A DNA stretch of 64,000 bases from Prochlorococcus sp. AG-355-P16 (GTDB lineage Bacteria > Cyanobacteriota > Cyanobacteriia > PCC-6307 > Cyanobiaceae), in NCBI GenBank assembly GCA_003278525.1, contig QCEQ01000001.1, forward strand, positions 33,934 to 97,933, given 5' to 3'. Under the pieces are notes generated by a model. The model saw only the letters and a program-made list of their open reading frames with translations. It was not told the DNA's origin and did no database searches. Every line of letters starts with the position of its first letter. The stretch's first letter is position 1. Positions 1 through 64,000 of the stretch are shown here, one piece after another. Made by a program: the position numbers and the translations under genes.

Positions 1-92
1 GAAAAAGGATCAATAAAATTATTATTTGGTAAATATTGATGCTGAATATTTAATTTTTGCAGCTATTATTAAATTATTTAATTAAGAAACAA

Positions 93-248
93 ATGAACTC
101 TGCATTTGCAAAAGTCTCAAATTTGAAGGTTAACAGGGCTTCTAAAATAGCTATTACTCTCACATCATCAACTTTCTTTTTATATGCCTTGGGTCAAGCC
201 CCAATTTTTAAAAATATTCTTGCAGGTGCCTTCTCTTGCTCTGGATAA
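93..248 (+). CDS. Small hypothetical protein, 51 aa, one hydrophobic segment
   Basis: The frame is open from a TTG at 57, but the ATG at 93 is the more natural start. The product has a basic N-terminus and a hydrophobic stretch at roughly residues 19-34 (IAITLTSSTFFLYALG), so it may be a single-pass membrane or exported microprotein. It ends with a Cys two residues from the C-terminus. I recognise no family. It sits about 40 nt upstream of the first copy of the repeated promoter/leader module. Confidence 0.4.
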   Translation: MNSAFAKVSNLKVNRASKIAITLTSSTFFLYALGQAPIFKNILAGAFSCSG

Positions 249-286
249 ATAAAATACTTTTTTTTTAAGAGAAGCTAAAATAGACA

Positions 287-333
287 GTGATTGACAGTCG
301 ATCTAAACTTAGAGGGATGAACCCCTCTTTTTT
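287..333 (+). promoter_or_regulatory. Repeated dyad/-10/hairpin leader module, copy E1
   Basis: The copy reads, in order: dyad GATTGACAGTCGATC (289-303), a -10-like TAAACT, then a hairpin AGAGGG-atgaac-CCCTCT followed by a T run, with an ATG at 335 right after it. The same arrangement recurs near 2911, 3436 and 14471. Inference: the dyad is a dimeric-regulator site in the -35 region, TAAACT is the -10, and the transcript begins at or near the hairpin. A short terminator-like attenuator is an alternative reading of the hairpin plus T run. Confidence 0.5.
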
Positions 334-334
334 A

Positions 335-394
335 ATGTTTAATAGATTTATTTATGAAAAGATAATGACTCTTCTTATTTCTCTTTTCTGCTAA
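335..394 (+). CDS. Leader microORF, 19 aa
   Basis: ATG directly after the T run of module E1. It encodes 19 residues ending LLISLFC, and its TAA overlaps the ATG of the next ORF (TAATG at 392-396). The overlap suggests translational coupling, which is the main reason to take it seriously. No family recognised. It could be only a leader that loads ribosomes for the downstream microproteins. Confidence 0.35.
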   Translation: MFNRFIYEKIMTLLISLFC

Positions 395-510
395 TGAATA
401 TTTCCCCGCACCTATTAATTGATGCTGTGATATTAAGCGCTGCCCTTACGATAACTTTTGTATTAAGAGCAAAAGGTAATGCTGCAAGAGAAGAAAAAGA
501 AAATAGATGA
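394..510 (+). CDS. Small membrane microprotein, 38 aa
   Basis: Begins in a TAATG overlap with the leader ORF. A hydrophobic helix covers about residues 7-24 (LLIDAVILSAALTITFVL), followed by a charged tail (RAKGNAAREEKENR), so a single-span protein with a soluble C-terminus is likely. Its stop overlaps the next start (ATGA). Size and layout resemble the many tiny thylakoid or plasma-membrane subunits of cyanobacteria, but I cannot assign it to any complex. Confidence 0.45.
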   Translation: MNISPHLLIDAVILSAALTITFVLRAKGNAAREEKENR

Positions 511-647
511 TTATTAAAGAAGAAGAAAAAGAATTTAAAAAACCTAAATTATATAGATTTTGGAACTTTCTTTTTTATGGAAGTTCCATTGCTATTGGAG
601 TTTTCTTAGTTTATCTATATTCTGCTTATGTCTTTATAAATAAATGA
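507..647 (+). CDS. Small membrane microprotein, 46 aa
   Basis: ATGA overlap with the preceding ORF and with the next one. A charged, Lys/Glu-rich N-terminus (residues 1-17) precedes a hydrophobic span at about residues 19-43 with several aromatic residues. Likely a single-pass membrane protein with a cytoplasmic N-terminus. No family recognised. The unbroken chain of overlaps argues it is expressed from module E1. Confidence 0.45.
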   Translation: MIIKEEEKEFKKPKLYRFWNFLFYGSSIAIGVFLVYLYSAYVFINK

Positions 648-739
648 CCTACATGTACGGCATAGCGATTACTTATGGAGTTGTGAGTCTTTTATTGCTT
701 GGTGGGTTTGCATACTTTACTTTTAAAATGAAACGCTAA
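644..739 (+). CDS. Small membrane microprotein, 31 aa
   Basis: Starts in an ATGA overlap with the 46 aa ORF. Nearly the whole protein is one Tyr- and Gly-rich hydrophobic helix (about residues 5-26) ending in the positive tail KMKR, which predicts an orientation with the C-terminus in the cytoplasm. It is the last intact gene of the E1 chain. Function unknown. Confidence 0.45.
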   Translation: MTYMYGIAITYGVVSLLLLGGFAYFTFKMKR

Positions 740-744
740 TTTCT

Positions 745-908
745 ATGTCCTCTTCAATGAAAGATTTCTTAGATAAATTTTTTGATTTATGTAGAGAATA
801 TCAACAAGAAATTCCACCTCAGAAGATGAACATTTAAATCTTTTCCAATATGCAGACACGGCATCAGAAGCATGGAAAATTATCAAATCATCAAAAAAGC
901 CAGCCTAG
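745..908 (+). pseudogene. Frameshifted small gene
   Basis: ATG at 745 opens a frame (MSSSMKDFLDKFFDLCREYQ...) that stops at 837. From about position 820 an adjacent frame continues with a plausible protein (SEDEHLNLFQYADTASEAWK...) to a TAG at 906-908. The two halves join at the CCACCTCAGAAG stretch and the total span is not a multiple of three, so one indel seems to have split a gene of about 54 codons. A sequencing error or programmed frameshift cannot be excluded, but no slippery heptamer is obvious. Confidence 0.4.
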
Positions 909-948
909 AAAACTATAAGCTGACTTGATAACAAATGTAGAAGAATGA

Positions 949-1065
949 TTAATAAGTATTTGATATCTTGTTTTTCATGCTTTCAATCTTATTGATTAAT
1001 TCATCTAACCATTCTGTATTATTTTGCTCTTGTCTTTTATGGCTTTGGCTTTTTTGAGTACTCAT
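949..1065 (-). CDS. Small 'NTxWLDxLI' family protein, copy 1 (38 aa)
   Basis: Minus-strand ORF starting MSTQKSQSHK with core NNTEWLDELINKIESMKNK. Three other short ORFs in this window share the core: 1864-1971, 5042-5179 and 16978-17130. All have a variable polar N-terminus beginning MST or MSG, then N-T-x-W-L-[DE]-x-[LM]-I and an amphipathic Lys/Glu helix. Repetition of the motif on both strands is good evidence the ORF is real. Function unknown. Confidence 0.6.
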   Translation of the reverse strand: MSTQKSQSHKRQEQNNTEWLDELINKIESMKNKISNTY

Positions 1066-1285
1066 AAATTTCTTATTTTTATATTTTATTTAATATATCT
1101 TCAGAAATTAAAGGAATCAATAAGCAATATTACCAAATCGATTGATAAAACAAGCTTTAGTAGCATTTCAGACAAACCTGCCATCACAAATTAACTAAGA
1201 AAACCTAAATCTCTTTAGTTAAGTATTTTCTACGATGTTTTTATTTGAAATTCTGATTTGAATTAGTAAAGGTATAGATGTTCCT

Positions 1286-1393
1286 ATGGAAAAATCATTT
1301 CTGAATTTTATTTATTGGATCCTATTAAAGTCAGCTGAAAGTTACTACGGAGATTCATTAAAAACGGAAGTACCTTATACACCTTATTTTTAA
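1286..1393 (+). CDS. Small hypothetical protein, 35 aa
   Basis: ATG-started ORF. It has an aromatic, moderately hydrophobic first half (FLNFIYWILL) and a polar, Tyr/Pro-rich tail ending in YTPYF. It could associate with the membrane. No relative seen elsewhere in the window and no family recognised. Confidence 0.35.
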   Translation: MEKSFLNFIYWILLKSAESYYGDSLKTEVPYTPYF

Positions 1394-1696
1394 TTTTTGG
1401 GGACCTTAACTTTTAATATTAGATCTCTACTTTGAGAGTTATTAGTTTGGAATTAATTTATTAAAAAACACAATATCGGTTACTTATAGATTCACTACAA
1501 AATAATCTCTTACGTTGAATTTCTTTGACTGATTGTGAATAAATTATAGCGGTAAGAATCGTTCCAAAATTAACTAAAACTATAATTACAAGGAGTAGCT
1601 CAATTGCAAGGTTGGTCAAAAGATTACCCTACTTAAATTTATATAAAAACCTTATAACGGCAGAAAAGGTATTGAATAGAGTTTAAATTCCTATTT
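1394..1696. other. Intergenic stretch with no supported gene
   Basis: Very AT-rich. No credible ORF of more than about 30 codons was found on either strand. The only notable string is AAGGAGTAGCTCAATTGCAA near 1590-1609, whose TAGCTCAATTG matches the tRNA box A (D-arm) consensus. No anticodon arm, T arm or CCA follows, so no tRNA gene is called. Confidence 0.4.
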
Positions 1697-1861
1697 TTAG
1701 CCATCGAGATTCTTTGGTACTGGACTAGGTTCACAATTTTCGACGCATTCTTCCAAAGACTTTTCAGAATTACATTTAATTTCGCAACTACGAAGACAAT
1801 CATAGAAGGCATACTTGGGATCTAATTCATTTTTGAATTGTTTATTTCTAAATGTGTTCAT
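1697..1861 (-). CDS. Cysteine-rich small protein with twin CX3C motifs (54 aa)
   Basis: Encodes 54 aa with Cys at residues 22, 26, 30, 39 and 43, including C-LRS-C and C-VEN-C, in an acidic context followed by a Pro-rich tail. There is no signal peptide. Twin CX3C motifs are classic in small helical-hairpin proteins stabilised by disulfides or metal, but that is only an analogy. It lies 2 nt downstream of the 35 aa ORF at 1864-1971, so the two are probably cotranscribed. Confidence 0.5.
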   Translation of the reverse strand: MNTFRNKQFKNELDPKYAFYDCLRSCEIKCNSEKSLEECVENCEPSPVPKNLDG

Positions 1862-1863
1862 GA

Positions 1864-1971
1864 TCAAACTCCCTTTGATTTTTTTTCAAGTTGATTAATT
1901 AATTTATCCAACCAAAGAGTGTTATTGATCTTTTTTGTGTTTTTAAAGTATTTCGTTTTGTAAGTACTCAT
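1864..1971 (-). CDS. Small 'NTxWLDxLI' family protein, copy 2 (35 aa)
   Basis: Minus-strand ORF starting MSTYKTKYFK with core NNTLWLDKLINQLEKK. It is a clear relative of the ORFs at 949-1065, 5042-5179 and 16978-17130. Basic overall. It lies immediately upstream of the Cys-rich 54 aa ORF with 2 nt between them, suggesting a two-gene transcript. Function unknown. Confidence 0.6.
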   Translation of the reverse strand: MSTYKTKYFKNTKKINNTLWLDKLINQLEKKSKGV

Positions 1972-2161
1972 GAAGTGAAACCTCCAATCAGTGGATCTAA
2001 TTTAAAGGTGATGATTCAAATTTCCTAGAGCAAAAATACTGATTATGAATTTAGTGAAATATTTTAAAAACGATTAATTTATAGTTTGTATTTTAGGTAT
2101 TAAAACTCTTGATTTTTTTAAATAACTAATACTAAATAACTTCTAAAAAAGGGGGTTAATT

Positions 2162-2332
2162 ATGACTTACGGAAATCTAATTAAAAATAAAATTCAATAT
2201 ATATTTGGTGGTTTGTTTGATACGTTATTAATTAGGAGAAAACTAACTGATACTCAAATGGAATGTATGCAATTCGGAATTTGTAATTATGCTCCAAGAC
2301 AAGTTGAGGAAGTTCCCTTTTTTCATTTTTAA
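2162..2332 (+). CDS. Hypothetical protein, 56 aa
   Basis: ATG-started ORF preceded by the purine/G-rich stretch AAAAAAGGGGGTTAATT, a possible ribosome site. The protein is basic in the first half and contains two Cys (residues 35 and 41) spaced CMQFGIC, with a Phe-rich C-terminus. No membrane segment or family recognised. Confidence 0.45.
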   Translation: MTYGNLIKNKIQYIFGGLFDTLLIRRKLTDTQMECMQFGICNYAPRQVEEVPFFHF

Positions 2333-2359
2333 TTTGAATTTATTTTAAACGTAGAGCAA

Positions 2360-2674
2360 TTAGCTCCTCCTCACCCAATCAGGAGATCCACTAAACCAAT
2401 CAGCAAGATCATCATTTTTGGGATCGAAATGATTTTCAGTTTCTAGACCATCAAGGCCAAGATTCTGGATAAGTCCATTTATTCCATCTGATTTTTGCTT
2501 GCCATATCTCCTTAAGCTATTAGCTTTCTTAAGCCATGTCCATATAGTTGAATTATGTTTTGCAAACTTTTCTACATAAATTCTTTCTTCCAATGCAACA
2601 GGTTCATCTAGTGAAATCCTTTTTACAATATCCTTGATTTTTAAACGAGTCTTGTTGGTTAGGAACATATTCAT
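2360..2674 (-). CDS. Hypothetical soluble protein, 104 aa
   Basis: Starts MNMFLTNKTR and is predicted helical and charged, with Trp-rich patches (IWTWLKKAN near residues 44-52 and WFSGSPDWVRRS at the C-terminus). It has no signal peptide or transmembrane segment. It is convergent with the 56 aa ORF ending at 2332. The composition would suit a small nucleic-acid or protein-binding role, but I recognise no domain. Confidence 0.6.
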   Translation of the reverse strand: MNMFLTNKTRLKIKDIVKRISLDEPVALEERIYVEKFAKHNSTIWTWLKKANSLRRYGKQKSDGINGLIQNLGLDGLETENHFDPKNDDLADWFSGSPDWVRRS

Positions 2675-2910
2675 AAAAGAAGTTAATGTTTTATAAAAGT
2701 TTTTTTTATGAATGTCTTGTCAATCTTTATTTCAAGAAAAAGTATTTTTTAGTGGCTTTTCAAGGACAAATATATTTATTTAACAACAGGTATATTGAAT
2801 TGGTAAAAAAGACTACTTAATTCGATTTATATAACTTATATAAAAACGACTTCTATATAAGTTTCTCTACAAAATTTTAGATTTAATTTATAAAATTGAA
2901 TAAGGAAAAT
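2675..2910. other. Intergenic, AT-rich, no supported gene
   Basis: About 235 nt between the divergent genes at 2360-2674 and 2958-3218. I see only short ORFs of under 20 codons and AT-rich promoter-like sequence. Its right end runs into the second copy of the repeated leader module. Confidence 0.4.
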
Positions 2911-2957
2911 TTACATTGACAATCAATCTAAAATAAGAGGAAATATGCTCCTTTTTT
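2911..2957 (+). promoter_or_regulatory. Repeated dyad/-10/hairpin leader module, copy E2
   Basis: The most diverged copy. It has dyad ATTGACAATCAAT, a -10-like TAAAAT, then the stem AGAGGA-aatatgc-TCCTTT with a T run that ends directly at the ATG of the gene at 2958. The dyad and the hairpin stem both remain self-complementary although bases differ from E1, as expected if symmetry rather than exact sequence is selected. Confidence 0.45.
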
Positions 2958-3218
2958 ATGAATACCTTAATAGTCTCTACTTTTGATTGTCTTTTTGAAG
3001 ATTTCGATAGATTTGTAGCTGATTTCCACGAAAAAGAGGGATATAAATATGTCGAAGAATATGAACTCATCAAGGTAAATGACCATAAAAGTCACTTAAT
3101 ACTTAAAGTTAAAGATTTAGAAGGATTTGCTGCGGCTACAAGTACTCCAGAGATGAAAGAGTGGGATCAAGAAAATGGTTATAAAGACATTTGTTATTCA
3201 CTAACTCCAGTAGAATAA
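2958..3218 (+). CDS. Hypothetical alpha/beta protein, 86 aa
   Basis: ATG immediately after module E2. The 86 aa sequence alternates strand- and helix-like segments: LIVSTFDC, then DFDRFVADFHE, HLILKVKD, and FAAATSTPEMKEW. That layout suits a small ferredoxin-like or dimeric alpha/beta fold. The ORF at 10400-10705 has a similar layout and may be a distant relative. It may belong to a cyanobacterial DUF family (DUF3764 is my best guess), but this is unverified. The stop overlaps the start of the next gene (TAATGA). Confidence 0.6.
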   Translation: MNTLIVSTFDCLFEDFDRFVADFHEKEGYKYVEEYELIKVNDHKSHLILKVKDLEGFAAATSTPEMKEWDQENGYKDICYSLTPVE

Positions 3219-3400
3219 TGAGTACTAAATGGGATGACACTTCTTGGCAGAAAGACTTCTTGAACATGAAGTCACATTCTCCCTCAGATGCAAAACTCCT
3301 AATGGGAGGTGTAAAAGGATTGAAAGATGCTTGGCGTCTAGGTGTTCTGCATGTTGAATACGAAAAACTAAAGAAGATTCAAAATCAACAGCAACAATAA
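3218..3400 (+). CDS. Hypothetical protein, 60 aa, Gln-rich tail
   Basis: I take the ATG at 3218, which overlaps the upstream stop by one base, rather than the earlier in-frame start at 3191. The protein is polar with two Trp near the N-terminus (WDDTSWQKDF) and ends in a Gln run (NQQQQ). The 48 aa ORF at 19228-19374 has the same kind of C-terminus. It appears co-transcribed with the 86 aa gene from module E2. Function unknown. Confidence 0.55.
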   Translation: MSTKWDDTSWQKDFLNMKSHSPSDAKLLMGGVKGLKDAWRLGVLHVEYEKLKKIQNQQQQ

Positions 3401-3435
3401 GTTCTATAAAAATAGGTAAAGATTTAGGATAATTT

Positions 3436-3483
3436 GTGATTGACAGTCGGTCTAAACTTAAACGGATAAAACCCTCTTTTTTA
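3436..3483 (+). promoter_or_regulatory. Repeated dyad/-10/hairpin leader module, copy E3
   Basis: Nearly identical to E1 over its left half: GATTGACAGTCGGTC dyad and TAAACT. The hairpin is weaker here (ACGGATAAAACCCTC followed by a T run). An ATG at 3485 opens only a 19-codon ORF, which reads over the start of the 45 aa ORF at 3520. That resembles E1, where a tiny leader ORF also precedes a membrane microprotein. Confidence 0.5.
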
Positions 3484-3519
3484 GATGAGAAACAAATTTA
3501 AAAGATCAGCTTTTTTGAT

Positions 3520-3657
3520 ATGTCAGATGACCTTTTCTATCTAATATCATTAATAGGATTTTTAGTTGTTTTTAGCTCAATGGTATTTTTCCTAACGAAA
3601 TATAGAGAAAAAAAAGTTAATAATATAAGCCAGATTTCCATAACTGAACAAATTTAA
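3520..3657 (+). CDS. Small membrane protein, 45 aa
   Basis: ATG-started ORF inside and beyond a short leader ORF that follows module E3. A single hydrophobic helix at about residues 5-25 (LFYLISLIGFLVVFSSMVFFL) is followed by a basic patch (KYREKK) and a polar tail, predicting an inner- or thylakoid-membrane microprotein. It lies 14 nt upstream of the larger membrane gene at 3672, with which it probably forms an operon. Confidence 0.5.
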   Translation: MSDDLFYLISLIGFLVVFSSMVFFLTKYREKKVNNISQISITEQI

Positions 3658-3671
3658 TTTTTAGAGCAGTA

Positions 3672-4028
3672 ATGCAAAGATTTATAATTTCACCGTTATT
3701 TGCTTTATCGAGGTTTTTTATAAATATTTACGGAATATTTTTAAAGTTTTTTCTTCAATTAAATGGTGGTTATTGGTCAAGAATTGGTTTAGCCGAAAAT
3801 ATTACAGAGGAAAGAATAAAAAAAAGAAGATTTTATATCCTGCCTTTTTATATTCTTCTAGCTTTATTGTTTGGATTAGTATCTGCTCTATATTGGTATT
3901 TTGTTATTCTCCATGTGCCACTTACAATAGAAAGATATTTAAGTCCATTAAATAACAATATTGCTTTAATAATTGCTTCTGCTACTTTCTTTGGTTGGCT
4001 TTATATTCTTTATAAAACAAACAAATAA
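3672..4028 (+). CDS. Multi-span membrane protein, 118 aa
   Basis: Contains about three hydrophobic segments: residues 5-30 (partly amphipathic), 56-80 (ILPFYILLALLFGLVSALYWYFV) and 96-114. They are separated by a polar basic loop (RIGLAENITEERIKKRRF). It ends KTNK. There is no signal peptidase site, so an integral membrane protein is likely. No transporter or enzyme motif recognised. It is followed by a structured non-coding stretch that could be its 3' region. Confidence 0.55.
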   Translation: MQRFIISPLFALSRFFINIYGIFLKFFLQLNGGYWSRIGLAENITEERIKKRRFYILPFYILLALLFGLVSALYWYFVILHVPLTIERYLSPLNNNIALIIASATFFGWLYILYKTNK

Positions 4029-4044
4029 AATGCTTACTGAGAGA

Positions 4045-4445
4045 GGATGTGGTCCGCGGATTAAAGATTTAATTAATCATGATTAAATCATTCTTAAGGA
4101 TTCATGCCAAATATTTATGACCGATTACTTTGTATATACGACAGTTCTGGTGATCGACTCGTCCAAGGTTGACCAACTAGATCTTCACTAATCCATGGTC
4201 TGCAACACCAAGGTAAATTAACTTATCTAACCTTTACGGTAAGAAAGTTAAGTGATCAGAAATTAATCTTTAGGGATTAATTCTGAACTATCTTAAAATT
4301 AAAGTCGTTTGTAAAGCATGAAGAAGTGAGTAATCACTTTTACATCCAAAACTTATTTCTAAGAAAATTCTTAATCTGATTATTAAATAGATCTCCTTTC
4401 TGTCGTCACCATTTAAAAAAGACCTGTAAAAGGGTCTTTTTTTTT
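4045..4445 (+). ncRNA. Structured non-coding stretch, candidate RNA gene ending in a terminator
   Basis: About 400 nt without a credible ORF but rich in short perfect hairpins: GATTTAAT/ATTAAATC (4066-4089), CAGAA(A)TTAATC/GATTAATTCTG (4257-4285) and AAGTGA-gtaa-TCACTT (4324-4339). The stretch ends in the strong terminator at 4417-4445. It also contains the palindrome TCCGCGGA. It matches none of tmRNA, 6S, RNase P or SRP RNA that I can recognise. It could be an independent sRNA or a long 3' UTR of the membrane gene. Confidence 0.4.
4417..4445 (+). terminator. Rho-independent terminator
   Basis: Stem AAAAGACC (4417-4424) and GGTCTTTT (4433-4440) with loop TGTAAAAG, running into nine consecutive T. 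It would end a plus-strand transcript crossing the structured stretch. The A-rich left flank means it could also work weakly in reverse for the small minus-strand genes at 4520-4814. Confidence 0.7.
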
Positions 4446-4519
4446 ATGTCTTAAATTTTATTTATTTACTGTTAATCCACAAATAATTAAATATTTTTAT
4501 CTCGCTCTTTCACGATCAG

Positions 4520-4627
4520 TTAATACTTTTTCAAAAGTAAAAAAGAAAGTACAGATGCTATCCAATGCAACCAACAAAAAACTACTGATCTTCCATGTTG
4601 ATTTAATTGAAGTGATCTGCGAGTCAT
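4520..4627 (-). CDS. Small hypothetical protein, 35 aa
   Basis: Minus-strand ORF with a basic N-terminus (MTRRSLQLNQHGRS) and a hydrophobic C-terminal helix rich in aromatic residues (VVFCWLHWIASVLSFLLL) ending KKY. Likely a tail-anchored or single-pass microprotein. It starts 4 nt after the 60 aa ORF at 4632-4814, so they are probably one transcript. Confidence 0.4.
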   Translation of the reverse strand: MTRRSLQLNQHGRSVVFCWLHWIASVLSFLLLKKY

Positions 4628-4631
4628 ACTT

Positions 4632-4814
4632 TTAATAATCTTCATTGTAATCGGATGGACTACCAGTTAAAGAACAAACAACTGATTCCTCTTTTTTCAT
4701 TTCTTTTATTTCCATTATTGGTCTGCCCATTTTCTTAAGAACATCTATATCTTCTTTAGTCTGACAGCGAGCAATTATGTTTCCTTTTTGATCAAAGCAA
4801 CTGTAGTAAGTCAT
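4632..4814 (-). CDS. Hypothetical protein, 60 aa
   Basis: Begins MTYYSCFDQKGNIIARCQTKED. The first half looks like a compact beta-hairpin (FDQKGNIIARC), then a helix (EDIDVLKKMG), followed by a charged linker and an acidic Ser/Tyr-rich tail. No membrane segment. It has the look of the short conserved hypothetical proteins common in marine picocyanobacteria, but I cannot name a family. Likely cotranscribed with the 35 aa ORF downstream. Confidence 0.55.
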   Translation of the reverse strand: MTYYSCFDQKGNIIARCQTKEDIDVLKKMGRPIMEIKEMKKEESVVCSLTGSPSDYNEDY

Positions 4815-4914
4815 TTTACTAAATGCAATTTAAAGTTCATAGTTGATTTTAGTTGCAGCAACGCAACCGACTTATGACAACCATTTTTCTAGTTTAGGTC
4901 AGCCATAGATTTAA

Positions 4915-4989
4915 ATGGCTAAAAAAACATACCTCTTTCCGTACCTAAATGTTCCTCAAACCGCACACATTAGATACGCAGTGTTTTAG
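4915..4989 (+). CDS. Possible microORF, 24 aa
   Basis: ATG-started ORF reading MAKKTYLFPYLNVPQTAHIR... to a TAG at 4987-4989. Only its regular composition supports it, and no ribosome site or relative is evident. It lies just upstream of the NTxWLD-family gene at 5042 and might simply be leader sequence. Confidence 0.2.
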   Translation: MAKKTYLFPYLNVPQTAHIRYAVF

Positions 4990-5041
4990 TCAAATCAATT
5001 AGAACAAAGAGGTAGTTAAACGAATATACAAAGGAGAATTT

Positions 5042-5179
5042 ATGAGTGGAGATTTTGAGACTCTTGAAATTAATCAACCAAAAATTAAATATTTAAAACC
5101 AGAAGACAATACAGAATGGTTAGACAAATTAATTAATAATATTGAGGACATGAAGAACAAGTTATCAAAAGATTCTTAA
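5042..5179 (+). CDS. Small 'NTxWLDxLI' family protein, copy 3 (45 aa)
   Basis: ATG follows a clear AAAGGAGAA ribosome site at about 5031-5039. N-terminus MSGDFETLEINQPKIKY closely matches the copy at 16978-17130 (MSGDYETLEINQPKISY), and the core is NTEWLDKLINNIED. The shared N-terminus shows that copies 3 and 4 are closer to each other than to copies 1 and 2. Soluble, charged, helical. Function unknown. Confidence 0.65.
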   Translation: MSGDFETLEINQPKIKYLKPEDNTEWLDKLINNIEDMKNKLSKDS

Positions 5180-5314
5180 AATTTAAGAAAAAAACTTTTT
5201 TATTTGATCTTTAGTTTGAATGAGAAGCAATTCAAAAAAGAATTTAAACTTTGTATTTAAGGTAACCGCTTTTTTGTGAGCATTATTCAGAATAAGAGTC
5301 CGACTATTTTTTTT

Positions 5315-5458
5315 ATGAAAAAAAATTTAGATGAAAATTCTTATGAAAAAAGAATTGAAAATATAGAAAAAGGAAAATCTTATTTAAAAAGTAATGGATT
5401 TTTTAAATCAAAATCTAATCTATTCGAAGACATTCAAAAATTTATTTATAAAAGGTAA
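5315..5458 (+). CDS. Small basic hypothetical protein, 47 aa
   Basis: The frame is open from a GTG at 5276, but the ATG at 5315 gives a more typical start. The protein is Lys/Glu/Asn-rich (MKKNLDENSYEKRIENIEK...), soluble and probably helical, ending in IYKR. No motif recognised. Confidence 0.35.
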   Translation: MKKNLDENSYEKRIENIEKGKSYLKSNGFFKSKSNLFEDIQKFIYKR

Positions 5459-5576
5459 TTTAAAAAAAATTTTTTACTTTTGATTAATTAAATCTCTCCA
5501 TAAGCAAGCCATCAAATAAAAGAAAGAAAGACTTGAAAAGGTGGGGAGAAAAAAAGAATGGGTCAATTTTCTATAA

Positions 5577-5681
5577 CTAAATTAATCCCAATAATCCTGC
5601 AGTAAAACCAACAGCAGAAAGGAAAACGAACTCAATTAAATCTCTTGGGGCAGAGTTCATAAAAAAACTGATTTGAGTCAT
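5577..5681 (-). CDS. Small membrane microprotein, 34 aa
   Basis: Minus-strand ORF with a short polar N-terminus and a hydrophobic C-terminal half at about residues 16-34 (FVFLSAVGFTAGLLGLI), so probably one membrane span. It starts 4 nt downstream of the 64 aa secreted-protein gene and may be cotranscribed with it. Function unknown. Confidence 0.4.
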   Translation of the reverse strand: MTQISFFMNSAPRDLIEFVFLSAVGFTAGLLGLI

Positions 5682-5685
5682 AATT

Positions 5686-5880
5686 TTATGACTTGAAAGA
5701 ATCTCTTAAATCAAACTTTTCAGCTTTTTCAATTTGACACTCAGTATCATCTTCAGCACATTTGATTTCAGCTTTTTTGTTCATGTGGCTACTACAACCG
5801 CCTGCTATAACTGGCAACCCGGTCGTAGCCGTAAAACCAGTTAAACATGCAAAAGCTATATAAGGAAAAAGTCTTTTCAT
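5686..5880 (-). CDS. Secreted or lipoprotein-like small protein, 64 aa
   Basis: N-terminus MKRLFPYIAFACLTGFTATTG is a signal-peptide-like segment, and IAGGC is a weak lipobox before Cys29. The mature part is charged with two more Cys (IKCAEDDTECQIEKAEKF), spaced to allow a disulfide. Several unrelated ORFs here open with MKRL plus a hydrophobic segment (10709, 16288), which may reflect a shared export signal or a shared start region. Confidence 0.5.
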   Translation of the reverse strand: MKRLFPYIAFACLTGFTATTGLPVIAGGCSSHMNKKAEIKCAEDDTECQIEKAEKFDLRDSFKS

Positions 5881-6080
5881 TTAATTATTACTTTATGTAA
5901 ACTTATTATGTTACATAAAAAGCTCAAGTGTGAGTAGCTGATAATTCGCGTGCACCCTATACCAATCATCTAAAGTGATTTAGCAAACCTATGAGTTTTA
6001 TTTTATCTGAGTATTTTTACTTATATGTTGAGTTGAAGACTTTAAATAATAAATGTTTGTTTTGGGTTTATATATAAATC

Positions 6081-6236
6081 ATGGATAAAGAACACTTAAT
6101 TGATTTAATATCTAATAGCATAATTTCTGAGATTAAATATCTCGAAATTAATGAGGAAAAATTGATTGCAAATAATTATTTAAATAATCTGAATTTAAAT
6201 CAGCTTAGAATAATTTCTAAAGAATTTATTTTGTAA
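6081..6236 (+). CDS. Small helical protein, 51 aa (paralog of 11769-11921)
   Basis: ATG-started ORF beginning MDKEHLIDLISNSIISEIKY and ending LNLNQLRIISKEFIL. The ORF at 11769-11921 has the same plan: MNKNQLINFITFSILESKR... then LNKRQLKAITSEFII. The shared ends (xxLIxxI, and LNxxQLxxIxxEFI) indicate a two-member family. No membrane segment; probably an amphipathic helical protein. Function unknown. Confidence 0.5.
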   Translation: MDKEHLIDLISNSIISEIKYLEINEEKLIANNYLNNLNLNQLRIISKEFIL

Positions 6237-6314
6237 TTTTTATTGAATATTTATTTAAATAAATGAGATTTTCTTTACTATCACTTGAATTTTAATAAGT
6301 TAATATCTTTTAAT

Positions 6315-6500
6315 ATGAATGATTCAGAAGAATTTAAACCTAGCCTTAAACAAATAAATGAGGATATCAGACCTACATGGGAAGATATCAAAAAACAATC
6401 AGAAGTTTTGGTTAACAAACTTGGTTGCCCTAGATCATTTGTAGGAGGGATGCTTCATGCAATAGCAAGCGACTTCTCTGATATGAAAACTTGGGAATAA
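6315..6500 (+). CDS. Hypothetical protein, 61 aa
   Basis: I prefer the ATG at 6315 to the in-frame TTG at 6285. The acidic, helical first half (MNDSEEFKPSLKQINEDIRP) is followed by LVNKLGCPRSFVGGMLHAIAS, a compact segment with a Gly pair and one Cys, and the protein ends KTWE. It abuts the next ORF, whose start follows its stop directly. Function unknown. Confidence 0.5.
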   Translation: MNDSEEFKPSLKQINEDIRPTWEDIKKQSEVLVNKLGCPRSFVGGMLHAIASDFSDMKTWE

Positions 6501-6650
6501 ATGAAAAACTTTTTACTTACACCACTTTTCAAACTATTCAAAAAAAGCACTTTCCTCTTATCACTAAATCAAAACTCGTGCCCTGTTTTAGATGTTGAAG
6601 ACATAAAAAAGCAAGAACAGAAAGAAGCTATTGAAAGGTTGTACCCGTAA
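6501..6650 (+). CDS. Hypothetical protein, 49 aa
   Basis: ATG immediately follows the stop of the 61 aa ORF, suggesting translational coupling. The N-terminus is moderately hydrophobic and basic (MKNFLLTPLFKLFKKSTFLL). The C-terminal half is charged and helical (DVEDIKKQEQKEAIERL). It could associate peripherally with a membrane. No family recognised. Confidence 0.4.
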   Translation: MKNFLLTPLFKLFKKSTFLLSLNQNSCPVLDVEDIKKQEQKEAIERLYP

Positions 6651-6704
6651 ACTTTTAACAGAAATGTATTAGATCATGTAAAGGATGAAGCATGGTCCTA
6701 TGCA

Positions 6705-6829
6705 CCCCCATGCCACCCATTACTTTCCTAAATTGTGACTTTGATGGATAATAAATATATAAAAGCGAATAGTATGATATTACATTCACGATTCGTTCAC
6801 GATATGCAATTTCCTCCAAACCCATTGAT
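6705..6829 (+). repeat. EVE-gene upstream repeat, copy R1
   Basis: Aligns without gaps to 24370-24494, the region just upstream of the intact EVE-domain gene, with the same 125 nt distance to the ATG. Over the first 170 aligned bases (running into the coding part) I count about 136 identities by hand. The left edge is sharp, at a run of Cs followed by ATGCCACCCAT; sequence to the left differs between copies. It contains a GTTCACGAT-type direct repeat at 11 nt spacing (6784-6803). Confidence 0.75.
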
Positions 6830-6889
6830 ATGACTAAAGAAAATTTTTGGCTAATGAAGAGCGAACTGGATGCTATAAAGTATTCTTAA
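6830..6889 (+). pseudogene. Truncated EVE-domain gene fragment, copy R1 (19 codons)
   Basis: Reads MTKENFWLMKSELDA, then departs into IKYS and a stop. The intact protein at 24495 begins MTKENYWLMKSEPDAYSID. Only the first 15 codons match, so this is a severed 5' end rather than a working gene. It may still be transcribed from its duplicated promoter region. Confidence 0.75.
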
Positions 6890-6924
6890 ATCTGAATCAA
6901 ACCGCAAGATCTTTATTAGAGTCT

Positions 6925-7248
6925 TTAATTATTCAATTTATAGTTCGTCTTAATAGTTTTTATTATTGAATCTTGTGGTTCTTCACTTGGATAACAATTA
7001 ATAATTCTATATTTTCCGCCTTTCTTATCAGTCTCTACAACTGTAAATTCCACATACTTACCTATTCCATCTATTAAATCTTTAACTTCTATATTAATTA
7101 TCTCTTCATTCTCATTTTCGATAATACGAGATTTCCCACCGCAACTAATTAATGCATTTTCTTTAGTAACAAAAAAATCTTTATCATTACTGCATGAGGA
7201 CAGAAAAGATAAAGAAAATACTATTAAAAGAAGTTTTTTCATAGTCAA
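6925..7248 (-). CDS. Lipoprotein, paralog of 11929-12351 (107 aa)
   Basis: N-terminus MTMKKLLLIVFSLSFLSSC is a lipoprotein signal with lipobox LSSC. The mature domain contains FFVTKENALISCGGKSRIIENENEEIINIEVKD in pieces shared almost residue for residue with the ORF at 11929-12351, and both end IKTIKTNYKLN. Two Cys in the mature part (in SCGGK and NCYPS) are conserved in both and could form a disulfide. Predicted membrane-anchored and periplasm-facing. Function unknown. It lies just inside repeat copy R1. Confidence 0.65.
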   Translation of the reverse strand: MTMKKLLLIVFSLSFLSSCSNDKDFFVTKENALISCGGKSRIIENENEEIINIEVKDLIDGIGKYVEFTVVETDKKGGKYRIINCYPSEEPQDSIIKTIKTNYKLNN

Positions 7249-7407
7249 AAGTTTTTATACATAGTTATCTTATGAGGCAATTTTATTAAGTAGAAGTTAA
7301 ATATTTTTTGATTAATATAATTAAAAAAATTTGAATGTCAATTAATTATTAAAAAAATTTTAGCTACGTATCTTTATTTACTAATGCTAATCAGAATTTA
7401 TACATTA

Positions 7408-7426
7408 CTTAAATTTAATTTAACCC
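7408..7426 (+). promoter_or_regulatory. Possible degenerate Pho box
   Basis: CTTAAATT-taa-TTTAACCC is two 8 nt half-sites with a 3 nt spacer, resembling the cyanobacterial PhoB/SphR box (tandem CTTAACCT-like units every 11 nt). It lies about 70 nt upstream of the PhoX-like gene. The first half-site matches only five positions well and AT-rich sequence makes chance matches common, so this is suggestive only. Confidence 0.25.
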
Positions 7427-7498
7427 TAATAAAAAATCTTTAATTAGTGACAAACAAATTGTTACCACACCTAAATTATAGAATTCGCAAATTACAAA

Positions 7499-9583
7499 AT
7501 GAAAAGAAAACTCTTTTCTGCGATATTAACAGGCACGATGCTAGTAGCTCCTGCCAGTACTCTTGCAGAAACAAAACGTATTGGTGAGACCAGAGCTCTA
7601 ATCCCTGAAGCAGGTCTTGCTTTGAACCCTGTCCTGGATGGTAGTAACGGAAACGTTAACTTCCCATATGGAAACTTTAAAGCACTCGCTACTGTTGGCG
7701 AAGTAGGAGACAACGGACTTGCACTGACTGGATATCCAGATGGACAGGCAGCATATCTGCTTGATAACGATACTATTCGAGTTGTTTATCAGTCCGAATC
7801 TTATGCGACCATGGGTAAAGCACCAGTCCCTGAGACTTATAACTGGGTTATGAAAAATGGTGTAACTTTCAGTGGTTCTCACATTCACACGATTGATTAT
7901 GATCGTGCAAAATTTGCTAAATTCATGCGAAATGGTTCTTCTGCAGAAGGAATGGTCAAGGACTCTGGTAAATTATTCAACACAATCTACAACGTATTTG
8001 GTGATGAAGTAACGAAGGAGAATTTAGTCTGGGGTAATCAAGCACTTCCCAGTCAACGCATTGTTCCTTTCCTAGATAAATACAAACTTTCTGAAGCCGA
8101 CTTCTTCCTACAGTCCTTTTGTGGTGCATGGTATGAACAAGCAAATAAATATGGTAATGGCATAGGGCTTGAGGATGATGTATGGTTTACTGCTGAAGAG
8201 TGGGAAATCGGTCGTATGTTCACTGGCTCTAAAAAGACTGGTAGAACAGAATCTGATAAAACGATGGGTCTTGCATCAATAGCTGTTGATGTTAAGAACG
8301 AAGTTGCCTACACTGCACCTGCTTTAGGTCAGACTGGTTATGAAAAACTCATGCCAATCAACCCTCAACACAAAGACTATGTTGTTATTGTTGGTGCTGG
8401 TTATAATCACAATCAAGAACCAGCTCCTCTTAAGGTTTATGTCGGCATGAAGGATCGTCTTCCTGATGGTTCTGAGATTGATTACTCTACTGCTAATGAG
8501 CGCGATGCCTTCCTTGGACGAAATGGTTTGCTCTACGGTCGCATCTACGGATTTGCAATGCCTACAAAATCTTATGCTGCACTAGGTCTTGAAGCAAATC
8601 CTGCCGCAAAGATGATGGATGAGTATTTGCAGAATGCTGATGCGCCTAACTCCTTTGAGGGTCGTTTCTATCCTACTTCCTATCAATGGGGTGGCTGGGA
8701 TAATCCAGTCGCAGTAAACAATACTGAGATGATGTTGTGGGAGCAAGCAGATGAACAACCTGAGGGTTACACCTTCTTTAACGGAGATTCAAAAGCCGAA
8801 CACCCTGCAGTAGATCCTGATATCAACCGTACTCGTTATGTTCAGAACATGACTAACAAAGGAGGGATTCTTGGTTTCGATTTTGGTTTCATTGGAGCCA
8901 CTCTAGACGCTGCTGATGGTGATCTCCCTGAATTCCTTCCTGCTACTGGTATTCGTGTTGTTCCTGCCATTGATGGAGCTCTTGTTCTTAAGACTGGTGG
9001 TGAAGGTGTTGTGAAGGATGGCTCTGCCGCAATTCATGTTGAGAAAAATAAGGCAGCAATGGTTGCTCCAGATGGACTTTATTGGACTAAACACGCTGAT
9101 GGTTCTTTCCTTATCGTTGATGAGGATTCTGGAAACGACTTTGGAGAGCGTAAGTATGTACTTCCCATCAAAGAGTCAGATATGACTTTAAGTGAACCGA
9201 ACACTGGCTACCTATTAGGTCTTGCTGGTGGTAAGCACTCTTCACGTTACGAAGCAGGTGTATCTGCTCTTGGTGGTGCATTTTCCAAAGCAACTACTTC
9301 CGAGTTCTCTGGTTCTTGGAACGTAACTGCTCTGACAGCTAAGAAGTCAAATGGTTTATTCGGAAGCAAATTCTACTCTATGGATGAACTTGCAGGAACT
9401 GGTGAACAAGAGATCATTCAGGGTATTGACACTGACGATCAACTCTTCATCGGTGTTGTTCAAGCCCGTGGTGAATCAGGTGGTGCGGTTGCTGCAGAAG
9501 GTGGTGATGCTGGTGGACAAGTTTTCCAATTCACTTTCAACTTGCCTGAAGAACCAGAGGAAAAGAAAATTGCTAAGTTCTGA
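7499..9583 (+). CDS. Secreted PhoX-like (DUF839-type) phosphatase candidate, 694 aa
   Basis: Residues 1-23 are a signal peptide (basic MKRK, hydrophobic core, cleavage after TLA). The rest is a large, acidic, Gly/Asp-rich protein with many beta-strand-like units. Segments such as GNGIGLEDDVWFTAEEWE (about 219-236) and APLKVYVGMKDRLPDG resemble PhoX-type calcium-dependent alkaline phosphatase propellers. That assignment is from memory of the family and not certain; another secreted beta-propeller is the main alternative. Base use is clearly richer in G and C than its neighbours (many GGT, CGT, TTC and AAC codons), consistent with transfer or strong selection for expression. A Crp-family regulator follows, as in known Prochlorococcus phosphate-stress clusters. 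Confidence 0.5.
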   Translation: MKRKLFSAILTGTMLVAPASTLAETKRIGETRALIPEAGLALNPVLDGSNGNVNFPYGNFKALATVGEVGDNGLALTGYPDGQAAYLLDNDTIRVVYQSESYATMGKAPVPETYNWVMKNGVTFSGSHIHTIDYDRAKFAKFMRNGSSAEGMVKDSGKLFNTIYNVFGDEVTKENLVWGNQALPSQRIVPFLDKYKLSEADFFLQSFCGAWYEQANKYGNGIGLEDDVWFTAEEWEIGRMFTGSKKTGRTESDKTMGLASIAVDVKNEVAYTAPALGQTGYEKLMPINPQHKDYVVIVGAGYNHNQEPAPLKVYVGMKDRLPDGSEIDYSTANERDAFLGRNGLLYGRIYGFAMPTKSYAALGLEANPAAKMMDEYLQNADAPNSFEGRFYPTSYQWGGWDNPVAVNNTEMMLWEQADEQPEGYTFFNGDSKAEHPAVDPDINRTRYVQNMTNKGGILGFDFGFIGATLDAADGDLPEFLPATGIRVVPAIDGALVLKTGGEGVVKDGSAAIHVEKNKAAMVAPDGLYWTKHADGSFLIVDEDSGNDFGERKYVLPIKESDMTLSEPNTGYLLGLAGGKHSSRYEAGVSALGGAFSKATTSEFSGSWNVTALTAKKSNGLFGSKFYSMDELAGTGEQEIIQGIDTDDQLFIGVVQARGESGGAVAAEGGDAGGQVFQFTFNLPEEPEEKKIAKF

Positions 9584-9626
9584 TTTTAAAACTAAAGTAA
9601 GCAATTAAAAATTGCAAGTTTATGAG

Positions 9627-9666
9627 ACCTATAAACTCATTAATACAATGAGTTTATAGGTTTTTT
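9627..9666 (+). terminator. Strong rho-independent terminator
   Basis: A perfect 15 bp stem, ACCTATAAACTCATT (9627-9641) with AATGAGTTTATAGGT (9647-9661), loop AATAC, followed by six T. It lies about 45 nt after the PhoX-like stop codon and should end that transcript. Confidence 0.9.
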
Positions 9667-9810
9667 ATATTTTAGAAAAAGAGTTGAAATTCTGATTTAT
9701 TTATTTTGAGTTAGTCAATTTTTAATCAGATTTGACCAGGGAATTAAATAATTTTTAATTTATTTTTAACTTTATAAATTTATCGTAAATGCATTTTAAG
9801 AAATAAAAAT

Positions 9811-10347
9811 ATGATAATTCCTGAAAAGCAAAATATAGAATTTAAAGAAAATACAATTCTAGAAGTCAAATCAGGAATATTAATAATGCAATCAAAAATC
9901 AAGAATAAGAAAAATATTGTTGGGATAATAAATGAAAATGTTGTAATAAATTTGGAATTATGTAACTACGAAAATATTAAATTAATTGCGTTGACAAATT
10001 GCGAAATTAAAACAATTAAAAGAGGGCTATTTTTTTCATCTACAGACTTATTAACAAAAAGTCTAAAAAGAATTGATCAATTGGAAAAACTTTTATTAAT
10101 AAGTAATATAAAAAAATCAGAAGAAAAACTAAAAGAATTTCTTTTATACTTATCTTCAATTATTGGCTTAAAAAAAGATAAACATATTTATCTAAATTTA
10201 AAAGAATTTAATTTTACCCATAAAATTATTGGTAATTCAATTTCTTCAACAAGAGTAACCGTAACAAGAAATTTAAAAATACTAGAAAAAAAAGGTTGGC
10301 TCAAATTTGAAAAAAAAGGTATTTTAATTCCGTTTAAAGATAATTAA
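9811..10347 (+). CDS. Short Crp/Fnr-family transcription regulator, 178 aa
   Basis: The C-terminal residues about 130-175 form a winged helix-turn-helix of Crp type: FTHKIIGNSISSTRVTVTRN, then LKILEKKGWLKFEKKGILI. The N-terminal ~95 residues look like a degenerate cyclic-nucleotide-binding beta-roll without a clear phosphate-binding cassette, joined by a long dimerisation helix. At 178 aa it is shorter than Crp or NtcA (about 220). Known Prochlorococcus phosphate-stress regulators such as PtrA are of this family, so with the PhoX-like neighbour a role in phosphate response is plausible but inferred. Confidence 0.75.
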   Translation: MIIPEKQNIEFKENTILEVKSGILIMQSKIKNKKNIVGIINENVVINLELCNYENIKLIALTNCEIKTIKRGLFFSSTDLLTKSLKRIDQLEKLLLISNIKKSEEKLKEFLLYLSSIIGLKKDKHIYLNLKEFNFTHKIIGNSISSTRVTVTRNLKILEKKGWLKFEKKGILIPFKDN

Positions 10348-10399
10348 CCAAGCCTTAATAAAATAGATTTATTTTATATATACAAACAATATCTTTATT

Positions 10400-10705
10400 A
10401 TGTCTTGTTCTATAACATCTGTTTTTACTTTTAGAATTGAAAGCACTTTCGATGAATGGGCAGCAATATTTGATAGTGCAGAAGCAGATAAAAGGCATTC
10501 AGAATTTGATATTAAGCCACTTTTTAGAGGAGTAAGTAAGAAAGATCCTCAAAAAGTTATTGTTATTCATCAAGCTCCAGAAGGTAATGTTCAAAAGTTT
10601 GTAGAAGCTAATGGAGACTGGATGGCAACTCATAGAGTTGACTTATCAACAATGGAAGAATCATCTTGGACTTCTTCAGCAACAACGGAGAATTGTTGTG
10701 ATTAA
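10400..10705 (+). CDS. Small alpha/beta protein, 101 aa (DUF3764-like?)
   Basis: Segments alternate as in a ferredoxin-like fold: ITSVFTFRI, then FDEWAAIFDSAEADKR, IKPLFRGVSK, KVIVIHQAPE, and FVEANGDWMATHRVDL. A polar Ser/Thr tail ends in CCD. It has no signal peptide and resembles small dimeric cyanobacterial proteins of unknown function; DUF3764 is a tentative guess. It shares its layout with the 86 aa ORF at 2958-3218. It lies 3 nt before the lipoprotein gene at 10709, so probably one transcript. Confidence 0.65.
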   Translation: MSCSITSVFTFRIESTFDEWAAIFDSAEADKRHSEFDIKPLFRGVSKKDPQKVIVIHQAPEGNVQKFVEANGDWMATHRVDLSTMEESSWTSSATTENCCD

Positions 10706-10708
10706 GAA

Positions 10709-10957
10709 ATGAAAAGACTACTATTCCCACTACTAGCTCTCTCCACTATTTTCGTTGCGAGTTGTTCTAATAACTCAAACAAAATAGATACTCAAAAGAT
10801 TTCTGAAACCCAAAAGCAGAGAGAAATTTGTCTCAATTGGTATGGCTACAGAATTGATACCAATAAAGCAATTAATGATTTAAATCTAAAAATTGAAACC
10901 GAATCAGAATTAATGGCTTACTGTGATTTCTTTAAGAATGTAGCTGATACGAAATAG
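10709..10957 (+). CDS. Small lipoprotein, 82 aa
   Basis: N-terminus MKRLLFPLLALSTIFVASC has a canonical lipobox (VASC), so the mature protein starts at Cys19. The rest is polar and helical with further Cys in REICLNWYGYR and MAYCDFF, spaced to allow an intramolecular disulfide. Predicted periplasmic and membrane-anchored. It follows the 101 aa gene by 3 nt. Function unknown. Confidence 0.65.
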   Translation: MKRLLFPLLALSTIFVASCSNNSNKIDTQKISETQKQREICLNWYGYRIDTNKAINDLNLKIETESELMAYCDFFKNVADTK

Positions 10958-10973
10958 ATTTTTACAAAAGAAT

Positions 10974-11144
10974 TTATTTTTTGGTATCTTGCGATCTCAT
11001 TTCTTTTTGTGCTTCCCTAATTCTTTCTTCAAAGACTGATCTTCTATATGGAGTAACTTCTCCATTTTTAGTTGCCAAGATTTGGGCTTCATAAAGCCTC
11101 TTGGCTCTTGTAATTTTTTCTCTTATTTGAGAGAGCTCATTCAT
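10974..11144 (-). CDS. Small charged helical protein, 56 aa
   Basis: Minus-strand ORF starting MNELSQIREKITRAKRLYEA, strongly helical and rich in Arg, Lys and Glu, ending MRSQDTKK. A central NGEVTPYRRS turn separates two amphipathic helices, suggesting a small helical hairpin. No signal or membrane segment. Regular composition and ATG start support it. Function unknown. Confidence 0.5.
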   Translation of the reverse strand: MNELSQIREKITRAKRLYEAQILATKNGEVTPYRRSVFEERIREAQKEMRSQDTKK

Positions 11145-11159
11145 GATCTTATGCAGTTA

Positions 11160-11185
11160 ATGAGAATCCCGTTCCCTATTCTCAT
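11160..11185. promoter_or_regulatory. Perfect 8 bp inverted repeat
   Basis: ATGAGAAT-cccgttccct-ATTCTCAT, upstream of the 56 aa minus-strand gene. No T run follows, so an operator or RNA hairpin is likelier than a terminator. Confidence 0.35.
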
Positions 11186-11296
11186 ATCATGCGTCCAAAT
11201 AAATTGGATGAACGTAAAAGTAAGCTAACATTAAAAAAAGAAGTTCGGATTTAAGATATATTTAAAAAATCTTTAAAAGTAGTTTTTAATAAAATT

Positions 11297-11551
11297 TTAA
11301 ATAGAAATTTTATCTAGAGGTAAAATATTCTGGGCATCAATTGAGTCCAAATGAATTTCATTCTCTGTATCTTTATACAATCTTCTAGATTGTGGTGATT
11401 TAAGGGCGTTATTGTAATTTTCAATAAATTCCGAATCATCCAAAATAGATTTATTTTCTCTTTTAAAACTTTCTTTATAAGAATATTTGATATGCCCTAT
11501 TTCTTGGGATTGATTTGAGTTTTTGGGAGAAGGTGAATTTTTTTTTAACAT
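11297..11551 (-). CDS. Hypothetical polar protein, 84 aa
   Basis: Starts MLKKNSPSPKNSNQSQEIGH. The low-complexity Ser/Asn/Lys-rich N-terminus is probably disordered, followed by a charged helical region with PQSRRLYKDTENE and an Asp/Ile-rich end. No membrane segment, Cys cluster or recognisable domain. The preceding AT-rich gap (11552-11768) holds no other supported gene. Confidence 0.45.
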   Translation of the reverse strand: MLKKNSPSPKNSNQSQEIGHIKYSYKESFKRENKSILDDSEFIENYNNALKSPQSRRLYKDTENEIHLDSIDAQNILPLDKISI

Positions 11552-11768
11552 TTATTATTTTTTTTATATGATTGTCTTCAATATTCAAGGCGATAAAATA
11601 TAAAAGACTAGTTTAACCTAAGATTATTGGATTAAGAAGTTATTAAGTAAAAAATAAATTTGTTTAAAAAATTTCTAAATTTCTAAATTAAATATTTTTT
11701 CTAATAGTCAAAAGTTTATTTAATAAGAATTTAATTAAAAGTTAACAATAGAGACCTATGAGATAAAT

Positions 11769-11921
11769 ATGAACAAAAATCAACTTATTAACTTCATTAC
11801 ATTTTCAATTCTTGAAAGTAAAAGAGTTGAAGACAGATTATGTAGAAAAGAAATTTATAGCTATCTTACCCAACTAAATAAAAGACAATTAAAAGCAATT
11901 ACAAGTGAATTTATCATTTAA
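11769..11921 (+). CDS. Small helical protein, 50 aa (paralog of 6081-6236)
   Basis: Begins MNKNQLINFITFSILESKR and ends LNKRQLKAITSEFII, matching the plan of the ORF at 6081-6236. It stops 7 nt before the ATG of the repeat-containing lipoprotein at 11929, so the two are probably cotranscribed. Amphipathic helix, no transmembrane segment. Function unknown. Confidence 0.55.
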   Translation: MNKNQLINFITFSILESKRVEDRLCRKEIYSYLTQLNKRQLKAITSEFII

Positions 11922-11928
11922 AAAAAAT

Positions 11929-12351
11929 ATGAAAAAGCTTCTGGTTGTATTTGTTCTTATTCTTACTTCTTGCAGTACAAAAGATGAATTATCCATTACC
12001 CAAGATGAATTATCCATTACCCAAGATGAATTATCCATTACAAAAGATGAAATTTCGATCACGAAAGGTGAATCATCCATTACTGATGAAAAAAAATTAT
12101 TTTATGTAACTAAAGAAACTGCTGTTCGTCTTTGTGGAGGTAAATCCAGAATAATTGAAAGTGAAAATGAAGAAATCATCAAAATAGAAGTCAAAGATTT
12201 TTCAAATGTTGAAAAAGAAAAATTTGTTCAATTTACTCTCGTTGAGACAGATAGAAAAGGTGGTAAATATAGAATTGTTAATTGTTATCCAAATAAAGAT
12301 CCTAAAAAATCGGTAATTAAAACAATCAAGACTAATTACAAATTAAATTAG
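11929..12351 (+). CDS. Lipoprotein with five heptapeptide repeats (140 aa)
   Basis: I choose the ATG at 11929 over the GTG at 11905 because it gives a clean lipoprotein signal, MKKLLVVFVLILTSC (lipobox LTSC). Right after the Cys come five 7-residue repeats of type DELSITQ (positions 11983-12087), then a domain nearly identical in pattern to the lipoprotein at 6925-7248 (CGGKSRIIE, VNCYPN, IKTIKTNYKLN). The repeats are absent from the paralog and probably form a flexible spacer between lipid anchor and domain. Confidence 0.7.
   Translation: MKKLLVVFVLILTSCSTKDELSITQDELSITQDELSITKDEISITKGESSITDEKKLFYVTKETAVRLCGGKSRIIESENEEIIKIEVKDFSNVEKEKFVQFTLVETDRKGGKYRIVNCYPNKDPKKSVIKTIKTNYKLN
11983..12087 (+). 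repeat. Five tandem 21 bp in-frame repeats
   Basis: Units at 11983, 12004, 12025, 12046 and 12067. The first two are identical, the third differs only near its end, and the last two are diverged. The gradient suggests recent slippage expansion at the 5' side. Confidence 0.9.
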
Positions 12352-12371
12352 TCTTAGGTCAACTAGATAAA

Positions 12372-12725
12372 ATGAAAATATTTAAATTTCTATTTGTAAT
12401 TCCTGTAATAACTTTAATAATTATTTTTCAAACCTCTTTGCAAAATAGATATCTAATGGCTTCTGAAATTAGAGATGGAGAAACAATTTTTAGAAATGTT
12501 TGTACAGGCTGCCATGTAAGAGGTGGATCAGTTGTTCTTAAAGGATCCAAATCATTAAAACTTTCCGACCTTGAAAAAAGAGGAATTTCAGATGAGAAAT
12601 CAATAGCAAAAATAGCTAATGAGGGGATAGGTTATATGAAGGGTTATAAAAATAAATTAAAGGATGGAGAGGATAAGGTTCTTGCACAATGGATTATTCA
12701 AAATGCAGAAAAGGGTTGGGAGTAA
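12372..12725 (+). CDS. Cytochrome c6-like small c-type cytochrome, 117 aa
   Basis: Residues about 4-22 are a hydrophobic signal/anchor. The mature part has one haem-binding motif CTGCH (about residues 44-48) and a candidate axial Met in GYMKGYKNKL. GGSVVLKGSKSLKLSDLEKRG and the C-terminal helix VLAQWIIQNAEKGW are typical of class I/c6-like cytochromes. It would carry electrons in the thylakoid lumen or periplasm after covalent haem attachment (ccdA/ccsB genes lie at 50.2-52.1 kb). The exact partner is unknown, and it is divergent from housekeeping PetJ sequences as I remember them. Confidence 0.75.
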   Translation: MKIFKFLFVIPVITLIIIFQTSLQNRYLMASEIRDGETIFRNVCTGCHVRGGSVVLKGSKSLKLSDLEKRGISDEKSIAKIANEGIGYMKGYKNKLKDGEDKVLAQWIIQNAEKGWE

Positions 12726-13094
12726 ATGAAAAGTGTACTTCTTGCATCGTTTTTATTTCTATTAGCTGAATTCTCTTTTGCTGAGGAATTAACTAATTAC
12801 ACAATTACATCTGATTCTCAAGTTAATACTTTAGAAGGAGATTTAGAGGCTAAGGGAAATGTAGTCATTAAGAGTAATAGTAGTAATTTTGAGGCTTATT
12901 CTGACAAGCTTTCTTTTGACAAGGATGATAAATCTCTAAAACTTATTGGTAATGTATATGTTAAAAATTTAGAGTCTGAAGGAATTTCAATTGAAGAAAC
13001 GTCTGGAGATGAGTTGACCATATTTACTGATACAGGAATTTTTGAATTCAAATCTCAAAATAAAAACAGAGTAACAACAAAAATTAAATTCTAA
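12726..13094 (+). CDS. LptA/OstA-like periplasmic protein, 122 aa
   Basis: The ATG follows the cytochrome stop directly, indicating an operon. Residues 1-19 are a signal peptide (cleavage after SFA). The mature part shows the repeating beta pattern of the LptA/OstA jelly-roll: GDLEAKGNVVIKS, then FEAYSDKLSFDKDDKSLKL and IGNVYVKN. LptA-type proteins bridge lipopolysaccharide transport across the periplasm. It is shorter than typical LptA (about 170 aa), so it may be a truncated or accessory member. Confidence 0.65.
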   Translation: MKSVLLASFLFLLAEFSFAEELTNYTITSDSQVNTLEGDLEAKGNVVIKSNSSNFEAYSDKLSFDKDDKSLKLIGNVYVKNLESEGISIEETSGDELTIFTDTGIFEFKSQNKNRVTTKIKF

Positions 13095-13205
13095 ATAAAG
13101 GCTTGCTTTTAAAAAAAAATTTGTATTAAAAGGAAATTTTAAATGAGATTTAAAGCTGCTTTAATCTAGATAATCTAAAAGGAAATAGTAGAAATAATTA
13201 TTATT

Positions 13206-13370
13206 ATGCATCCAAGCAAAGTAATAACTGATCCAAGAATTAATGACACTTATTATGATCCAGATTTAGATAAGCTTTATCAATACGTTAAACTTGGAGA
13301 TTATCCTCCAGAATGGATTGATACAACTCCATATAAAGAGGATGATTTTTTTTCTTCATTCGGATACTAA
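13206..13370 (+). CDS. Small acidic hypothetical protein, 54 aa
   Basis: Starts MHPSKVITDPRINDTYYDPD and is rich in Asp, Tyr and Pro, with LYQYVKLGDYPPEWIDTTPY in the second half and a Phe/Ser tail. No signal or membrane segment. It ends 5 nt before the TTG start of the amidohydrolase gene and is probably in the same transcript. Function unknown. Confidence 0.5.
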   Translation: MHPSKVITDPRINDTYYDPDLDKLYQYVKLGDYPPEWIDTTPYKEDDFFSSFGY

Positions 13371-13375
13371 AGCAA

Positions 13376-14332
13376 TTGTATATCAATACTTTTTCAAACC
13401 TTAAAAGGTTATTCAAAATTGGGATATTTACTGCCCTTTTATCCACCTTTAAAGTCTATTGTTATGAAGGCCCGCTTTTTGATGCAATGGCCCAATTAGA
13501 TGAAAGACCAGGATTTGAAAAATCCATTTCTAGAGTGAGAGATGCTGGAATTTATAAGATTGCTCTTTTTGCCAGAAGTAGAAAATACTTAGGTGAAAAT
13601 GAAAAAGCATTACTCAATTTGCATAGAGACAACAAAGATTTAATAGTGCTTGGTGCACCAAAGTATTTTTTGCATGAAAATGACATTGGTAAATCCTTCA
13701 CAAAGCGAACTTTGAAAAATATTGATAAATATAAATATTCTTTTGTAGGAGAAATCTTATTCACTCATGCAGATAAGACTCATGGTAGACAGCATGAATC
13801 AGGAGAAACATATTTAGACCCATCAGGAAAAGGGTTTACTGACTTTTTAGTGAAGTTTTCTTCAAAGAATATTCCTGTTATGACACATTGGGAGTTTTAT
13901 GATTGGGAAAGAGACTGGCCTAAATTTTCTAAACTTTTCCTTGATTTCCCAAATCAAAAATTCATAATACCTCATATGGGTTTTGGGAGTCCAAAACAGG
14001 TTAGATTAATCCTTTCAACTCATGACAATGTATATATGACAATATCGAAAAAAAGTAGAGATAAAGGAAACATCTCTGATCCTATTAAACAATCTAAATT
14101 TGGATCTGGATTTTTAAATTATAAAAAGCAATTAAAAGATGAATGGAAAAAAATCTTAATCGAGTATCAAAATAAATTGTTATTTGCCACTGATGCGCAT
14201 AAAAAGCACCGTTGGAAAAAATATTCAAAAACAGTGAAGTTATATCGTGATATTTTAAATCAATTACCTGAAGAAGTTTCTAAAAAGATTGCTTACTTAA
14301 ATGCTGAAAGGATTTATGACATAAAAAATTAG
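13376..14332 (+). CDS. Secreted amidohydrolase-family (metal-dependent TIM-barrel) protein, 318 aa
   Basis: TTG start placed 5 nt after the upstream ORF. The N-terminus has a basic stretch and a hydrophobic segment (IGIFTALLSTFKVYCY) that looks like a signal. Motifs in order fit the Amidohydro_2/TatD-like superfamily: FDAMAQLDE at the first strand, PVMTHWEFYDWERDW, FIIPHMGFG with its conserved His, and LLFATDAH with the late Asp. Substrate cannot be inferred. Being exported and next to a polysaccharide lyase, it may act on extracellular or periplasmic carbohydrate-derived compounds. Confidence 0.65.
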   Translation: MYINTFSNLKRLFKIGIFTALLSTFKVYCYEGPLFDAMAQLDERPGFEKSISRVRDAGIYKIALFARSRKYLGENEKALLNLHRDNKDLIVLGAPKYFLHENDIGKSFTKRTLKNIDKYKYSFVGEILFTHADKTHGRQHESGETYLDPSGKGFTDFLVKFSSKNIPVMTHWEFYDWERDWPKFSKLFLDFPNQKFIIPHMGFGSPKQVRLILSTHDNVYMTISKKSRDKGNISDPIKQSKFGSGFLNYKKQLKDEWKKILIEYQNKLLFATDAHKKHRWKKYSKTVKLYRDILNQLPEEVSKKIAYLNAERIYDIKN

Positions 14333-14373
14333 AGAATTAAAAAAAGATTTAAATACTAGTAAACGTTTTTGGG

Positions 14374-14460
14374 ATGGCTGATAAGAAAAAGAAAAAGAAA
14401 TGCAAAAAGAAAAAATGTTCAAACTGGAAAGGGGGTAAATGTATTTGTTATGGCCAATAG
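14374..14460 (+). CDS. Lys/Cys-rich microprotein, 28 aa
   Basis: Reads MADKKKKKKCKKKKC, then SNWKGGKCICYGQ. It has four Cys (residues 10, 15, 23 and 25) and about twelve Lys among 28 residues. It lies on a different frame inside the over-extended polysaccharide lyase ORF, which supports a later start for that gene. It could be metal- or nucleic-acid-binding. Module E4 follows 10 nt after its stop. Confidence 0.5.
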   Translation: MADKKKKKKCKKKKCSNWKGGKCICYGQ

Positions 14461-14470
14461 ACTAGATACG

Positions 14471-14518
14471 GTGATTGAAAGTCGATATAAAATTGGAGAG
14501 ATAAAACCCTCTCTTTTT
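14471..14518 (+). promoter_or_regulatory. Repeated dyad/-10/hairpin leader module, copy E4
   Basis: GATTGAAAGTCGATA, -10-like TATAAA (the best match of the four to TATAAT), then stem GAGAG-ataaaacc-CTCTC and a T run ending at the GTG start of the polysaccharide lyase. In this copy the downstream start codon is well supported by a signal peptide, so the module clearly serves as the gene's 5' leader. Confidence 0.55.
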
Positions 14519-15568
14519 GTGAAAAAATTATTATACATTTTTCTAGTATTGATGTCTTTTACCACTGGTAATTCATACTCATGGGAAAAGGTACCTGTTC
14601 CAGATTCTGTAGATAAAAAAACAAAATCTCCTTGGAATTTTTCTGAAGACTTTGAAAATCAAGAAGAAGGAAAATTAAAAGTTGCCAACCCTAACTCTTC
14701 ATCCTCAAATTCTCCTTCTGGTGGGGGTACAGAAAAATCATTCAACCAAATATTTCGAATCTACGATAAGGGAGCAGGTTTAAAACCATTTAGAATTAAA
14801 AAAGATCTTGATGGCAATAAGTATCTTGAAGTTACAGTGAAACATGGATGGAATAATGATCCTCTTAAAGAAGGTTCAGGAAAAGAAACAGAAAGAGCAA
14901 TATTTGAGACAAAGCAAAGAAGCACTTTAAATAAAGAAATATGGATTGGTTTTAAAACAAGACTTCCTAAAGATTTTAAACATACAGATGGCAGAGTAAC
15001 GTTTTTTGAATTTAAAAATCGACATGTATATATGAGAACGCATCCTCTTGTAAGAATAAGTTTTGATGACACTGGAAAAACATTAAAAATATCAGGTAAT
15101 ACTGCCGGTACTGGTTTCAATAGAAGGAATAAAGAAGATAATATTAAGCATCGCATTGATATAAAATATAAAAAAAATGATTCAAATTGGTTTGTGCGTA
15201 ATGAAAAAACTAGAGGTGAAAAAAAAATAAAAAATAATTTTAAACTCACACCGAACAAAACATTTAGTGTGACTCAATTAGGTGAATGGAGCACGTATAA
15301 AATTGGAATCTACAATACAAAGGATGATGATGGTTTTGTAAAAGTCTTCAAAGATAAGAAATTAATATTTGATTACAAAGGTATAACATCTGACTGGAAA
15401 GGAAAATACACTGGTACTAATGTAAGAATAGGTGTTTATAGACACTCGGGAAAACAAATTGGAATTGAATACCCCGATCAATCTATCCATTTTGATGATT
15501 TTATTGTCGTCTCAGATCAAAAAACTTTAGACCAATTGATCAGAAAGAATGAAAAACCCAATGATTGA
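14519..15568 (+). CDS. Secreted polysaccharide lyase-like protein, 349 aa
   Basis: The frame is open from 14369, but I choose the GTG at 14519. It gives a signal peptide (MKKLLYIFLVLMSFTTGNSYS) and follows leader module E4, and a separate microORF occupies the upstream part. A Ser/Gly linker (about residues 58-72) precedes a jelly-roll-like domain. The C-terminal half has YKIGIYNTKDDDGFVKVFKD, then VRIGVYRHSG and IHFDDFIVV, the pattern of heparin-lyase-I-type polysaccharide lyases (Polysacc_lyase). Predicted to act outside the cytoplasm on an acidic glycan. Substrate unknown. Confidence 0.6.
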   Translation: MKKLLYIFLVLMSFTTGNSYSWEKVPVPDSVDKKTKSPWNFSEDFENQEEGKLKVANPNSSSSNSPSGGGTEKSFNQIFRIYDKGAGLKPFRIKKDLDGNKYLEVTVKHGWNNDPLKEGSGKETERAIFETKQRSTLNKEIWIGFKTRLPKDFKHTDGRVTFFEFKNRHVYMRTHPLVRISFDDTGKTLKISGNTAGTGFNRRNKEDNIKHRIDIKYKKNDSNWFVRNEKTRGEKKIKNNFKLTPNKTFSVTQLGEWSTYKIGIYNTKDDDGFVKVFKDKKLIFDYKGITSDWKGKYTGTNVRIGVYRHSGKQIGIEYPDQSIHFDDFIVVSDQKTLDQLIRKNEKPND

Positions 15569-15702
15569 TTAAATTAAATTAAATTGAAAGAGTGGTAACT
15601 ATATTCTTAACGATATTATGTAGATAATTTAACCAGAATTTAAAGTGAGGGACTCGCATTTTGAAGAAAAGAAAGAGAATATAAAGAAAAAAGGTAATTC
15701 CA

Positions 15703-15906
15703 ATGGAATCAACCAAAATACCAAAAATGATTATTAAAAAACAACTTAAAAAGGGAGTTATTAAGAAACAGCTTAAAAAGGTTGATAAAGCAATTGTTGA
15801 AATTGCAGAAATGAAATTTGAAAATTATGAAGAAAAAGAAGAAAAACTAGATGCGCTTGTTTTTTTAAAGAATCAAATATTGACAGAAGCTAGGGAATTA
15901 CTATGA
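15703..15906 (+). CDS. Small basic protein with internal repeat, 67 aa
   Basis: Starts MESTKIPKM and contains a duplicated unit, IIKKQLKKG and VIKKQLKKV, followed by an acidic helix (EMKFENYEEKEEKLDAL). The charge pattern suggests an amphipathic coiled helix. It overlaps the next ORF by ATGA, indicating coupled translation. Function unknown. The preceding gap (15569-15702) holds nothing I can call. Confidence 0.5.
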   Translation: MESTKIPKMIIKKQLKKGVIKKQLKKVDKAIVEIAEMKFENYEEKEEKLDALVFLKNQILTEARELL

Positions 15907-16067
15907 ACGGAAGACTAGACAAGGTTGCTATGACCAATAAACTAATGCAACTCAAGAGAGAACTGCACTACAAATGTGCGATTGGTGAAAAGGGGAAATG
16001 GGAATGTATAGGAGCAAACGATTATCTCAACAGAGTGTTTGATGTATTAGATGAATTTTGGCAGTAA
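15903..16067 (+). CDS. Small hypothetical protein, 54 aa
   Basis: ATGA overlap with the 67 aa ORF. Starts MNGRLDKVAMTNKLMQLKRE and contains two Cys (HYKCAIGEKGKWECIG) separated by 12 residues, then a helical end ANDYLNRVFDVLDEFWQ. Possibly a small helical protein with a Cys-bounded loop. Function unknown. Confidence 0.5.
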   Translation: MNGRLDKVAMTNKLMQLKRELHYKCAIGEKGKWECIGANDYLNRVFDVLDEFWQ

Positions 16068-16128
16068 ATACTAAACAAAAAAAAAAATTGATATAGCGAC
16101 TTGTTGGGCTACTAAAAGAATTTCTGTT

Positions 16129-16287
16129 ATGGATAATCTAGAAAGATATGAAGACAGTTATGCAATAGCAGAAGAATTTAGAGAGTGGATACTGCATATA
16201 GGAGAAAAGAATGAAAATTTAAGAGATTCTTTATTAAACTTACCAAAGGAATTAAAAGAATTATTAGACCAAAAAGTCAACGATTAA
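16129..16287 (+). CDS. Small acidic helical protein, 52 aa
   Basis: Starts MDNLERYEDSYAIAEEFREW, is helical throughout and acidic, and ends LKELLDQKVND. Its stop directly precedes the ATG of the secreted 170 aa gene at 16288, suggesting an operon. Function unknown. Confidence 0.45.
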   Translation: MDNLERYEDSYAIAEEFREWILHIGEKNENLRDSLLNLPKELKELLDQKVND

Positions 16288-16800
16288 ATGAAACGCTTAG
16301 CTTTATTTATTGTTTTCCCACTTATATTTGGTTTCGGAAACGATAAAGCAAGATTATGCGAAGACCTTAAATTTGCAATAAATAAATCAAAAAATGATTA
16401 TCAGCAAAAAATATCATTTGCAAAACAAAGCAAAGAATTTGCTAATGATAAAGTTACCAAAATTTATGCAATAGAGACAAAATGGGAGGATCTTTTTGAT
16501 AGTCCTTATGAAATAGAAAGCTTATGTAATGAATATTTCTTAATAAAAGAATTTAATATTGATTTATCTAGTGAATGTTATTTGTTTGAAACTATCTTAA
16601 AAAGTGGAAATTATAGTGATGAAGATTTTGATTTTATGCCCAAAGAAAGAAGACAAAATGCTCAAGCTCTTATAGAAGAATTTAAAGCCAAATATGATCC
16701 AATTAATAAACAAGCAAAAGAAGATTATTTATCAGAACAAAAAGAAATGCAGAAAATATATCGAAAGAAAAAATGCGATAAAGTCACTTATGGTTTTTAA
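16288..16800 (+). CDS. Secreted hypothetical protein, 170 aa
   Basis: N-terminus MKRLALFIVFPLIFGFG is a short signal-like segment. The mature part is highly charged and helical with Cys in ARLCEDL, ESLCNEY, SSECYLF and KKCDK, perhaps two disulfides. No enzyme motif recognised. The gene abuts ORFs on both sides (stop/ATG junctions at 16287/16288 and 16800/16801). Confidence 0.6.
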   Translation: MKRLALFIVFPLIFGFGNDKARLCEDLKFAINKSKNDYQQKISFAKQSKEFANDKVTKIYAIETKWEDLFDSPYEIESLCNEYFLIKEFNIDLSSECYLFETILKSGNYSDEDFDFMPKERRQNAQALIEEFKAKYDPINKQAKEDYLSEQKEMQKIYRKKKCDKVTYGF

Positions 16801-16840
16801 ATGAAACGCTTGATATTACCTCGACCCAAAGACTAAATTA

Positions 16841-16960
16841 ATGGAATTTTTAAATGAGCTTTAGCAAAATCATTATGACCCATACCATACAATTCTTGGT
16901 ATAGGTGGAATAATATTATTGTTGGTAATTTACAATAGATTACTCAATAAATATCATTAA
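16841..16960 (+). pseudogene. Small membrane-protein gene with an in-frame TAG
   Basis: ATG at 16841 reads MEFLNEL, then TAG at 16862-16864, then continues in the same frame QNHYDPYHTILGIGGIILLL...NKYH to a TAA. The post-stop part is a perfect single-span membrane segment with a basic tail, so the stop looks like a nonsense mutation in a gene of about 39 codons. Readthrough or reinitiation is possible. A tiny ORF, MKRLILPRPKD, at 16801-16836 lies just upstream. Confidence 0.45.
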
Positions 16961-16977
16961 TCACAAACCATCGGAGA

Positions 16978-17130
16978 TTAAGCAGCATCAGATATATTGT
17001 TATTCGTATCTTCAATCTTTTCAATTTCTTTAATCATTTCCTCTAGCCATAAAGTATTATCTTCTGATCTCTTTTTAAAATAAGAAATCTTAGGTTGATT
17101 GATTTCTAATGTCTCATAATCTCCACTCAT
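16978..17130 (-). CDS. Small 'NTxWLDxLI' family protein, copy 4 (50 aa)
   Basis: Starts MSGDYETLEINQPKISY, almost identical to the copy at 5042-5179, with core DNTLWLEEMIKEIEKIED and an Asn/Ala tail. It is the most acidic of the four family members. Opposite orientation to copy 3 indicates dispersal rather than tandem duplication. Function unknown. Confidence 0.65.
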   Translation of the reverse strand: MSGDYETLEINQPKISYFKKRSEDNTLWLEEMIKEIEKIEDTNNNISDAA

Positions 17131-17287
17131 AAAATTTTCCTAAATTTATAACCACTTAAATTTTAGTTAGTTTATTTATTAGTTTTACTAAGGGGAAAAT
17201 AAGAAAAAATTAATTTATGGTTAATATGAACTAAGACAAATTAAATATTATTTATAAAAATATCGGAAACACTTAATTTACCTAATG

Positions 17288-17521
17288 CTAACCACCAGTA
17301 CAGAAACGAACCGCATCAGCTGTTGGCGAACCAGTCGCTTTCATTTCTTCAACACATTCATTAAAGAACTTTGATTCTTTTTTTAATGAGCAAAAGCTTA
17401 GTGCAATAGCTACTAAGGCAACAGCTGATACAACTGCTGATCCTAGTTGTATCACTCCGTAAGCAAGCATAGCTTTATTCTTTTTTAAATCTTTTTTTGT
17501 ATCTTTTTTTTTATCAGACAT
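17288..17521 (-). CDS. Single-span membrane protein, 77 aa
   Basis: I choose the ATG at 17521 (MSDKKKDTKKDLKKNK) over the earlier in-frame start at 17572 because the Lys-rich N-terminus before a helix is typical. One hydrophobic segment covers about residues 18-45 (AMLAYGVIQLGSAVVSAVALVAIALSF in pieces). A C-terminal region follows with FNECVEEMKATGSPTADAVRFCTGG, whose two Cys could pair. Predicted N-in, with the Cys pair on the lumenal or periplasmic side. Function unknown. Confidence 0.6.
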   Translation of the reverse strand: MSDKKKDTKKDLKKNKAMLAYGVIQLGSAVVSAVALVAIALSFCSLKKESKFFNECVEEMKATGSPTADAVRFCTGG

Positions 17522-17818
17522 TTTTTTTAAAATTCTTAGCTTATTATATTCAACTAAATAACTAGACTCCACATAAAGAAAAGGTAAGTTATAAAGTTAA
17601 ATGTTAAATGTATATTGTTATTCCCATAACCAAATTCTGAAGAGGAAAAGCTCAAACTAAAAAGTAGAAAAAGTGATGAGAAAATTAATTAAAAATTTAT
17701 TTGAAATTAATTATTTTGTAATTGTTTTCTGAAAATAATTTTATTTCTTAAAGATAACTTTTTCTTAAATTATTTTTAAATTTCATATGAGATTAATATA
17801 GGTAATTGAATAATCTTA

Positions 17819-18220
17819 ATGCATATAGATGATGCAGTGTTTTTAGAGGATTTATGCCCTAAGCTCAAATTAAGATTTTGGCGAAAGTCCATTCATACAT
17901 TTACGGGCAAAAGATGTATATATTGCGGAAAACCTTCAGAATCTATTGATCATATATTGCCAAGAAGTCAAGGAGGATTAAACATAACAGAAAATTGTGT
18001 TCCAGCTTGTCTTTCATGCAATGGAGACAAATCAGATGAGAATGTTTTTGATTGGTATAGAAAGAAAAAATTTTATGATCCTAGAAGAGCTATGGCTATT
18101 AGAGCATGGTTAGATGGAGACTTAATATTATCTATAAGATTATTACAATGGGCTAATCAAGAAATTAAGGAAAATAAAGCAAATTTTGAACAAAAAGAAT
18201 CTAATCTAGAAGCTGCTTAA
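17819..18220 (+). CDS. HNH endonuclease, 133 aa
   Basis: Contains a zinc-ribbon HNH core: CIYC (Cys33, Cys36), SIDHILPRSQGG with the catalytic His45, an Asn at about 59, and CLSCNGDKSD (Cys64, Cys67, Asn68). Such small HNH proteins cut or nick DNA and occur both as stand-alone housekeeping genes in cyanobacteria and as homing or phage nucleases. The C-terminal region (RAMAIRAWLDGDLILSIRLLQWA) is helical and may confer specificity. An AT-rich gap precedes it. No intron or intein context is seen. Confidence 0.85.
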   Translation: MHIDDAVFLEDLCPKLKLRFWRKSIHTFTGKRCIYCGKPSESIDHILPRSQGGLNITENCVPACLSCNGDKSDENVFDWYRKKKFYDPRRAMAIRAWLDGDLILSIRLLQWANQEIKENKANFEQKESNLEAA

Positions 18221-18399
18221 ATATCAAAGATAATTAAGTTAATTAAGTTAATGGAATTTATTAAATATAAATAAGAGATAAACATAAAAAACTTTTACAG
18301 GAAAGCTTTGTAAATTTTGACTAGAATAATCAATTACAACTGCTATTCCAAAATCAGAGAAATAAAAAAATAAAGGAATGCATTAACTCTGCAAGGAAA

Positions 18400-18600
18400 T
18401 TAGAAAAAAGAAAAAATCGTCATTTGTTTATATTTTGAGGAACCAATAACTAAATTTAAACTTGACATCTTATGGAATTTTTTATGCGTAAAATTACAAA
18501 ATTCATTTTCATCTGAAAAGTTAATTAAATCAACTGCATTAATATTTGAATCAAACCACTGGTCATATTCAATGTAATTTGGCTCTGCAAAATAAGTCAT
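18400..18600 (-). CDS. Hypothetical protein, 66 aa
   Basis: Starts MTYFAEPNYIEYDQWFDSNI, an acidic and aromatic first half. The second half is basic, with HKKFHKMSSLNLVIGSSKYK, and the end is FSFF. No recognised family and no relatives in the window. ATG start and length are the only support. Confidence 0.35.
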   Translation of the reverse strand: MTYFAEPNYIEYDQWFDSNINAVDLINFSDENEFCNFTHKKFHKMSSLNLVIGSSKYKQMTIFSFF

Positions 18601-18941
18601 ACCAAATTAATTTCAAAAAGAAAATGCTTCTATTTTTCGTGTGAGGAGAATATAAAGCTATCTCCAGCTTAAAATATTTAATGAACTCTTCTTTAAGAAT
18701 TAAATAAGATACAAATAAGAAAAAATAAAATATTATTTTAAAATCAAAAAATGATTAGTTGTAGACTATATAAATTTGCATCCAAGACCACTGCTTTGCT
18801 TTAGGAGAATTGAATGCATTACTAAGAGTCACATTTTAGGGTTATAAGCAGGTTATGAATTGTTTAAAAAAAAAAAGAAAAAAATTGATTGAAACTTTTG
18901 ATGAGGATTATTAATAATCAAGTAGTTTTTTAAGATCTAGT
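18601..18941. other. Intergenic stretch left of repeat copy R2
   Basis: No supported gene. There is one 19-codon Lys-rich ORF over a poly-A tract near 18855. The stretch ends abruptly at the C run that marks the left edge of EVE repeat copy R2. Confidence 0.4.
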
Positions 18942-19092
18942 CCCCCCATGCCACCCATCACTTTCCTTTATGGGAACTTTCTTCGACTAATATTGTTCGA
19001 TAAACTAAATAAAATGCTTTTAATTTGGCTGATTTACAAAAAAGTTAACAGCATGCCATACCAGCAGCCCTATTTCCCGCAAATTATAGACT
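18942..19092 (+). repeat. EVE-gene upstream repeat, copy R2 (diverged)
   Basis: The first ~25 nt (C run, ATGCCACCCATCACTTTCCT) match R1 and R3 almost exactly. The next ~120 nt are unlike them and 26 nt longer, before the ATG of the EVE fragment. The middle was therefore replaced or rearranged while both ends persisted. The GTTCACGAT pair found upstream of the ATG in R1 and R3 instead occurs downstream, at 19171-19190. Confidence 0.65.
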
Positions 19093-19164
19093 ATGACTGA
19101 ATCTAACTACTGGCTAATGAAAAGTGAGCCAGTAGTCATATCAATGGATTTCAAAAACCGTTAA
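19093..19164 (+). pseudogene. Truncated EVE-domain gene fragment, copy R2 (23 codons)
   Basis: Reads MTESNYWLMKSEP, then diverges (VVISMDFKNR) to a stop. The nucleotides of AACTACTGGCTAATGAAAAG are identical to the intact gene at 24495, so this is a second severed 5' end. Confidence 0.75.
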
Positions 19165-19170
19165 AAAAAT

Positions 19171-19190
19171 GTTCACGATATGTTCACGAT
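19171..19190 (+). promoter_or_regulatory. GTTCACGAT direct repeat, 11 nt spacing
   Basis: GTTCACGAT at 19171 and again at 19182. The same pair at the same spacing occurs in R1 (6784/6795, first unit ATTCACGAT) and R3 (24449/24460, second unit GTTCACAAT). Tandem units one helical turn apart are typical of sites for OmpR/PhoB-type response regulators. It lies about 40 nt upstream of the ORF at 19228. Confidence 0.45.
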
Positions 19191-19227
19191 TTTTACAGCT
19201 AAAATTTATTGAAAAAATTTGTTACTA

Positions 19228-19374
19228 ATGGCAATTTCACACTACAGAAAACAAAGGATAATGCTTTTAGCAAGACTCAATCTTGGTTTAGCTAGTGAAG
19301 ATAAAGAAGAAATTGATCTTTATAATCACTACCAAAAAAATATTTATTCAAAACAAAATCAACAACAGCAATAA
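19228..19374 (+). CDS. Small hypothetical protein, 48 aa, Gln-rich tail
   Basis: Starts MAISHYRKQRIMLLARLNLG, a basic helical first half. The rest is polar and ends SKQNQQQQ, like the tail of the 60 aa ORF at 3218-3400. It may have captured the EVE-type promoter region, since the GTTCACGAT pair lies just upstream. Function unknown. Confidence 0.45.
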   Translation: MAISHYRKQRIMLLARLNLGLASEDKEEIDLYNHYQKNIYSKQNQQQQ

Positions 19375-19568
19375 TTAAACTAGGAAACCATCCTCGAAAA
19401 GATAGACAAAAAAAAATAAATAGTATATTTTATTAGTAGGTAAACCATCAAATTGGGAAATTAAACCCTCACTATTCTTTCGTTGTCTGTCTTACGATTA
19501 AAACAGTCCTAGAAAAAGAAAGTTAATAAATCATACCTATAACTAATCCACCTATTAAGGGCACAATT

Positions 19569-19856
19569 ATGGCTATTAATGCTTTAAAAAAAGATGAAAT
19601 GTTGGCATCTATAAAATCAACATTTACCGTCGAAGGTAAAACTTTTGACTCCAAAGAAGAAGCTGAAAAGTATTTTCAAAACCAACAGAAAATTAAGGAA
19701 GCTTCAAAAAAACTAGTATGTTTTTTCAAAAAAACTTCAATTCATGATCGTTTTTCTTTTTTTGATTCAAAAGATTTTGCCAAATGGCTTTTTGAGAATC
19801 GCCATCAAATTGGAGAAGTTCTTGTTGATTTTGGTGCTGAAGAGCATCTCTTTTGA
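19569..19856 (+). CDS. Hypothetical soluble protein, 95 aa
   Basis: Starts MAINALKKDEMLASIKSTFT. Residues about 20-36 (TVEGKTFDSKEEAEKYF) form a short strand-turn-helix unit often seen in small phage or mobile-element proteins. It continues with a helical, aromatic region (FFKKTSIHDRFSFF) and FAKWLFENRHQIGEVLVDF. No signal or membrane segment. A terminator follows within 30 nt. Confidence 0.55.
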   Translation: MAINALKKDEMLASIKSTFTVEGKTFDSKEEAEKYFQNQQKIKEASKKLVCFFKKTSIHDRFSFFDSKDFAKWLFENRHQIGEVLVDFGAEEHLF

Positions 19857-19882
19857 TAATTTTTTTTTGATTGAATGTAAAT

Positions 19883-19908
19883 AAAGGGGCTAATTAAGTC
19901 CCTTTTTT
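19883..19908. terminator. Bidirectional-type terminator
   Basis: Stem AAAGGG (19883-19888) and CCCTTT (19900-19905) followed by a T run on the plus strand. A weaker A-rich counterpart serves the minus strand. It separates the convergent genes at 19569-19856 and 19907-20407. Confidence 0.6.
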
Positions 19909-20407
19909 ATTTTCCTTTTCGCATTACTTCAAACATACTTAAATATTGAAGTGGAAATACAGTAGCGAGATTCTCTATTCGTTCTTCATCAAGTTCTATT
20001 CCTTCTGGTAATTTTTTAATCAATTTTGGGATTGCTAATTTTGTTTCTGCTTTGCAGAAATTTATCCGGTAAGTTGCTTCTCTTCTAATGTTGGCTTTTA
20101 TTAATCCATCTTCAGTGAAAGCAGAATTTATATCTAACTTGTTGCCCTTAAGGAGTGCAATTAAAACTTGATCCGCAATTCTCAAAGCTTTATTTGGTTC
20201 CGTGCCCTTTGTTATTCCAAATATCCAAGTACAGGCTCCTACACCAAATGAACGTGCAATACATTCATCATTACCGATTTCATCACAGGGTAACCTAAAA
20301 GACTTTTCAAGTTTCTCTAGATCATAACCACTTTCACCTTCCGGGAATCCCGCAAAAGTAGTCACTGGAAATATCAAAAAGAAGGTTAAAGCTATTAATT
20401 TTTTCAT
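19907..20407 (-). CDS. Secreted hypothetical protein, 166 aa (last gene of the 20-23 kb operon)
   Basis: Signal peptide at residues 1-19 (MKKLIALTFFLIFPVTTFA, cleavage after TFA). The mature part is mostly helical with Cys in LPCDEIGNDECIARS, GACTWIF and NFCKAE, enough for two disulfides. No enzyme motif recognised. Its ATG overlaps the stop of the upstream 57 aa ORF (ATGA), so it belongs to the minus-strand operon although it is the only exported product there. Confidence 0.6.
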   Translation of the reverse strand: MKKLIALTFFLIFPVTTFAGFPEGESGYDLEKLEKSFRLPCDEIGNDECIARSFGVGACTWIFGITKGTEPNKALRIADQVLIALLKGNKLDINSAFTEDGLIKANIRREATYRINFCKAETKLAIPKLIKKLPEGIELDEERIENLATVFPLQYLSMFEVMRKGK

Positions 20408-20577
20408 TGCACTACCTCATCAATCAAAAGATGAAAAAGACTGCATGTGAATAATCTGTCTAGTATCTCTAATCTTTGCCTTTCTTCGTATGAAATTGTC
20501 TCTCCATTTGAAATTTCATCCAAGGTATTTCTTATAGTCACAATCATTCGTAAAAGGCAGGTTGATGGTTTATTCAA
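20404..20577 (-). CDS. Small helical operon protein, 57 aa (paralog)
   Basis: TTG start at 20577 overlaps the upstream stop (TTGA). An ATG at 20547 is an alternative giving 47 aa. The sequence KPSTCLLRMIVTIRNTLDEISNG, then ISYEERQRLEILDRLF, parallels the ORF at 20807-20980 (RSTRILRILASVRESLDRIEHG, then SFHEITRLETLDEMM). The two are clear paralogs with the same helix-turn-helix plan. Function unknown. Confidence 0.55.
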   Translation of the reverse strand: MNKPSTCLLRMIVTIRNTLDEISNGETISYEERQRLEILDRLFTCSLFHLLIDEVVQ

Positions 20578-20804
20578 AATACTTCCTCCTCCTCTTCTTC
20601 CAACTTTAGATTAATTTCAATATTCATCTCGTAGCAAAGGTATCGAACCAAAGCATCTGATAAAAAATAATCTTTTTTCATTAATGGATCAATTTTTGAG
20701 ACAAATGGCTGATTATAATTTTCAACTTTAATAAGTTCTTTTCTTACTTTAAGAAGGTCTTTTAAAATTCTTGTACTTGGTCTTGCATTTGTTGGGATGT
20801 TCAT
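20574..20804 (-). CDS. Small operon protein, 76 aa, related N-terminus
   Basis: Starts MNIPTNARPSTRILKDLLKV. Its RPSTRIL-KDLLKVRKEL matches the start of its two neighbours, so it belongs to the same local family but has a different C-terminus ending in a Glu run (LEEEEEEVF). It begins 2 nt after the stop of the 57 aa ORF at 20807-20980. Function unknown. Confidence 0.6.
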   Translation of the reverse strand: MNIPTNARPSTRILKDLLKVRKELIKVENYNQPFVSKIDPLMKKDYFLSDALVRYLCYEMNIEINLKLEEEEEEVF

Positions 20805-20806
20805 AA

Positions 20807-20980
20807 TTAAAGTTCCTCTCGTAAATAATTAAATAAAAGTTCTGACATCATTTCATCTAGCGTCTCAAGTCGAGTAATTTCATGAAAAGAAGCGGGCTTT
20901 CCATGTTCAATCCTGTCTAAAGATTCACGAACACTTGCCAATATTCGCAGAATCCTAGTTGATCTTTTTTCTTCATACAT
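20807..20980 (-). CDS. Small helical operon protein, 57 aa (paralog)
   Basis: Starts MYEEKRSTRILRILASVRES in a TAATG overlap with the stop of the coiled-coil gene. Helical and charged, closely similar in plan to the ORF at 20404-20577. Three neighbouring genes sharing a STR-IL-x-x-L start suggest duplication within the operon, perhaps yielding a hetero-oligomer. Function unknown. Confidence 0.6.
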   Translation of the reverse strand: MYEEKRSTRILRILASVRESLDRIEHGKPASFHEITRLETLDEMMSELLFNYLREEL

Positions 20981-21225
20981 TAGAAATTATCCGTATCAGG
21001 TAAATGTCCTTCTTCATCTTTTGGCATCTTTTCGAGCCATTTATCAATTAGATCCTTATGCTCTTTAGATACGTAATCATCTAATTGATGTTGAAGGGTT
21101 GCAACTTCACATTGGAGTGCATTTATTTGTTCTTTTAAAAGGAAGTTCAGTTCCTTTTGTTTAGCAATTTCAACAAAAAAAATTTCTCTAAATTGAAGGA
21201 ACTCTTGTGCTATTGATAAGTCCAT
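20980..21225 (-). CDS. Coiled-coil protein, 81 aa
   Basis: Residues about 15-62 form heptads (FFVEIAKQKELNFLLKEQ, then INALQCEVATLQHQLDDYVS), a clear coiled coil. The C-terminus is acidic (KMPKDEEGHLPDTDNF). It starts 8 nt after the nuclease gene. It could be a dimeric adaptor for the nuclease, which is inference from order and spacing only. Confidence 0.65.
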   Translation of the reverse strand: MDLSIAQEFLQFREIFFVEIAKQKELNFLLKEQINALQCEVATLQHQLDDYVSKEHKDLIDKWLEKMPKDEEGHLPDTDNF

Positions 21226-21233
21226 CTCCTTGT

Positions 21234-21953
21234 TTAAAGAAAATGACTAGCATCTGCAGTTACTTCATGAGAAGTTTCAATAGCTTTAGGACAACCTAAT
21301 TTCCACTCGCAATATCTGCAATTATTTGCCGATGGCTTTGCCTCAGGCATATCAGTAGCACTTGAAACTCTTAAGATATTTCTGATTCTCTTTTTAGTAG
21401 ACTCCGGCAAAACTTCATCTGTTGCATTATCGCCTGTAATTGTAAGAAACTGTTTATTTTCTTTATCCGACTTACTAGAGTTTTCCTCACCATAACAAAG
21501 TGCAAAACCAATAATCTTAGGAATTGGTTTTTTCTTAGACCAAGCAGCAGCCTGGAGCATCACTCCATAAATTCCACATTGAATCCAATGACTTTGACTT
21601 TTTTTACCACTTTTGGCATCGGCAATAAGAAGATCTCCATTAGAAAATTCAACAACTGCATCAGGTGTGCCGTATAAAACATTTCCATAAAGAGGAATCT
21701 TCTGAGTTGGACACTCCATGTGAATTTTTTCATTTGGGTATTCAGTCTGTAAATGTAAATTCAATTTGTTTAAAACTGAAGTATGTTCTAGTTGCCATTT
21801 AGAAAATGAATCATCCGTTTTATTAGCCTTATAACGAGTTGCCATCCACATACTCAAGTCACAAGAATTTTCAAAAGTTGCTGCCTTAGCTAGAACGCTT
21901 GGTCCCAAGCACTCCCAACCTCTGGCTTTGGGTTTAAAAAGATTAAAGTCCAT
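21234..21953 (-). CDS. Cas4/RecB-like PD-(D/E)XK nuclease with predicted 4Fe-4S cluster, 239 aa
   Basis: Key residues appear in the order expected of Cas4/AddB-type nucleases. A candidate N-terminal Cys (Cys15 or Cys31) and EHTS with His57 come first. GTPDAVVEF follows (Asp98), then LLIADAKSGK (Asp112, Lys114) and QCGIY (Q125xxxY129). A C-terminal CRYCEWKLGC closes the set (Cys212, Cys215, Cys221). Such enzymes are usually 5'-to-3' ssDNA exonucleases in CRISPR adaptation, recombination or phage DNA processing. No cas genes or CRISPR are present, so a phage- or element-type recombination role is likelier. Confidence 0.8.
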   Translation of the reverse strand: MDFNLFKPKARGWECLGPSVLAKAATFENSCDLSMWMATRYKANKTDDSFSKWQLEHTSVLNKLNLHLQTEYPNEKIHMECPTQKIPLYGNVLYGTPDAVVEFSNGDLLIADAKSGKKSQSHWIQCGIYGVMLQAAAWSKKKPIPKIIGFALCYGEENSSKSDKENKQFLTITGDNATDEVLPESTKKRIRNILRVSSATDMPEAKPSANNCRYCEWKLGCPKAIETSHEVTADASHFL

Positions 21954-21980
21954 AATAAAAATTAGTTAAGTTTGATAAAT

Positions 21981-22760
21981 TTATTTTTTATATTTTTTTG
22001 GAGGCAAACATATGCCTATAAACATAGGAAGTCCAAAATCATGACATTTTTGAGTTGCTGTTGCCATAAGATTCTCAAGAATATTTAAAGTTTCTTCCTG
22101 ATCACTATCTTCAAGATCTAGTACTTCGTTCTGAGCTACAGTTTCTGCTCTAGTTGCTGATACTGGCGGAGTTGCTGTTGTTGATGGTGGAGTTGCTGTT
22201 GTTGATGGTGGAGTTGCTGTTGTTGATGATGGAGTTCCTGTTGTTATTGATGGTGGAGTTCCTGTTGTTGGTGGTGGAGTTGCTGCAACTTCATCAATTA
22301 GGTCTGCTCTACTATCTGCACCAGTTGTAGTTAACACTTCATCAACTAGTTCTTTTTCATTGCTAGGTATCAATGAAGGTGTTGTATCAACAGAGCCTGC
22401 CGCAATACCTTCTAAACGTTTCTTTGCATCTACTTCAACAAGGTCATCAAAACTTTTAGTGAAAAGTTTACCAGTTCCAGGTTTTTTACAAGGCTTAATA
22501 TATTCGCCTTTAAGTGCAAGTCCAGTGGAATAGTTATAGTCAGAGCCTTGCTCCAAGCAAATAAGAAAAACTCTTTCTTCTCCATTATTGGCAATTACTC
22601 CATTAAGGTATGGTCCATAAAAACTATTATTCAAACCAGGCATAACTCTCACACACATACCTTCATCAATAGTTGTTTCATCATTTTTTTTGCTGCCATC
22701 TAATATTTCTGAAAATGGCGTGGTCCAGGCATTGAACCATCTACTATTTTTAGTCTTCAT
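21981..22760 (-). CDS. Hypothetical operon protein with TPPSTTA repeats, 259 aa
   Basis: I choose the ATG at 22760 (MKTKNSRWFNAWTTPFSEIL). In-frame starts at 22787 and 22814 would overlap the upstream ORF more deeply. Residues about 1-110 look like a compact beta-rich domain (MCVRVMPGL, then YGPYLNGVIA and ERVFLICLEQG). A low-complexity linker of 7-residue TPPSTTA-type repeats follows, then a short acidic and hydrophobic C-terminus. This layout (globular domain, flexible linker, acidic tail region) recalls single-strand DNA-binding proteins, but no fold is recognised. Confidence 0.6.
   Translation of the reverse strand: MKTKNSRWFNAWTTPFSEILDGSKKNDETTIDEGMCVRVMPGLNNSFYGPYLNGVIANNGEERVFLICLEQGSDYNYSTGLALKGEYIKPCKKPGTGKLFTKSFDDLVEVDAKKRLEGIAAGSVDTTPSLIPSNEKELVDEVLTTTGADSRADLIDEVAATPPPTTGTPPSITTGTPSSTTATPPSTTATPPSTTATPPVSATRAETVAQNEVLDLEDSDQEETLNILENLMATATQKCHDFGLPMFIGICLPPKKYKK
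22168..22285 (-). repeat. Tandem 21 bp repeats encoding TPPSTTA units
   Basis: About five to six units of the GGAGTTGCTGTTGTTGATGGT type (plus strand), the central ones identical. They are in frame and encode a Thr/Pro linker. Copy number is probably variable among strains. Confidence 0.85.
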
Positions 22761-22926
22761 GGCAGTAGTACTCGCTATCGGGAACATGAGGATTATTTCT
22801 CCAATAATCTTCAAAGAGAGTTTTTTTCTTAATCTGCACCAAATTATTTTTTGGTAATTGCTTCTTACTTTTCTCCTGAGAAGACAGTTTAGAGCTGGAG
22901 ATTACTTTAGTTTCCTGCTGATACAT
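22750..22926 (-). CDS. Small basic protein, first gene of the minus-strand operon, 58 aa
   Basis: Starts MYQQETKVISSSKLSSQEKS. Lys/Gln/Ser-rich and probably disordered at first, then TLFEDYWRNNPHVPDSEYYCHED. Its 3' end overlaps the 259 aa gene by 11 nt, tying it into the operon. The upstream AT-rich divergent region (22927-23169) should hold the operon promoter. Function unknown. Confidence 0.5.
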   Translation of the reverse strand: MYQQETKVISSSKLSSQEKSKKQLPKNNLVQIKKKTLFEDYWRNNPHVPDSEYYCHED

Positions 22927-23169
22927 AAAAAATGTTATATAGTATTACTAATTTTAGTATCTAATTTTAGTAATGTCAAGCAACTAATCCATCAAACACA
23001 AGTAAATTTTCCCCATTTAATTTAAAATTCCAAAATAATTAAAAAAATATTTAAAGTTTTGCAAAAGTGTTTAAAGATTAGACTACTAAATTTATCTATT
23101 TTAAATTACTATTGTTAAGTATATTTTTTATAATATAATTAAGTAAAACATTTTTTAATTATTTTAAGA

Positions 23170-24252
23170 ATGGCTGAGAATATTAAAGATCTCCCAATAG
23201 AAAAAATTGAATCGATAATTTCTTCTGCAAAAAGATGTTTAATTTTTATAGACCATTTTGGATATCTTTTAGGAAATTACTCATTAATGAGTAATGATCA
23301 AGAGAAAAAGAATCTAAATTTTGATGATACTATTGACCAGATAGAGAATGAAGAGGCATATCTTTGGTTTTTGAATTTAATTAATGCAAAATATACTCCA
23401 GGGAAAAATGAGGATTTATCTGATAAAAGAGACGGTTTTATTCCTTTTTTAAAGGTTTTTGATTATTTAAAAGACAACAATATTCCTCTCTTACCTTGGA
23501 GTTACATTTATCAAAATGCACATATTTATAATCAAAATGTTGAGGATAATTATCTCTCTTTGGAGGAAGAATTTACAAATGAAATTACAACTGAGAAAGA
23601 TTATTTAGGAAAATATTATTTTGATGACTTGTTTAAAATAGTAACCTCAAAAATGAGGCAATTTCCAAGATCAAATGAAATTTATCAACTTTTATCTGTA
23701 TGTCTAATATCAGAATTTATGGGAAAGGAGTATGAATTAAAAGAATTAACCAAAAGTAAAATTGATAAAAATGTAATTAAAGAACTATTTGTTAAATATT
23801 ATGAAAAGTTTGAATTAGATCTCAAATCAAAAATACCTACAGTTGTGAAAAGCCAGGAGAAAAGCTGGACAGATCTAAGCAACTATATGATTTCATTACA
23901 GAAAAAAATAATTGAAATTAGGACAAAATATTTAAAATCATATAAACAGTTAATTCATGATGAAAAAGTTAAATTAACAATTAAGAGAGAAAAATTAGAA
24001 AAGTTATTCTCTGAGATTAATCATTTTTTAGATATTAATAACATTGATCCAAGAAGTTGGGAATCAAGCTCAAATTTTCCATCTATTTCAGAAGTTAAAC
24101 AAATGAGTTTAGGTCCAACATTGCTTTCAAAAATTCAAATTGGAGATGGTGATCAAATTAAAGGATTTCCAAAAATAAGGGAGGCTTTTTTCGAAGACCT
24201 TAAAAATAATTCTCTTAATGAAAGTAATTTACCCCAACCAACAAATAGGTAA
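23170..24252 (+). CDS. Hypothetical protein, 360 aa
   Basis: Starts MAENIKDLPIEKIESIISSA. Soluble and mostly helical, with a long charged coiled segment at about residues 205-290 (IPTVVKSQEKSWTDLSN and onward, through KLTIKREKLEKLFSEIN). No catalytic motif, Cys cluster or membrane helix is visible. It is transcribed divergently from the nuclease operon and lies inside the second EVE-bounded cassette, so it could be a partner of that operon. AT-rich like the island. Confidence 0.6.
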   Translation: MAENIKDLPIEKIESIISSAKRCLIFIDHFGYLLGNYSLMSNDQEKKNLNFDDTIDQIENEEAYLWFLNLINAKYTPGKNEDLSDKRDGFIPFLKVFDYLKDNNIPLLPWSYIYQNAHIYNQNVEDNYLSLEEEFTNEITTEKDYLGKYYFDDLFKIVTSKMRQFPRSNEIYQLLSVCLISEFMGKEYELKELTKSKIDKNVIKELFVKYYEKFELDLKSKIPTVVKSQEKSWTDLSNYMISLQKKIIEIRTKYLKSYKQLIHDEKVKLTIKREKLEKLFSEINHFLDINNIDPRSWESSSNFPSISEVKQMSLGPTLLSKIQIGDGDQIKGFPKIREAFFEDLKNNSLNESNLPQPTNR

Positions 24253-24369
24253 CAATCCCATAGTTATTCAAAACGATATTGTAAAACTGATAAAAATAAG
24301 CAATGTGGATGGAAAAAAAGTTTTATAAATTTTTTAGAACTCACAACGATATTTAAATAATTCTAATTA

Positions 24370-24494
24370 CCCCTATGCCACCCATCACTTTCCTAAATAG
24401 GAACTTTGATGGATAATAAATCTAATAAAGCAAATCACATAAAATTATGTTCACGATTTGTTCACAATTAATAATTTCCTCATAATCTATTGGT
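24370..24494 (+). repeat. EVE-gene upstream repeat, copy R3 (intact locus)
   Basis: Upstream region of the intact EVE gene and the reference copy for R1 and R2. It has the sharp C-run left edge, the inverted TCCTA-aa-TAGGA near 24391, the GTTCACGAT/GTTCACAAT pair at 24449-24468, and AATTTCCT before the ATG at a 125 nt distance. Confidence 0.75.
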
Positions 24495-24953
24495 ATGACT
24501 AAAGAAAACTACTGGCTAATGAAAAGTGAACCTGATGCTTACAGCATAGATACTTTAAAAAAAGACGGTGTAACTTTATGGGACGGAATAAGAAATTATC
24601 AGGCTCGAAATTTTATGAGAAAAATGAATAAAGGAGATAAAGTTTTTTTCTATCATTCGAACTGTAAACCTCCAGGAATTGTAGGACTTATGGAGGTAAT
24701 AGATCTAAATATTGTTGATCCTACTCAATTTGATAAAGATTCAAAATATTTTGATCCAAAATCAAAACCTGATAATCCGAGATGGGATTGTGCAAAAGTA
24801 AAATTTAAATCTAAATCAGTTAAGATTTTAAGTCTACCTGAATTAAAGATTTTATTTAATGAGGATGAGTTATTAGTAGTAAAAAAAGGAAATAGGTTAT
24901 CTATACTACCTGTCAGAAATGATATTGCAAAAATACTGCTAGAAAAAATATAA
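24495..24953 (+). CDS. EVE-domain (PUA-like) protein, 152 aa
   Basis: Starts MTKENYWLMKSEPDAYSIDT and continues GVTLWDGIRNYQARNFM, then MNKGDKVFFYHSNCKPPGIVG. This is the hallmark sequence of EVE domains (the THYN1 family), which fold like PUA domains and are thought to bind modified bases in DNA or RNA. The length is the full single-domain size. It is the intact member of three copies of its 5' end in this window, and it marks the right border of the island. Confidence 0.92.
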   Translation: MTKENYWLMKSEPDAYSIDTLKKDGVTLWDGIRNYQARNFMRKMNKGDKVFFYHSNCKPPGIVGLMEVIDLNIVDPTQFDKDSKYFDPKSKPDNPRWDCAKVKFKSKSVKILSLPELKILFNEDELLVVKKGNRLSILPVRNDIAKILLEKI

Positions 24954-24959
24954 AAAATC

Positions 24960-25211
24960 TTAATCCTTAAAATTCATTGAAAACATATTACCAATATAGA
25001 GTCTCGTTAAATCCCTGTTTTGAAATCCTTTTTGCATCAAAAATCCTGCAATAGCTGCTTGTAGTATCCTGTATTGATCCCAGTTAGGATGCTCCTCAAC
25101 GAATTCTTTCATAGCCTTTTGAAGATTTTCTTGAAGTTCACATTTAAAACTTATTACTTCATCTTTATCATTTAATACTTTTGAATTTTTGTCGTAATTT
25201 AGCTCTTGCAT
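24960..25211 (-). CDS. DUF2811-like cyanobacterial protein, 83 aa
   Basis: The central segment LQKAMKEFVEEHPNWDQYRI, then LQAAIAGFLMQKG, matches the short cyanobacterial family I know as DUF2811 (an E-x-HPNWDQ-R motif followed by a hydrophobic helix). Helical and soluble. Function unknown. Convergent with the EVE gene, only 6 nt apart. Confidence 0.65.
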   Translation of the reverse strand: MQELNYDKNSKVLNDKDEVISFKCELQENLQKAMKEFVEEHPNWDQYRILQAAIAGFLMQKGFQNRDLTRLYIGNMFSMNFKD

Positions 25212-25408
25212 ATTGAAGAAATTTTTGAAATTTGAAATCTACTAAGATTTAGTTTTCTCCAAAAATACTAAATCGTCAACAAGAATTATTAAGAGACAGT
25301 CTCAGGTTATAGAATAATGAGAATTTAGTCATAATGGGGAAAGTCATTGAAATTAATTTTGTAAAATTAAATCTTACTTAAATATAAAGATTTATATATA
25401 ATCAGAAG

Positions 25409-25471
25409 TTTTCCACATGCTTTAGATCATCAAATATTTTTTAAAAATAAACTGTGGAAAAGTTGTGAAAA
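25409..25471. promoter_or_regulatory. DnaA-box cluster
   Basis: TTTTCCACA at 25409-25417 exactly matches the cyanobacterial DnaA box. TGTGGAAAA at 25453-25461 is a perfect inverted copy, and TTGTGAAAA at 25463-25471 is a one-mismatch copy. They lie in a 313 nt gene-free AT-rich gap (25212-25524). Three boxes in 63 nt is unlikely by chance. They could be a DnaA-titration or regulatory site, or part of an origin. Confidence 0.55.
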
Positions 25472-25524
25472 AATTTTTTTTGGAGGGGGAAATATTTTCT
25501 AAAATTTCCAATTTTATTTATCTT

Positions 25525-25896
25525 TTAATCCATTGATTCCCACATGTTTTTTATTTCATAAAATAAATTTTGTGCTATTGGTATCGGCCAATACATTTCG
25601 AAGGATCTAGTTTGATCTTGACTTTCAAAAACGAACCTTAAACTCCATTCATTCTTTTTCCCTTCTAACTCAATGTACCAAGGTAGTTGTTCTAATTCTA
25701 AAGTAATAGACTCTTCGTCCATTAGTTCGTTCTTGATGCCTAATAGTTGCTCATTAATTCTTAAAAGTAAAAGATAAAGCGAATGGAATTCACTTTTTTG
25801 TAACTCGATTGACCAATTATCAATACCAATCAAAAAGCAAAATTTGCCTTTTTTCAAATCTTTAAGTAATCTCCAACTTTTTTGGTCTTTTACCAA
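25525..25896 (-). CDS. DUF1818-like cyanobacterial protein, 123 aa
   Basis: The pattern WRLLKDLKKGKFCFLIGIDNWSIEL in pieces, then LMDEESITLELEQLPWYIELEG and WSLRFVFES, fits the cyanobacterial DUF1818 family, which is about 110-125 aa and found next to rpoZ in many picocyanobacteria. Soluble alpha/beta protein of unknown function. It lies 2 nt downstream of rpoZ and is surely cotranscribed with it. Confidence 0.7.
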   Translation of the reverse strand: MVKDQKSWRLLKDLKKGKFCFLIGIDNWSIELQKSEFHSLYLLLLRINEQLLGIKNELMDEESITLELEQLPWYIELEGKKNEWSLRFVFESQDQTRSFEMYWPIPIAQNLFYEIKNMWESMD

Positions 25897-25898
25897 AA

Positions 25899-26135
25899 TT
25901 AGCCTGGAAGTAAATCTGGTTGATCTTGTTCATCACTTAGTTCAATAATTGACCTTTGAACAGGTTTAATAGTTGACTCTTCTAATAAGCCATCAAAATC
26001 ATCAAAACGTCTTTGTTTAGCTCTGAAAGCAATTTTCACTGTAGTTAGATATCTATTAGTTGATTTTCTTATCAAGCTCTCACCTCTCTTTGCAAGATCA
26101 TTAGAATCAATTCCTGCATTATTAGATATGTTCAT
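25899..26135 (-). CDS. rpoZ: RNA polymerase omega subunit
   Basis: 78 aa. [20 protein letters not shown], then [20 protein letters not shown] and [19 protein letters not shown] are the signature of cyanobacterial RpoZ. Omega helps the beta' subunit fold and supports sigma choice in the cyanobacterial holoenzyme. First gene of a minus-strand pair with the DUF1818-like gene, divergent from the Hsp70-like gene. Confidence 0.93.
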
Positions 26136-26231
26136 TAAAAAAAGTTTTTACTATAAAATGTATTTTACAATTTATTCGACCGTTTCAAAACATAAATTAC
26201 AAAAAGAACTTAATTGATTAAATAATTTCTT

Positions 26232-27800
26232 ATGGAAGAGAGTTTATCTGGAACACTTGCTATCGATTTAGGGAACACTAATACTGTTGTAGCTTTTCAA
26301 GATCAAAAAGATATAAATTCTGTTTTAGTTGAAATACCGAATATTACATCATCTCCAGGAGTTATACCTTCAGCAGTTTGGTTCGAAGAACCTTCAAAGA
26401 TTACCAAGATTGGTATTAGTGCTCTAAACATGAGGGATAACTCAAATTCTGATTTATTTTTTCATTCGAACTTTAAAAGATTAATTGGAAATTCTATTGA
26501 AAAAAATAACCCAAAAAATATCTTAAAACCTAATGAATGTGGTGAAAAGTTTTTTCAAATTTTATGGGCAAACATTCCGCACAAGTATGAGATCAAAAGG
26601 CTTGTTTTAACTGCTCCTATAGATACATACAAGGGGTACAGAGAGTGGTTGGTTAACCTTTGCGAGAAAATATCTGTAGATGAAATAGCCCTTGTTGATG
26701 AGCCTACTGCTGCAAGTTTGGGAATAAATGTACCATTTGGCTCAAAAATTATGACATTAGATATTGGAGGAAGTACAGTTGATATGAATATAGTCAAAAT
26801 AGAAGGAGGAGAAGGGAAATCTGGTCCAATAGCTGAACTATTAAAATTCAAAGGAAATGATGTAAGCTCAATTTCAAAACAAAAAATAAGGTGTGCCGAA
26901 ATAATTGGCAAAACAGGCTCCAAAATTGGTGGGAAAGATATTGATCAATGGATAGTTGATTATTTTATTCCAGGTAATAATTATGTCACTAATCTTTCAA
27001 AGGCAGAAGAAATAAAATGTAAACTCAGTTCATCTGCAATCAAATATGAAAATAAATATCCAATAAAATTATTTACTGAACAAAATAAAGAAAATAATTT
27101 TTACCTAAGTAAAGAAATATTTGAGGAAATACTCATTGCCAATAATCTTCTTAATCACCTTAACTCTTTACTAAAAGATTTATTAAATCAAGCAAGGGGT
27201 AAATTTTGTACAATTGAAGACTTAAATGCAATTGTTTTGGTTGGTGGAGGAACTCAAATACCATTAATTAAAGAATGGATTACAAAAAAAATTCCAAAAA
27301 TTCAAATAAAGTCGCCACCACCTATTGAATCAATAGCCTTGGGAGCTTTAGCAATGACCCCGGGGGTAAAAATTAAAGACATATTAAACAAAGGATTATC
27401 TATAAGATTATTTAATAAAAGAGAGCAAAAACACTTTTGGCATCCTATTTTTTGGAAAGGGCAAACATGGCCAACAGAAACACCCTTTAAACTGATTCTT
27501 CAAGCTAGTAAAAAGAATCAAAAAATATTCGAAATAATAATTGGACAGACACAAAAAGAAAGAGCATATGATGTTATTTTTGAGAATGGATTACCAAAGT
27601 TATCAGAGATTCAAAATGAAGAAGAAATTATAAGGTGGGACAAAAAACCACTTAAAATAGTATTAAAAAATAAATCTAATATTGGAGAAGACACCTTAAA
27701 ACTTTTTTTTAAAATTACAAAAAACGCTGACTTATCAGTTAAGTGTTTCGATATTAAAGATGAATTTTTTGGAGAATATAATTTAGGAAATATCCTCTGA
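26232..27800 (+). CDS. Hsp70/DnaK-like ATPase, 522 aa
   Basis: The actin-like ATPase core is clear: GTLAIDLGNTNTVVAF (phosphate 1), LTAPIDTYKGYREW, VDEPTAASLGINV, IMTLDIGGSTVDMNI (phosphate 2) and IVLVGGGTQIPLI (adenosine motif). At 522 aa it is shorter than DnaK (about 635), and residues about 380-522 form a diverged substrate-binding beta domain without the helical lid and EEVD-like tail. Likely a specialised Hsp70 family member of cyanobacteria rather than the general chaperone. Confidence 0.85.
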   Translation: MEESLSGTLAIDLGNTNTVVAFQDQKDINSVLVEIPNITSSPGVIPSAVWFEEPSKITKIGISALNMRDNSNSDLFFHSNFKRLIGNSIEKNNPKNILKPNECGEKFFQILWANIPHKYEIKRLVLTAPIDTYKGYREWLVNLCEKISVDEIALVDEPTAASLGINVPFGSKIMTLDIGGSTVDMNIVKIEGGEGKSGPIAELLKFKGNDVSSISKQKIRCAEIIGKTGSKIGGKDIDQWIVDYFIPGNNYVTNLSKAEEIKCKLSSSAIKYENKYPIKLFTEQNKENNFYLSKEIFEEILIANNLLNHLNSLLKDLLNQARGKFCTIEDLNAIVLVGGGTQIPLIKEWITKKIPKIQIKSPPPIESIALGALAMTPGVKIKDILNKGLSIRLFNKREQKHFWHPIFWKGQTWPTETPFKLILQASKKNQKIFEIIIGQTQKERAYDVIFENGLPKLSEIQNEEEIIRWDKKPLKIVLKNKSNIGEDTLKLFFKITKNADLSVKCFDIKDEFFGEYNLGNIL

Positions 27801-27807
27801 AAGATTG

Positions 27808-28344
27808 CTATTCAAGAAAAACTCCTTCTTCATTATCTACATTATTTAAACGTAAACTAATACTTTCAATTTTACTAGTTGGCACTTTTTTACCACAAAA
27901 ATCTGGTTGAATAGGCAATTCTCTATGACCTCTATCTATCATTACCAATAACATTACTCTTTGAGGTCTGCCCCATGAATATAAAGCATCCATTGCAGCT
28001 CTAATTGTTCTTCCTGTGAAAATTACATCATCTATTAAAAGAATTTCTTGTTTCTCAATAGGAGTTGGAATATCTGCAGCTTGCATTAGACGAGTTCCAA
28101 CTCTATTTTGGTCATCTCTATAAAAAGTTGGATCAATTGATCCTTTTTTAAAGCTTATACCTGTCTTAGAGAATAATTCCTTTTCTAGCACTTCGGTCAA
28201 CTCAATACCTCTAGTCGGAATGCCAACTAATAAAAGGTTTTCAAGATTTTTTACTTTTTCGATAATTTCAGAAGTTAAACGCGAAATAGTTTTTCTAAGC
28301 TCAACTTCAGTAAGTATTACGATCTTTTTTGTATTTTTGGACAT
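27808..28344 (-). CDS. pyrR: PyrR, bifunctional pyr regulator/uracil phosphoribosyltransferase
   Basis: 178 aa. The PRPP-binding loop LLIDDVIFTGRTIRAAMDAL and LLVGIPTRGIELTEVLEKEL are diagnostic. VMLLVMIDRGHRELPIQPDF is the C-terminal signature. PyrR makes UMP from uracil and PRPP; in many bacteria it also controls pyr genes by RNA attenuation, though no pyr operon is nearby here. Convergent with the Hsp70-like gene. Confidence 0.9.
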   Translation of the reverse strand: MSKNTKKIVILTEVELRKTISRLTSEIIEKVKNLENLLLVGIPTRGIELTEVLEKELFSKTGISFKKGSIDPTFYRDDQNRVGTRLMQAADIPTPIEKQEILLIDDVIFTGRTIRAAMDALYSWGRPQRVMLLVMIDRGHRELPIQPDFCGKKVPTSKIESISLRLNNVDNEEGVFLE

Positions 28345-28481
28345 GATTTATCAATAAATAAAAGTCGTCTAATATTTTCATAAATTAGCAAAAGCTAACT
28401 ATGTTAAATATAAATTGTTAAATAGTAACGTTTAAAGCTAAATTTAAGGTTGGATCAGTTAAAAATGAATTTGATCTAAAA

Positions 28482-30104
28482 ATGTCAAAGATTAGCAGCA
28501 AAAATATAAAAAGATTAAGTGTTCCTCAGAGCCCTGTAGTACTTGCAATACTAGATGGATGGGGACATCGACATGAAAAATCAGATAATGCTATAAAAAG
28601 TGCCAAGACACCAATCATGGATTCATTGTGGCATGCTTATCCCCATACACTAATAAGTGCTAGTGGATCTGATGTAGGCCTCCCAGATGGTCAAATGGGT
28701 AATTCAGAGGTAGGACATCTTACCATCGGTTCAGGAAGAATAATTCAACAAGAACTTGTACGGATTTCAAATATTGTAAAAAATAATCAACTGGAATTAA
28801 TAAATGAGTTAAAAGAAATGGCGGACTCATTAAAGCGAAATAATTCTACTTTGCATATCACGGGATTATGTTCGGATGGGGGAGTTCATAGCCATATTGA
28901 TCATTTGTTAGGTTTAATAAAATGGGCATCTGAAAATGAAATTAAAAAAGTTGCAATCCACATTATTACTGATGGAAGAGATACTCCTGCAAAAAGTGCC
29001 TCTAAATATCTAAACCAAATAGAATCATGTATAAAAAAATTTAACACAGGCGAAATCGCTTCAATATGCGGCAGATACTGGATAATGGATAGAAATCTTT
29101 TATGGGATAGAACAGAAAAAGCATTTTCTAATTTGACTGATCCAGATGTTCAAATAACAAATATTTCTCCACTTGATTACATAGAAAAAAGTTATGAAAA
29201 AAACATAACTGATGAATTTTTAGAGCCCATACGAATTTCTGACAACTATCTTAAAGATGGGGATAGTTTGATTTGCTTTAACTTTCGTCCAGATAGAGCA
29301 AGACAAATTGTCACATCCCTCTCAATGAAGGAATTTTCAGGCTTTGAAAGGAAAAATTATCCAAATCTAGATATTGTCACTTTTACTCAATATGATCCTA
29401 ACTTTCCCGTTAAAGTAGCGTTTCCTCCTGAATCACTCAATAATTTTATTGGCCAAATAGTTTCAGAAAACGGACTTAAACAATACAGAACCGCAGAGAC
29501 TGAAAAATACCCTCACGTAACATACTTTTTCAATGGAGGAGTTGAAATTCCCTTACCTGGAGAAGAGAGATATTTGATTCCCTCTCCAAGAGTAGCAACT
29601 TATGATATGAAACCCGAAATGTCAGCAGAGGAATTAACTATTAGTTGCTCTAAAGCTATTAAAAGTGGTAACTATGCTTTTGTTGTAATTAATTTTGCTA
29701 ATCCTGATATGGTTGGTCATACAGGTAACATGGATGCAACAATAAAGGCCATTGAAAAAGTAGATGAATGTGTAGGTAAATTAGTTAATGCTACTGGAGA
29801 AATGGGGGGAAGCCTACTTATTACAGCCGATCATGGTAACGCAGAGGTAATGAAAGGACCTGAAGGAGAACCATGGACAGCTCACACAATAAATAAAGTT
29901 CCATTAATTTTGATTGAAGGTGAAAAAAGAAAAATACCAAATATGGGAAATGAAATTAATTTAAGAGACAATGCCGGCTTGGCAGATATTGCTCCAACTT
30001 TATTGCAATTATTAAATCTCCCAATACCTGAGGAAATGACAGGCAAGTCTCTAATTCAAGAAATTGAATTAAAAGGTTATAATAAGGTCGTTCAACACGT
30101 ATAA
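28482..30104 (+). CDS. gpmI: 2,3-bisphosphoglycerate-independent phosphoglycerate mutase
   Basis: 540 aa, the full size of the family. AILDGWGHR near the N-terminus supplies the first metal Asp, the catalytic Ser is in [13 protein letters not shown] (about Ser75), and [11 protein letters not shown] and [13 protein letters not shown] complete the metal site. It interconverts 3- and 2-phosphoglycerate in the cytoplasm, linking carbon fixation to pyruvate formation. The secG gene follows 23 nt downstream. Confidence 0.95.
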
Positions 30105-30127
30105 AGCTAATAAAAGTTTTTTAAGCA

Positions 30128-30355
30128 ATGGTTCAAATTATTAGTTGGATTTGGGTAATTTCTGGAGTTCTTCTTATTCTCTTAGTTTTACTTCACAGTC
30201 CCAAAGGTGATGGGATGGGAGGAATAGCCGCCAGTGGAAGCTCTATGTTCAATAGCGCAAGTAGTGCAGAAGCCTCGCTAAATAAAATAACTTGGACTTT
30301 TTTAATCATATTTTTGTCACTTGCAATTATTCTTAGCGCTGGTTGGATTTCATAA
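30128..30355 (+). CDS. secG: Preprotein translocase subunit SecG
   Basis: 75 aa with two hydrophobic helices (about residues 3-22 and 55-73) joined by the Gly/Ser-rich loop GDGMGGIAASGSSMFNSASSAE, typical of SecG. It forms part of the SecYEG channel used by the many exported proteins in this window. It follows gpmI closely, so probably one transcript, and ends before a terminator shared with groEL. Confidence 0.9.
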   Translation: MVQIISWIWVISGVLLILLVLLHSPKGDGMGGIAASGSSMFNSASSAEASLNKITWTFLIIFLSLAIILSAGWIS

Positions 30356-30365
30356 AAGTTGAATA

Positions 30366-30395
30366 AAAAAAGGACCATTTTGAATGATCCCTTTT
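30366..30395. terminator. Imperfect bidirectional terminator
   Basis: AAAAAGGACCATT pairs with AATGATCCCTTTT, with two mismatches and a short loop, between the convergent secG and groEL genes. A and T runs flank it on both sides. Confidence 0.55.
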
Positions 30396-30421
30396 AAATT
30401 AATTACAAAACTATTGATTAG

Positions 30422-32086
<1,665 letters not shown>

Positions 32087-32110
32087 TTAATAATTTTTGA
32101 AACAAATATT

Positions 32111-32422
32111 TTAGCTTACTACAGCTAAAATATCCTTTTCTGAGAGTAAGACATAATCATCTCCTCCCAATTTAATGTCTGTGCCAGCATATTTGCTGTA
32201 CAAAACTTTATCGCCAATACTCACTTCTGGAGTTTGTCGAGAACCATCGTCATTAAGTTTGCCAGGGCCCACCTGAGCAACTTCTCCAACCTGTGGTTTT
32301 TCTTTAGCTGAATCAGGCAAAAGAATGCCCCCAGCAGTTTTTTCCTCAGATTCGGAAACTTTAATAAATATTCTATCTCCCAGTGGTTTTACTGTAGAGA
32401 CTGTAAGTGAAACAGCTGCCAT
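32111..32422 (-). CDS. groES: Co-chaperonin GroES
   Basis: 103 aa. [38 protein letters not shown] and the closing [15 protein letters not shown] are typical, with the mobile loop in [12 protein letters not shown]. It caps GroEL. First gene of groESL, divergent from atpD across a 219 nt region. I searched that region by eye for a CIRCE element and found none. Confidence 0.97.
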
Positions 32423-34102
<1,680 letters not shown>

Positions 34103-34146
34103 ATATTTGTATATCTATATATTTAACCTTCAATAATTTTAAATTT

Positions 34147-34551
34147 ATGGCAATTTCTCTAAAAGTTTTAGCTCCTAATAAAAATGTATATCAAGGCGAA
34201 GCTGAAGAAGTAATCCTTCCTAGTACTACTGGTCAACTTGGTATATTACCGGGACACATCTCTTTAGTTACTGCCATAGATATTGGTGTTTTAAGGCTAA
34301 GAATGAATTCCCAGTGGAAATCAATAGCTCTAATGGGAGGCTTCGCTGAAATCGAATCAGATGAAGTCATAGTTTTAGTGAATAATGCTGAAATTGGTTC
34401 TGAAATTAATGTTCAAAATGCTGAACAAGATCTTAAAGAAGCAAAATTAGCAATTAGCAAATTTTCTGAAAATGAAAAAACCCCAGAAAAAATAAAAGCT
34501 TTGAAAGAGATTTCTAAGGCAGAGGCTAGGATTCAAGCTGCAAAGAACTGA
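34147..34551 (+). CDS. atpC: ATP synthase F1 epsilon subunit
   Basis: 134 aa. [20 protein letters not shown] and [21 protein letters not shown] are the beta-sandwich signature. A C-terminal helical region follows (about residues 88-134). It regulates rotation and inhibits ATP hydrolysis. It lies 44 nt after atpD, forming the usual cyanobacterial beta-epsilon operon, and ends 3 nt before the convergent ycf65-like gene. Confidence 0.95.
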
Positions 34552-34554
34552 TAT

Positions 34555-35031
34555 TTAAGCGGTTCCACAAAAAGTTACTTCTGGAAACTTTAATTTGGCT
34601 TCTTCCAATTTTTTTGTTTTACCTTCTTCCTGCCAATAATTTATTACTTCAGTAGCTTTATTCAATATTTCTACTCTTTCGTTATCCGTAATCCAACCTT
34701 TATTTTCAAGCTCACTTTTTAATTTTTCCCAAGCATCATCCCTCGGCCAAAAATAGTAAGCAGTAAGAGGGCTTGGACCTCCACCTACTATTTGATCGAC
34801 TGCTAAAGCAACATTATCAGGCAACCACAATACTTTTATTATAAACCTTCCTTCGTCAGGTTTTGGTGTATAACCAGTAGGAACTCCATCCTCATCAATT
34901 GTGGCTGATGCTAATACAGCTGTAGCTCCCATCATTCCTGAATTTGGAGAGGAATTTCTAGAATTTGGGGCATTACTGTTTTTTTCTTTTTTTTCTATTG
35001 AATTTTGATTTGACTTATCTGATGAGGTCAT
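34555..35031 (-). CDS. Ycf65/PSRP-3-like small ribosomal protein
   Basis: 158 aa. [20 protein letters not shown], then [20 protein letters not shown] and [17 protein letters not shown] match plastid-specific ribosomal protein 3 (Ycf65) of cyanobacteria and plastids. The first ~55 residues are a Ser/Asn-rich, low-complexity extension longer than in most relatives. It is a small-subunit ribosome component. Convergent with atpC. Confidence 0.88.
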
Positions 35032-35137
35032 TCATTTATTTATGTTTAATAAATAATTTATCAGTTGATGGTCACATTTTGATTGATTTACTCAAAATTT
35101 CTTGATTTTAGTTATTGATAGCTTCTTAACAGGAATT

Positions 35138-35296
35138 TTATCTATCATGAGATACTTCATAAAAGTCATAAATAGTAGCTTCCAATGAATCCCAAAGATC
35201 TTTAGGGATATCGTTTTCTTCTGCGAACATTCCAAGCTGACTAGCTAAGCTTCTTGCTTGAGAGAGTTTCGAATCATATGAATCTGATTTATTCAT
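35138..35296 (-). CDS. Small acidic protein, 52 aa
   Basis: Starts MNKSDSYDSKLSQARSLASQ. Acidic and helical, with AEENDIPKDLWDSLEATIYD near the end. It lies between pepP and ycf65 on the same strand. Composition and ATG start suggest a real picocyanobacterial microprotein. Function unknown. Confidence 0.5.
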   Translation of the reverse strand: MNKSDSYDSKLSQARSLASQLGMFAEENDIPKDLWDSLEATIYDFYEVSHDR

Positions 35297-35349
35297 TTTT
35301 GAGCTTTAAACTTAATAAAAATAGATCTATTAACTAGATAAGTCAAATT

Positions 35350-36675
35350 TTAAAATTCTAAATCAGAGATTTCTTTTAGTGCAGCAATACTTAAAATTTC
35401 TGGGTTTGTATCTGTGACTAAAATATCATCTTCTATCCTAATCCCTATGCCTTTCCATTTCTCATCAATGACGGGTTGTCCCTGAGGGACTGGAATCCTA
35501 TCACTAATATAGATCCCTGGTTCCACCGTAAGAATCATTCCATTCTGTAATGGCACTTCATAGTCGCCCATTCTGTATGCTCCAACATCATGAACATCTA
35601 AGCCGAGCCAATGTCCAGTTCTATGCATATAAAGATGTTTATAAGATTGATTCTCAATGATCTCATCAGTGCTGCCCGACAATAAACCAATTTCTTTTAA
35701 TCCTTCTATCAAAATCTTTAAGGCAACATTATGAACAGCATTAGAATTTGAACCTTTTACTGCACTTTTAATAGCATTTTTCTGCGCACTCAACACAATT
35801 TCATAGATAATTTTTTGCTCACTAGAAAATTTACCACCTATTGGAATAGTTCTAGTTATGTCTCCATTGTAATAATCAGTTAGTGAGCAGCCAGCATCCA
35901 CTAATAATAAATCTTCCTTTTTCAAGGGTGAGTTATTTGAAGTGTAATGTAAAATGCATGCATTATCACCTGAAGCAACAATAGAGTTATAAGCTGGTCC
36001 TCTCGCCCCTTTTTCCAAAAAGAAACCCTCCAGAAGACCCTGAATTTGTCTTTCATTTTTCTTTGATGTGATAGATTCTCTAACTAGTTCATGAGCTTCG
36101 GCTGAAATTTGTATAGCCTCTCTCATTCTGTTAATTTCGAAATCACTTTTAATTAATCTCATCTCATTTAAATAATTTTCAGGAGATTTTATTGAATTTG
36201 CACCAATCCCTGATCTTGATCTATTTTCAAGTTGCTGTGAAAAAATCTCGAGTACTATTTTCTCAATTAATGGATACTTACCTATTGAAAAAACAAGTTC
36301 ATCGGATCCATTAATATAACCTGGAAGTAAATCTCTTAGTTCGGTTATTGAGTGAGCCTTATCAGCCTTAAACTCTTTTTCTGCGCCTTCTAAACCCCAT
36401 CTAAAGCCATGCCAGACTTCACTTATAACATCTTTGGGAGCGACAAACATAATAAATCTCTCTCCCCTGGGCTTATGCGACAAGAAAAGAGCAATTGCAT
36501 CCGGCTCATCGAAACCAGTTAAGTACCAAAAATTACTATCTTGTCTAAAAGGGTATTCACAATCGGCATGATGCTTTACAAGATTAGCTCCAGGGATAAT
36601 GGCAGCTTTTCCATCTAATTTATTAAGGAAAATTTCTCTTCTCTCTTCAAAAACTTTATGGTTAGTTTCAAACAT
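35350..36675 (-). CDS. pepP: Xaa-Pro aminopeptidase (M24)
   Basis: 441 aa, the usual size for aminopeptidase P. The N-terminal domain ends near residue 165. The catalytic pita-bread domain shows the metal ligands in order: LLVDAGCSLTDYYNGDITR (two Asp), HRTGHWLGLDVHDVG (His), ILTVEPGIYI (Glu) and GIRIEDDILVT (Glu). It releases N-terminal residues next to proline in the cytoplasm. Monocistronic as far as can be seen. Confidence 0.92.
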   Translation of the reverse strand: MFETNHKVFEERREIFLNKLDGKAAIIPGANLVKHHADCEYPFRQDSNFWYLTGFDEPDAIALFLSHKPRGERFIMFVAPKDVISEVWHGFRWGLEGAEKEFKADKAHSITELRDLLPGYINGSDELVFSIGKYPLIEKIVLEIFSQQLENRSRSGIGANSIKSPENYLNEMRLIKSDFEINRMREAIQISAEAHELVRESITSKKNERQIQGLLEGFFLEKGARGPAYNSIVASGDNACILHYTSNNSPLKKEDLLLVDAGCSLTDYYNGDITRTIPIGGKFSSEQKIIYEIVLSAQKNAIKSAVKGSNSNAVHNVALKILIEGLKEIGLLSGSTDEIIENQSYKHLYMHRTGHWLGLDVHDVGAYRMGDYEVPLQNGMILTVEPGIYISDRIPVPQGQPVIDEKWKGIGIRIEDDILVTDTNPEILSIAALKEISDLEF

Positions 36676-36748
36676 GAATTGTGTATTGGCGTGTTTTAAA
36701 AAAAAATGGAAGAATAAATTAAACGGATTTAGTACCTAATCTAGTTTA

Positions 36749-37741
36749 ATGGAACCAAGTGTTTACGGTTTAATTTTTCTAATATCGATTATTTTAATTG
36801 GATCTGCATGTTGTTCGGGAGTAGAAGCAGCTTTTTTAGCTGTAAATTCAATAAGAATTTTGGAAATTGCATCAAAACAAAAGCCAAAAAGTTCTGCAAA
36901 TCAACTTCTAAAACTTAGAAAACATCTTGGACGGACACTAACTGTAATTACTATTACTAATAATGGATTTAATATAATTGGAAGTCTTATTTTAGGAGTT
37001 TACGGAGCAATGGTAATTAATAATAATTTTGGTTTAACCCTTTTTTCAATAGCTTTTTACATACTAGTTGTTTTAGTAGGAGAAGTACTACCCAAAGCTC
37101 TTGGCACAAGATTTTCAGTTCAAATAGCATTATTATCGGTTCCTATCTTGAGAATATTAAATAACTTAATGAGACCATTTTTGATATTAATTGAACAGAT
37201 ATTTCCAGTCATTACAGCAGAAAACGAAATTTCAACTGATGAAGAAGAAATTAGACAAATGGCAAAAATTGGGAGTCAGAAAGGTTTTATAGAAGCTGAT
37301 GAGGCAGCAATGATATTTAAAGTTTTTCAATTAAATGATTTAAAAGCTAAAGACTTAATGACTCCTAGGGTATCGGCACCTTGTCTTGATGGGTCTTCAA
37401 ATCTTGATGAAATTTCAAAACTTATAATGTCTGACAGCTCTCCATGGTGGGTTATTTTGGGAGATAAAGTTGACAAAATACAAGGGGTAGTAAAGCGTGA
37501 AAAAATGTTGTCAGAATTAATTAATGGGCAAAATAAAAAACTATTATCAGAAATTTGCGAACCTGTGGACTACATTCCCGAAATGATTAAAGCAGATCAA
37601 TTATTAACTAAATTTGACAAGAATCATAAAGGAGTAAAAGTAGTAGTAGATGAATTCGGGGGATTCGTGGGAATTATTGGTGCAGAAGCTGTGTTATCTG
37701 TATTAGCCGGTTGGTGGAAAATAAATCATGAAACAATTTAA
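36749..37741 (+). CDS. CNNM/CorC-type membrane protein (DUF21 plus CBS pair), 330 aa
   Basis: Three to four membrane helices in residues 5-155 (SACCSGVEAAFLAVNSIRIL, then TVITITNNGFNIIGSLILGV and YILVVLVGEVLPKALGTRF) form a DUF21/CNNM domain. STDEEEIRQMAKIGSQKGFI and LKAKDLMTPR lead into two CBS-like modules to the C-terminus. These proteins are usually annotated as haemolysin-like and are implicated in Mg/Co ion transport. It overlaps the next gene by 14 nt. Confidence 0.85.
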   Translation: MEPSVYGLIFLISIILIGSACCSGVEAAFLAVNSIRILEIASKQKPKSSANQLLKLRKHLGRTLTVITITNNGFNIIGSLILGVYGAMVINNNFGLTLFSIAFYILVVLVGEVLPKALGTRFSVQIALLSVPILRILNNLMRPFLILIEQIFPVITAENEISTDEEEIRQMAKIGSQKGFIEADEAAMIFKVFQLNDLKAKDLMTPRVSAPCLDGSSNLDEISKLIMSDSSPWWVILGDKVDKIQGVVKREKMLSELINGQNKKLLSEICEPVDYIPEMIKADQLLTKFDKNHKGVKVVVDEFGGFVGIIGAEAVLSVLAGWWKINHETI

Positions 37742-38969
37742 AATTAAAGAAAATTATTTACTTTTAAAAAAATGGTGGGAGACTATTGATCTTACCAATT
37801 ATGAAAAAAGTTTTCATAATAGAGAAATAATTGCTTTTAATCAACAACTTTTAAGACTCAAAGAAAAAAAAATAAGAATTGGCACATATGGTAAATCAGG
37901 AGTTGGAAAATCTTCTGTTTTAAATTCTTTATTAAATAAAGACATATTTAAAACAGATATTATTAATGGGACTACAAAAGAAATACAATCGGAAACTTTG
38001 ACTCTAAAAGATCAAACAATCAATAGTTTAGAGTTGCTAGATTCTCCAGGATTTGATTTCTGCAATATTAAATTCCCAGATAAAGTTTACTCTTGTATAA
38101 ATCATTCAGACCTTATTTTATTTATAGTTTCGGGAGATTTAAATAGAAATGAATTAAGAGAAATTGGCTCTTTTATAAAAGACGGGAAAAAAATTATTGT
38201 GATTTTAAACAAAATCGATCAATTTAATAAAAATGAATTAAAAGAAATAATTGAAAATATAAAGTTTAAGCTTCCAAAAGATTTAAATATTCCAATAATT
38301 ATTAATAATGAAAATAATCTAAAAAATTACATAACAAAATTAATAAATCAATATGGTGAGATACTGTTAACACTAAATTCTATTCAATTAGCTGACAAAT
38401 TATTTCTGCGAATAAAAGAGCAAAGATTGAAAAGAAGGCAGAAATTAGCTCAATCAACTATAGGTAAATTTTCGACTATAAAGGCATCCGCAGTAGCTTT
38501 TAATCCTTTTATTTTATTTGATGTTGCTGGTAGTTTCGCACTAGATACCGCATTGATTAGCGAATTAAGTAAGATTTATGGCTTAAAGTTGAAAGGTGAA
38601 TCTACAAGAAAAATATTTAAAAATATATCAATTAATAATTTATGTTTGGGAGTCACGCAAGTGGGCATCAATACCTCTTTCAACCTTATTAAGAAAGTAA
38701 TTCTATTAGCAGCACCTTTTACCAACGGAATTTCATTATTACCCTATGGACCAATAGCAATTATTCAAGCAGCAATTGCAGTGCACTCTACAAAAATTCT
38801 AGGGAAATTAGCAGCAAAAGAGATATTCATAAGAAGCAAAGCTTCTTTTATAGATCCCGCTATTACGATCAAAAATATGACTTTAAATGACCCAGAAATT
38901 TTTAACCACATAAATATTTATTTTTCAAATAGAAATTTAAATAATAAATTTATTAGCATTCTGCCTTAA
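37728..38969 (+). CDS. Era-like GTPase with hydrophobic C-terminal domain, 413 aa
   Basis: G1 is GTYGKSGVGKSSVLNSLL (about residue 58), G3 is LLDSPGFDF, G4 is VILNKIDQF. Residues about 240-370 contain several hydrophobic stretches (SAVAFNPFILFDVAGSFALD, ILLAAPFTNGISLLPYGPIA), like the DUF697 membrane-associated GTPases of cyanobacteria. Its function is unknown; it may act at the membrane. It overlaps the CNNM gene by 14 nt and precedes nadD by 7 nt, so four genes probably form one operon. Confidence 0.8.
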   Translation: MKQFKIKENYLLLKKWWETIDLTNYEKSFHNREIIAFNQQLLRLKEKKIRIGTYGKSGVGKSSVLNSLLNKDIFKTDIINGTTKEIQSETLTLKDQTINSLELLDSPGFDFCNIKFPDKVYSCINHSDLILFIVSGDLNRNELREIGSFIKDGKKIIVILNKIDQFNKNELKEIIENIKFKLPKDLNIPIIINNENNLKNYITKLINQYGEILLTLNSIQLADKLFLRIKEQRLKRRQKLAQSTIGKFSTIKASAVAFNPFILFDVAGSFALDTALISELSKIYGLKLKGESTRKIFKNISINNLCLGVTQVGINTSFNLIKKVILLAAPFTNGISLLPYGPIAIIQAAIAVHSTKILGKLAAKEIFIRSKASFIDPAITIKNMTLNDPEIFNHINIYFSNRNLNNKFISILP

Positions 38970-38976
38970 AACTTTA

Positions 38977-39555
38977 ATGGGAAAAAACATTGCATTATTT
39001 GGTACCAGTGCAGATCCACCTACCATTGGACATAAAAAAATACTTGAAGAATTATCCAAAATATATGCTTTTACAATTAGTTATGTTAGTAACAACCCTA
39101 AAAAAAATCACAAAGAGGATATCTCAATTCGTAGCCATTTATTAAAAACTCTCATTGAAGATTTAGATAATCCTAAAATTTTATTTAATCAAAGTGTTAG
39201 TAGCCAATGGGCAGTAGAGTCAATTAAAAAATGTAAAAGAATTTATAAATTAAATAATTTAGATTTTGTTATTGGGAGCGATTTAATTAAAGATATTATT
39301 TACTGGAAAAATTTTGATAAAATTGTTGATGAGGTTAGTTTTTTAGTAATTTCAAGAGAGGGATATCCTGTTGAATCAAATACTCTTAAAATGTTAGAAA
39401 CTTATAAAGTGAAATTTAAGATTTCAACTATAAAAATCCCAAATATTTCAAGTTCTAATCTCAGGTCAAATTTTAATTATTCTAATTTACCAACTTCATT
39501 AATTGATATTGTTAAAAAGAATAATTTATATGAATCCATTAAATTAGTTGAATGA
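38977..39555 (+). CDS. nadD: Nicotinate-nucleotide adenylyltransferase
   Basis: 192 aa. IALFGTSADPPTIGHKKILE holds the (T/H)xGH nucleotidyltransferase motif. DFVIGSDLIKDIIYWKNFD and NISSSNLRSNF are the other conserved segments. It adenylates nicotinate mononucleotide in NAD synthesis. It overlaps nadE by 4 nt (ATGA), so two consecutive steps of one pathway are translationally coupled. Confidence 0.9.
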   Translation: MGKNIALFGTSADPPTIGHKKILEELSKIYAFTISYVSNNPKKNHKEDISIRSHLLKTLIEDLDNPKILFNQSVSSQWAVESIKKCKRIYKLNNLDFVIGSDLIKDIIYWKNFDKIVDEVSFLVISREGYPVESNTLKMLETYKVKFKISTIKIPNISSSNLRSNFNYSNLPTSLIDIVKKNNLYESIKLVE

Positions 39556-41249
39556 AGTTTTTACTTGCTCAAATTAATCCAGTTGTTGGTGATTTAGAGG
39601 GTAATGCAAAAAAAATACTTTGTACTGCTTCGAAAGCTGGCTCAACTTCTGCTGATTTAGTTCTTACTCCAGAATTATCACTATGGGGTTATCCAGCAAA
39701 CGACCTACTTCTAAAAAAAAATTTAGTCAAAAATCAATATCAAATTCTTGACCAATTAGCCTTAGATATTAAAAAAAAATATGGAAACTTGAGTATCACA
39801 GTGGGGATAGCTGAGATAATAAATGATTCTTTTTTCCCAAATCTTTATAATTCTATTGCAATGCTTGAACGCGGTGAGTGGAAAATAATTGCTCGTAAAA
39901 TTATTCTTCCCACCTATGAAGTATTTGATGAAAAAAGATACTTTAGATCAGAAGAAAAAGTTTCCGTATTAACAAAAGAAATTAATAATAAAACTTGGCG
40001 AATTGGCCTCACTATATGTGAGGATTTATGGGTCAACAAAAATATAGAGGGTAGAGGGATTCATAAAAAGAATCCTATTTTTGATTTAAAGAAAAAAAAA
40101 GTTGATATCTTAGTGAACTTATCGGCCTCCCCATATACCTTCAAAAAGTTAGAAATAAGATCCAAAGTTTCCAGTTTTGCTGCTCAATATCTTCAAGTAC
40201 CGCTAATATATGTAAACCAGATTGGAGCAAATGATAATTTAATTTTTGATGGAAATAGTTTTATTTTAGATAAGAATGGATCTAAAATTAAGCAATTAAA
40301 ATCTTTTTCAGAAGACCTCTCCATCTGGGACATTGAGCAAACAAAACCTCAAAAAAATAAATTTGAAAAATCTGAAATGTCATCAATTTTTGATGCATTA
40401 GTCCTTGGTGTTAGAGATTATGCTAAAAAATGCAGTTTTAAAACAGCTTTAATTGGACTAAGTGGTGGCATTGATTCAGCACTAGTCTCAGCAATTGCGA
40501 CAGCTGCTCTTGGCAGTAATAATGTTTATTGCGTCTCAATGCCATCTAAGTGGAGTTCATCTCATTCAAAGAGTGATGCGAAAGATTTAGCTAGAAGATT
40601 GAAAATAAATTTTAAAAGTATCCCAATTGCAAACTTGATGAGCTCTTTTGAAGAATCTTTTATAAAAACGATATCTTTTGAAATGGCTGAAATAACCAAT
40701 CAAAATATTCAATCAAGGATCAGAGGAACGCTTCTAATGGCTTTAGCAAATCAAGAAAAGCATTTATTACTTTCAACAGGAAATAAATCGGAGCTAGCTG
40801 TAGGATATTGCACACTATATGGGGATATGAATGGGGGATTATCGGTTATTGGGGATTTATATAAAACTAATGTTTTTAAATTATGCAACTGGCTTGATAG
40901 TGAAGATTCAATTAATCATAGAAAGTCATATATGTTAGATACTAATGTAGATATAATTGGAGAAAATATACGTATGAAAGCCCCAAGTGCCGAATTAGGT
41001 CCTGATCAATTAGATACAGATTCTCTCCCACCTTATTCTGTTTTAGATAATATCCTTAAAGGAATTATTGAAGAGAAAAAAGATGTAAAGCAACTAGAAG
41101 AAGATGGTTATAAAAAAGAATTAATTTTAAAAATAATCTCACTCATAAAAAAAGCGGAATTTAAAAGAAAGCAAGCTCCCCTTATCCTGAAACTGAGCAG
41201 TCAATCATTAGGAAGCGACTGGAGAGTTCCAATAGCAATATCTTATTAA
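39552..41249 (+). CDS. nadE: NAD+ synthase, glutamine-hydrolysing
   Basis: 565 aa. The N-terminal nitrilase-type amidase domain has the catalytic triad Glu41 (LTPELSLWGYP), Lys116 (ARKIILPTYEVFDEKRYF) and Cys156 (LTICEDLW). The C-terminal synthase domain has the PP-loop SGGIDS at residues 304-309. It converts deamido-NAD to NAD using ammonia from glutamine. Its last codons overlap the convergent DUF3326-like gene by 4 nt. Confidence 0.95.
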   Translation: MKFLLAQINPVVGDLEGNAKKILCTASKAGSTSADLVLTPELSLWGYPANDLLLKKNLVKNQYQILDQLALDIKKKYGNLSITVGIAEIINDSFFPNLYNSIAMLERGEWKIIARKIILPTYEVFDEKRYFRSEEKVSVLTKEINNKTWRIGLTICEDLWVNKNIEGRGIHKKNPIFDLKKKKVDILVNLSASPYTFKKLEIRSKVSSFAAQYLQVPLIYVNQIGANDNLIFDGNSFILDKNGSKIKQLKSFSEDLSIWDIEQTKPQKNKFEKSEMSSIFDALVLGVRDYAKKCSFKTALIGLSGGIDSALVSAIATAALGSNNVYCVSMPSKWSSSHSKSDAKDLARRLKINFKSIPIANLMSSFEESFIKTISFEMAEITNQNIQSRIRGTLLMALANQEKHLLLSTGNKSELAVGYCTLYGDMNGGLSVIGDLYKTNVFKLCNWLDSEDSINHRKSYMLDTNVDIIGENIRMKAPSAELGPDQLDTDSLPPYSVLDNILKGIIEEKKDVKQLEEDGYKKELILKIISLIKKAEFKRKQAPLILKLSSQSLGSDWRVPIAISY

Positions 41250-42304
41250 TCGCTAAAAGTACATTTTTGGATTTTTTTTAAAGGCCGTTTAATTGACTTA
41301 AGGTTGATACCTTTTTTGATGGCAAGAATTATGCCTGCAGCTTCTAAATAATTATCCACTTCAAAAAGATTGGGATAATCATAAAACTTATTTGTCACTT
41401 TTAATGTATTTTGATTTTTTACAGAAATAATATTTAAACCTTTTTCAATCCCTGCTAACACTGCTTCTCCACCTAGTGCCCCATTAGGAACAACAATAGA
41501 TTCAATCTGATCAGGGTGTATTGTTATTGATTCATTTTTAGCGGGCAATTCAACAATGTCAGGTGCATTGCTTAACCCAATGAGTACTGATGGTAAAAAG
41601 GTGTATCCTATTTCCTCTGCAGCTGCACGAGGATCTAAATTTTCATTCAATTCAATTGGATTTAAAGCAGGAGCGTGAGCACAGGGAACTTTTAAATATT
41701 TGCTAATTAAATGACTTATAACTGCTTCGACTCCAGAAATAGGATCAACCCCTTTCCCCTCTCGATAGATATTTGTTTCTAGAGAATCTGCATCATCTGG
41801 AAATTTTGCCACAATTGCTATTGCCGTGACTCCTTTTTCTATTAAACATTTTCCAGCATCAATTAGAGTATCAGGATTTTCAATTGTGCCACCACTGATT
41901 TTTGAAGAATCAGGATCAATAACTATGTTTAATGGCTTTTTTGTAATCACATAAGAATGAATATTAATACCTAAAGTAGAAACACATGCATCAGCAACTT
42001 GTAAATGTCTCACTAATATTTCTTTCTCAATGGCTGAATCAAAAATTATTCCAATTTTCTGTTGCTTTACCCTTTTTAAAGCGATTTCTCCTTTAGCAAG
42101 TCGGTCTAAACTATAACCCTCAACATAAAAAATATTTTTATCTTTTTCAGAAAGAGTGCCGCCATTCATAACATTTGGATGAGTAATTAAACATCCACTT
42201 GCCGATGCTAATAATTTAGCGGTTGGAAGTGCATCCCCAGCAAAACCTCCTACTTCACAACCAATGCCCGTTGGGACAATAAATATTGTTGGTGAATTTT
42301 CCAT
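41246..42304 (-). CDS. DUF3326-like protein, 352 aa
   Basis: Starts with IFIVPTGIGCEVGGFAGDAL and contains LITHPNVMNGGTLSEKD and VPCAHAPALNPIELNENLDP, features I associate with the cyanobacterial/plant family DUF3326. Gly-rich loops suggest a Rossmann-like nucleotide fold, but no cofactor motif is certain. Cytoplasmic, function unknown. It heads no operon I can see, though the 63 aa and ferredoxin genes lie just upstream on the same strand. Confidence 0.75.
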   Translation of the reverse strand: MENSPTIFIVPTGIGCEVGGFAGDALPTAKLLASASGCLITHPNVMNGGTLSEKDKNIFYVEGYSLDRLAKGEIALKRVKQQKIGIIFDSAIEKEILVRHLQVADACVSTLGINIHSYVITKKPLNIVIDPDSSKISGGTIENPDTLIDAGKCLIEKGVTAIAIVAKFPDDADSLETNIYREGKGVDPISGVEAVISHLISKYLKVPCAHAPALNPIELNENLDPRAAAEEIGYTFLPSVLIGLSNAPDIVELPAKNESITIHPDQIESIVVPNGALGGEAVLAGIEKGLNIISVKNQNTLKVTNKFYDYPNLFEVDNYLEAAGIILAIKKGINLKSIKRPLKKIQKCTFSD

Positions 42305-42331
42305 TATTAAAAATATTTCACTTTATATTTT

Positions 42332-42523
42332 TTAATTAGCTAAGACAACTTTAATTTTAAGTTTTTTTGTTCCAAAAGAATCAATAGAATCTTGAATATC
42401 AACAATTGACCATCGAATTAAATCACCTTTTTTTTCTAAATTTGCAATGATAAATTTCCTTAAATTTTTTAATTTTATTGAAATTGGCCAATTTAAATAA
42501 TAATCAACTGAACTTAATTTCAT
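42332..42523 (-). CDS. Small hypothetical protein, 63 aa
   Basis: Starts MKLSSVDYYLNWPISIKLKN and continues RKFIIANLEKKGDLIRWSIV, an alpha/beta fold with many Lys and Ile. It overlaps the ferredoxin stop by 4 nt (ATGA), so it is translationally coupled to it and may be an accessory factor. No family recognised. Confidence 0.6.
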   Translation of the reverse strand: MKLSSVDYYLNWPISIKLKNLRKFIIANLEKKGDLIRWSIVDIQDSIDSFGTKKLKIKVVLAN

Positions 42524-42846
42524 TTTTGATATTTACCAAATTGATCATTATATAAATCATCTTCAACTTCTTTACCAATAACAATATGCATATCTGACTT
42601 AGGATATGCCACACATAAGAGTGCAAAGCCTTTTTCTCTTAGATCATCATTTAATCCCATCGCATCCTCTTGATCTACAGATCCTTCCAATATGATGGAT
42701 GCACAATCTGTACAAACTCCTGAACAACAACTACTTGGTAAATCTATTCCATTCATTTTTGCCGCTGAAATAATATCTTGATCATCAGAACATAAAAAAC
42801 TAAATGTCTTTTGCTCAAATTGAACTTTGATATTGTATTCAGGCAT
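42520..42846 (-). CDS. Plant-type [2Fe-2S] ferredoxin, 108 aa
   Basis: Cys40, Cys45, Cys48 and Cys78 (in SSCCSGVCTDCAS and LLCVAYPKSD) form the CX4CX2CXnC cluster motif. An extra Cys41 lies next to the first ligand. The N-terminal beta-grasp (YNIKVQFEQKTFSFLCSDDQ) and the C-terminal extension DDLYNDQFGKYQK are longer than in photosynthetic PetF, so a specialised electron-transfer role is likely. Coupled to the 63 aa gene and 16 nt downstream of atpG. Confidence 0.88.
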   Translation of the reverse strand: MPEYNIKVQFEQKTFSFLCSDDQDIISAAKMNGIDLPSSCCSGVCTDCASIILEGSVDQEDAMGLNDDLREKGFALLCVAYPKSDMHIVIGKEVEDDLYNDQFGKYQK

Positions 42847-42862
42847 ATCCTAAATCTAATTA

Positions 42863-43813
42863 CTAAACTGCTGAACCTCCTACAACTTCTAATATTTCTT
42901 GAGTGATAGCTGCTTGTCTGGCTTTGTTATAGGTTAGATTCAAAGTACTTGCTAATTCTTTAGCATTATCACTCGCATTATTCATCGCAGTCATCCTGCA
43001 AGCGAGTTCTGAAGCTGCCGACTCTTGAAGAGCTCTTAGTACCTGATTCTGTAAATATAATGGTAATAACGAATCTAATAGTTGATCAGGACTTTGTTCA
43101 AAAACAATATCTGATGGTAATTTCTCTGAATCACTTTTTTCAATATTGGATTTTTCAACAAGTAACTTACTATCTTTAGTAGTCAACCTAAAAATTTCAT
43201 CGTTTTCCTCAGCAATTCCCTGAGGGTCAAGTGGCAATAGTGTTTGAACGACAGGCGCGCAGCTAACTAGAGTAATGAATTTCGTGTAAATAATTTCCAC
43301 CCTATCAGAATTTTCTGAAAGAAATTCAGCTAAAATCTCATTTGTAACTCCTTCGGAGTCCTTGACTGTGGGAACCTGTTCTAGTTCTTTGAAAGTACTT
43401 TTAATTACATATCTATCCTTTCTATTTTGAAAATATCCAATAGCTTTCTTGCCTACCAAAATTAAATTTGGCTGATAACCTTGTTTGACTAATTCTCCGT
43501 ATCTTATTTCAACCTTTTTTATAATATTTGTGTTGTAACCACCGCACAAACCTCTATCCGCAGTTATACAAACCAAGGTGATACTCTTTACTTCTCTCTT
43601 GGATAATAGAGGAGAGTCGACAGCCTCAAATTGTACTCTAGATTGAATATTTTCTAAGACTCGTGCAAGTTTATCTGCAAAAGGTCTACTCTTAAGAACT
43701 TGATCTTGAGCTCTCCTAACTTTTGCAGCTGCAACAAGTCTCATAGCCTCCGTTATTTTTCTTGTATTTTTAACGGAAACTATTCTATCTCTAATCTCTT
43801 TAAGATTTGCCAT
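42863..43813 (-). CDS. atpG: ATP synthase F1 gamma subunit
   Basis: 316 aa. [40 protein letters not shown] and the C-terminal [20 protein letters not shown] mark the two long helices forming the rotor shaft. The mid-region insert (about residues 200-240, [20 protein letters not shown]) is in the place where cyanobacterial gamma carries its regulatory insertion, and no Cys pair is seen there. Last gene of the main atp operon. Confidence 0.96.
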
Positions 43814-43831
43814 GGTATCTCCTAAATAAAT

Positions 43832-45361
<1,530 letters not shown>

Positions 45362-45379
45362 TTAAGGTTGATTTAAAAA

Positions 45380-45922
45380 TTACTTGGAAAGAGATAAGCC
45401 AAGTTTTCTTATTTGTGAAGCAAGAGAAGCATCAATTACTTTTGATCCTACACTGGCGACGAAACCACCAATAAGAGATGGGTCGATTTTAGTTACAAGT
45501 TCTAATTTTTCTGTTCCAGCAATATTGATGATCTTTTTGGTAATTAAACCTTTCTGTTCATCAGTAAGCTCGACTGCAGAAGTAACAGTTGCTAAAGCTA
45601 TATTACTATTTTCTCGGTAAATCTCTAAAAACCTTTCAAAAATTGAAGTAAGGATTCCAATTCTTTGCCTATCGGCCAATAATTTTAAGAAATTTAATAA
45701 AGAAGAATTAACCTTATTTGAAAAAATTTCAATAATTATTTTCTTCTTAGCATCTGTCTCTAAAATGGGAGAGGATAGTGCCTTCTCCAATTCAGGGGAA
45801 TCATTTATTAATTCCAAGAGTTGTTTAACCTCAGAAACTATCTCTTCAGTTTGCGAATTTTCATTCACAACTTGAAGTAATGCCTCTGCGTATGGTGTAG
45901 TGACTGAATTTAAAAGTGGCAT
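45380..45922 (-). CDS. atpH: ATP synthase delta subunit
   Basis: 180 aa. VTTPYAEALLQVVNENSQTE begins the helical N-domain. ALATVTSAVELTDEQKGLI, then DPSLIGGFVASVGSKVIDAS is the delta (OSCP) signature. It links F1 to the peripheral stalk. It shares one base with the b-subunit gene upstream (its ATG lies at the b stop codon), indicating coupled translation. Confidence 0.95.
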   Translation of the reverse strand: MPLLNSVTTPYAEALLQVVNENSQTEEIVSEVKQLLELINDSPELEKALSSPILETDAKKKIIIEIFSNKVNSSLLNFLKLLADRQRIGILTSIFERFLEIYRENSNIALATVTSAVELTDEQKGLITKKIINIAGTEKLELVTKIDPSLIGGFVASVGSKVIDASLASQIRKLGLSLSK

Positions 45923-46434
45923 TAGTTAACCTCAATATTGTTTATTGATTGAGTTACCAAATTTTCTTGTGTTGTTTTATCAAGTCGATTTGGTAGAGAA
46001 TCTAAAGCTTTCTTAATTGCCAGTTCAACAGCTTCTTTTCGAAGTTGAGAAATTGCTCTGGATACTTCAGAGCTCTCATCAGAGATTGCACTTTGTTTAA
46101 TTCGTGCCATCTCCTCTATAGCTTTTTTCTCACTTTCCATTCTGATTGATTCAGATCTTTTAAGGGAATCTGCTTTTATTTGAGAAGCTTTTTCTTCTGC
46201 TGAAGATAAATCTTTCTTCGCTTTTTCTAAAGCTTGAGTTGCATTTAGTAGTCGATCTTCAGCATCCTTTAATTCAAGAAGGATTCCTTCTCTCCTTTTT
46301 TGAAGCATTTTACCTAGAAAACCAGGCAAAAATTTATAAAGACCGAAAACTACTACAGCCCAATTAAGGATATTAGTTTCGAATAAGTTGAAGTTCAATC
46401 CAAAACCTTCTGTAGCTAAAAGAGTTAAATTCAT
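45922..46434 (-). CDS. atpF: ATP synthase Fo subunit b
   Basis: 170 aa. One membrane helix near residues 20-40 ([20 protein letters not shown]) is followed by a long Ala/Glu/Lys coiled coil forming the peripheral stalk. It overlaps the stop of the b' gene by 4 nt (ATGA) upstream. Photosynthetic organisms use the b/b' heterodimer, matching the two adjacent genes here. Confidence 0.95.
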
Positions 46435-46892
46435 TTTTCTAGAATCAATCTATTAACAATAAGTTCGCTTAGATCATCAGCCTGTTTAGAAAGTTGATCA
46501 CGAGCAGCAGACGTCTGACTTTCAATTTCTAGTCTTGCTTTTTCTTTTGAAGCATTTGCTTCATTGTTAGCAAGTTCTAGTGCTTCTTTATAAAGCTTGT
46601 CAGACTCATTTTCAGCTTCGCTCACAATTCTTTGGGCCTCTGTACGAGCACTTTGAAGCTGAGTTAATAAATCAGCTTCTAATTTTTTAACCTCAGAAAG
46701 TTTATTTTTGGCCTCAATAATATTATTACTTACAAACTTTTCTCTTTTTTCTACAACATTGCCAACAGGCTTAAAAAAGAGAGAATTTAATATGTAAGTA
46801 AGTGCAACTACTTGTATCGCCATTAGTGGCAAAGTGGCATTTATATCAAATAATCCACCTTCTGTAGCACCAAAAAAATTAAAGGCCAACAT
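46431..46892 (-). CDS. ATP synthase Fo subunit b'
   Basis: 153 aa. Hydrophobic helix at about residues 20-42 ([20 protein letters not shown]) and [19 protein letters not shown], then a charged coiled coil. It pairs with b in the peripheral stalk. Presence of a separate b' gene is a hallmark of cyanobacteria and other phototrophs (often named atpG2 or atpF'). Confidence 0.94.
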
Positions 46893-46960
46893 ATGTTTTA
46901 GTTGAAGTTAAAAAATTAAGTTTAAATATTGCTAATAAGGATTAGAAGCAATAATAACTT

Positions 46961-47224
<264 letters not shown>

Positions 47225-47370
47225 TTAATACTTGTGATAATCTTTGTTGTCATACACGCTTGGACATCCTTTGTTTTAAGAATGGGTCTGATATTTTCAG
47301 ACCTACGCGATTAGATATTTTGCCAGATTATAGACCCTTTGTAAAAGCGTCTGAATATATTGGAAGACAG

Positions 47371-48096
47371 CTAATGATGTTCTTCAACAGCTTCTCCAAT
47401 GTAGTAGGCAGCTAGAGTTGCAAAAATCAATGCCTGAATTGCACTAGTAAATAATCCTAGGAACATAACAGGTATTGGGAGAATTAGCGGAACTAAAAAG
47501 ACTAGAACACCAACAACAAGTTCATCAGCCAAAATATTTCCAAATAGCCTGAAAGACAGTGATAAAGGTTTCGTAAAATCCTCTAAAATTTTGAAAGGAA
47601 GCATAATCGGAGTTGGGTGAACATAATATTCGAAGTATCTCCAACCCTTATTGCTTAAACCTGCATAGAAATAAGAAAGTGAAACCAATAAAGCCAAAGC
47701 TATAGTTGTATTGATATCAGCAGTAGGTGCTCCTAATTCTCCACTTGGTAACTTAATCAATCTCCAAGGAATTAAAGCCCCTCCCCAATTACTAACAAAG
47801 ACGAATAAAAATAAAGTACCTATAAATGGCATCCAATCTCTATAAACTTTTTCACCTATTTGCGTCCTAGCAAGATCTCTTATGTAATCCCAAAGGAACT
47901 CAAGCAAGTTTTGAAGGCCTTTGGGATCATTTTCCATCTTTTTAGTTCCTAAAGAAATAAAAACTAATAACGCTCCTAATAAAATCCAAGATGTTAAAAA
48001 TACCTGCCCATGTAGTCTGATATTTCCAATTTGCCAATAAAGATGTTGACCAACTTCTAATGATGCAAAATTTGTTAGCAAGTAATTAAAAAACAT
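47371..48096 (-). CDS. atpB: ATP synthase Fo subunit a
   Basis: 241 aa with about five membrane helices. The essential Arg is in [20 protein letters not shown], and the C-terminal helix [20 protein letters not shown] completes the half-channels. It conducts protons past the c-ring. It follows the atpI-like gene by 23 nt. The 164 nt gap before atpE is longer than elsewhere in the operon and might hold a processing site. Confidence 0.96.
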
Positions 48097-48119
48097 TTGT
48101 TTTGAATAAAAAAATTTAC

Positions 48120-48596
48120 TTAAGAACGTGAAAAATAAAGAATGAGTGAAGGCTTATAAATGAAAAAACCTATCATTGCGGGAAAAATATCCAAAGATCC
48201 TAGCTTGCTCGCAAAAATAAAGAGGCAAACTGGAACTAATAGTTGCAATTTTGATACACCTGACGATTCTTTACCAAGTTTCCCTATACTTTTGGCAAGC
48301 AAACGTAGGTAAAAAATGCCGGCTATTGCACCTATAAGAATACTAAAACCAAAAGTAAATCCTAGAAAAATTCCAGTTATTGAAGCTAATAAAATAGAAA
48401 CAATAAAAGTAATTACAAAAATTGTTAATTGCAATTTTGTGTATTCATCATTTTGAGAAAGCAAATTATCAATTTGATTGGCAATGCCAGATTTACTTTC
48501 TTTGATGAACGAATTATTCAGGGAATGAGGAAATTGAACATTCTCATTAGAAGGATGCTCAAGTTTTTTTCTATTTGAGTCCACTGATGTGAACAT
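48120..48596 (-). CDS. atpI: ATP synthase protein I-like (atp1)
   Basis: 158 aa. A polar N-terminus (about 1-50) precedes four hydrophobic segments ([40 protein letters not shown] and two more). This is the usual small membrane protein heading cyanobacterial atp operons and may assist c-ring assembly. It is poorly conserved in sequence, so the name rests on position as much as on similarity. Confidence 0.8.
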
Positions 48597-48784
48597 AGTT
48601 TAGAAACCCCTCTGAATGGTTTTAAGTAAGTATATAAACTCACGGAATCTATCACGGAGAGGTGCCTTTTAGCTAGTTTTTTTTTATAAAAAATTAATTC
48701 TTAAGATTTATGATGAATCTGTAGGCCATTTTTTACTTTATTCTTCAAAAATAAGATTTATGAAAAGTCATCTTTTTAATTGCG

Positions 48785-48804
48785 TTAACGCTTTAAAACG
48801 TTAA
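48785..48804. promoter_or_regulatory. TTAACG/CGTTAA inverted repeat
   Basis: TTAACG-ctttaaaa-CGTTAA, 9 nt upstream of the SEDS gene's TTG start, in the divergent atpI/SEDS region. Possible operator or promoter element; not a terminator. Confidence 0.35.
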
Positions 48805-48812
48805 TAAAAGAC

Positions 48813-50099
48813 TTGGCAAAATCTCAATTAAACGTCTCAATAGTAAATATACATCTAAAAACATTGGAGATAAGTCAAGAAAAAATAAAATATAAAAGAA
48901 TTTCAAAAAGAAAAAAAACATTTAGTTCTAATTACAAAAAAAATTTCAGCAATTTAACAGAGTTTATATTTCCCTTACCTTGGGCGATATGGCCTTATGA
49001 AGCAAAAATCCTCATTGTTATCATTGGAATTTGGTCAATATTAGGAATATGCATACTAGGATCATCAAGTTGGTGGGTGGCTAGTAGGGAAATGGGAAAT
49101 TGGGCTTACTTCTTAAAAAAACAAATCATTTGGACAATTCCAGGAATTGGTTTGTTCTATTTCGTACTTAATACAAACATTAGAAATCTTTTAAAGTTTT
49201 CAAAAATTATTTTTTATATTTTATTTTTTTTGATTTTCCTTACCAATCTTACTGGAATTACGGTAAATGGATCTTCAAGATGGCTAGTGCTTGGCAATTT
49301 TCGTCTGCAGCCATCTGAATTAATTAAACCTTTTCTAATTCTAGAAGCTTCTAATCTTTTCGCACATTGGAATCTAGTAAAGAATGATAAAAAATTAATT
49401 TCAATTATAACCTTTGGTTTATTGATTTTATTAATACTTAAACAGCCTAATTTAAGTACTGCATCGTTAACTGGAATTCTTCTTTGGGTAATGGGTTTAT
49501 GTGGAGGAGTAAAACTTAGCTCTCTTTTTTCATTTGCTTCAATAGGATTAATTACTGGATGTATCAGCATCCTTAATAACGAATATCAAAAACTTAGAGT
49601 TACTTCATTTATAAATCCTTGGAAAGATCAACAAGAAAATGGATTTCAATTGGTTCAGAGTTTATTAGCTATAGGTTCAGGTGGACTATTTGGACAAGGT
49701 TTTGGACTATCAATACAAAAATTACAGTATCTACCTTTTATGTATACAGATTTTATTTTTGCCATTTTTGCGGAAGAATTTGGTTTATTGGGTTGTACTT
49801 TATTCTTAGGATTTTTAGCAGTATTCTCTTACATCAGCCTAAGAATTAGTCTTAAGTGCAGGAATAACTATACAAAATTAGTTGCTATCGGATGTGGCGT
49901 ATTGTTGACAGGTCAATCAATAATCCATATTGCTGTAGCAACAGGTTCAATGCCTACTACAGGCTTACCACTACCTTTCATTAGTTATGGTGGCAATTCA
50001 TTAATAGCTTCTTTTTTTATTGCAGGGATGTTAGTGAGATGTTCATTAGAGTCAACAGGATTCATTGGTATGATTAGTACACGAAAGACTCTTAATTAG
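48813..50099 (+). CDS. SEDS-family glycosyltransferase (FtsW/RodA type), 428 aa
   Basis: TTG start; about ten membrane helices from residue 55 on. Family motifs include LQPSELIKPFLILEASNLFA, ILKQPNLSTASLTGILL, FINPWKDQQENGFQLVQSLL and FAEEFGLLGC, and PLPFISYGGNSLIASFFIAG near the end. These enzymes polymerise peptidoglycan with a class B PBP. FtsW is likelier than RodA given a PISYGG-like end, but I cannot separate them firmly by eye. The basic ~50 aa N-terminal extension is unusual. Confidence 0.88.
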   Translation: MAKSQLNVSIVNIHLKTLEISQEKIKYKRISKRKKTFSSNYKKNFSNLTEFIFPLPWAIWPYEAKILIVIIGIWSILGICILGSSSWWVASREMGNWAYFLKKQIIWTIPGIGLFYFVLNTNIRNLLKFSKIIFYILFFLIFLTNLTGITVNGSSRWLVLGNFRLQPSELIKPFLILEASNLFAHWNLVKNDKKLISIITFGLLILLILKQPNLSTASLTGILLWVMGLCGGVKLSSLFSFASIGLITGCISILNNEYQKLRVTSFINPWKDQQENGFQLVQSLLAIGSGGLFGQGFGLSIQKLQYLPFMYTDFIFAIFAEEFGLLGCTLFLGFLAVFSYISLRISLKCRNNYTKLVAIGCGVLLTGQSIIHIAVATGSMPTTGLPLPFISYGGNSLIASFFIAGMLVRCSLESTGFIGMISTRKTLN

Positions 50100-50181
50100 T
50101 TAGAATTTAAAGGATCTTAGTCAAGCCATCGAATCCTTCAATTTAGTTATTTCAGAATTATCTCAAAAGGGTAATCTGCTT

Positions 50182-50838
50182 ATGCAGAACGGTCTTAATA
50201 GTCCTGGTCCATTTACTATATTTTTGGTTTTCAGCGCAGGACTTTTAACAAGTCTTGGGCCATGCTCTTTATCATTACTTCCAGTAACGATTGCATATAT
50301 AGGAGGAACTGAGAAAAATCAATTTAAACTTATTAGTTTTTCAGCAGGAGTAGTTTTTTCTCTTGTTGCACTAGGGGCTGCAAGTGGATTTTTAGGAAAG
50401 ATATATGGGCAAATTCCATCTTATTACACTTCATTTGTTGCCCTAATAGCAATTATAATGGGTTTGAATTTATTAGGAATTCTAAAATTTCAGTTTCCCA
50501 ACGGGCCTGATCTAAAAATAATAGAGGACAAGATACCATCCCTCATAGCACCTTTCACAATAGGAACTACTTTTGGATTAGCCTCTTCACCTTGCATAAC
50601 TCCAGTTTTGGCAACCCTTCTAGCTTGGGTATCTCAAGCTAAAAACCCAATAATTTCAATTATTTTTTTATTTTTCTTTGGAATAGGACAAGTCACTCCA
50701 TTAATTATTGCGGGAGCCACGGCAGAAAACTTAAAAAAATTTTTAGAGCTTAGAAAATTTAGTCAAGTAATTCCCACCTTAAGTGGGATTTTTTTATTAG
50801 CACTAGGATTATTAAATTTATTTTCAAATTGGATTTAA
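50182..50838 (+). CDS. ccdA: Cytochrome c biogenesis protein CcdA
   Basis: 218 aa with six membrane helices. The redox Cys lie in LTSLGPCSLSLLPVTIAYIG and GLASSPCITPVLATLLAW. It passes reductant across the thylakoid or plasma membrane to keep apocytochrome c Cys reduced for haem ligation (System II). It abuts the ccsB/ccs1 gene, whose ATG follows its stop directly. It would serve the cytochrome at 12372 as well as housekeeping cytochromes. Confidence 0.9.
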   Translation: MQNGLNSPGPFTIFLVFSAGLLTSLGPCSLSLLPVTIAYIGGTEKNQFKLISFSAGVVFSLVALGAASGFLGKIYGQIPSYYTSFVALIAIIMGLNLLGILKFQFPNGPDLKIIEDKIPSLIAPFTIGTTFGLASSPCITPVLATLLAWVSQAKNPIISIIFLFFFGIGQVTPLIIAGATAENLKKFLELRKFSQVIPTLSGIFLLALGLLNLFSNWI

Positions 50839-52125
50839 ATGATTATTTTTAAGAATCTAATTTTAAAAATATCAAGTTTAAGATTCGCCATATCACTGAT
50901 AATCTTCATAGCTTTTGCCAGTGGCATAGGTACTTTTATACCTCAAGGTAGTAATAAAAATTTCTATATTGATAATTTCGATAATGCTCCCATTTTTGGA
51001 TTTTTAGATGGAGAAAAAGTCTTAAAACTTCAATTAGATCATATTTATACTAGCTTTTGGTTTTTATTTACATTAATACTTCTTTGCATTTCCCTTGCAG
51101 CTTGTAGTTTCAGGAGACAAATTCCTTCATTAAAAGCTTCATTAAAATGGGTCGAATATAAGAGCGAAAAAAAATTTAGCAAATTACAATTAACTTCAAG
51201 TCACCCAATCAATCAAGATGGAGACCTCATTTCAATAATTGATTTAATACTTATAAAAAGAGGATGGAAAACATACAAATTTGAAAGTCATATTTCTGCA
51301 AGAAGGGGTTTAATTGGAAAAATCGGTCCTTTAGTTGTACATATTGGATTAATAATCTTACTTATAGGTTCTGCATATGGAAGTTTAACAAGTCAATCAA
51401 GAGAACAATATTTACTGCCTGGAGAAAGTTTGGATCTTGTAAATGAGAGCACAAACTCAAAAGCCAATATAAAATTGGTCGATTTTTCTATAGAACGAGA
51501 AAGTGATGGCATACCCAAACAGTTTATTTCAAAGTTAAATTTTTCTTCTGAAGATCTAAAGTTAAATAAAATAAAAACCGCAAAAGTTAATCACCCTATA
51601 AGGTTTAAAGGATTAACTATTTATCAAGCTGATTGGGCAATATCAAATGTTGTTTTAGAAATAGATGATATCCTTTATCAATTACAATTAAAGGAGATTC
51701 CCGAAATCGGCAATCAAGTTTGGGGGGTTTTAGTTGAATTAGGACCAGAGAATAAAAAAAATTTCCTTTTAACAATAGATAATGAAAATGGTCCACTTAA
51801 AATTTCCAATACAGAAAATTTTTCCGGGAATAATCTATATATCAATGACAATACTTTAGAAGTTAACTCCTCAAAAGTATCTTTAAAAAAAATTATCCCC
51901 AGCACTGGATTAATAATCAAAAATGATCCGTCTATACCATTTATTTACTCATCTTTTATTTTAATAATTTTTGGAACAATAATAAGTCTTATACCAACAA
52001 ACCAGTTATGGATTCTTGTAGATAAGGAATCACAAAAGTTATTAATTGGAGGTCTTAGCAATAAAAATCTTGTTGGTTTTAAAAAAGAATTTTTTAAATT
52101 ATCAGAAAAAATTAAAAATTTTTAA
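50839..52125 (+). CDS. Cytochrome c biogenesis protein Ccs1/ResB
   Basis: 428 aa. Three N-terminal membrane helices (about 12-30, 74-95 and 160-185) precede a large soluble domain, with a last helix at about 365-385. [20 protein letters not shown], then FIPQGSN and [20 protein letters not shown], and [19 protein letters not shown] are family signatures (ResB/Ccs1; often named ccsB in cyanobacteria). It works with CcsA in haem ligation. Its end overlaps convergent queF by 14 nt. Confidence 0.9.
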
Positions 52126-52531
52126 TTTTTTTCTGGCCACTAAAAATATCCAACTGCATTGAAACATTCCCTCTAGGGTTAAATGCAGCATTTAAATGTA
52201 TCCAGTGAGGCGAGCCCTCATTCACTAAATCATCCATAATTCTATTAACAACTTCCTCATGTGATATCCTTATATCTCTAAAATTATTAATATAAAGCTT
52301 TAAAGACTTCAACTCATAAACTTTCAAATTAGGTTGATAAATAATATTTAGCTTTGCAAAATCTGGATAACCAGAAAAGGGGCACTTACATGTAAATTCA
52401 GGCAACTGTATAGAAATTTCATAAATTCTTTTCTTATTTGGATTCTCGAAACAAATTATTTTTGATTCTTCAATGATTCTCTCACCATAAAGAGGTCTTT
52501 GGGTCGAATCATCTAATTTAGCTGTACTCAT
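52112..52531 (-). CDS. queF: NADPH-dependent 7-cyano-7-deazaguanine reductase
   Basis: 139 aa, unimodular type. Catalytic Cys50 lies in [17 protein letters not shown] with Asp57, and the QueF signature motif is [35 protein letters not shown] follows. It reduces preQ0 to preQ1 for queuosine in tRNA. Convergent and overlapping with the Ccs1 gene by 14 nt. Confidence 0.92.
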
Positions 52532-52709
52532 TTTTAGTAGAACTTATTTACTAAAGCTATATAAAAAGATCAAAACCTGCAAAAATCTCAACAAGCTTAA
52601 GTATTACAATTGAATAAGTCAAAAGCTGTTAAATCTTATTTTTGTATCATCAATAACATTCATAATGTCGGTTGAGAGGGTTATATGTGTTTAGTTCAAT
52701 GAAAAATTA

Positions 52710-52955
52710 ATGGACATTTGTTTGATAACTATCGATAACAACTTAAATAAAACCCTTCAACCAAAAAGCGCAATTGGAATGTTATGGCTTCAAACACACT
52801 TTGAGAATGATAAGTGGGAAGCGTTATCAAATAGTACAGTAATAATTTCTGATGAAAATTCCCAATTATTAATTGAAGACGCCACCAATGCAGGCCTTGA
52901 TATTAAATGTTTTTCTGATATTTCAATGTTGGATGTTTTCCCAAAAAACAATTAA
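52710..52955 (+). CDS. Hypothetical protein next to glnB, 81 aa
   Basis: Starts MDICLITIDNNLNKTLQPKS and continues AIGMLWLQTHFENDKWEALS, an alpha/beta fold with acidic C-terminal half. It lies 24 nt upstream of glnB in the same direction and is probably cotranscribed with it. No family recognised; a role tied to nitrogen or carbon sensing would be a guess from position. Confidence 0.6.
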   Translation: MDICLITIDNNLNKTLQPKSAIGMLWLQTHFENDKWEALSNSTVIISDENSQLLIEDATNAGLDIKCFSDISMLDVFPKNN

Positions 52956-53318
<363 letters not shown>

Positions 53319-53319
53319 T

Positions 53320-54132
53320 TCAAAGAGTTTCTTTTACTAAATTTTGTATATATTCATTATTAATCCTCTTATTTGAGTGACTTCCTAAGGTCATCCAAGC
53401 TAGATATTCATGATTTCCAGCAGGACCTACCAGCGGAGAAGCTATCAAATTCTTTATATTCCATTGGAAATTTTTAGCAGCACATATAACAGACTCTATA
53501 GCCTCAGTATGGAATTTAGGATTGCGAACAACGCCACCTTTACTGACTTTATCTTTACCCACCTCAAATTGGGGTTTAATTAAAAATATGCCCTCAATAC
53601 AATCACCTTCTAATAAATTGCCAATAGATTTAAAAACTAACTTTAATGAAATAAAAGATAAATCAGCAACCACAAAATTTGGTAATTCATTACTTCTAGA
53701 TAAAAGATCATTAGGTTTTAAATTTCGAATATTAGTTCTTTCAAAAAGTATGACTTTTGGGTTATTTCTAATCTCCCATGCAGTCTGTCCATAACCAACA
53801 TCTATCCCATAAACTAACTTTGCTCCTTGTTGCAATAAGCAATCAGTAAATCCCCCAGTAGAGATTCCTGCATCAATACATATTTTATCTTTTACTTTAA
53901 TTTCAAGTTTTTTAAATGCCTCTAATAATTTCTCGCCGCCTCTTGATACAAACATAGGTTCGGAATCAATAAAAAATTCAGATCCAATTAATACTTGTTG
54001 TCCAGGTTTATCCAATACTTTTCCATTGATATCTCTAACCTTGCCCGCAAGAATTAAACCTTGGGCCTTTTGACGAGTTTCACATAAACCTTTATTTAGA
54101 AGATAAAGGTCTAATCTACTTTTTTTAATCAT
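53320..54132 (-). CDS. TlyA-family rRNA 2'-O-methyltransferase
   Basis: 270 aa. An N-terminal S4 RNA-binding domain (RLDLYLLNKGLCETRQKAQG, then LILAGKVRD) precedes an FtsJ-like SAM domain with CIDAGISTGGFTDCLLQQGA, YGIDVGYGQTAW and VADLSFISL. TlyA proteins methylate cytidines in 16S and/or 23S rRNA; they are often misnamed haemolysins. Convergent with glnB. Confidence 0.88.
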   Translation of the reverse strand: MIKKSRLDLYLLNKGLCETRQKAQGLILAGKVRDINGKVLDKPGQQVLIGSEFFIDSEPMFVSRGGEKLLEAFKKLEIKVKDKICIDAGISTGGFTDCLLQQGAKLVYGIDVGYGQTAWEIRNNPKVILFERTNIRNLKPNDLLSRSNELPNFVVADLSFISLKLVFKSIGNLLEGDCIEGIFLIKPQFEVGKDKVSKGGVVRNPKFHTEAIESVICAAKNFQWNIKNLIASPLVGPAGNHEYLAWMTLGSHSNKRINNEYIQNLVKETL

Positions 54133-54412
54133 CTATTAATCAATAAAACAAGACTGAATAATGAACTAATTAAAGATTAAAATCAAAATTCTTTAATGCC
54201 TCCCAATTTTAAATAAGAACTAAATAATTACCCATTTTTAACAAAATAAATCAATGTAAAATTTTTTATTTAAGCTATCTTTATTAGCCAGAAAAATGTT
54301 ACATAAGAAAATAATAATAAGACAAATATGTTCAATGGCAAGTACATCTTGAAGGTATAGAGCAATAATTCGATTTTGGTTATAAAGTTTAAATTGATAA
54401 TTAATAAAAATT

Positions 54413-55708
54413 GTGATCGAGCGTTACACATTACCCGAAATGGGGAAAATCTGGACTGAAAGCGCAAAATTCCAGAGTTGGCTTAAAGTTGAAATAGCCG
54501 CATGTGAAGCAAATTTTTCACTCGGAAAAATTCCTGAGAATGCCATTAAAGAGATACGTTCAAATGCAAAGTTTGATGAATCTAGAATTACAGAAATTGA
54601 GAAAGAAGTAAAACATGATGTTATAGCATTTCTTACAAGCGTTAATGAATTTGTAGGAGATTCTGGAAGATACATTCATGTTGGAATGACTAGTAGTGAT
54701 GTCCTTGATACTGGGTTGTCTCTTCAGTTAAAAGATTCTTGCGAATTGTTATTAGAAGAAATTGAGAACCTAGAAAATGAAGTCAGATTATTAGCAAGGA
54801 AGCATAAAAATACATTAATGATTGGCCGATCTCATGCAATTCATGGAGAGCCAATTTCCTTCGGTTTTAAACTTGCTGGATGGCTAGCAGAAATAATAAG
54901 GAACAAAAAAAGGTTGTTAACTCTGAGAGAATCTGTAGCAATTGGACAAATAAGTGGTGCAATGGGAACTTACGCTAATACGAATCCCAGAGTAGAACAA
55001 ATAACTTGCGATTTACTCGGCTTAAAACCAGATACGGCAAGTACGCAGGTTATATCAAGAGACAGACATGCAGAATATGTGCAAACCATTGCACTAGTTG
55101 GAGCGTCTTTAGATAGATTTGCGACTGAAATAAGAAATTTACAAAGAACTGATGTTTTAGAAGTTGAGGAGGGCTTTACAAAAGGGCAAAAAGGAAGTTC
55201 TGCCATGCCTCATAAAAGAAATCCTATTCGAAGTGAAAGAGTGAGTGGTTTAGCAAGAATTTTGAGGAGTTACGTTTTAACAGCACTGGAAAATGTTCCA
55301 CTATGGCACGAAAGAGATATAAGCCATAGTTCAAATGAACGTATCATGTTACCAGACGTATCAATCTGTTTGCATTTTATGCTCAGGGAAATGAAAGATA
55401 TAGTAAGCAATTTGGAAGTTTATCCAAAAAATATGCTCAAAAATTTAAATATATATGGAGGTGTAATCTTTAGTCAGAAAGTCTTACTTTTGCTTGTAGA
55501 GAAGGGCTTGTCTAGGGAAAAGGCTTATAGCTTAGTACAAAAAAATGCGCATCAGGCCTGGAATACTCAGAATGGAAATTTCAAACAGAATATTGAGAGA
55601 GATAATGAAATAATGGATTTTATTAATCAAAGTGACCTAGAAGAATGTTTTAATCCTTCAATTCATCTCAATAATTTAAGTGTAATATGGGAGAAGTTAG
55701 GTATCTAG
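54413..55708 (+). CDS. purB: Adenylosuccinate lyase
   Basis: 431 aa from a GTG start (IERYTLPEMGKIWTESAKFQ follows). The lyase signature GSSAMPHKRNPIRSE and the His-bearing TSSDVLDTGLSLQLKDS segment are present, as is IGRSHAIHGEPISFGFK. It catalyses two steps of purine synthesis. The 280 nt upstream gap (54133-54412) is AT-rich and shows no supported gene. fumC, from the same superfamily, follows 48 nt later. Confidence 0.95.
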   Translation: MIERYTLPEMGKIWTESAKFQSWLKVEIAACEANFSLGKIPENAIKEIRSNAKFDESRITEIEKEVKHDVIAFLTSVNEFVGDSGRYIHVGMTSSDVLDTGLSLQLKDSCELLLEEIENLENEVRLLARKHKNTLMIGRSHAIHGEPISFGFKLAGWLAEIIRNKKRLLTLRESVAIGQISGAMGTYANTNPRVEQITCDLLGLKPDTASTQVISRDRHAEYVQTIALVGASLDRFATEIRNLQRTDVLEVEEGFTKGQKGSSAMPHKRNPIRSERVSGLARILRSYVLTALENVPLWHERDISHSSNERIMLPDVSICLHFMLREMKDIVSNLEVYPKNMLKNLNIYGGVIFSQKVLLLLVEKGLSREKAYSLVQKNAHQAWNTQNGNFKQNIERDNEIMDFINQSDLEECFNPSIHLNNLSVIWEKLGI

Positions 55709-55756
55709 GATTACTGAAAACCTTATCTAAGTTAAACCAGTGTTTTCAGAGGAATA

Positions 55757-57142
55757 ATGACAAAAAAATTTAGAATTGAAAAAGATAGTATGGGAACAAT
55801 AGAGGTTCCCATTGAAGCTTTGTGGGGTGCTCAAACACAAAGATCGATACTAAATTTTTCTATTGGAGAGGAATTAATTCCAATTGAGTTAATTTATTCA
55901 CTCACCCGCATAAAAAAAGCTGCTTCAATTGCGAATTTCAATTTAGGTTTAATAGATAAAAGGAAAAAAGATTTGATTGTAGAGGCATGTACGGAAATAC
56001 TTGATGGGCTTCACGATTCACAGTTTCCCTTAAAGGTTTGGCAAACAGGTAGTGGTACGCAAACAAATATGAATGTTAATGAGGTAATTTCAAATATTGC
56101 AGCTTTAAAAACTAATTCAAAGCTTGGTAGTCATCAACCAATTCATCCGAATGATGATGTAAATAAATCTCAGTCAACTAATGACACTTTTCCTGCTGCT
56201 ATTCAAATATCTGTTGTTAATGAAATAATCAACAATTTAGTTCCTACGATCAAAGAACTTACTAAGATCCTTGATAAAAAAAGTGTAGAATGGAAAGACC
56301 TTATCAAGATAGGAAGAACCCATTTTCAAGATGCAGTTCCCCTTACTTTTGGTCAGGAAATATCAGGATGGTCAGAGCAACTTAAAGATGCTGAGAATGC
56401 AATTATTATGAGTCTGAATGAATTGTATTTCTTACCTCTGGGAGGAACTGCAGTTGGTACAGGGATAAATTGTCCAGAAGGATTTTGTGAAGAGTCTATA
56501 AAATTTATTTCCGATGATACCAATCAAATGTTCTACAAATCAAAAAATAATTTTTCTATCATGGCCTCGCATGATCGTCTTGCTCAAGTAATGAGTCAGT
56601 TAAAAATATTAGCAGGTACATTATTTAAAATTTCAAATGATATAAAAATTCTATCTTCTGGTCCAAGATCAGGAATATATGAACTAATTATTCCTCAAAA
56701 TGAACCTGGAAGTTCTATTATGCCAGGTAAAGTGAATCCAACTCAATGTGAAGCCTTATCAATGGTTTGCACGCAGATAATGGGTCTTGAATATGCAGTT
56801 TCAATCGCAAATTCTAGCGGCACTTTACAGATGAATGAATATAAGCCTCTTATTGGATTTAATATTCTCACAAGTTTAAAATTACTTAAAAATGTAATTG
56901 AAAACTTCAGAATAAAACTAGTTGATGGGATGGAACCTAATCAAAAGAAAATGCAGTTAAATTTAGAAAATTCACTAATGTTGGTTACAGCCATAGTGCC
57001 AAAAGTTGGTTATGAAAAAGCAGCTGAAATTGCAAACCTGGCCTTCAAAGAATCATTAAACTTAAAAGAGGCAACACTTAAATTAGGTTATTTAAACGAA
57101 GATGAATTTGATCAAGCAATGAATATCAATTCGATGATTTGA
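55757..57142 (+). CDS. fumC: Fumarate hydratase class II
   Basis: 461 aa. WGAQTQRSILNFSIGEELIP, TGSGTQTNMNVNEVI, HPNDDVNKSQSTNDTFPAAI and the signature GSSIMPGKVNPTQCEALSMV are all present. It interconverts fumarate and malate, which in cyanobacteria serves a partial TCA cycle and recycles fumarate from purine and arginine synthesis, consistent with its place after purB. Confidence 0.96.
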   Translation: MTKKFRIEKDSMGTIEVPIEALWGAQTQRSILNFSIGEELIPIELIYSLTRIKKAASIANFNLGLIDKRKKDLIVEACTEILDGLHDSQFPLKVWQTGSGTQTNMNVNEVISNIAALKTNSKLGSHQPIHPNDDVNKSQSTNDTFPAAIQISVVNEIINNLVPTIKELTKILDKKSVEWKDLIKIGRTHFQDAVPLTFGQEISGWSEQLKDAENAIIMSLNELYFLPLGGTAVGTGINCPEGFCEESIKFISDDTNQMFYKSKNNFSIMASHDRLAQVMSQLKILAGTLFKISNDIKILSSGPRSGIYELIIPQNEPGSSIMPGKVNPTQCEALSMVCTQIMGLEYAVSIANSSGTLQMNEYKPLIGFNILTSLKLLKNVIENFRIKLVDGMEPNQKKMQLNLENSLMLVTAIVPKVGYEKAAEIANLAFKESLNLKEATLKLGYLNEDEFDQAMNINSMI

Positions 57143-57152
57143 TTAAAAAAAT

Positions 57153-59879
57153 TTAAGAATTATTGTCAATTCTTTTTGTTGCAGGATTAGTATCTTCATA
57201 GACTTTGATTAGGTCATTAGATTCAGAAACAGGAAAACGATTAATAGCTTTTAATGCTAACCTAGCATTACTTTTTAATTTATTACTAACACCAATACAG
57301 TATTGCACTTGAGAAAGGACATCAATTGATCTTCTAATAATCCTCACTACATCACCTTCGTCTAATGAAGTATTAAAAACCAAATCTTTCCATTTTTTTC
57401 CTCTTGCCCATTCAGAAATAATTCCAGTCAACTCTGTTTCTAAATAGATTGGAATTTCAATGTGAAACTTATTTTGTTGAAAAGAGACTATTTTTCTTAA
57501 ACCATCTAATTCATTAAAAACATCTATTACCTTTAAAGAAGGCTTAAAATTGCACCAAAGATTAGGCCTCCTCATATCAACACATATAGCTTGAATAATT
57601 GCAGCTAACTCAGGAGGATCTAAATCGTCTAAATAACCACTAACTAAAACAAGACCAATCCATAGTTCATTTTCACTTCTTATTGCACCGACTGTTTGTC
57701 CAACTTCTGTCAATTCCAAATCATTTAAACATCCAAAATGATTCAGAATTTTAATCAAATCAGTAAAAGTTCTCCAGTTATGATTTTCTTTATCCTCAAG
57801 AAGTTTTTTTCTAATATTTATTTCTTGTTCAATATCAATAATTCTTTTTCTATATTTCTTTAATTTCTTGGAGTCTCCAAATCTATGTGCAGGATGATCA
57901 GTAACTGTTTCTTCTAAATTATTAATTTGTTGCTGTTGTGCCAAAACTTCCTTTGTCAAATCATATTGTGGAGTTTGTAAATCATTTTTTTTAGAAACTT
58001 CTAAAATTCGATCCGCATAACACTGCGACATATCATCTCCCCTAAATACCTCTCCAGAAAAATACATCTTTGGTACTTCAAGTCCTAAGACGTCAATTGT
58101 ATCCAAATCATTAAAAATACTGACTATGTAGGAGGGTTTTATAAGGATAAATAAATTATCAATTGTCAAACACAATAAACTCTTAATTTTTTGGGATTCA
58201 TATATTTTCTTACAAATTAATCCTGGAACAATTTTTCTTTTGATTTGAGGAGCTTTGATTGAAATTAAGCTTCCATCTTTAATATATGGGAGTGCATTAG
58301 TTATCTCTTCTGATAATTTTTCTGTTGACTGTTTTTCTAAAATTTTCAAGATTCTTCTCTCTTCTTTAAGACGATTTTTTAACTTTTCGTATGCATCAAA
58401 ATCTTTCCATGAAACGTTAGATGTAATTTTTTGTAATTCAATTAAATCCTTATCTAAATTTTCAAGAATTATATTTTCACCTGATGATTCTCCTAAATAT
58501 AAAAAACTACCAAAACTTCTTTTAATTAATTCTTTAGACTTCTCTAAAGTATAACTTTGTAAAAGATTAAGTACCATTCCATAGCTAGGAGTGAATTGAC
58601 TTTCTAAAGAATTTGGTTTGCTAATAGCCAGTGCACTTGCTTCTTTGGCACCTTCGAATCTTGTTTGCAATGTAACAACATATCCCTGGGTATCTTTTCC
58701 TCTTCTTCCAGCTCTTCCTGACATTTGCAAAAATTCACTGCTAAATAATAATCTATGCCCATCATCTGTCCTTTTTGATAAAGAAGAAATGACAGTTGTT
58801 CTTGCAGGCATATTTATTCCTGCAGCAAGAGTTTCAGTTGCAAAAACAACTTTTATTAAACCTTGCTGAAATAATTCCTCAACCAATTCTTTCCATGCAG
58901 GCAATAATCCAGCATGATGAGATGCAATACCGCGTTTTAATGCCTCGCATTGAGATTTATCTTTAATAGCCTCCTGATTATTTTTAAGATAAGCATCTAA
59001 TTTTTGGGATATCATACTTGCTTCTGAATAACTTACTAAAGTTAAATCTTTTATATTCTCAATAGCCTTGTCACATCCTCTTCTACTAAAAATAAAATAA
59101 ATAGCTGGCAACATATTTCGTTCAGCTAGTTTTGAGATCACAAAGCCAATTGAGGGAGACTTTGGTTGCATTATCCTGCCCACTTTTCCTCTTATTTTCT
59201 GACCTTTAGGAGCTCTCCAAATCTTACAGTTTGGATGAATTCCATTACCCTTATTATTTAAGAGTGGATGGAGGCCTTTAAAACTACAAAAAATAAAATC
59301 AAGTGGGACTGGTCTCTTATCACTATTAATTAGTACTGTGGGCCCATGAACTTTTTCTATCCAATTTTGTAATTGATCTGCATTGGCTATTGTTGCTGAT
59401 AAAGCTATTATTTGAGTTCTAGTAGGGCAATGGATTATAGTTTCTTCCCAAACTGTGCCTCTTTGGGGGTCATTCATATAATGACATTCATCAAGAATCA
59501 CAGATTCTAAATTTTCTAAGGGATCATCAAATTCATCAAAATCGCCATAAAGCATGTTCCTAAAAATCTCAGTCGTCATGACTAAGATTGGTGCTTCTCT
59601 ATTTATGCTTATATCTCCAGTTAAAAGACCAACTTTATTCTCACCATATTGATTACCAAAATCTCTAAACTTTTGGTTTGATAAGGCTTTTAAAGGTGTT
59701 GTATAAAAAACTCTGCTGTCATGAGATAAGCCTCTATATATAGCAAATTCACCTATCAATGTTTTACCCGAACCTGTTGGTGCCGTTAAAACAACAGAAT
59801 TTCCGCTATTAATAGCTCGTATTGCTTCTAATTGGAAATCATCTAGCGGAAAGGGGAAATATTCCTCTAAATTAAGCAA
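57153..59879 (-). CDS. Ski2/Mtr4-like DEAD/DExH-box RNA helicase, 908 aa
   Basis: Motifs in order: FQLEAIRAINSGNSVVLTAP, TGSGKT (motif I), TTPLKALSNQKFRD (Ia), ILDECHYMND (II, DECH), IALSATIANADQ (III), AAGINMPARTTVISSL (V) and QMSGRAGRRGKDTQG (VI). The C-terminal ~200 residues fit the DSHCT domain of Ski2/Mtr4 helicases. A central acidic/Lys-rich insert lies about 470-690. It probably remodels RNA for decay. The reverse frame holds no competing gene. Confidence 0.93.
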   Translation of the reverse strand: MLNLEEYFPFPLDDFQLEAIRAINSGNSVVLTAPTGSGKTLIGEFAIYRGLSHDSRVFYTTPLKALSNQKFRDFGNQYGENKVGLLTGDISINREAPILVMTTEIFRNMLYGDFDEFDDPLENLESVILDECHYMNDPQRGTVWEETIIHCPTRTQIIALSATIANADQLQNWIEKVHGPTVLINSDKRPVPLDFIFCSFKGLHPLLNNKGNGIHPNCKIWRAPKGQKIRGKVGRIMQPKSPSIGFVISKLAERNMLPAIYFIFSRRGCDKAIENIKDLTLVSYSEASMISQKLDAYLKNNQEAIKDKSQCEALKRGIASHHAGLLPAWKELVEELFQQGLIKVVFATETLAAGINMPARTTVISSLSKRTDDGHRLLFSSEFLQMSGRAGRRGKDTQGYVVTLQTRFEGAKEASALAISKPNSLESQFTPSYGMVLNLLQSYTLEKSKELIKRSFGSFLYLGESSGENIILENLDKDLIELQKITSNVSWKDFDAYEKLKNRLKEERRILKILEKQSTEKLSEEITNALPYIKDGSLISIKAPQIKRKIVPGLICKKIYESQKIKSLLCLTIDNLFILIKPSYIVSIFNDLDTIDVLGLEVPKMYFSGEVFRGDDMSQCYADRILEVSKKNDLQTPQYDLTKEVLAQQQQINNLEETVTDHPAHRFGDSKKLKKYRKRIIDIEQEINIRKKLLEDKENHNWRTFTDLIKILNHFGCLNDLELTEVGQTVGAIRSENELWIGLVLVSGYLDDLDPPELAAIIQAICVDMRRPNLWCNFKPSLKVIDVFNELDGLRKIVSFQQNKFHIEIPIYLETELTGIISEWARGKKWKDLVFNTSLDEGDVVRIIRRSIDVLSQVQYCIGVSNKLKSNARLALKAINRFPVSESNDLIKVYEDTNPATKRIDNNS

Positions 59880-60018
59880 TAATTGTGATTGAAGAGAGGA
59901 TGAGTTAACTTCTTAATATATGATCTATATAGATATTAATAAACAAAAAATACCTTGCAAACTTTGCTAGTAAATCTAAATCTTTTTAATTAAATCCACT
60001 TTATTTTATTTTGTCGAA

Positions 60019-61158
60019 ATGAAAAAAGTAAAAATTCCAAAAAATAGAATCCGTAAATTAAAAACATTTTCTTTAGGTAAAAAATCATTCGAACTTCTAA
60101 GTTTAAATTCGCAAAATAAAAAACTTATAGACTTATGCAGTAATGATTATTTTGGATTAAGTAGGGACAAGGATTTAATAAAAGCTGCTTACGAAATAAG
60201 CTTGTTAGAAGGTATTGGTTCAGGAAGCTCTAGGTTTATTACAGGATCAAGACCAATACACCAATTATTAGAAACAGAACTTGCCAAGTGGCTTTATCAA
60301 GAGAAAGTATTACTTTTCCCAAGCGGATTTCAAGCAAATATAGCCGCTATACAGGCTTTAGCAAACAGAAATAGTATCGTGATAGCAGATAAATTGATCC
60401 ATAACTCTTTATTGGTTGGAGTCAAAGCTGCTCAAGCAAAACTGGTTCGATTTTCACACAATAATTTAAAAGATTTAGAAGATAAAATTATTAAATCTAA
60501 CCCCAAAAAAAATTCCATTTTAGTTGTTGTTGAATCTCTTTATAGCATGGAGGGATCGATTGCTCCGCTCAAAGAAATAACGGAAATTTGCAAAAAAAAT
60601 AGTGTTCAATTATTAGTTGACGAAGCTCATGCAATTGGGATATTGGGCCCTGAAGGCAAGGGTTTAAGTTTTAATTATCGTTCAGATATAACTATGATTA
60701 CTGGAACTTTTGGAAAAGCATTTGGAAGCGGTGGAGCTTTCATAGCTTCCAATTCAGAAATTGGAGAATATCTTATCCAAACAAGTGGTGCATTTAGATA
60801 TACAACCGCTCTTGCTCCATCTTTAGCTGCTGGGGCGCTAGAGGGTTTAAAAAAAATTTTAGAAAATAAAGAGTGGGGTAATGATTTGTTATCTTCTGCA
60901 AATATATGGAAAAATGAAATTATTAAAAATTTTAGTTTTCCAGTTCAGGGGGACTCTCACATTTTATCAATTATTGTTGGCAAAGAAGAGAAGGCAATTT
61001 ATCTACAAAAATATCTCGAAGAAAATGGGTTTTTAGCAATTGCGATAAGACCTCCAACTGTTCCAGTAGGACAATCAAGAATCAGAATAACAATACGAAG
61101 AAACTTGGATTTTAATCTGCTAAAGGATTTCATCGCAGTATTAAAAGATTTTAAATGA
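60019..61158 (+). CDS. bioF: 8-amino-7-oxononanoate synthase
   Basis: 379 aa. LCSNDYFGLSRDKDLIKAAY, GSGSSRFITGSRPIHQLLET, LLVDEAHAIGILGPEGKG and the PLP-lysine region TGTFGKAFGSGGAFIASN are diagnostic. It condenses pimeloyl-ACP with alanine in biotin synthesis. Its stop overlaps the following bioK-like gene by 4 nt (ATGA). First gene of a five-gene biotin operon. Confidence 0.95.
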   Translation: MKKVKIPKNRIRKLKTFSLGKKSFELLSLNSQNKKLIDLCSNDYFGLSRDKDLIKAAYEISLLEGIGSGSSRFITGSRPIHQLLETELAKWLYQEKVLLFPSGFQANIAAIQALANRNSIVIADKLIHNSLLVGVKAAQAKLVRFSHNNLKDLEDKIIKSNPKKNSILVVVESLYSMEGSIAPLKEITEICKKNSVQLLVDEAHAIGILGPEGKGLSFNYRSDITMITGTFGKAFGSGGAFIASNSEIGEYLIQTSGAFRYTTALAPSLAAGALEGLKKILENKEWGNDLLSSANIWKNEIIKNFSFPVQGDSHILSIIVGKEEKAIYLQKYLEENGFLAIAIRPPTVPVGQSRIRITIRRNLDFNLLKDFIAVLKDFK

Positions 61159-61859
61159 AACAAATTATTACTCAACATGGTTGGGGACTAAATAAATATT
61201 TGTGGGATGATTATAAAGTTGATTTTTTGAATAATAATTGGCATTGGCAAGATAATGAAAGGGGCTATTTTTCGATAAATAATTATCAAGCAAAATGGAT
61301 TAAAAGCGAATCTAAAAAAGAAATCAGAATGATTTTATGCCATTCATTTGGTTTTCATTTAATGCAAAAAAAAATTTTAAAAGAAGCAACTCATATTGTT
61401 CTTATAAATTCTTTTAATAATTTTCTTCCTTTAAGTAATAAGAGAAACTTTATTATGAGGTCTCTAAAAAGAATGGAAAGAAAAATCATAAAAGATGAAC
61501 CTAAGGATTTGTTGAAAGAATTTATACATAGATCATTTATGCCAAATCATATGAATAAAAGTTTTAAACATATCTTTTATAAAAGTCTAGAGAGTTTAAA
61601 TAAAACTCTTCTTTTAAGTGATTTAAAACAACTTTACATTAATAGAGACTTTCCAGTTTTTTTAAGAAAAGATTGCAAAATTATTTTTATAAAATCAGAA
61701 AATGATTTGATTCTTGACAACGAAGCAAATAATAACTTTCTTGATTCCTTAAATAAAACACTTGATAGAAAGCCAATTTTAATTAAATTAGCTCAACAAG
61801 GTCATTGCTTAAATAATTTAAATTTATATGAGATCTTACTTAATAAACTTAATGATTGA
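61155..61859 (+). CDS. bioK: Pimeloyl-ACP methyl ester esterase, BioK type (234 aa)
   Basis: Lies between bioF and bioC. ILCHSFGFHLMQ is an alpha/beta-hydrolase nucleophile elbow (H-S-F-G), and AQQGHCLNN near the end supplies the His. It fits the cyanobacterial esterase called BioK, which replaces BioH in marine picocyanobacteria by freeing pimeloyl-ACP from its methyl ester. Overall sequence is unlike BioH, so position and motifs carry the call. This is not the lysine-dependent BioK aminotransferase. Confidence 0.75.
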   Translation: MKQIITQHGWGLNKYLWDDYKVDFLNNNWHWQDNERGYFSINNYQAKWIKSESKKEIRMILCHSFGFHLMQKKILKEATHIVLINSFNNFLPLSNKRNFIMRSLKRMERKIIKDEPKDLLKEFIHRSFMPNHMNKSFKHIFYKSLESLNKTLLLSDLKQLYINRDFPVFLRKDCKIIFIKSENDLILDNEANNNFLDSLNKTLDRKPILIKLAQQGHCLNNLNLYEILLNKLND

Positions 61860-61860
61860 A

Positions 61861-62622
61861 ATGGATAGTAAAAAGTGGAATGAGAAAATAAAAAATAATT
61901 TCAATGATGCTTCATCTCGGTATTTAGAACATTCAAATATTCAGAAATTTTTTGCAAAAAAGATCGTTCAATTTATCAAAGAATTAAATCCCCAAAAAAA
62001 AGGTGAATGGATAGATCTTGGATCAGGACCAGGACTATTAGCAGATGAAATAGAAAAAAAATTTTCTTCCCAAAAAGTATCAAGAATTGATTTCAGCAAG
62101 AAAATGCTTCTTGAGAATAAATTATCTAGAAAAAAAATTTTATGGGATTTGAATAATGATTTACCTCCGGAAATAAATAACTGTTCTCTATTAACATCTA
62201 ACTTTTGCATACATTGGTTAAACAACCCAGAAAAGATAATAAAAAATTGGTTTAGCAAATTAACACCTGGAGGTTTTTTAATCATTTCATATCCAACAAA
62301 AGATTGTTTTCCTGAATGGAAAGATACTTGTAAAAAAATTGATATTGAATATAGTGGTCTTAATTTCCTTTGCTCTAAAGAATTATTAAAAAATTTCAAA
62401 TCAACTGAAATACATTATTCAGAACAGTTTAATTATCTTGAAAATTTTAAAGATGTATATAAGCTTTTTAGAAGCATTAAAAATGTAGGGGCACAATCAA
62501 CAAATTGTAAACGCAAAACAGTCAAAGAGTTAAAGGAAATGCAAAAGTTTTGGCCAAAGAATTACAATAATACAGTGAACCTTTCATGGCAAATTGAGAT
62601 TCAAATAATAAAGAAATTATGA
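61861..62622 (+). CDS. bioC: Malonyl-ACP O-methyltransferase
   Basis: 253 aa from the ATG at 61861, one base after the upstream stop; in-frame starts at 61828 and 61852 would overlap more. WNEKIKNNFNDASSRYLEHS, the SAM motif GEWIDLGSGPGLLADEIEKK and NFCIHWLNNPEKIIKNW fit BioC. It methylates malonyl-ACP to start pimelate synthesis; the BioK-type esterase later removes the methyl. It overlaps bioD by 4 nt. Confidence 0.88.
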   Translation: MDSKKWNEKIKNNFNDASSRYLEHSNIQKFFAKKIVQFIKELNPQKKGEWIDLGSGPGLLADEIEKKFSSQKVSRIDFSKKMLLENKLSRKKILWDLNNDLPPEINNCSLLTSNFCIHWLNNPEKIIKNWFSKLTPGGFLIISYPTKDCFPEWKDTCKKIDIEYSGLNFLCSKELLKNFKSTEIHYSEQFNYLENFKDVYKLFRSIKNVGAQSTNCKRKTVKELKEMQKFWPKNYNNTVNLSWQIEIQIIKKL

Positions 62623-63284
62623 GTAGTCAGGATAGTATTTTCAAATTTGTAATTTGTGGAACAGATACTGATATTGGGAAAACTTTAATAAGCTCTTTTT
62701 TCGTTAAAGGATTAAATTCTTTTTATTGGAAGCCTATTCAAAGTGGTATTGAATCGCAAACTGATAGTCAAACTGTTGAAAAACTTGCACAAGTAAGTAA
62801 AGAGAAAATAATCAAAGAAGCTTATGTCTTTACAAAACCTCTATCTCCTCATTGGGCTGCTGAAATAGATCAAAAAACTATTTACTTTGACAAGTTGAGA
62901 TTGCCAAAAGTGCAAAGCGCACTAATTGTAGAAACTGCAGGTGGATTAATGGTTCCAATAACACGTAATTTTTTGCAAATAGATCAAATAAAACAATGGA
63001 ATCTTCCGGTAATACTTGTATGTAAGAGCTCACTTGGTACTCTGAACCATACCCTACTTAGTATTGAGGCTTTAAAACGAAGAAATATTGAGATTTTAGG
63101 TTTAGTAGTCAATGGTGAAAAACACCTCGATAATCCAAAAACTCTAGTTGATTTTAGTGGTGTACCTTTAATTGCTGAATTTCCTTACATCAAAAAAATG
63201 GACCCAAATAATTTAGATATACTATGGAAAGAATTAGACATCAAGAATAAGTTGATCTCACTATTAAACGCAAAAATAAGTTAA
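62619..63284 (+). CDS. bioD: Dethiobiotin synthetase
   Basis: 221 aa. P-loop CGTDTDIGKTLISSFF, YWKPIQSGIESQTDSQTVEK and IVETAGGLMVPITR are the family motifs. It closes the ureido ring from DAPA using CO2 and ATP. It starts in an ATGA overlap with bioC, and bioA begins directly after its stop, so the operon is tightly coupled. Confidence 0.95.
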   Translation: MSSQDSIFKFVICGTDTDIGKTLISSFFVKGLNSFYWKPIQSGIESQTDSQTVEKLAQVSKEKIIKEAYVFTKPLSPHWAAEIDQKTIYFDKLRLPKVQSALIVETAGGLMVPITRNFLQIDQIKQWNLPVILVCKSSLGTLNHTLLSIEALKRRNIEILGLVVNGEKHLDNPKTLVDFSGVPLIAEFPYIKKMDPNNLDILWKELDIKNKLISLLNAKIS

Positions 63285-64000
63285 ATGAAATCTTTGGATT
63301 CAAATACTTCAAATCAAGTATGGCACCCAAATATTTGGCCACCTTTTACACAAATTAATAACAGCAAACCGCAAATAGAAGTAACTCATGGTAAAGATGC
63401 CCTTCTATTTACTAAAGATCCAGAAAAAGAGCTAATAGATGCAATTAGTAGTTGGTGGGTAACTCTTCATGGTCATAGTAACGAATATATTGCGGATGCC
63501 ATTTTCGATCAATCAAAAAAGCTTGAGCAAGTTATATTTGCTGATTTCTTACATCCACAGGCAAAAAAATTAGCAGAAAGACTTAGTAAATTAACAAAAC
63601 TAGAAAGATTATTTTTTTCTGATAACGGTTCTACTGCAGTGGAAGTCGCTTTAAAAATTGCCTTCCAATCATGGCAAAATAGAGGAGAAACAAGAACTCA
63701 AATAGTAGCTTTTGATGGAGCCTATCATGGTGATACATTTGGAGCAATGGCTTTAGGTGAAAGAAATATTTTTAATGAGAATTTCGATAATCTTATGTTC
63801 CCAGTTAAAAGAGTCCCATGGCCTTCAACTTGGATTAACGATGAAGAAGTAGAAAATAAAGAAAATGAGTCGATCCAAAAATTAGGAACTCTACTTAAAA
63901 CTCCAACAGTTGCAGTAATCCTTGAGCCACTTGTTCAAGGAGCAGGAGGGATGAATATGGTTAGGCCTCAGTTTATAAAAAAAGTTTCAGAAATTATAAA
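63285..64000 (+). CDS. bioA: DAPA aminotransferase, partial (runs off the window)
   Basis: ATG directly follows the bioD stop. The visible ~238 codons include VWHPNIWPPFTQINNSKPQI, ISSWWVTLHGHSNEYIADAI and LFFSDNGSTAVEVALKIAFQ, then AFDGAYHGDTFGAMALGERN, the N-terminal half of class III DAPA aminotransferase. The PLP-lysine lies beyond the window edge. It makes 7,8-diaminopelargonate and completes the bioF-K-C-D-A order. Confidence 0.93.
   Translation, partial: MKSLDSNTSNQVWHPNIWPPFTQINNSKPQIEVTHGKDALLFTKDPEKELIDAISSWWVTLHGHSNEYIADAIFDQSKKLEQVIFADFLHPQAKKLAERLSKLTKLERLFFSDNGSTAVEVALKIAFQSWQNRGETRTQIVAFDGAYHGDTFGAMALGERNIFNENFDNLMFPVKRVPWPSTWINDEEVENKENESIQKLGTLLKTPTVAVILEPLVQGAGGMNMVRPQFIKKVSEII

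Follow-up and report, generated by a model that had tools for sequence, protein, structure and literature searches.

A mobile 44-base promoter and hairpin module at the joints between small genes of high-light Prochlorococcus

High-light Prochlorococcus genomes contain a 44-base module in which a promoter is combined with a terminator-like hairpin, located ahead of about ten different small genes in each genome checked. Its parts are ordered as a dyad, a TANNNT -10 box, a hairpin of 5-7 bp, of which two classes exist, a T run and the start codon. The module is a shuffling joint, marking places between small genes where the DNA has been cut and rejoined. We think it probable that it is a self-contained promoter, with its start region wrapped in a terminator, and that it serves as the joint between the small gene cassettes of the high-light Prochlorococcus islands.

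The module exists as such: its four copies in the window (the whole 64-kb stretch of DNA analyzed) and their relatives across genomes are found far beyond chance. In a weight-matrix search, the copies at 287, 2911, 3436 and 14471 score 36.2, 24.3, 30.6 and 27.5, respectively, against 8.7 for the next-best match within the window and a maximum of 2.4 for the reversed-sequence control. The four copies that the preliminary description had placed at 287-333, 2911-2957, 3436-3483 and 14471-14518 are thus all present, and they are the only module matches in the window. The search beyond the window that it had proposed, in picocyanobacterial and phage sequences, locates the module genus-wide and in a few virus fragments. 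A 20-mer derived from the module is found in 67/67 sampled own-genus genomes (high-light Prochlorococcus), mostly with 4-12 copies per genome, versus 2/333 other genomes of the family; the reversed 20-mer gives essentially no matches overall and 0 in every own-genus genome. With the 20-mer and the weight matrix, module and control sequences are almost completely resolved. By pattern searches, the source of all genome-wide copy counts given here, MED4 has 13 copies, 11 of which have a neighbouring copy within 10 kb (random mean 1.7). One copy in L066 is a head-to-head palindromic double (3223/3281). Some near-identical copies precede gene remnants or convergent genes. A literature search, with Coleman 2006, Voigt 2014 and Arbiol 2010 outside its range, returned no paper naming the repeat.

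Features of the four module copies in the window and of the reading frames behind them
Feature	Position	Strand	Remarks
Copy 1 dyad ATTGACAGTCGAT, putative operator	290..302	+	identical to the dyad segment of the genus-wide 20-mer
Copy 1 -10 box TAAACT (TANNNT)	304..309	+	
Copy 1 class II hairpin AGAGGG/CCCTCT and T run	311..333	+	fold -9.3 kcal/mol
Copy 1 predicted transcription start, hairpin loop	near 316-318	+	calibrated on MED4 5' ends
19-aa ORF MFNRFIYEKIMTLLISLFC after copy 1	335..394	+	kept downstream of the module in further strains, MED4 among them
Copy 2 dyad ATTGACAATCAAT	2915..2927	+	
Copy 2 -10 box TAAAAT	2929..2934	+	
Copy 2 weak hairpin (class I family) and T run	2935..2957	+	fold -5.1 kcal/mol
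86-aa protein MNTLIVSTFDC... after copy 2	2958..3218	+	
Copy 3 dyad ATTGACAGTCGGT	3439..3451	+	
Copy 3 -10 box TAAACT	3453..3458	+	
Copy 3 hairpin region, decayed, and T run	3459..3482	+	fold -0.2 kcal/mol
19-aa ORF after copy 3	3485..3544	+	
Copy 4 dyad ATTGAAAGTCGAT	14474..14486	+	
Copy 4 -10 box TAAAAT	14488..14493	+	
Copy 4 class II hairpin and T run	14495..14518	+	fold -7.1 kcal/mol
349-aa secreted-looking protein, GTG start directly after T run	14519..15568	+	polysaccharide lyase PF14099, E = 4.1e-13

The 86-aa protein behind copy 2 has no match in Pfam or NCBIfam; in other strains, members of its family likewise follow modules of class I or class II. The short reading frame behind copy 3 is apparently the frame-shifted start of a membrane protein of 57-62 aa, which is intact in L019 and L050 and in the window continues out of frame at 3520-3657. 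Products encoded downstream of modules have a median length of 86 aa, with 24/69 measuring 50 aa or less, so the earlier characterization of these genes as tiny and secreted is roughly right; many others encode ordinary small DUF3764, DUF3303 and DUF3804 proteins or a pseudouridine synthase.

The dyad, ATTGACAGTCGAT in its genus-wide form, spans 13-15 bp and is imperfect, with T2 opposing G10. Its symmetry had been proposed to be kept in the copy at 2911; one dyad match is gained in this copy and a different one lost, meaning that no compensation restores its symmetry. Counted from the first A of the dyad, the -10 box follows at 14 nt, in the same TANNNT register in all four window copies. The TATAAA earlier read in copy 4 is out of register, the in-register box being TAAAAT. 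The first T and the A of the box are present in 133/133 copies each, the middle is free and the last T is present in 130/133, counts that are partly shaped by the seed pattern. A TTGACA sequence is present in the module, yet a mere 7 bp separate it from the -10 box and it belongs to the dyad. Comparison of the upstream flanks across copies shows them to be mostly unrelated, with neither a common promoter box nor a conserved -35 element. In two recurrent copies, one before the pseudouridine synthase and one before the MSNKFY gene, the dyad and the -10 box are kept and the hairpin is not; this retention is seen in several strains. The start codon lies 0-2 nt past the T run in 4/4 window copies, as first described, and in 68/83 hairpin-intact copies genome-wide (fold at or below -4 kcal/mol plus a T run).

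For twelve RACE-mapped transcript 5' ends of MED4 (Table 1 of PMC2518516), the gap between TANNNT and +1 is 6 nt in ten, 5 nt in one and 4 nt in one. As in a promoter of the sigma-70 type, the module has its TANNNT box at the distance seen in these mapped promoters. Calibration on these other MED4 promoters places the predicted +1 of the module in the hairpin loop. The RNA of the gene itself should therefore be devoid of the 5' arm of the hairpin, and the predicted own leader folds at about 0 kcal/mol, compared with a median of -8.9 kcal/mol for the full hairpin. Yfr11 of MED4 was considered as a module product and rejected, because its end lies before the module copy at 358571.

Over all copies, the mean fold is -5.4 kcal/mol, versus -1.6 kcal/mol for shuffled sequences. 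By predicted fold, 83 copies have the G+C-rich stem directly before a T run of at least 5 that is typical of intrinsic terminators. A hairpin had been attributed to every window copy, which is correct for three of them, while that of the copy at 3436 is broken. The class II hairpin string is also encountered alone, as an ordinary terminator, in phage contig L173 and in host genomes L207 and L214. A co-directional stop codon is located within 150 bp upstream of 104/155 copies, and within 14 bp in about 47 of these. Hairpin integrity is not associated with the presence of a co-directional upstream gene (56/101 versus 26/54, Fisher p = 0.40), which counts against an insulator role, for which such an association is predicted. 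There is no general support for the idea that stem complementarity is kept where bases differ. When 58 class I hairpins have their 3' arms re-dealt among copies, the pairing is 324.5, against 324 observed; for class II the values are 200.2 and 207, the latter being reached by 38/5000 shuffles. Stem covariation is thus absent in class I and weak in class II, and selection on stem symmetry, which had been deduced from it, is not evident for the former and weakly indicated for the latter. Rfam families in the window are limited to ATPC and Glutamine-II, both elsewhere, with none at the copies, and a riboswitch or known RNA family was rejected on this basis.

Attenuation, or exposure of the start codon upon opening of the hairpin, had also been suggested. 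In such a leader, transcription would start upstream of the dyad, and the hairpin and T run would terminate it or keep the start codon hidden until the structure opens in response to a signal. The position of hairpin and T run exactly before the start codon would fit, as would the use of the class II string as a terminator-like sequence elsewhere. However, the sole conserved -10 box is between the dyad and the hairpin, with the calibrated start in the loop, and the upstream flanks, mostly unrelated between copies, have no promoter box in common. Furthermore, no alternative antiterminator pairing is seen, and neither the class I stems, with their lack of covariation, nor Rfam provide support. 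If the own RNA is without the 5' arm and only read-through RNA contains the full terminator, this argues against an attenuator, which we consider improbable. A palindrome acting as DNA, to which a second protein binds across the start site, would explain why the hairpin overlaps the predicted start and why class I keeps its sequence rather than its pairing. Two unrelated hairpin sequences occupy the same place, though, both followed by a T run, and the most frequent class I form contains a G-T pair, which is stable in RNA and asymmetric in DNA, making this explanation very unlikely.

Comparison of module pairs reveals the same upstream flank with another gene in 159 cases, the same gene with another flank in 150 and both the same in 35. 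Together with the genus-wide distribution, this shuffling of flanks and genes agrees with the original view of a portable promoter/leader module and shows it to be mobile and at recombination joints. The hairpin class tracks the downstream gene (61/68, reached by 0/2000 shuffles) more closely than the upstream flank (39/49, 6/2000), pointing to crossovers mostly in the dyad half. The T4-like phage contigs L101 and L103 meet host island DNA exactly at module edges. Over 691 bp, L101 shares 98.6% identity with host L058, up to the last T before the ATG, and contains uvsX, a DnaB-type helicase and mazG beyond the junction; L103 shares 97.3% identity with host L066 along 563 bp, up to the first base of the dyad, and there adjoins phoH. 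As these junctions are at either edge (the 3' end for L101, the 5' end for L103), there is no fixed crossover point. The phage-side evidence consists of three metagenome contigs (L101, L103 and L084) and one satellite-like contig (L087). L084 is probably phage; two of its proteins were tested against PHROG and had no match. Cultured phages in the phage collection neither carry the module nor match either hairpin class, and no match to the DUF3764 protein or the 41-aa protein was obtained in cultured cyanophages.

Sharp re-joining at the module, a hairpin class that stays with its downstream gene, crossovers mostly in the dyad half and the head-to-head double of L066 would all be compatible with a dyad that is primarily the site of a dedicated site-specific recombinase, as in an integron- or transposon-like joint, the promoter being a passenger. 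In a search for tyrosine recombinases (PF00589), a single one stands against the 13 module copies of MED4, at 495 kb and away from the module clusters. Given also the junctions at either module edge, and since short-homology recombination accounts for the same pattern, a dedicated recombinase site is in our opinion unlikely. Many near-identical copies, some of them before gene remnants or convergent genes, might likewise be expected from a small selfish, MITE-like repeat landing before genes by chance. Such an origin appears highly improbable, however: most copies have the same orientation and start-codon distance, the pseudouridine synthase and MSNKFY promoters preserve the dyad and -10 box, and terminal repeats or target duplications were not noticed, although they were not sought systematically.

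If the module is a self-contained promoter wrapped in a terminator, RNA polymerase would use the TANNNT box, for which the sequence evidence is strong. The dyad, at about -26 to -14 and directly upstream of this box, would replace the normal -35 element and spacer. A single regulator common to the modules most likely binds there, with a repressor or a spacer-binding regulator seeming more likely than a classical activator. A CRP/PtrA-type regulator in the window was rejected as a candidate, because a CRP-family dimer needs a wider half-site spacing than the dyad has; a phage-encoded MarR was also discarded, the paper on it giving no matching site. Starting in the hairpin loop, the leader would be around 18 nt long and end with the U-rich tract and start codon; there is no Shine-Dalgarno sequence, and the U tract probably serves S1-type initiation. 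From the geometry, read-through RNA from an upstream gene, containing both arms and the T run, may terminate just before the start codon, and the hairpin should have no effect on the transcript of the module itself. Because nearly the same 44 bp begin every cassette, recombination between modules would swap genes, leaving each with a promoter and a terminator, as the observed shuffling pattern suggests. T4-like cyanophages, which bear some cassettes, are a plausible vehicle. A more complete scheme, in which one lineage-specific regulator acts on the dyad of about ten scattered genes, the 44 bp are an exchange point between islands and T4-like cyanophages and the start-site terminator silences new genes except from their own promoter, is possible and put forward tentatively.

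The PeSL (promoter-early stem-loop) elements of T4-type phages, which act as joints for module shuffling, are the closest known counterpart. They are reportedly described by Arbiol et al. 2010 as mobile regulatory cassettes, for instance in phage RB49. Like the module, they fuse promoter and stem-loop in one short element between small genes. In the RB49 spacers read, for example those at 2773-2840, 3139-3205, 36927-36982, 38160-38217, 39070-39134 and 42292-42363, hairpin and promoter overlap and the -10 box falls within or at the loop, which means that the 5' arm should be missing from the phage's own transcript as well. PeSL elements have a -35 TTGACA about 17 bp from the -10 box, which is in the loop. 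In the module, a TTGACA at this standard spacing is missing and the dyad takes its place; a -10 box, a stem-loop adjoining the promoter and a gene-border location with module shuffling are all present, but the -10 box precedes the 5' arm, the predicted start is in the loop and the T run abuts the start codon with no Shine-Dalgarno sequence. Furthermore, the module resides mainly in bacterial islands, although two contigs with T4-type genes (L101 and L103) carry it. A repeat of about 48 bp is said to have been noted in Prochlorococcus genomic islands by Coleman et al. 2006, reportedly with no promoter/terminator anatomy, shuffling analysis or phage link; its length and island location would fit the module. 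Integron attC cassettes are likewise small-gene arrays split by a short common element marking re-joining points. The module differs from them in carrying a promoter, in lying before each gene and in its variable crossover point, and there is no PF00589 recombinase near the MED4 clusters, where an integron would have one beside the array. Attenuators and riboswitch leaders share the terminator-like hairpin just before the start codon. In the module, the predicted start is inside this hairpin, no aptamer or antiterminator is seen, Rfam has no match, and conserved alternative structure or covariation is lacking in class I and weak in class II.

A shared joint providing promoter, terminator and homology together would explain how Prochlorococcus islands can exchange tiny genes and still express them. 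The genes behind the module, mostly unknown, would form a regulon in an organism that ranks among the most abundant photosynthetic ones, and the module gives concrete evidence of genes moving between host islands and T4-like phages. It offers a test case of a promoter that read-through cannot switch on, as its own start would be inside the terminator that stops read-through. The module thus resembles a common coupling piece through which incoming genes bring a switch of their own.

Among 133 distinct copies, chosen by a seed pattern with at most two mismatches so that absolute conservation numbers are inflated, the module opens with an imperfectly symmetric dyad, ATTGAC-A-GTCGAT (position 0 is its first A), followed by a C. 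Positions 14–19 hold TANNNT, of which T, A and T are essentially invariant and the middle is free, the usual −10 signature. The hairpin is either AAGGGGC-AATTA-GCTCCTT (class I) or AGAGGG-ATAAAA-CCCTCT (class II), and in both classes a T run and the start codon follow. The sequence 5' of the dyad is weakly A/T-rich with a conserved TG; no −35 box was found upstream of the dyad. In one host locus (L066, 3223–3281; G276:C7), two head-to-head modules make up one palindrome of about 58 bp with a single common hairpin.

The four copies of the preliminary description are present in the window where it placed them, and no others were found in its 64 kb. The 13-mer core, with at most one mismatch, gives 9 matches in the genome of the window and 0 in the reversed control. 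In a sample of 400 genomes of the family, the 20-mer ATTGACARTCRATNTARAAT (at most one mismatch) occurs in 67 of 67 own-genus genomes versus 2 of 333 from other genera; the reversed 20-mer had no match in any own-genus genome and one in a single other genome. One other-genus genome has a full class I module ahead of a gene for 389 aa (G162:C1:314185, L010), likely by transfer out of the high-light clade. Copies cluster: 11 of the 13 in MED4 have a neighbour within 10 kb, the clusters lying in, or adjoining, the regions of islands 1 and 5 as placed by PMC2518516.

Module copies and other features of the window
Feature	Position	Strand	Basis
Module copy 1	287-333		
Module copy 2	2911-2957		
Module copy 3	3436-3483		
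Module copy 4	14471-14518		
Membrane-protein gene behind copy 3	3485-3657		
694-aa secreted-looking protein	7499-9583		
Crp/Fnr-type regulator	9811-10347		
Glutamine-II riboswitch	11160-11217	-	gathering score
ATPC RNA motif	47255-47345	-	gathering score

The genes led by the module are mostly small and mutually unrelated. Some encode DUF3764, DUF3303 or DUF3804 proteins, others short membrane proteins, signal-peptide proteins, peptides of 19 and 41 aa, a pseudouridine synthase or, in the window, the polysaccharide lyase; a further module-led family, which includes the window gene at 2958, has no match in Pfam or NCBIfam. At the pseudouridine synthase, most of the high-light strains tested have the dyad and −10 box, as does one other-genus genome, whereas MIT9312 and the three remaining other-genus genomes with a match lack them; an older promoter was therefore probably replaced by the module. 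Across these loci (L152–L160), the promoter of MIT9312 and other genera differs from the dyad type. The window DUF3764 gene at 10400 has no module, so one family can have or lack it. Directly 5' of this gene lies a Crp/Fnr-type regulator distantly like PtrA; the match (E = 1e-14) falls far short of the family cut-off. The secreted-looking protein encoded just before the regulator has no Pfam match and may be a Psip1-type phosphatase (PMC11098088). The two RNA elements of the window, the Glutamine-II riboswitch and the ATPC motif, are each indicative of picocyanobacteria. The membrane-protein gene behind copy 3 is apparently frame-shifted relative to loci L019 and L050, and the hairpin of this copy is likewise decayed; this is either a decaying cassette or a sequencing error.

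RACE has mapped the 5' ends of twelve MED4 RNAs (Table 1 of PMC2518516). Their published coordinates fit the sequence taken as MED4, and the gap from TANNNT to +1 is 6 nt in ten of them, with single cases of 5 and 4 nt. Applying this gap predicts that the +1 of the module is the first loop base, position 26 or 27. The median length of the predicted own leader is 18 nt, and its fold is about 0 kcal/mol; the full element folds with a median of −8.9 kcal/mol in intact copies. The U-rich tract 5' of the start codon fits initiation of the pyrimidine-rich, S1 type, which PMC5607370 discusses for MED4. The hairpin is terminator-like in form, and the class II string without the dyad is an ordinary terminator in one phage contig and in host genomes. 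The proposed selection on stem symmetry is not shown for pairing in class I hairpins, and intact hairpins are not in excess behind co-directional genes; for these two reasons, a terminator or insulator role is one that we infer.

On the best account, the module would be a promoter that starts transcription within a terminator and serves as a joint between cassettes. Among 202 distinct copies, compared in pairs that are not independent, 159 pairs have the upstream 60 bp in common but different downstream genes, 150 have a common gene but different upstream sequence, and only 35 agree in both. Hairpin class is tied more tightly to the gene that follows than to the upstream flank, placing most crossovers, though not all, in the dyad half. 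Three modules (MED4 347625, L148; L029; L077) apparently read into a convergent gene from its 3' end, as remnants of re-joining would, and may give antisense RNA.

IMG/VR contig L101 contains three modules and matches a host locus with 98.6% identity over 691 bp, the match stopping at the final T ahead of the start codon; beyond lie uvsX, then a DnaB-type helicase and mazG. On IMG/VR contig L103, a single module directly 3' of phoH begins a host match, from the first dyad base, of 97.3% identity over 563 bp. An assembly join arising by chance would not be expected to coincide exactly with the edge of a module, unless one already lay there in the phage. At IMG/VR locus L084, whose 85-kb contig is probably of phage origin, a module adjoins a host-like gene; judged by its ORFs, L087, also from IMG/VR, resembles a satellite element and has genes like those of tyrosine recombinases. 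No module was found in cultured phages.

The RB49 spacers that were compared, which we take to be PeSL elements, show the same overlap of hairpin and promoter in a different register, the −10 box being in or at the loop. For T4-type phages, PeSL elements have reportedly been proposed to be the joints at which shuffling occurs, and the Prochlorococcus module works in their manner; however, it has no −35 at standard spacing, a defining PeSL feature, and is therefore a related variant, not a member. A repeat of about 48 bp was reportedly described in Prochlorococcus islands by Coleman et al. in 2006. Should it prove to be the module described here, the repeat as such was already known, and the new parts would be its anatomy, its behaviour as a joint and the phage link.
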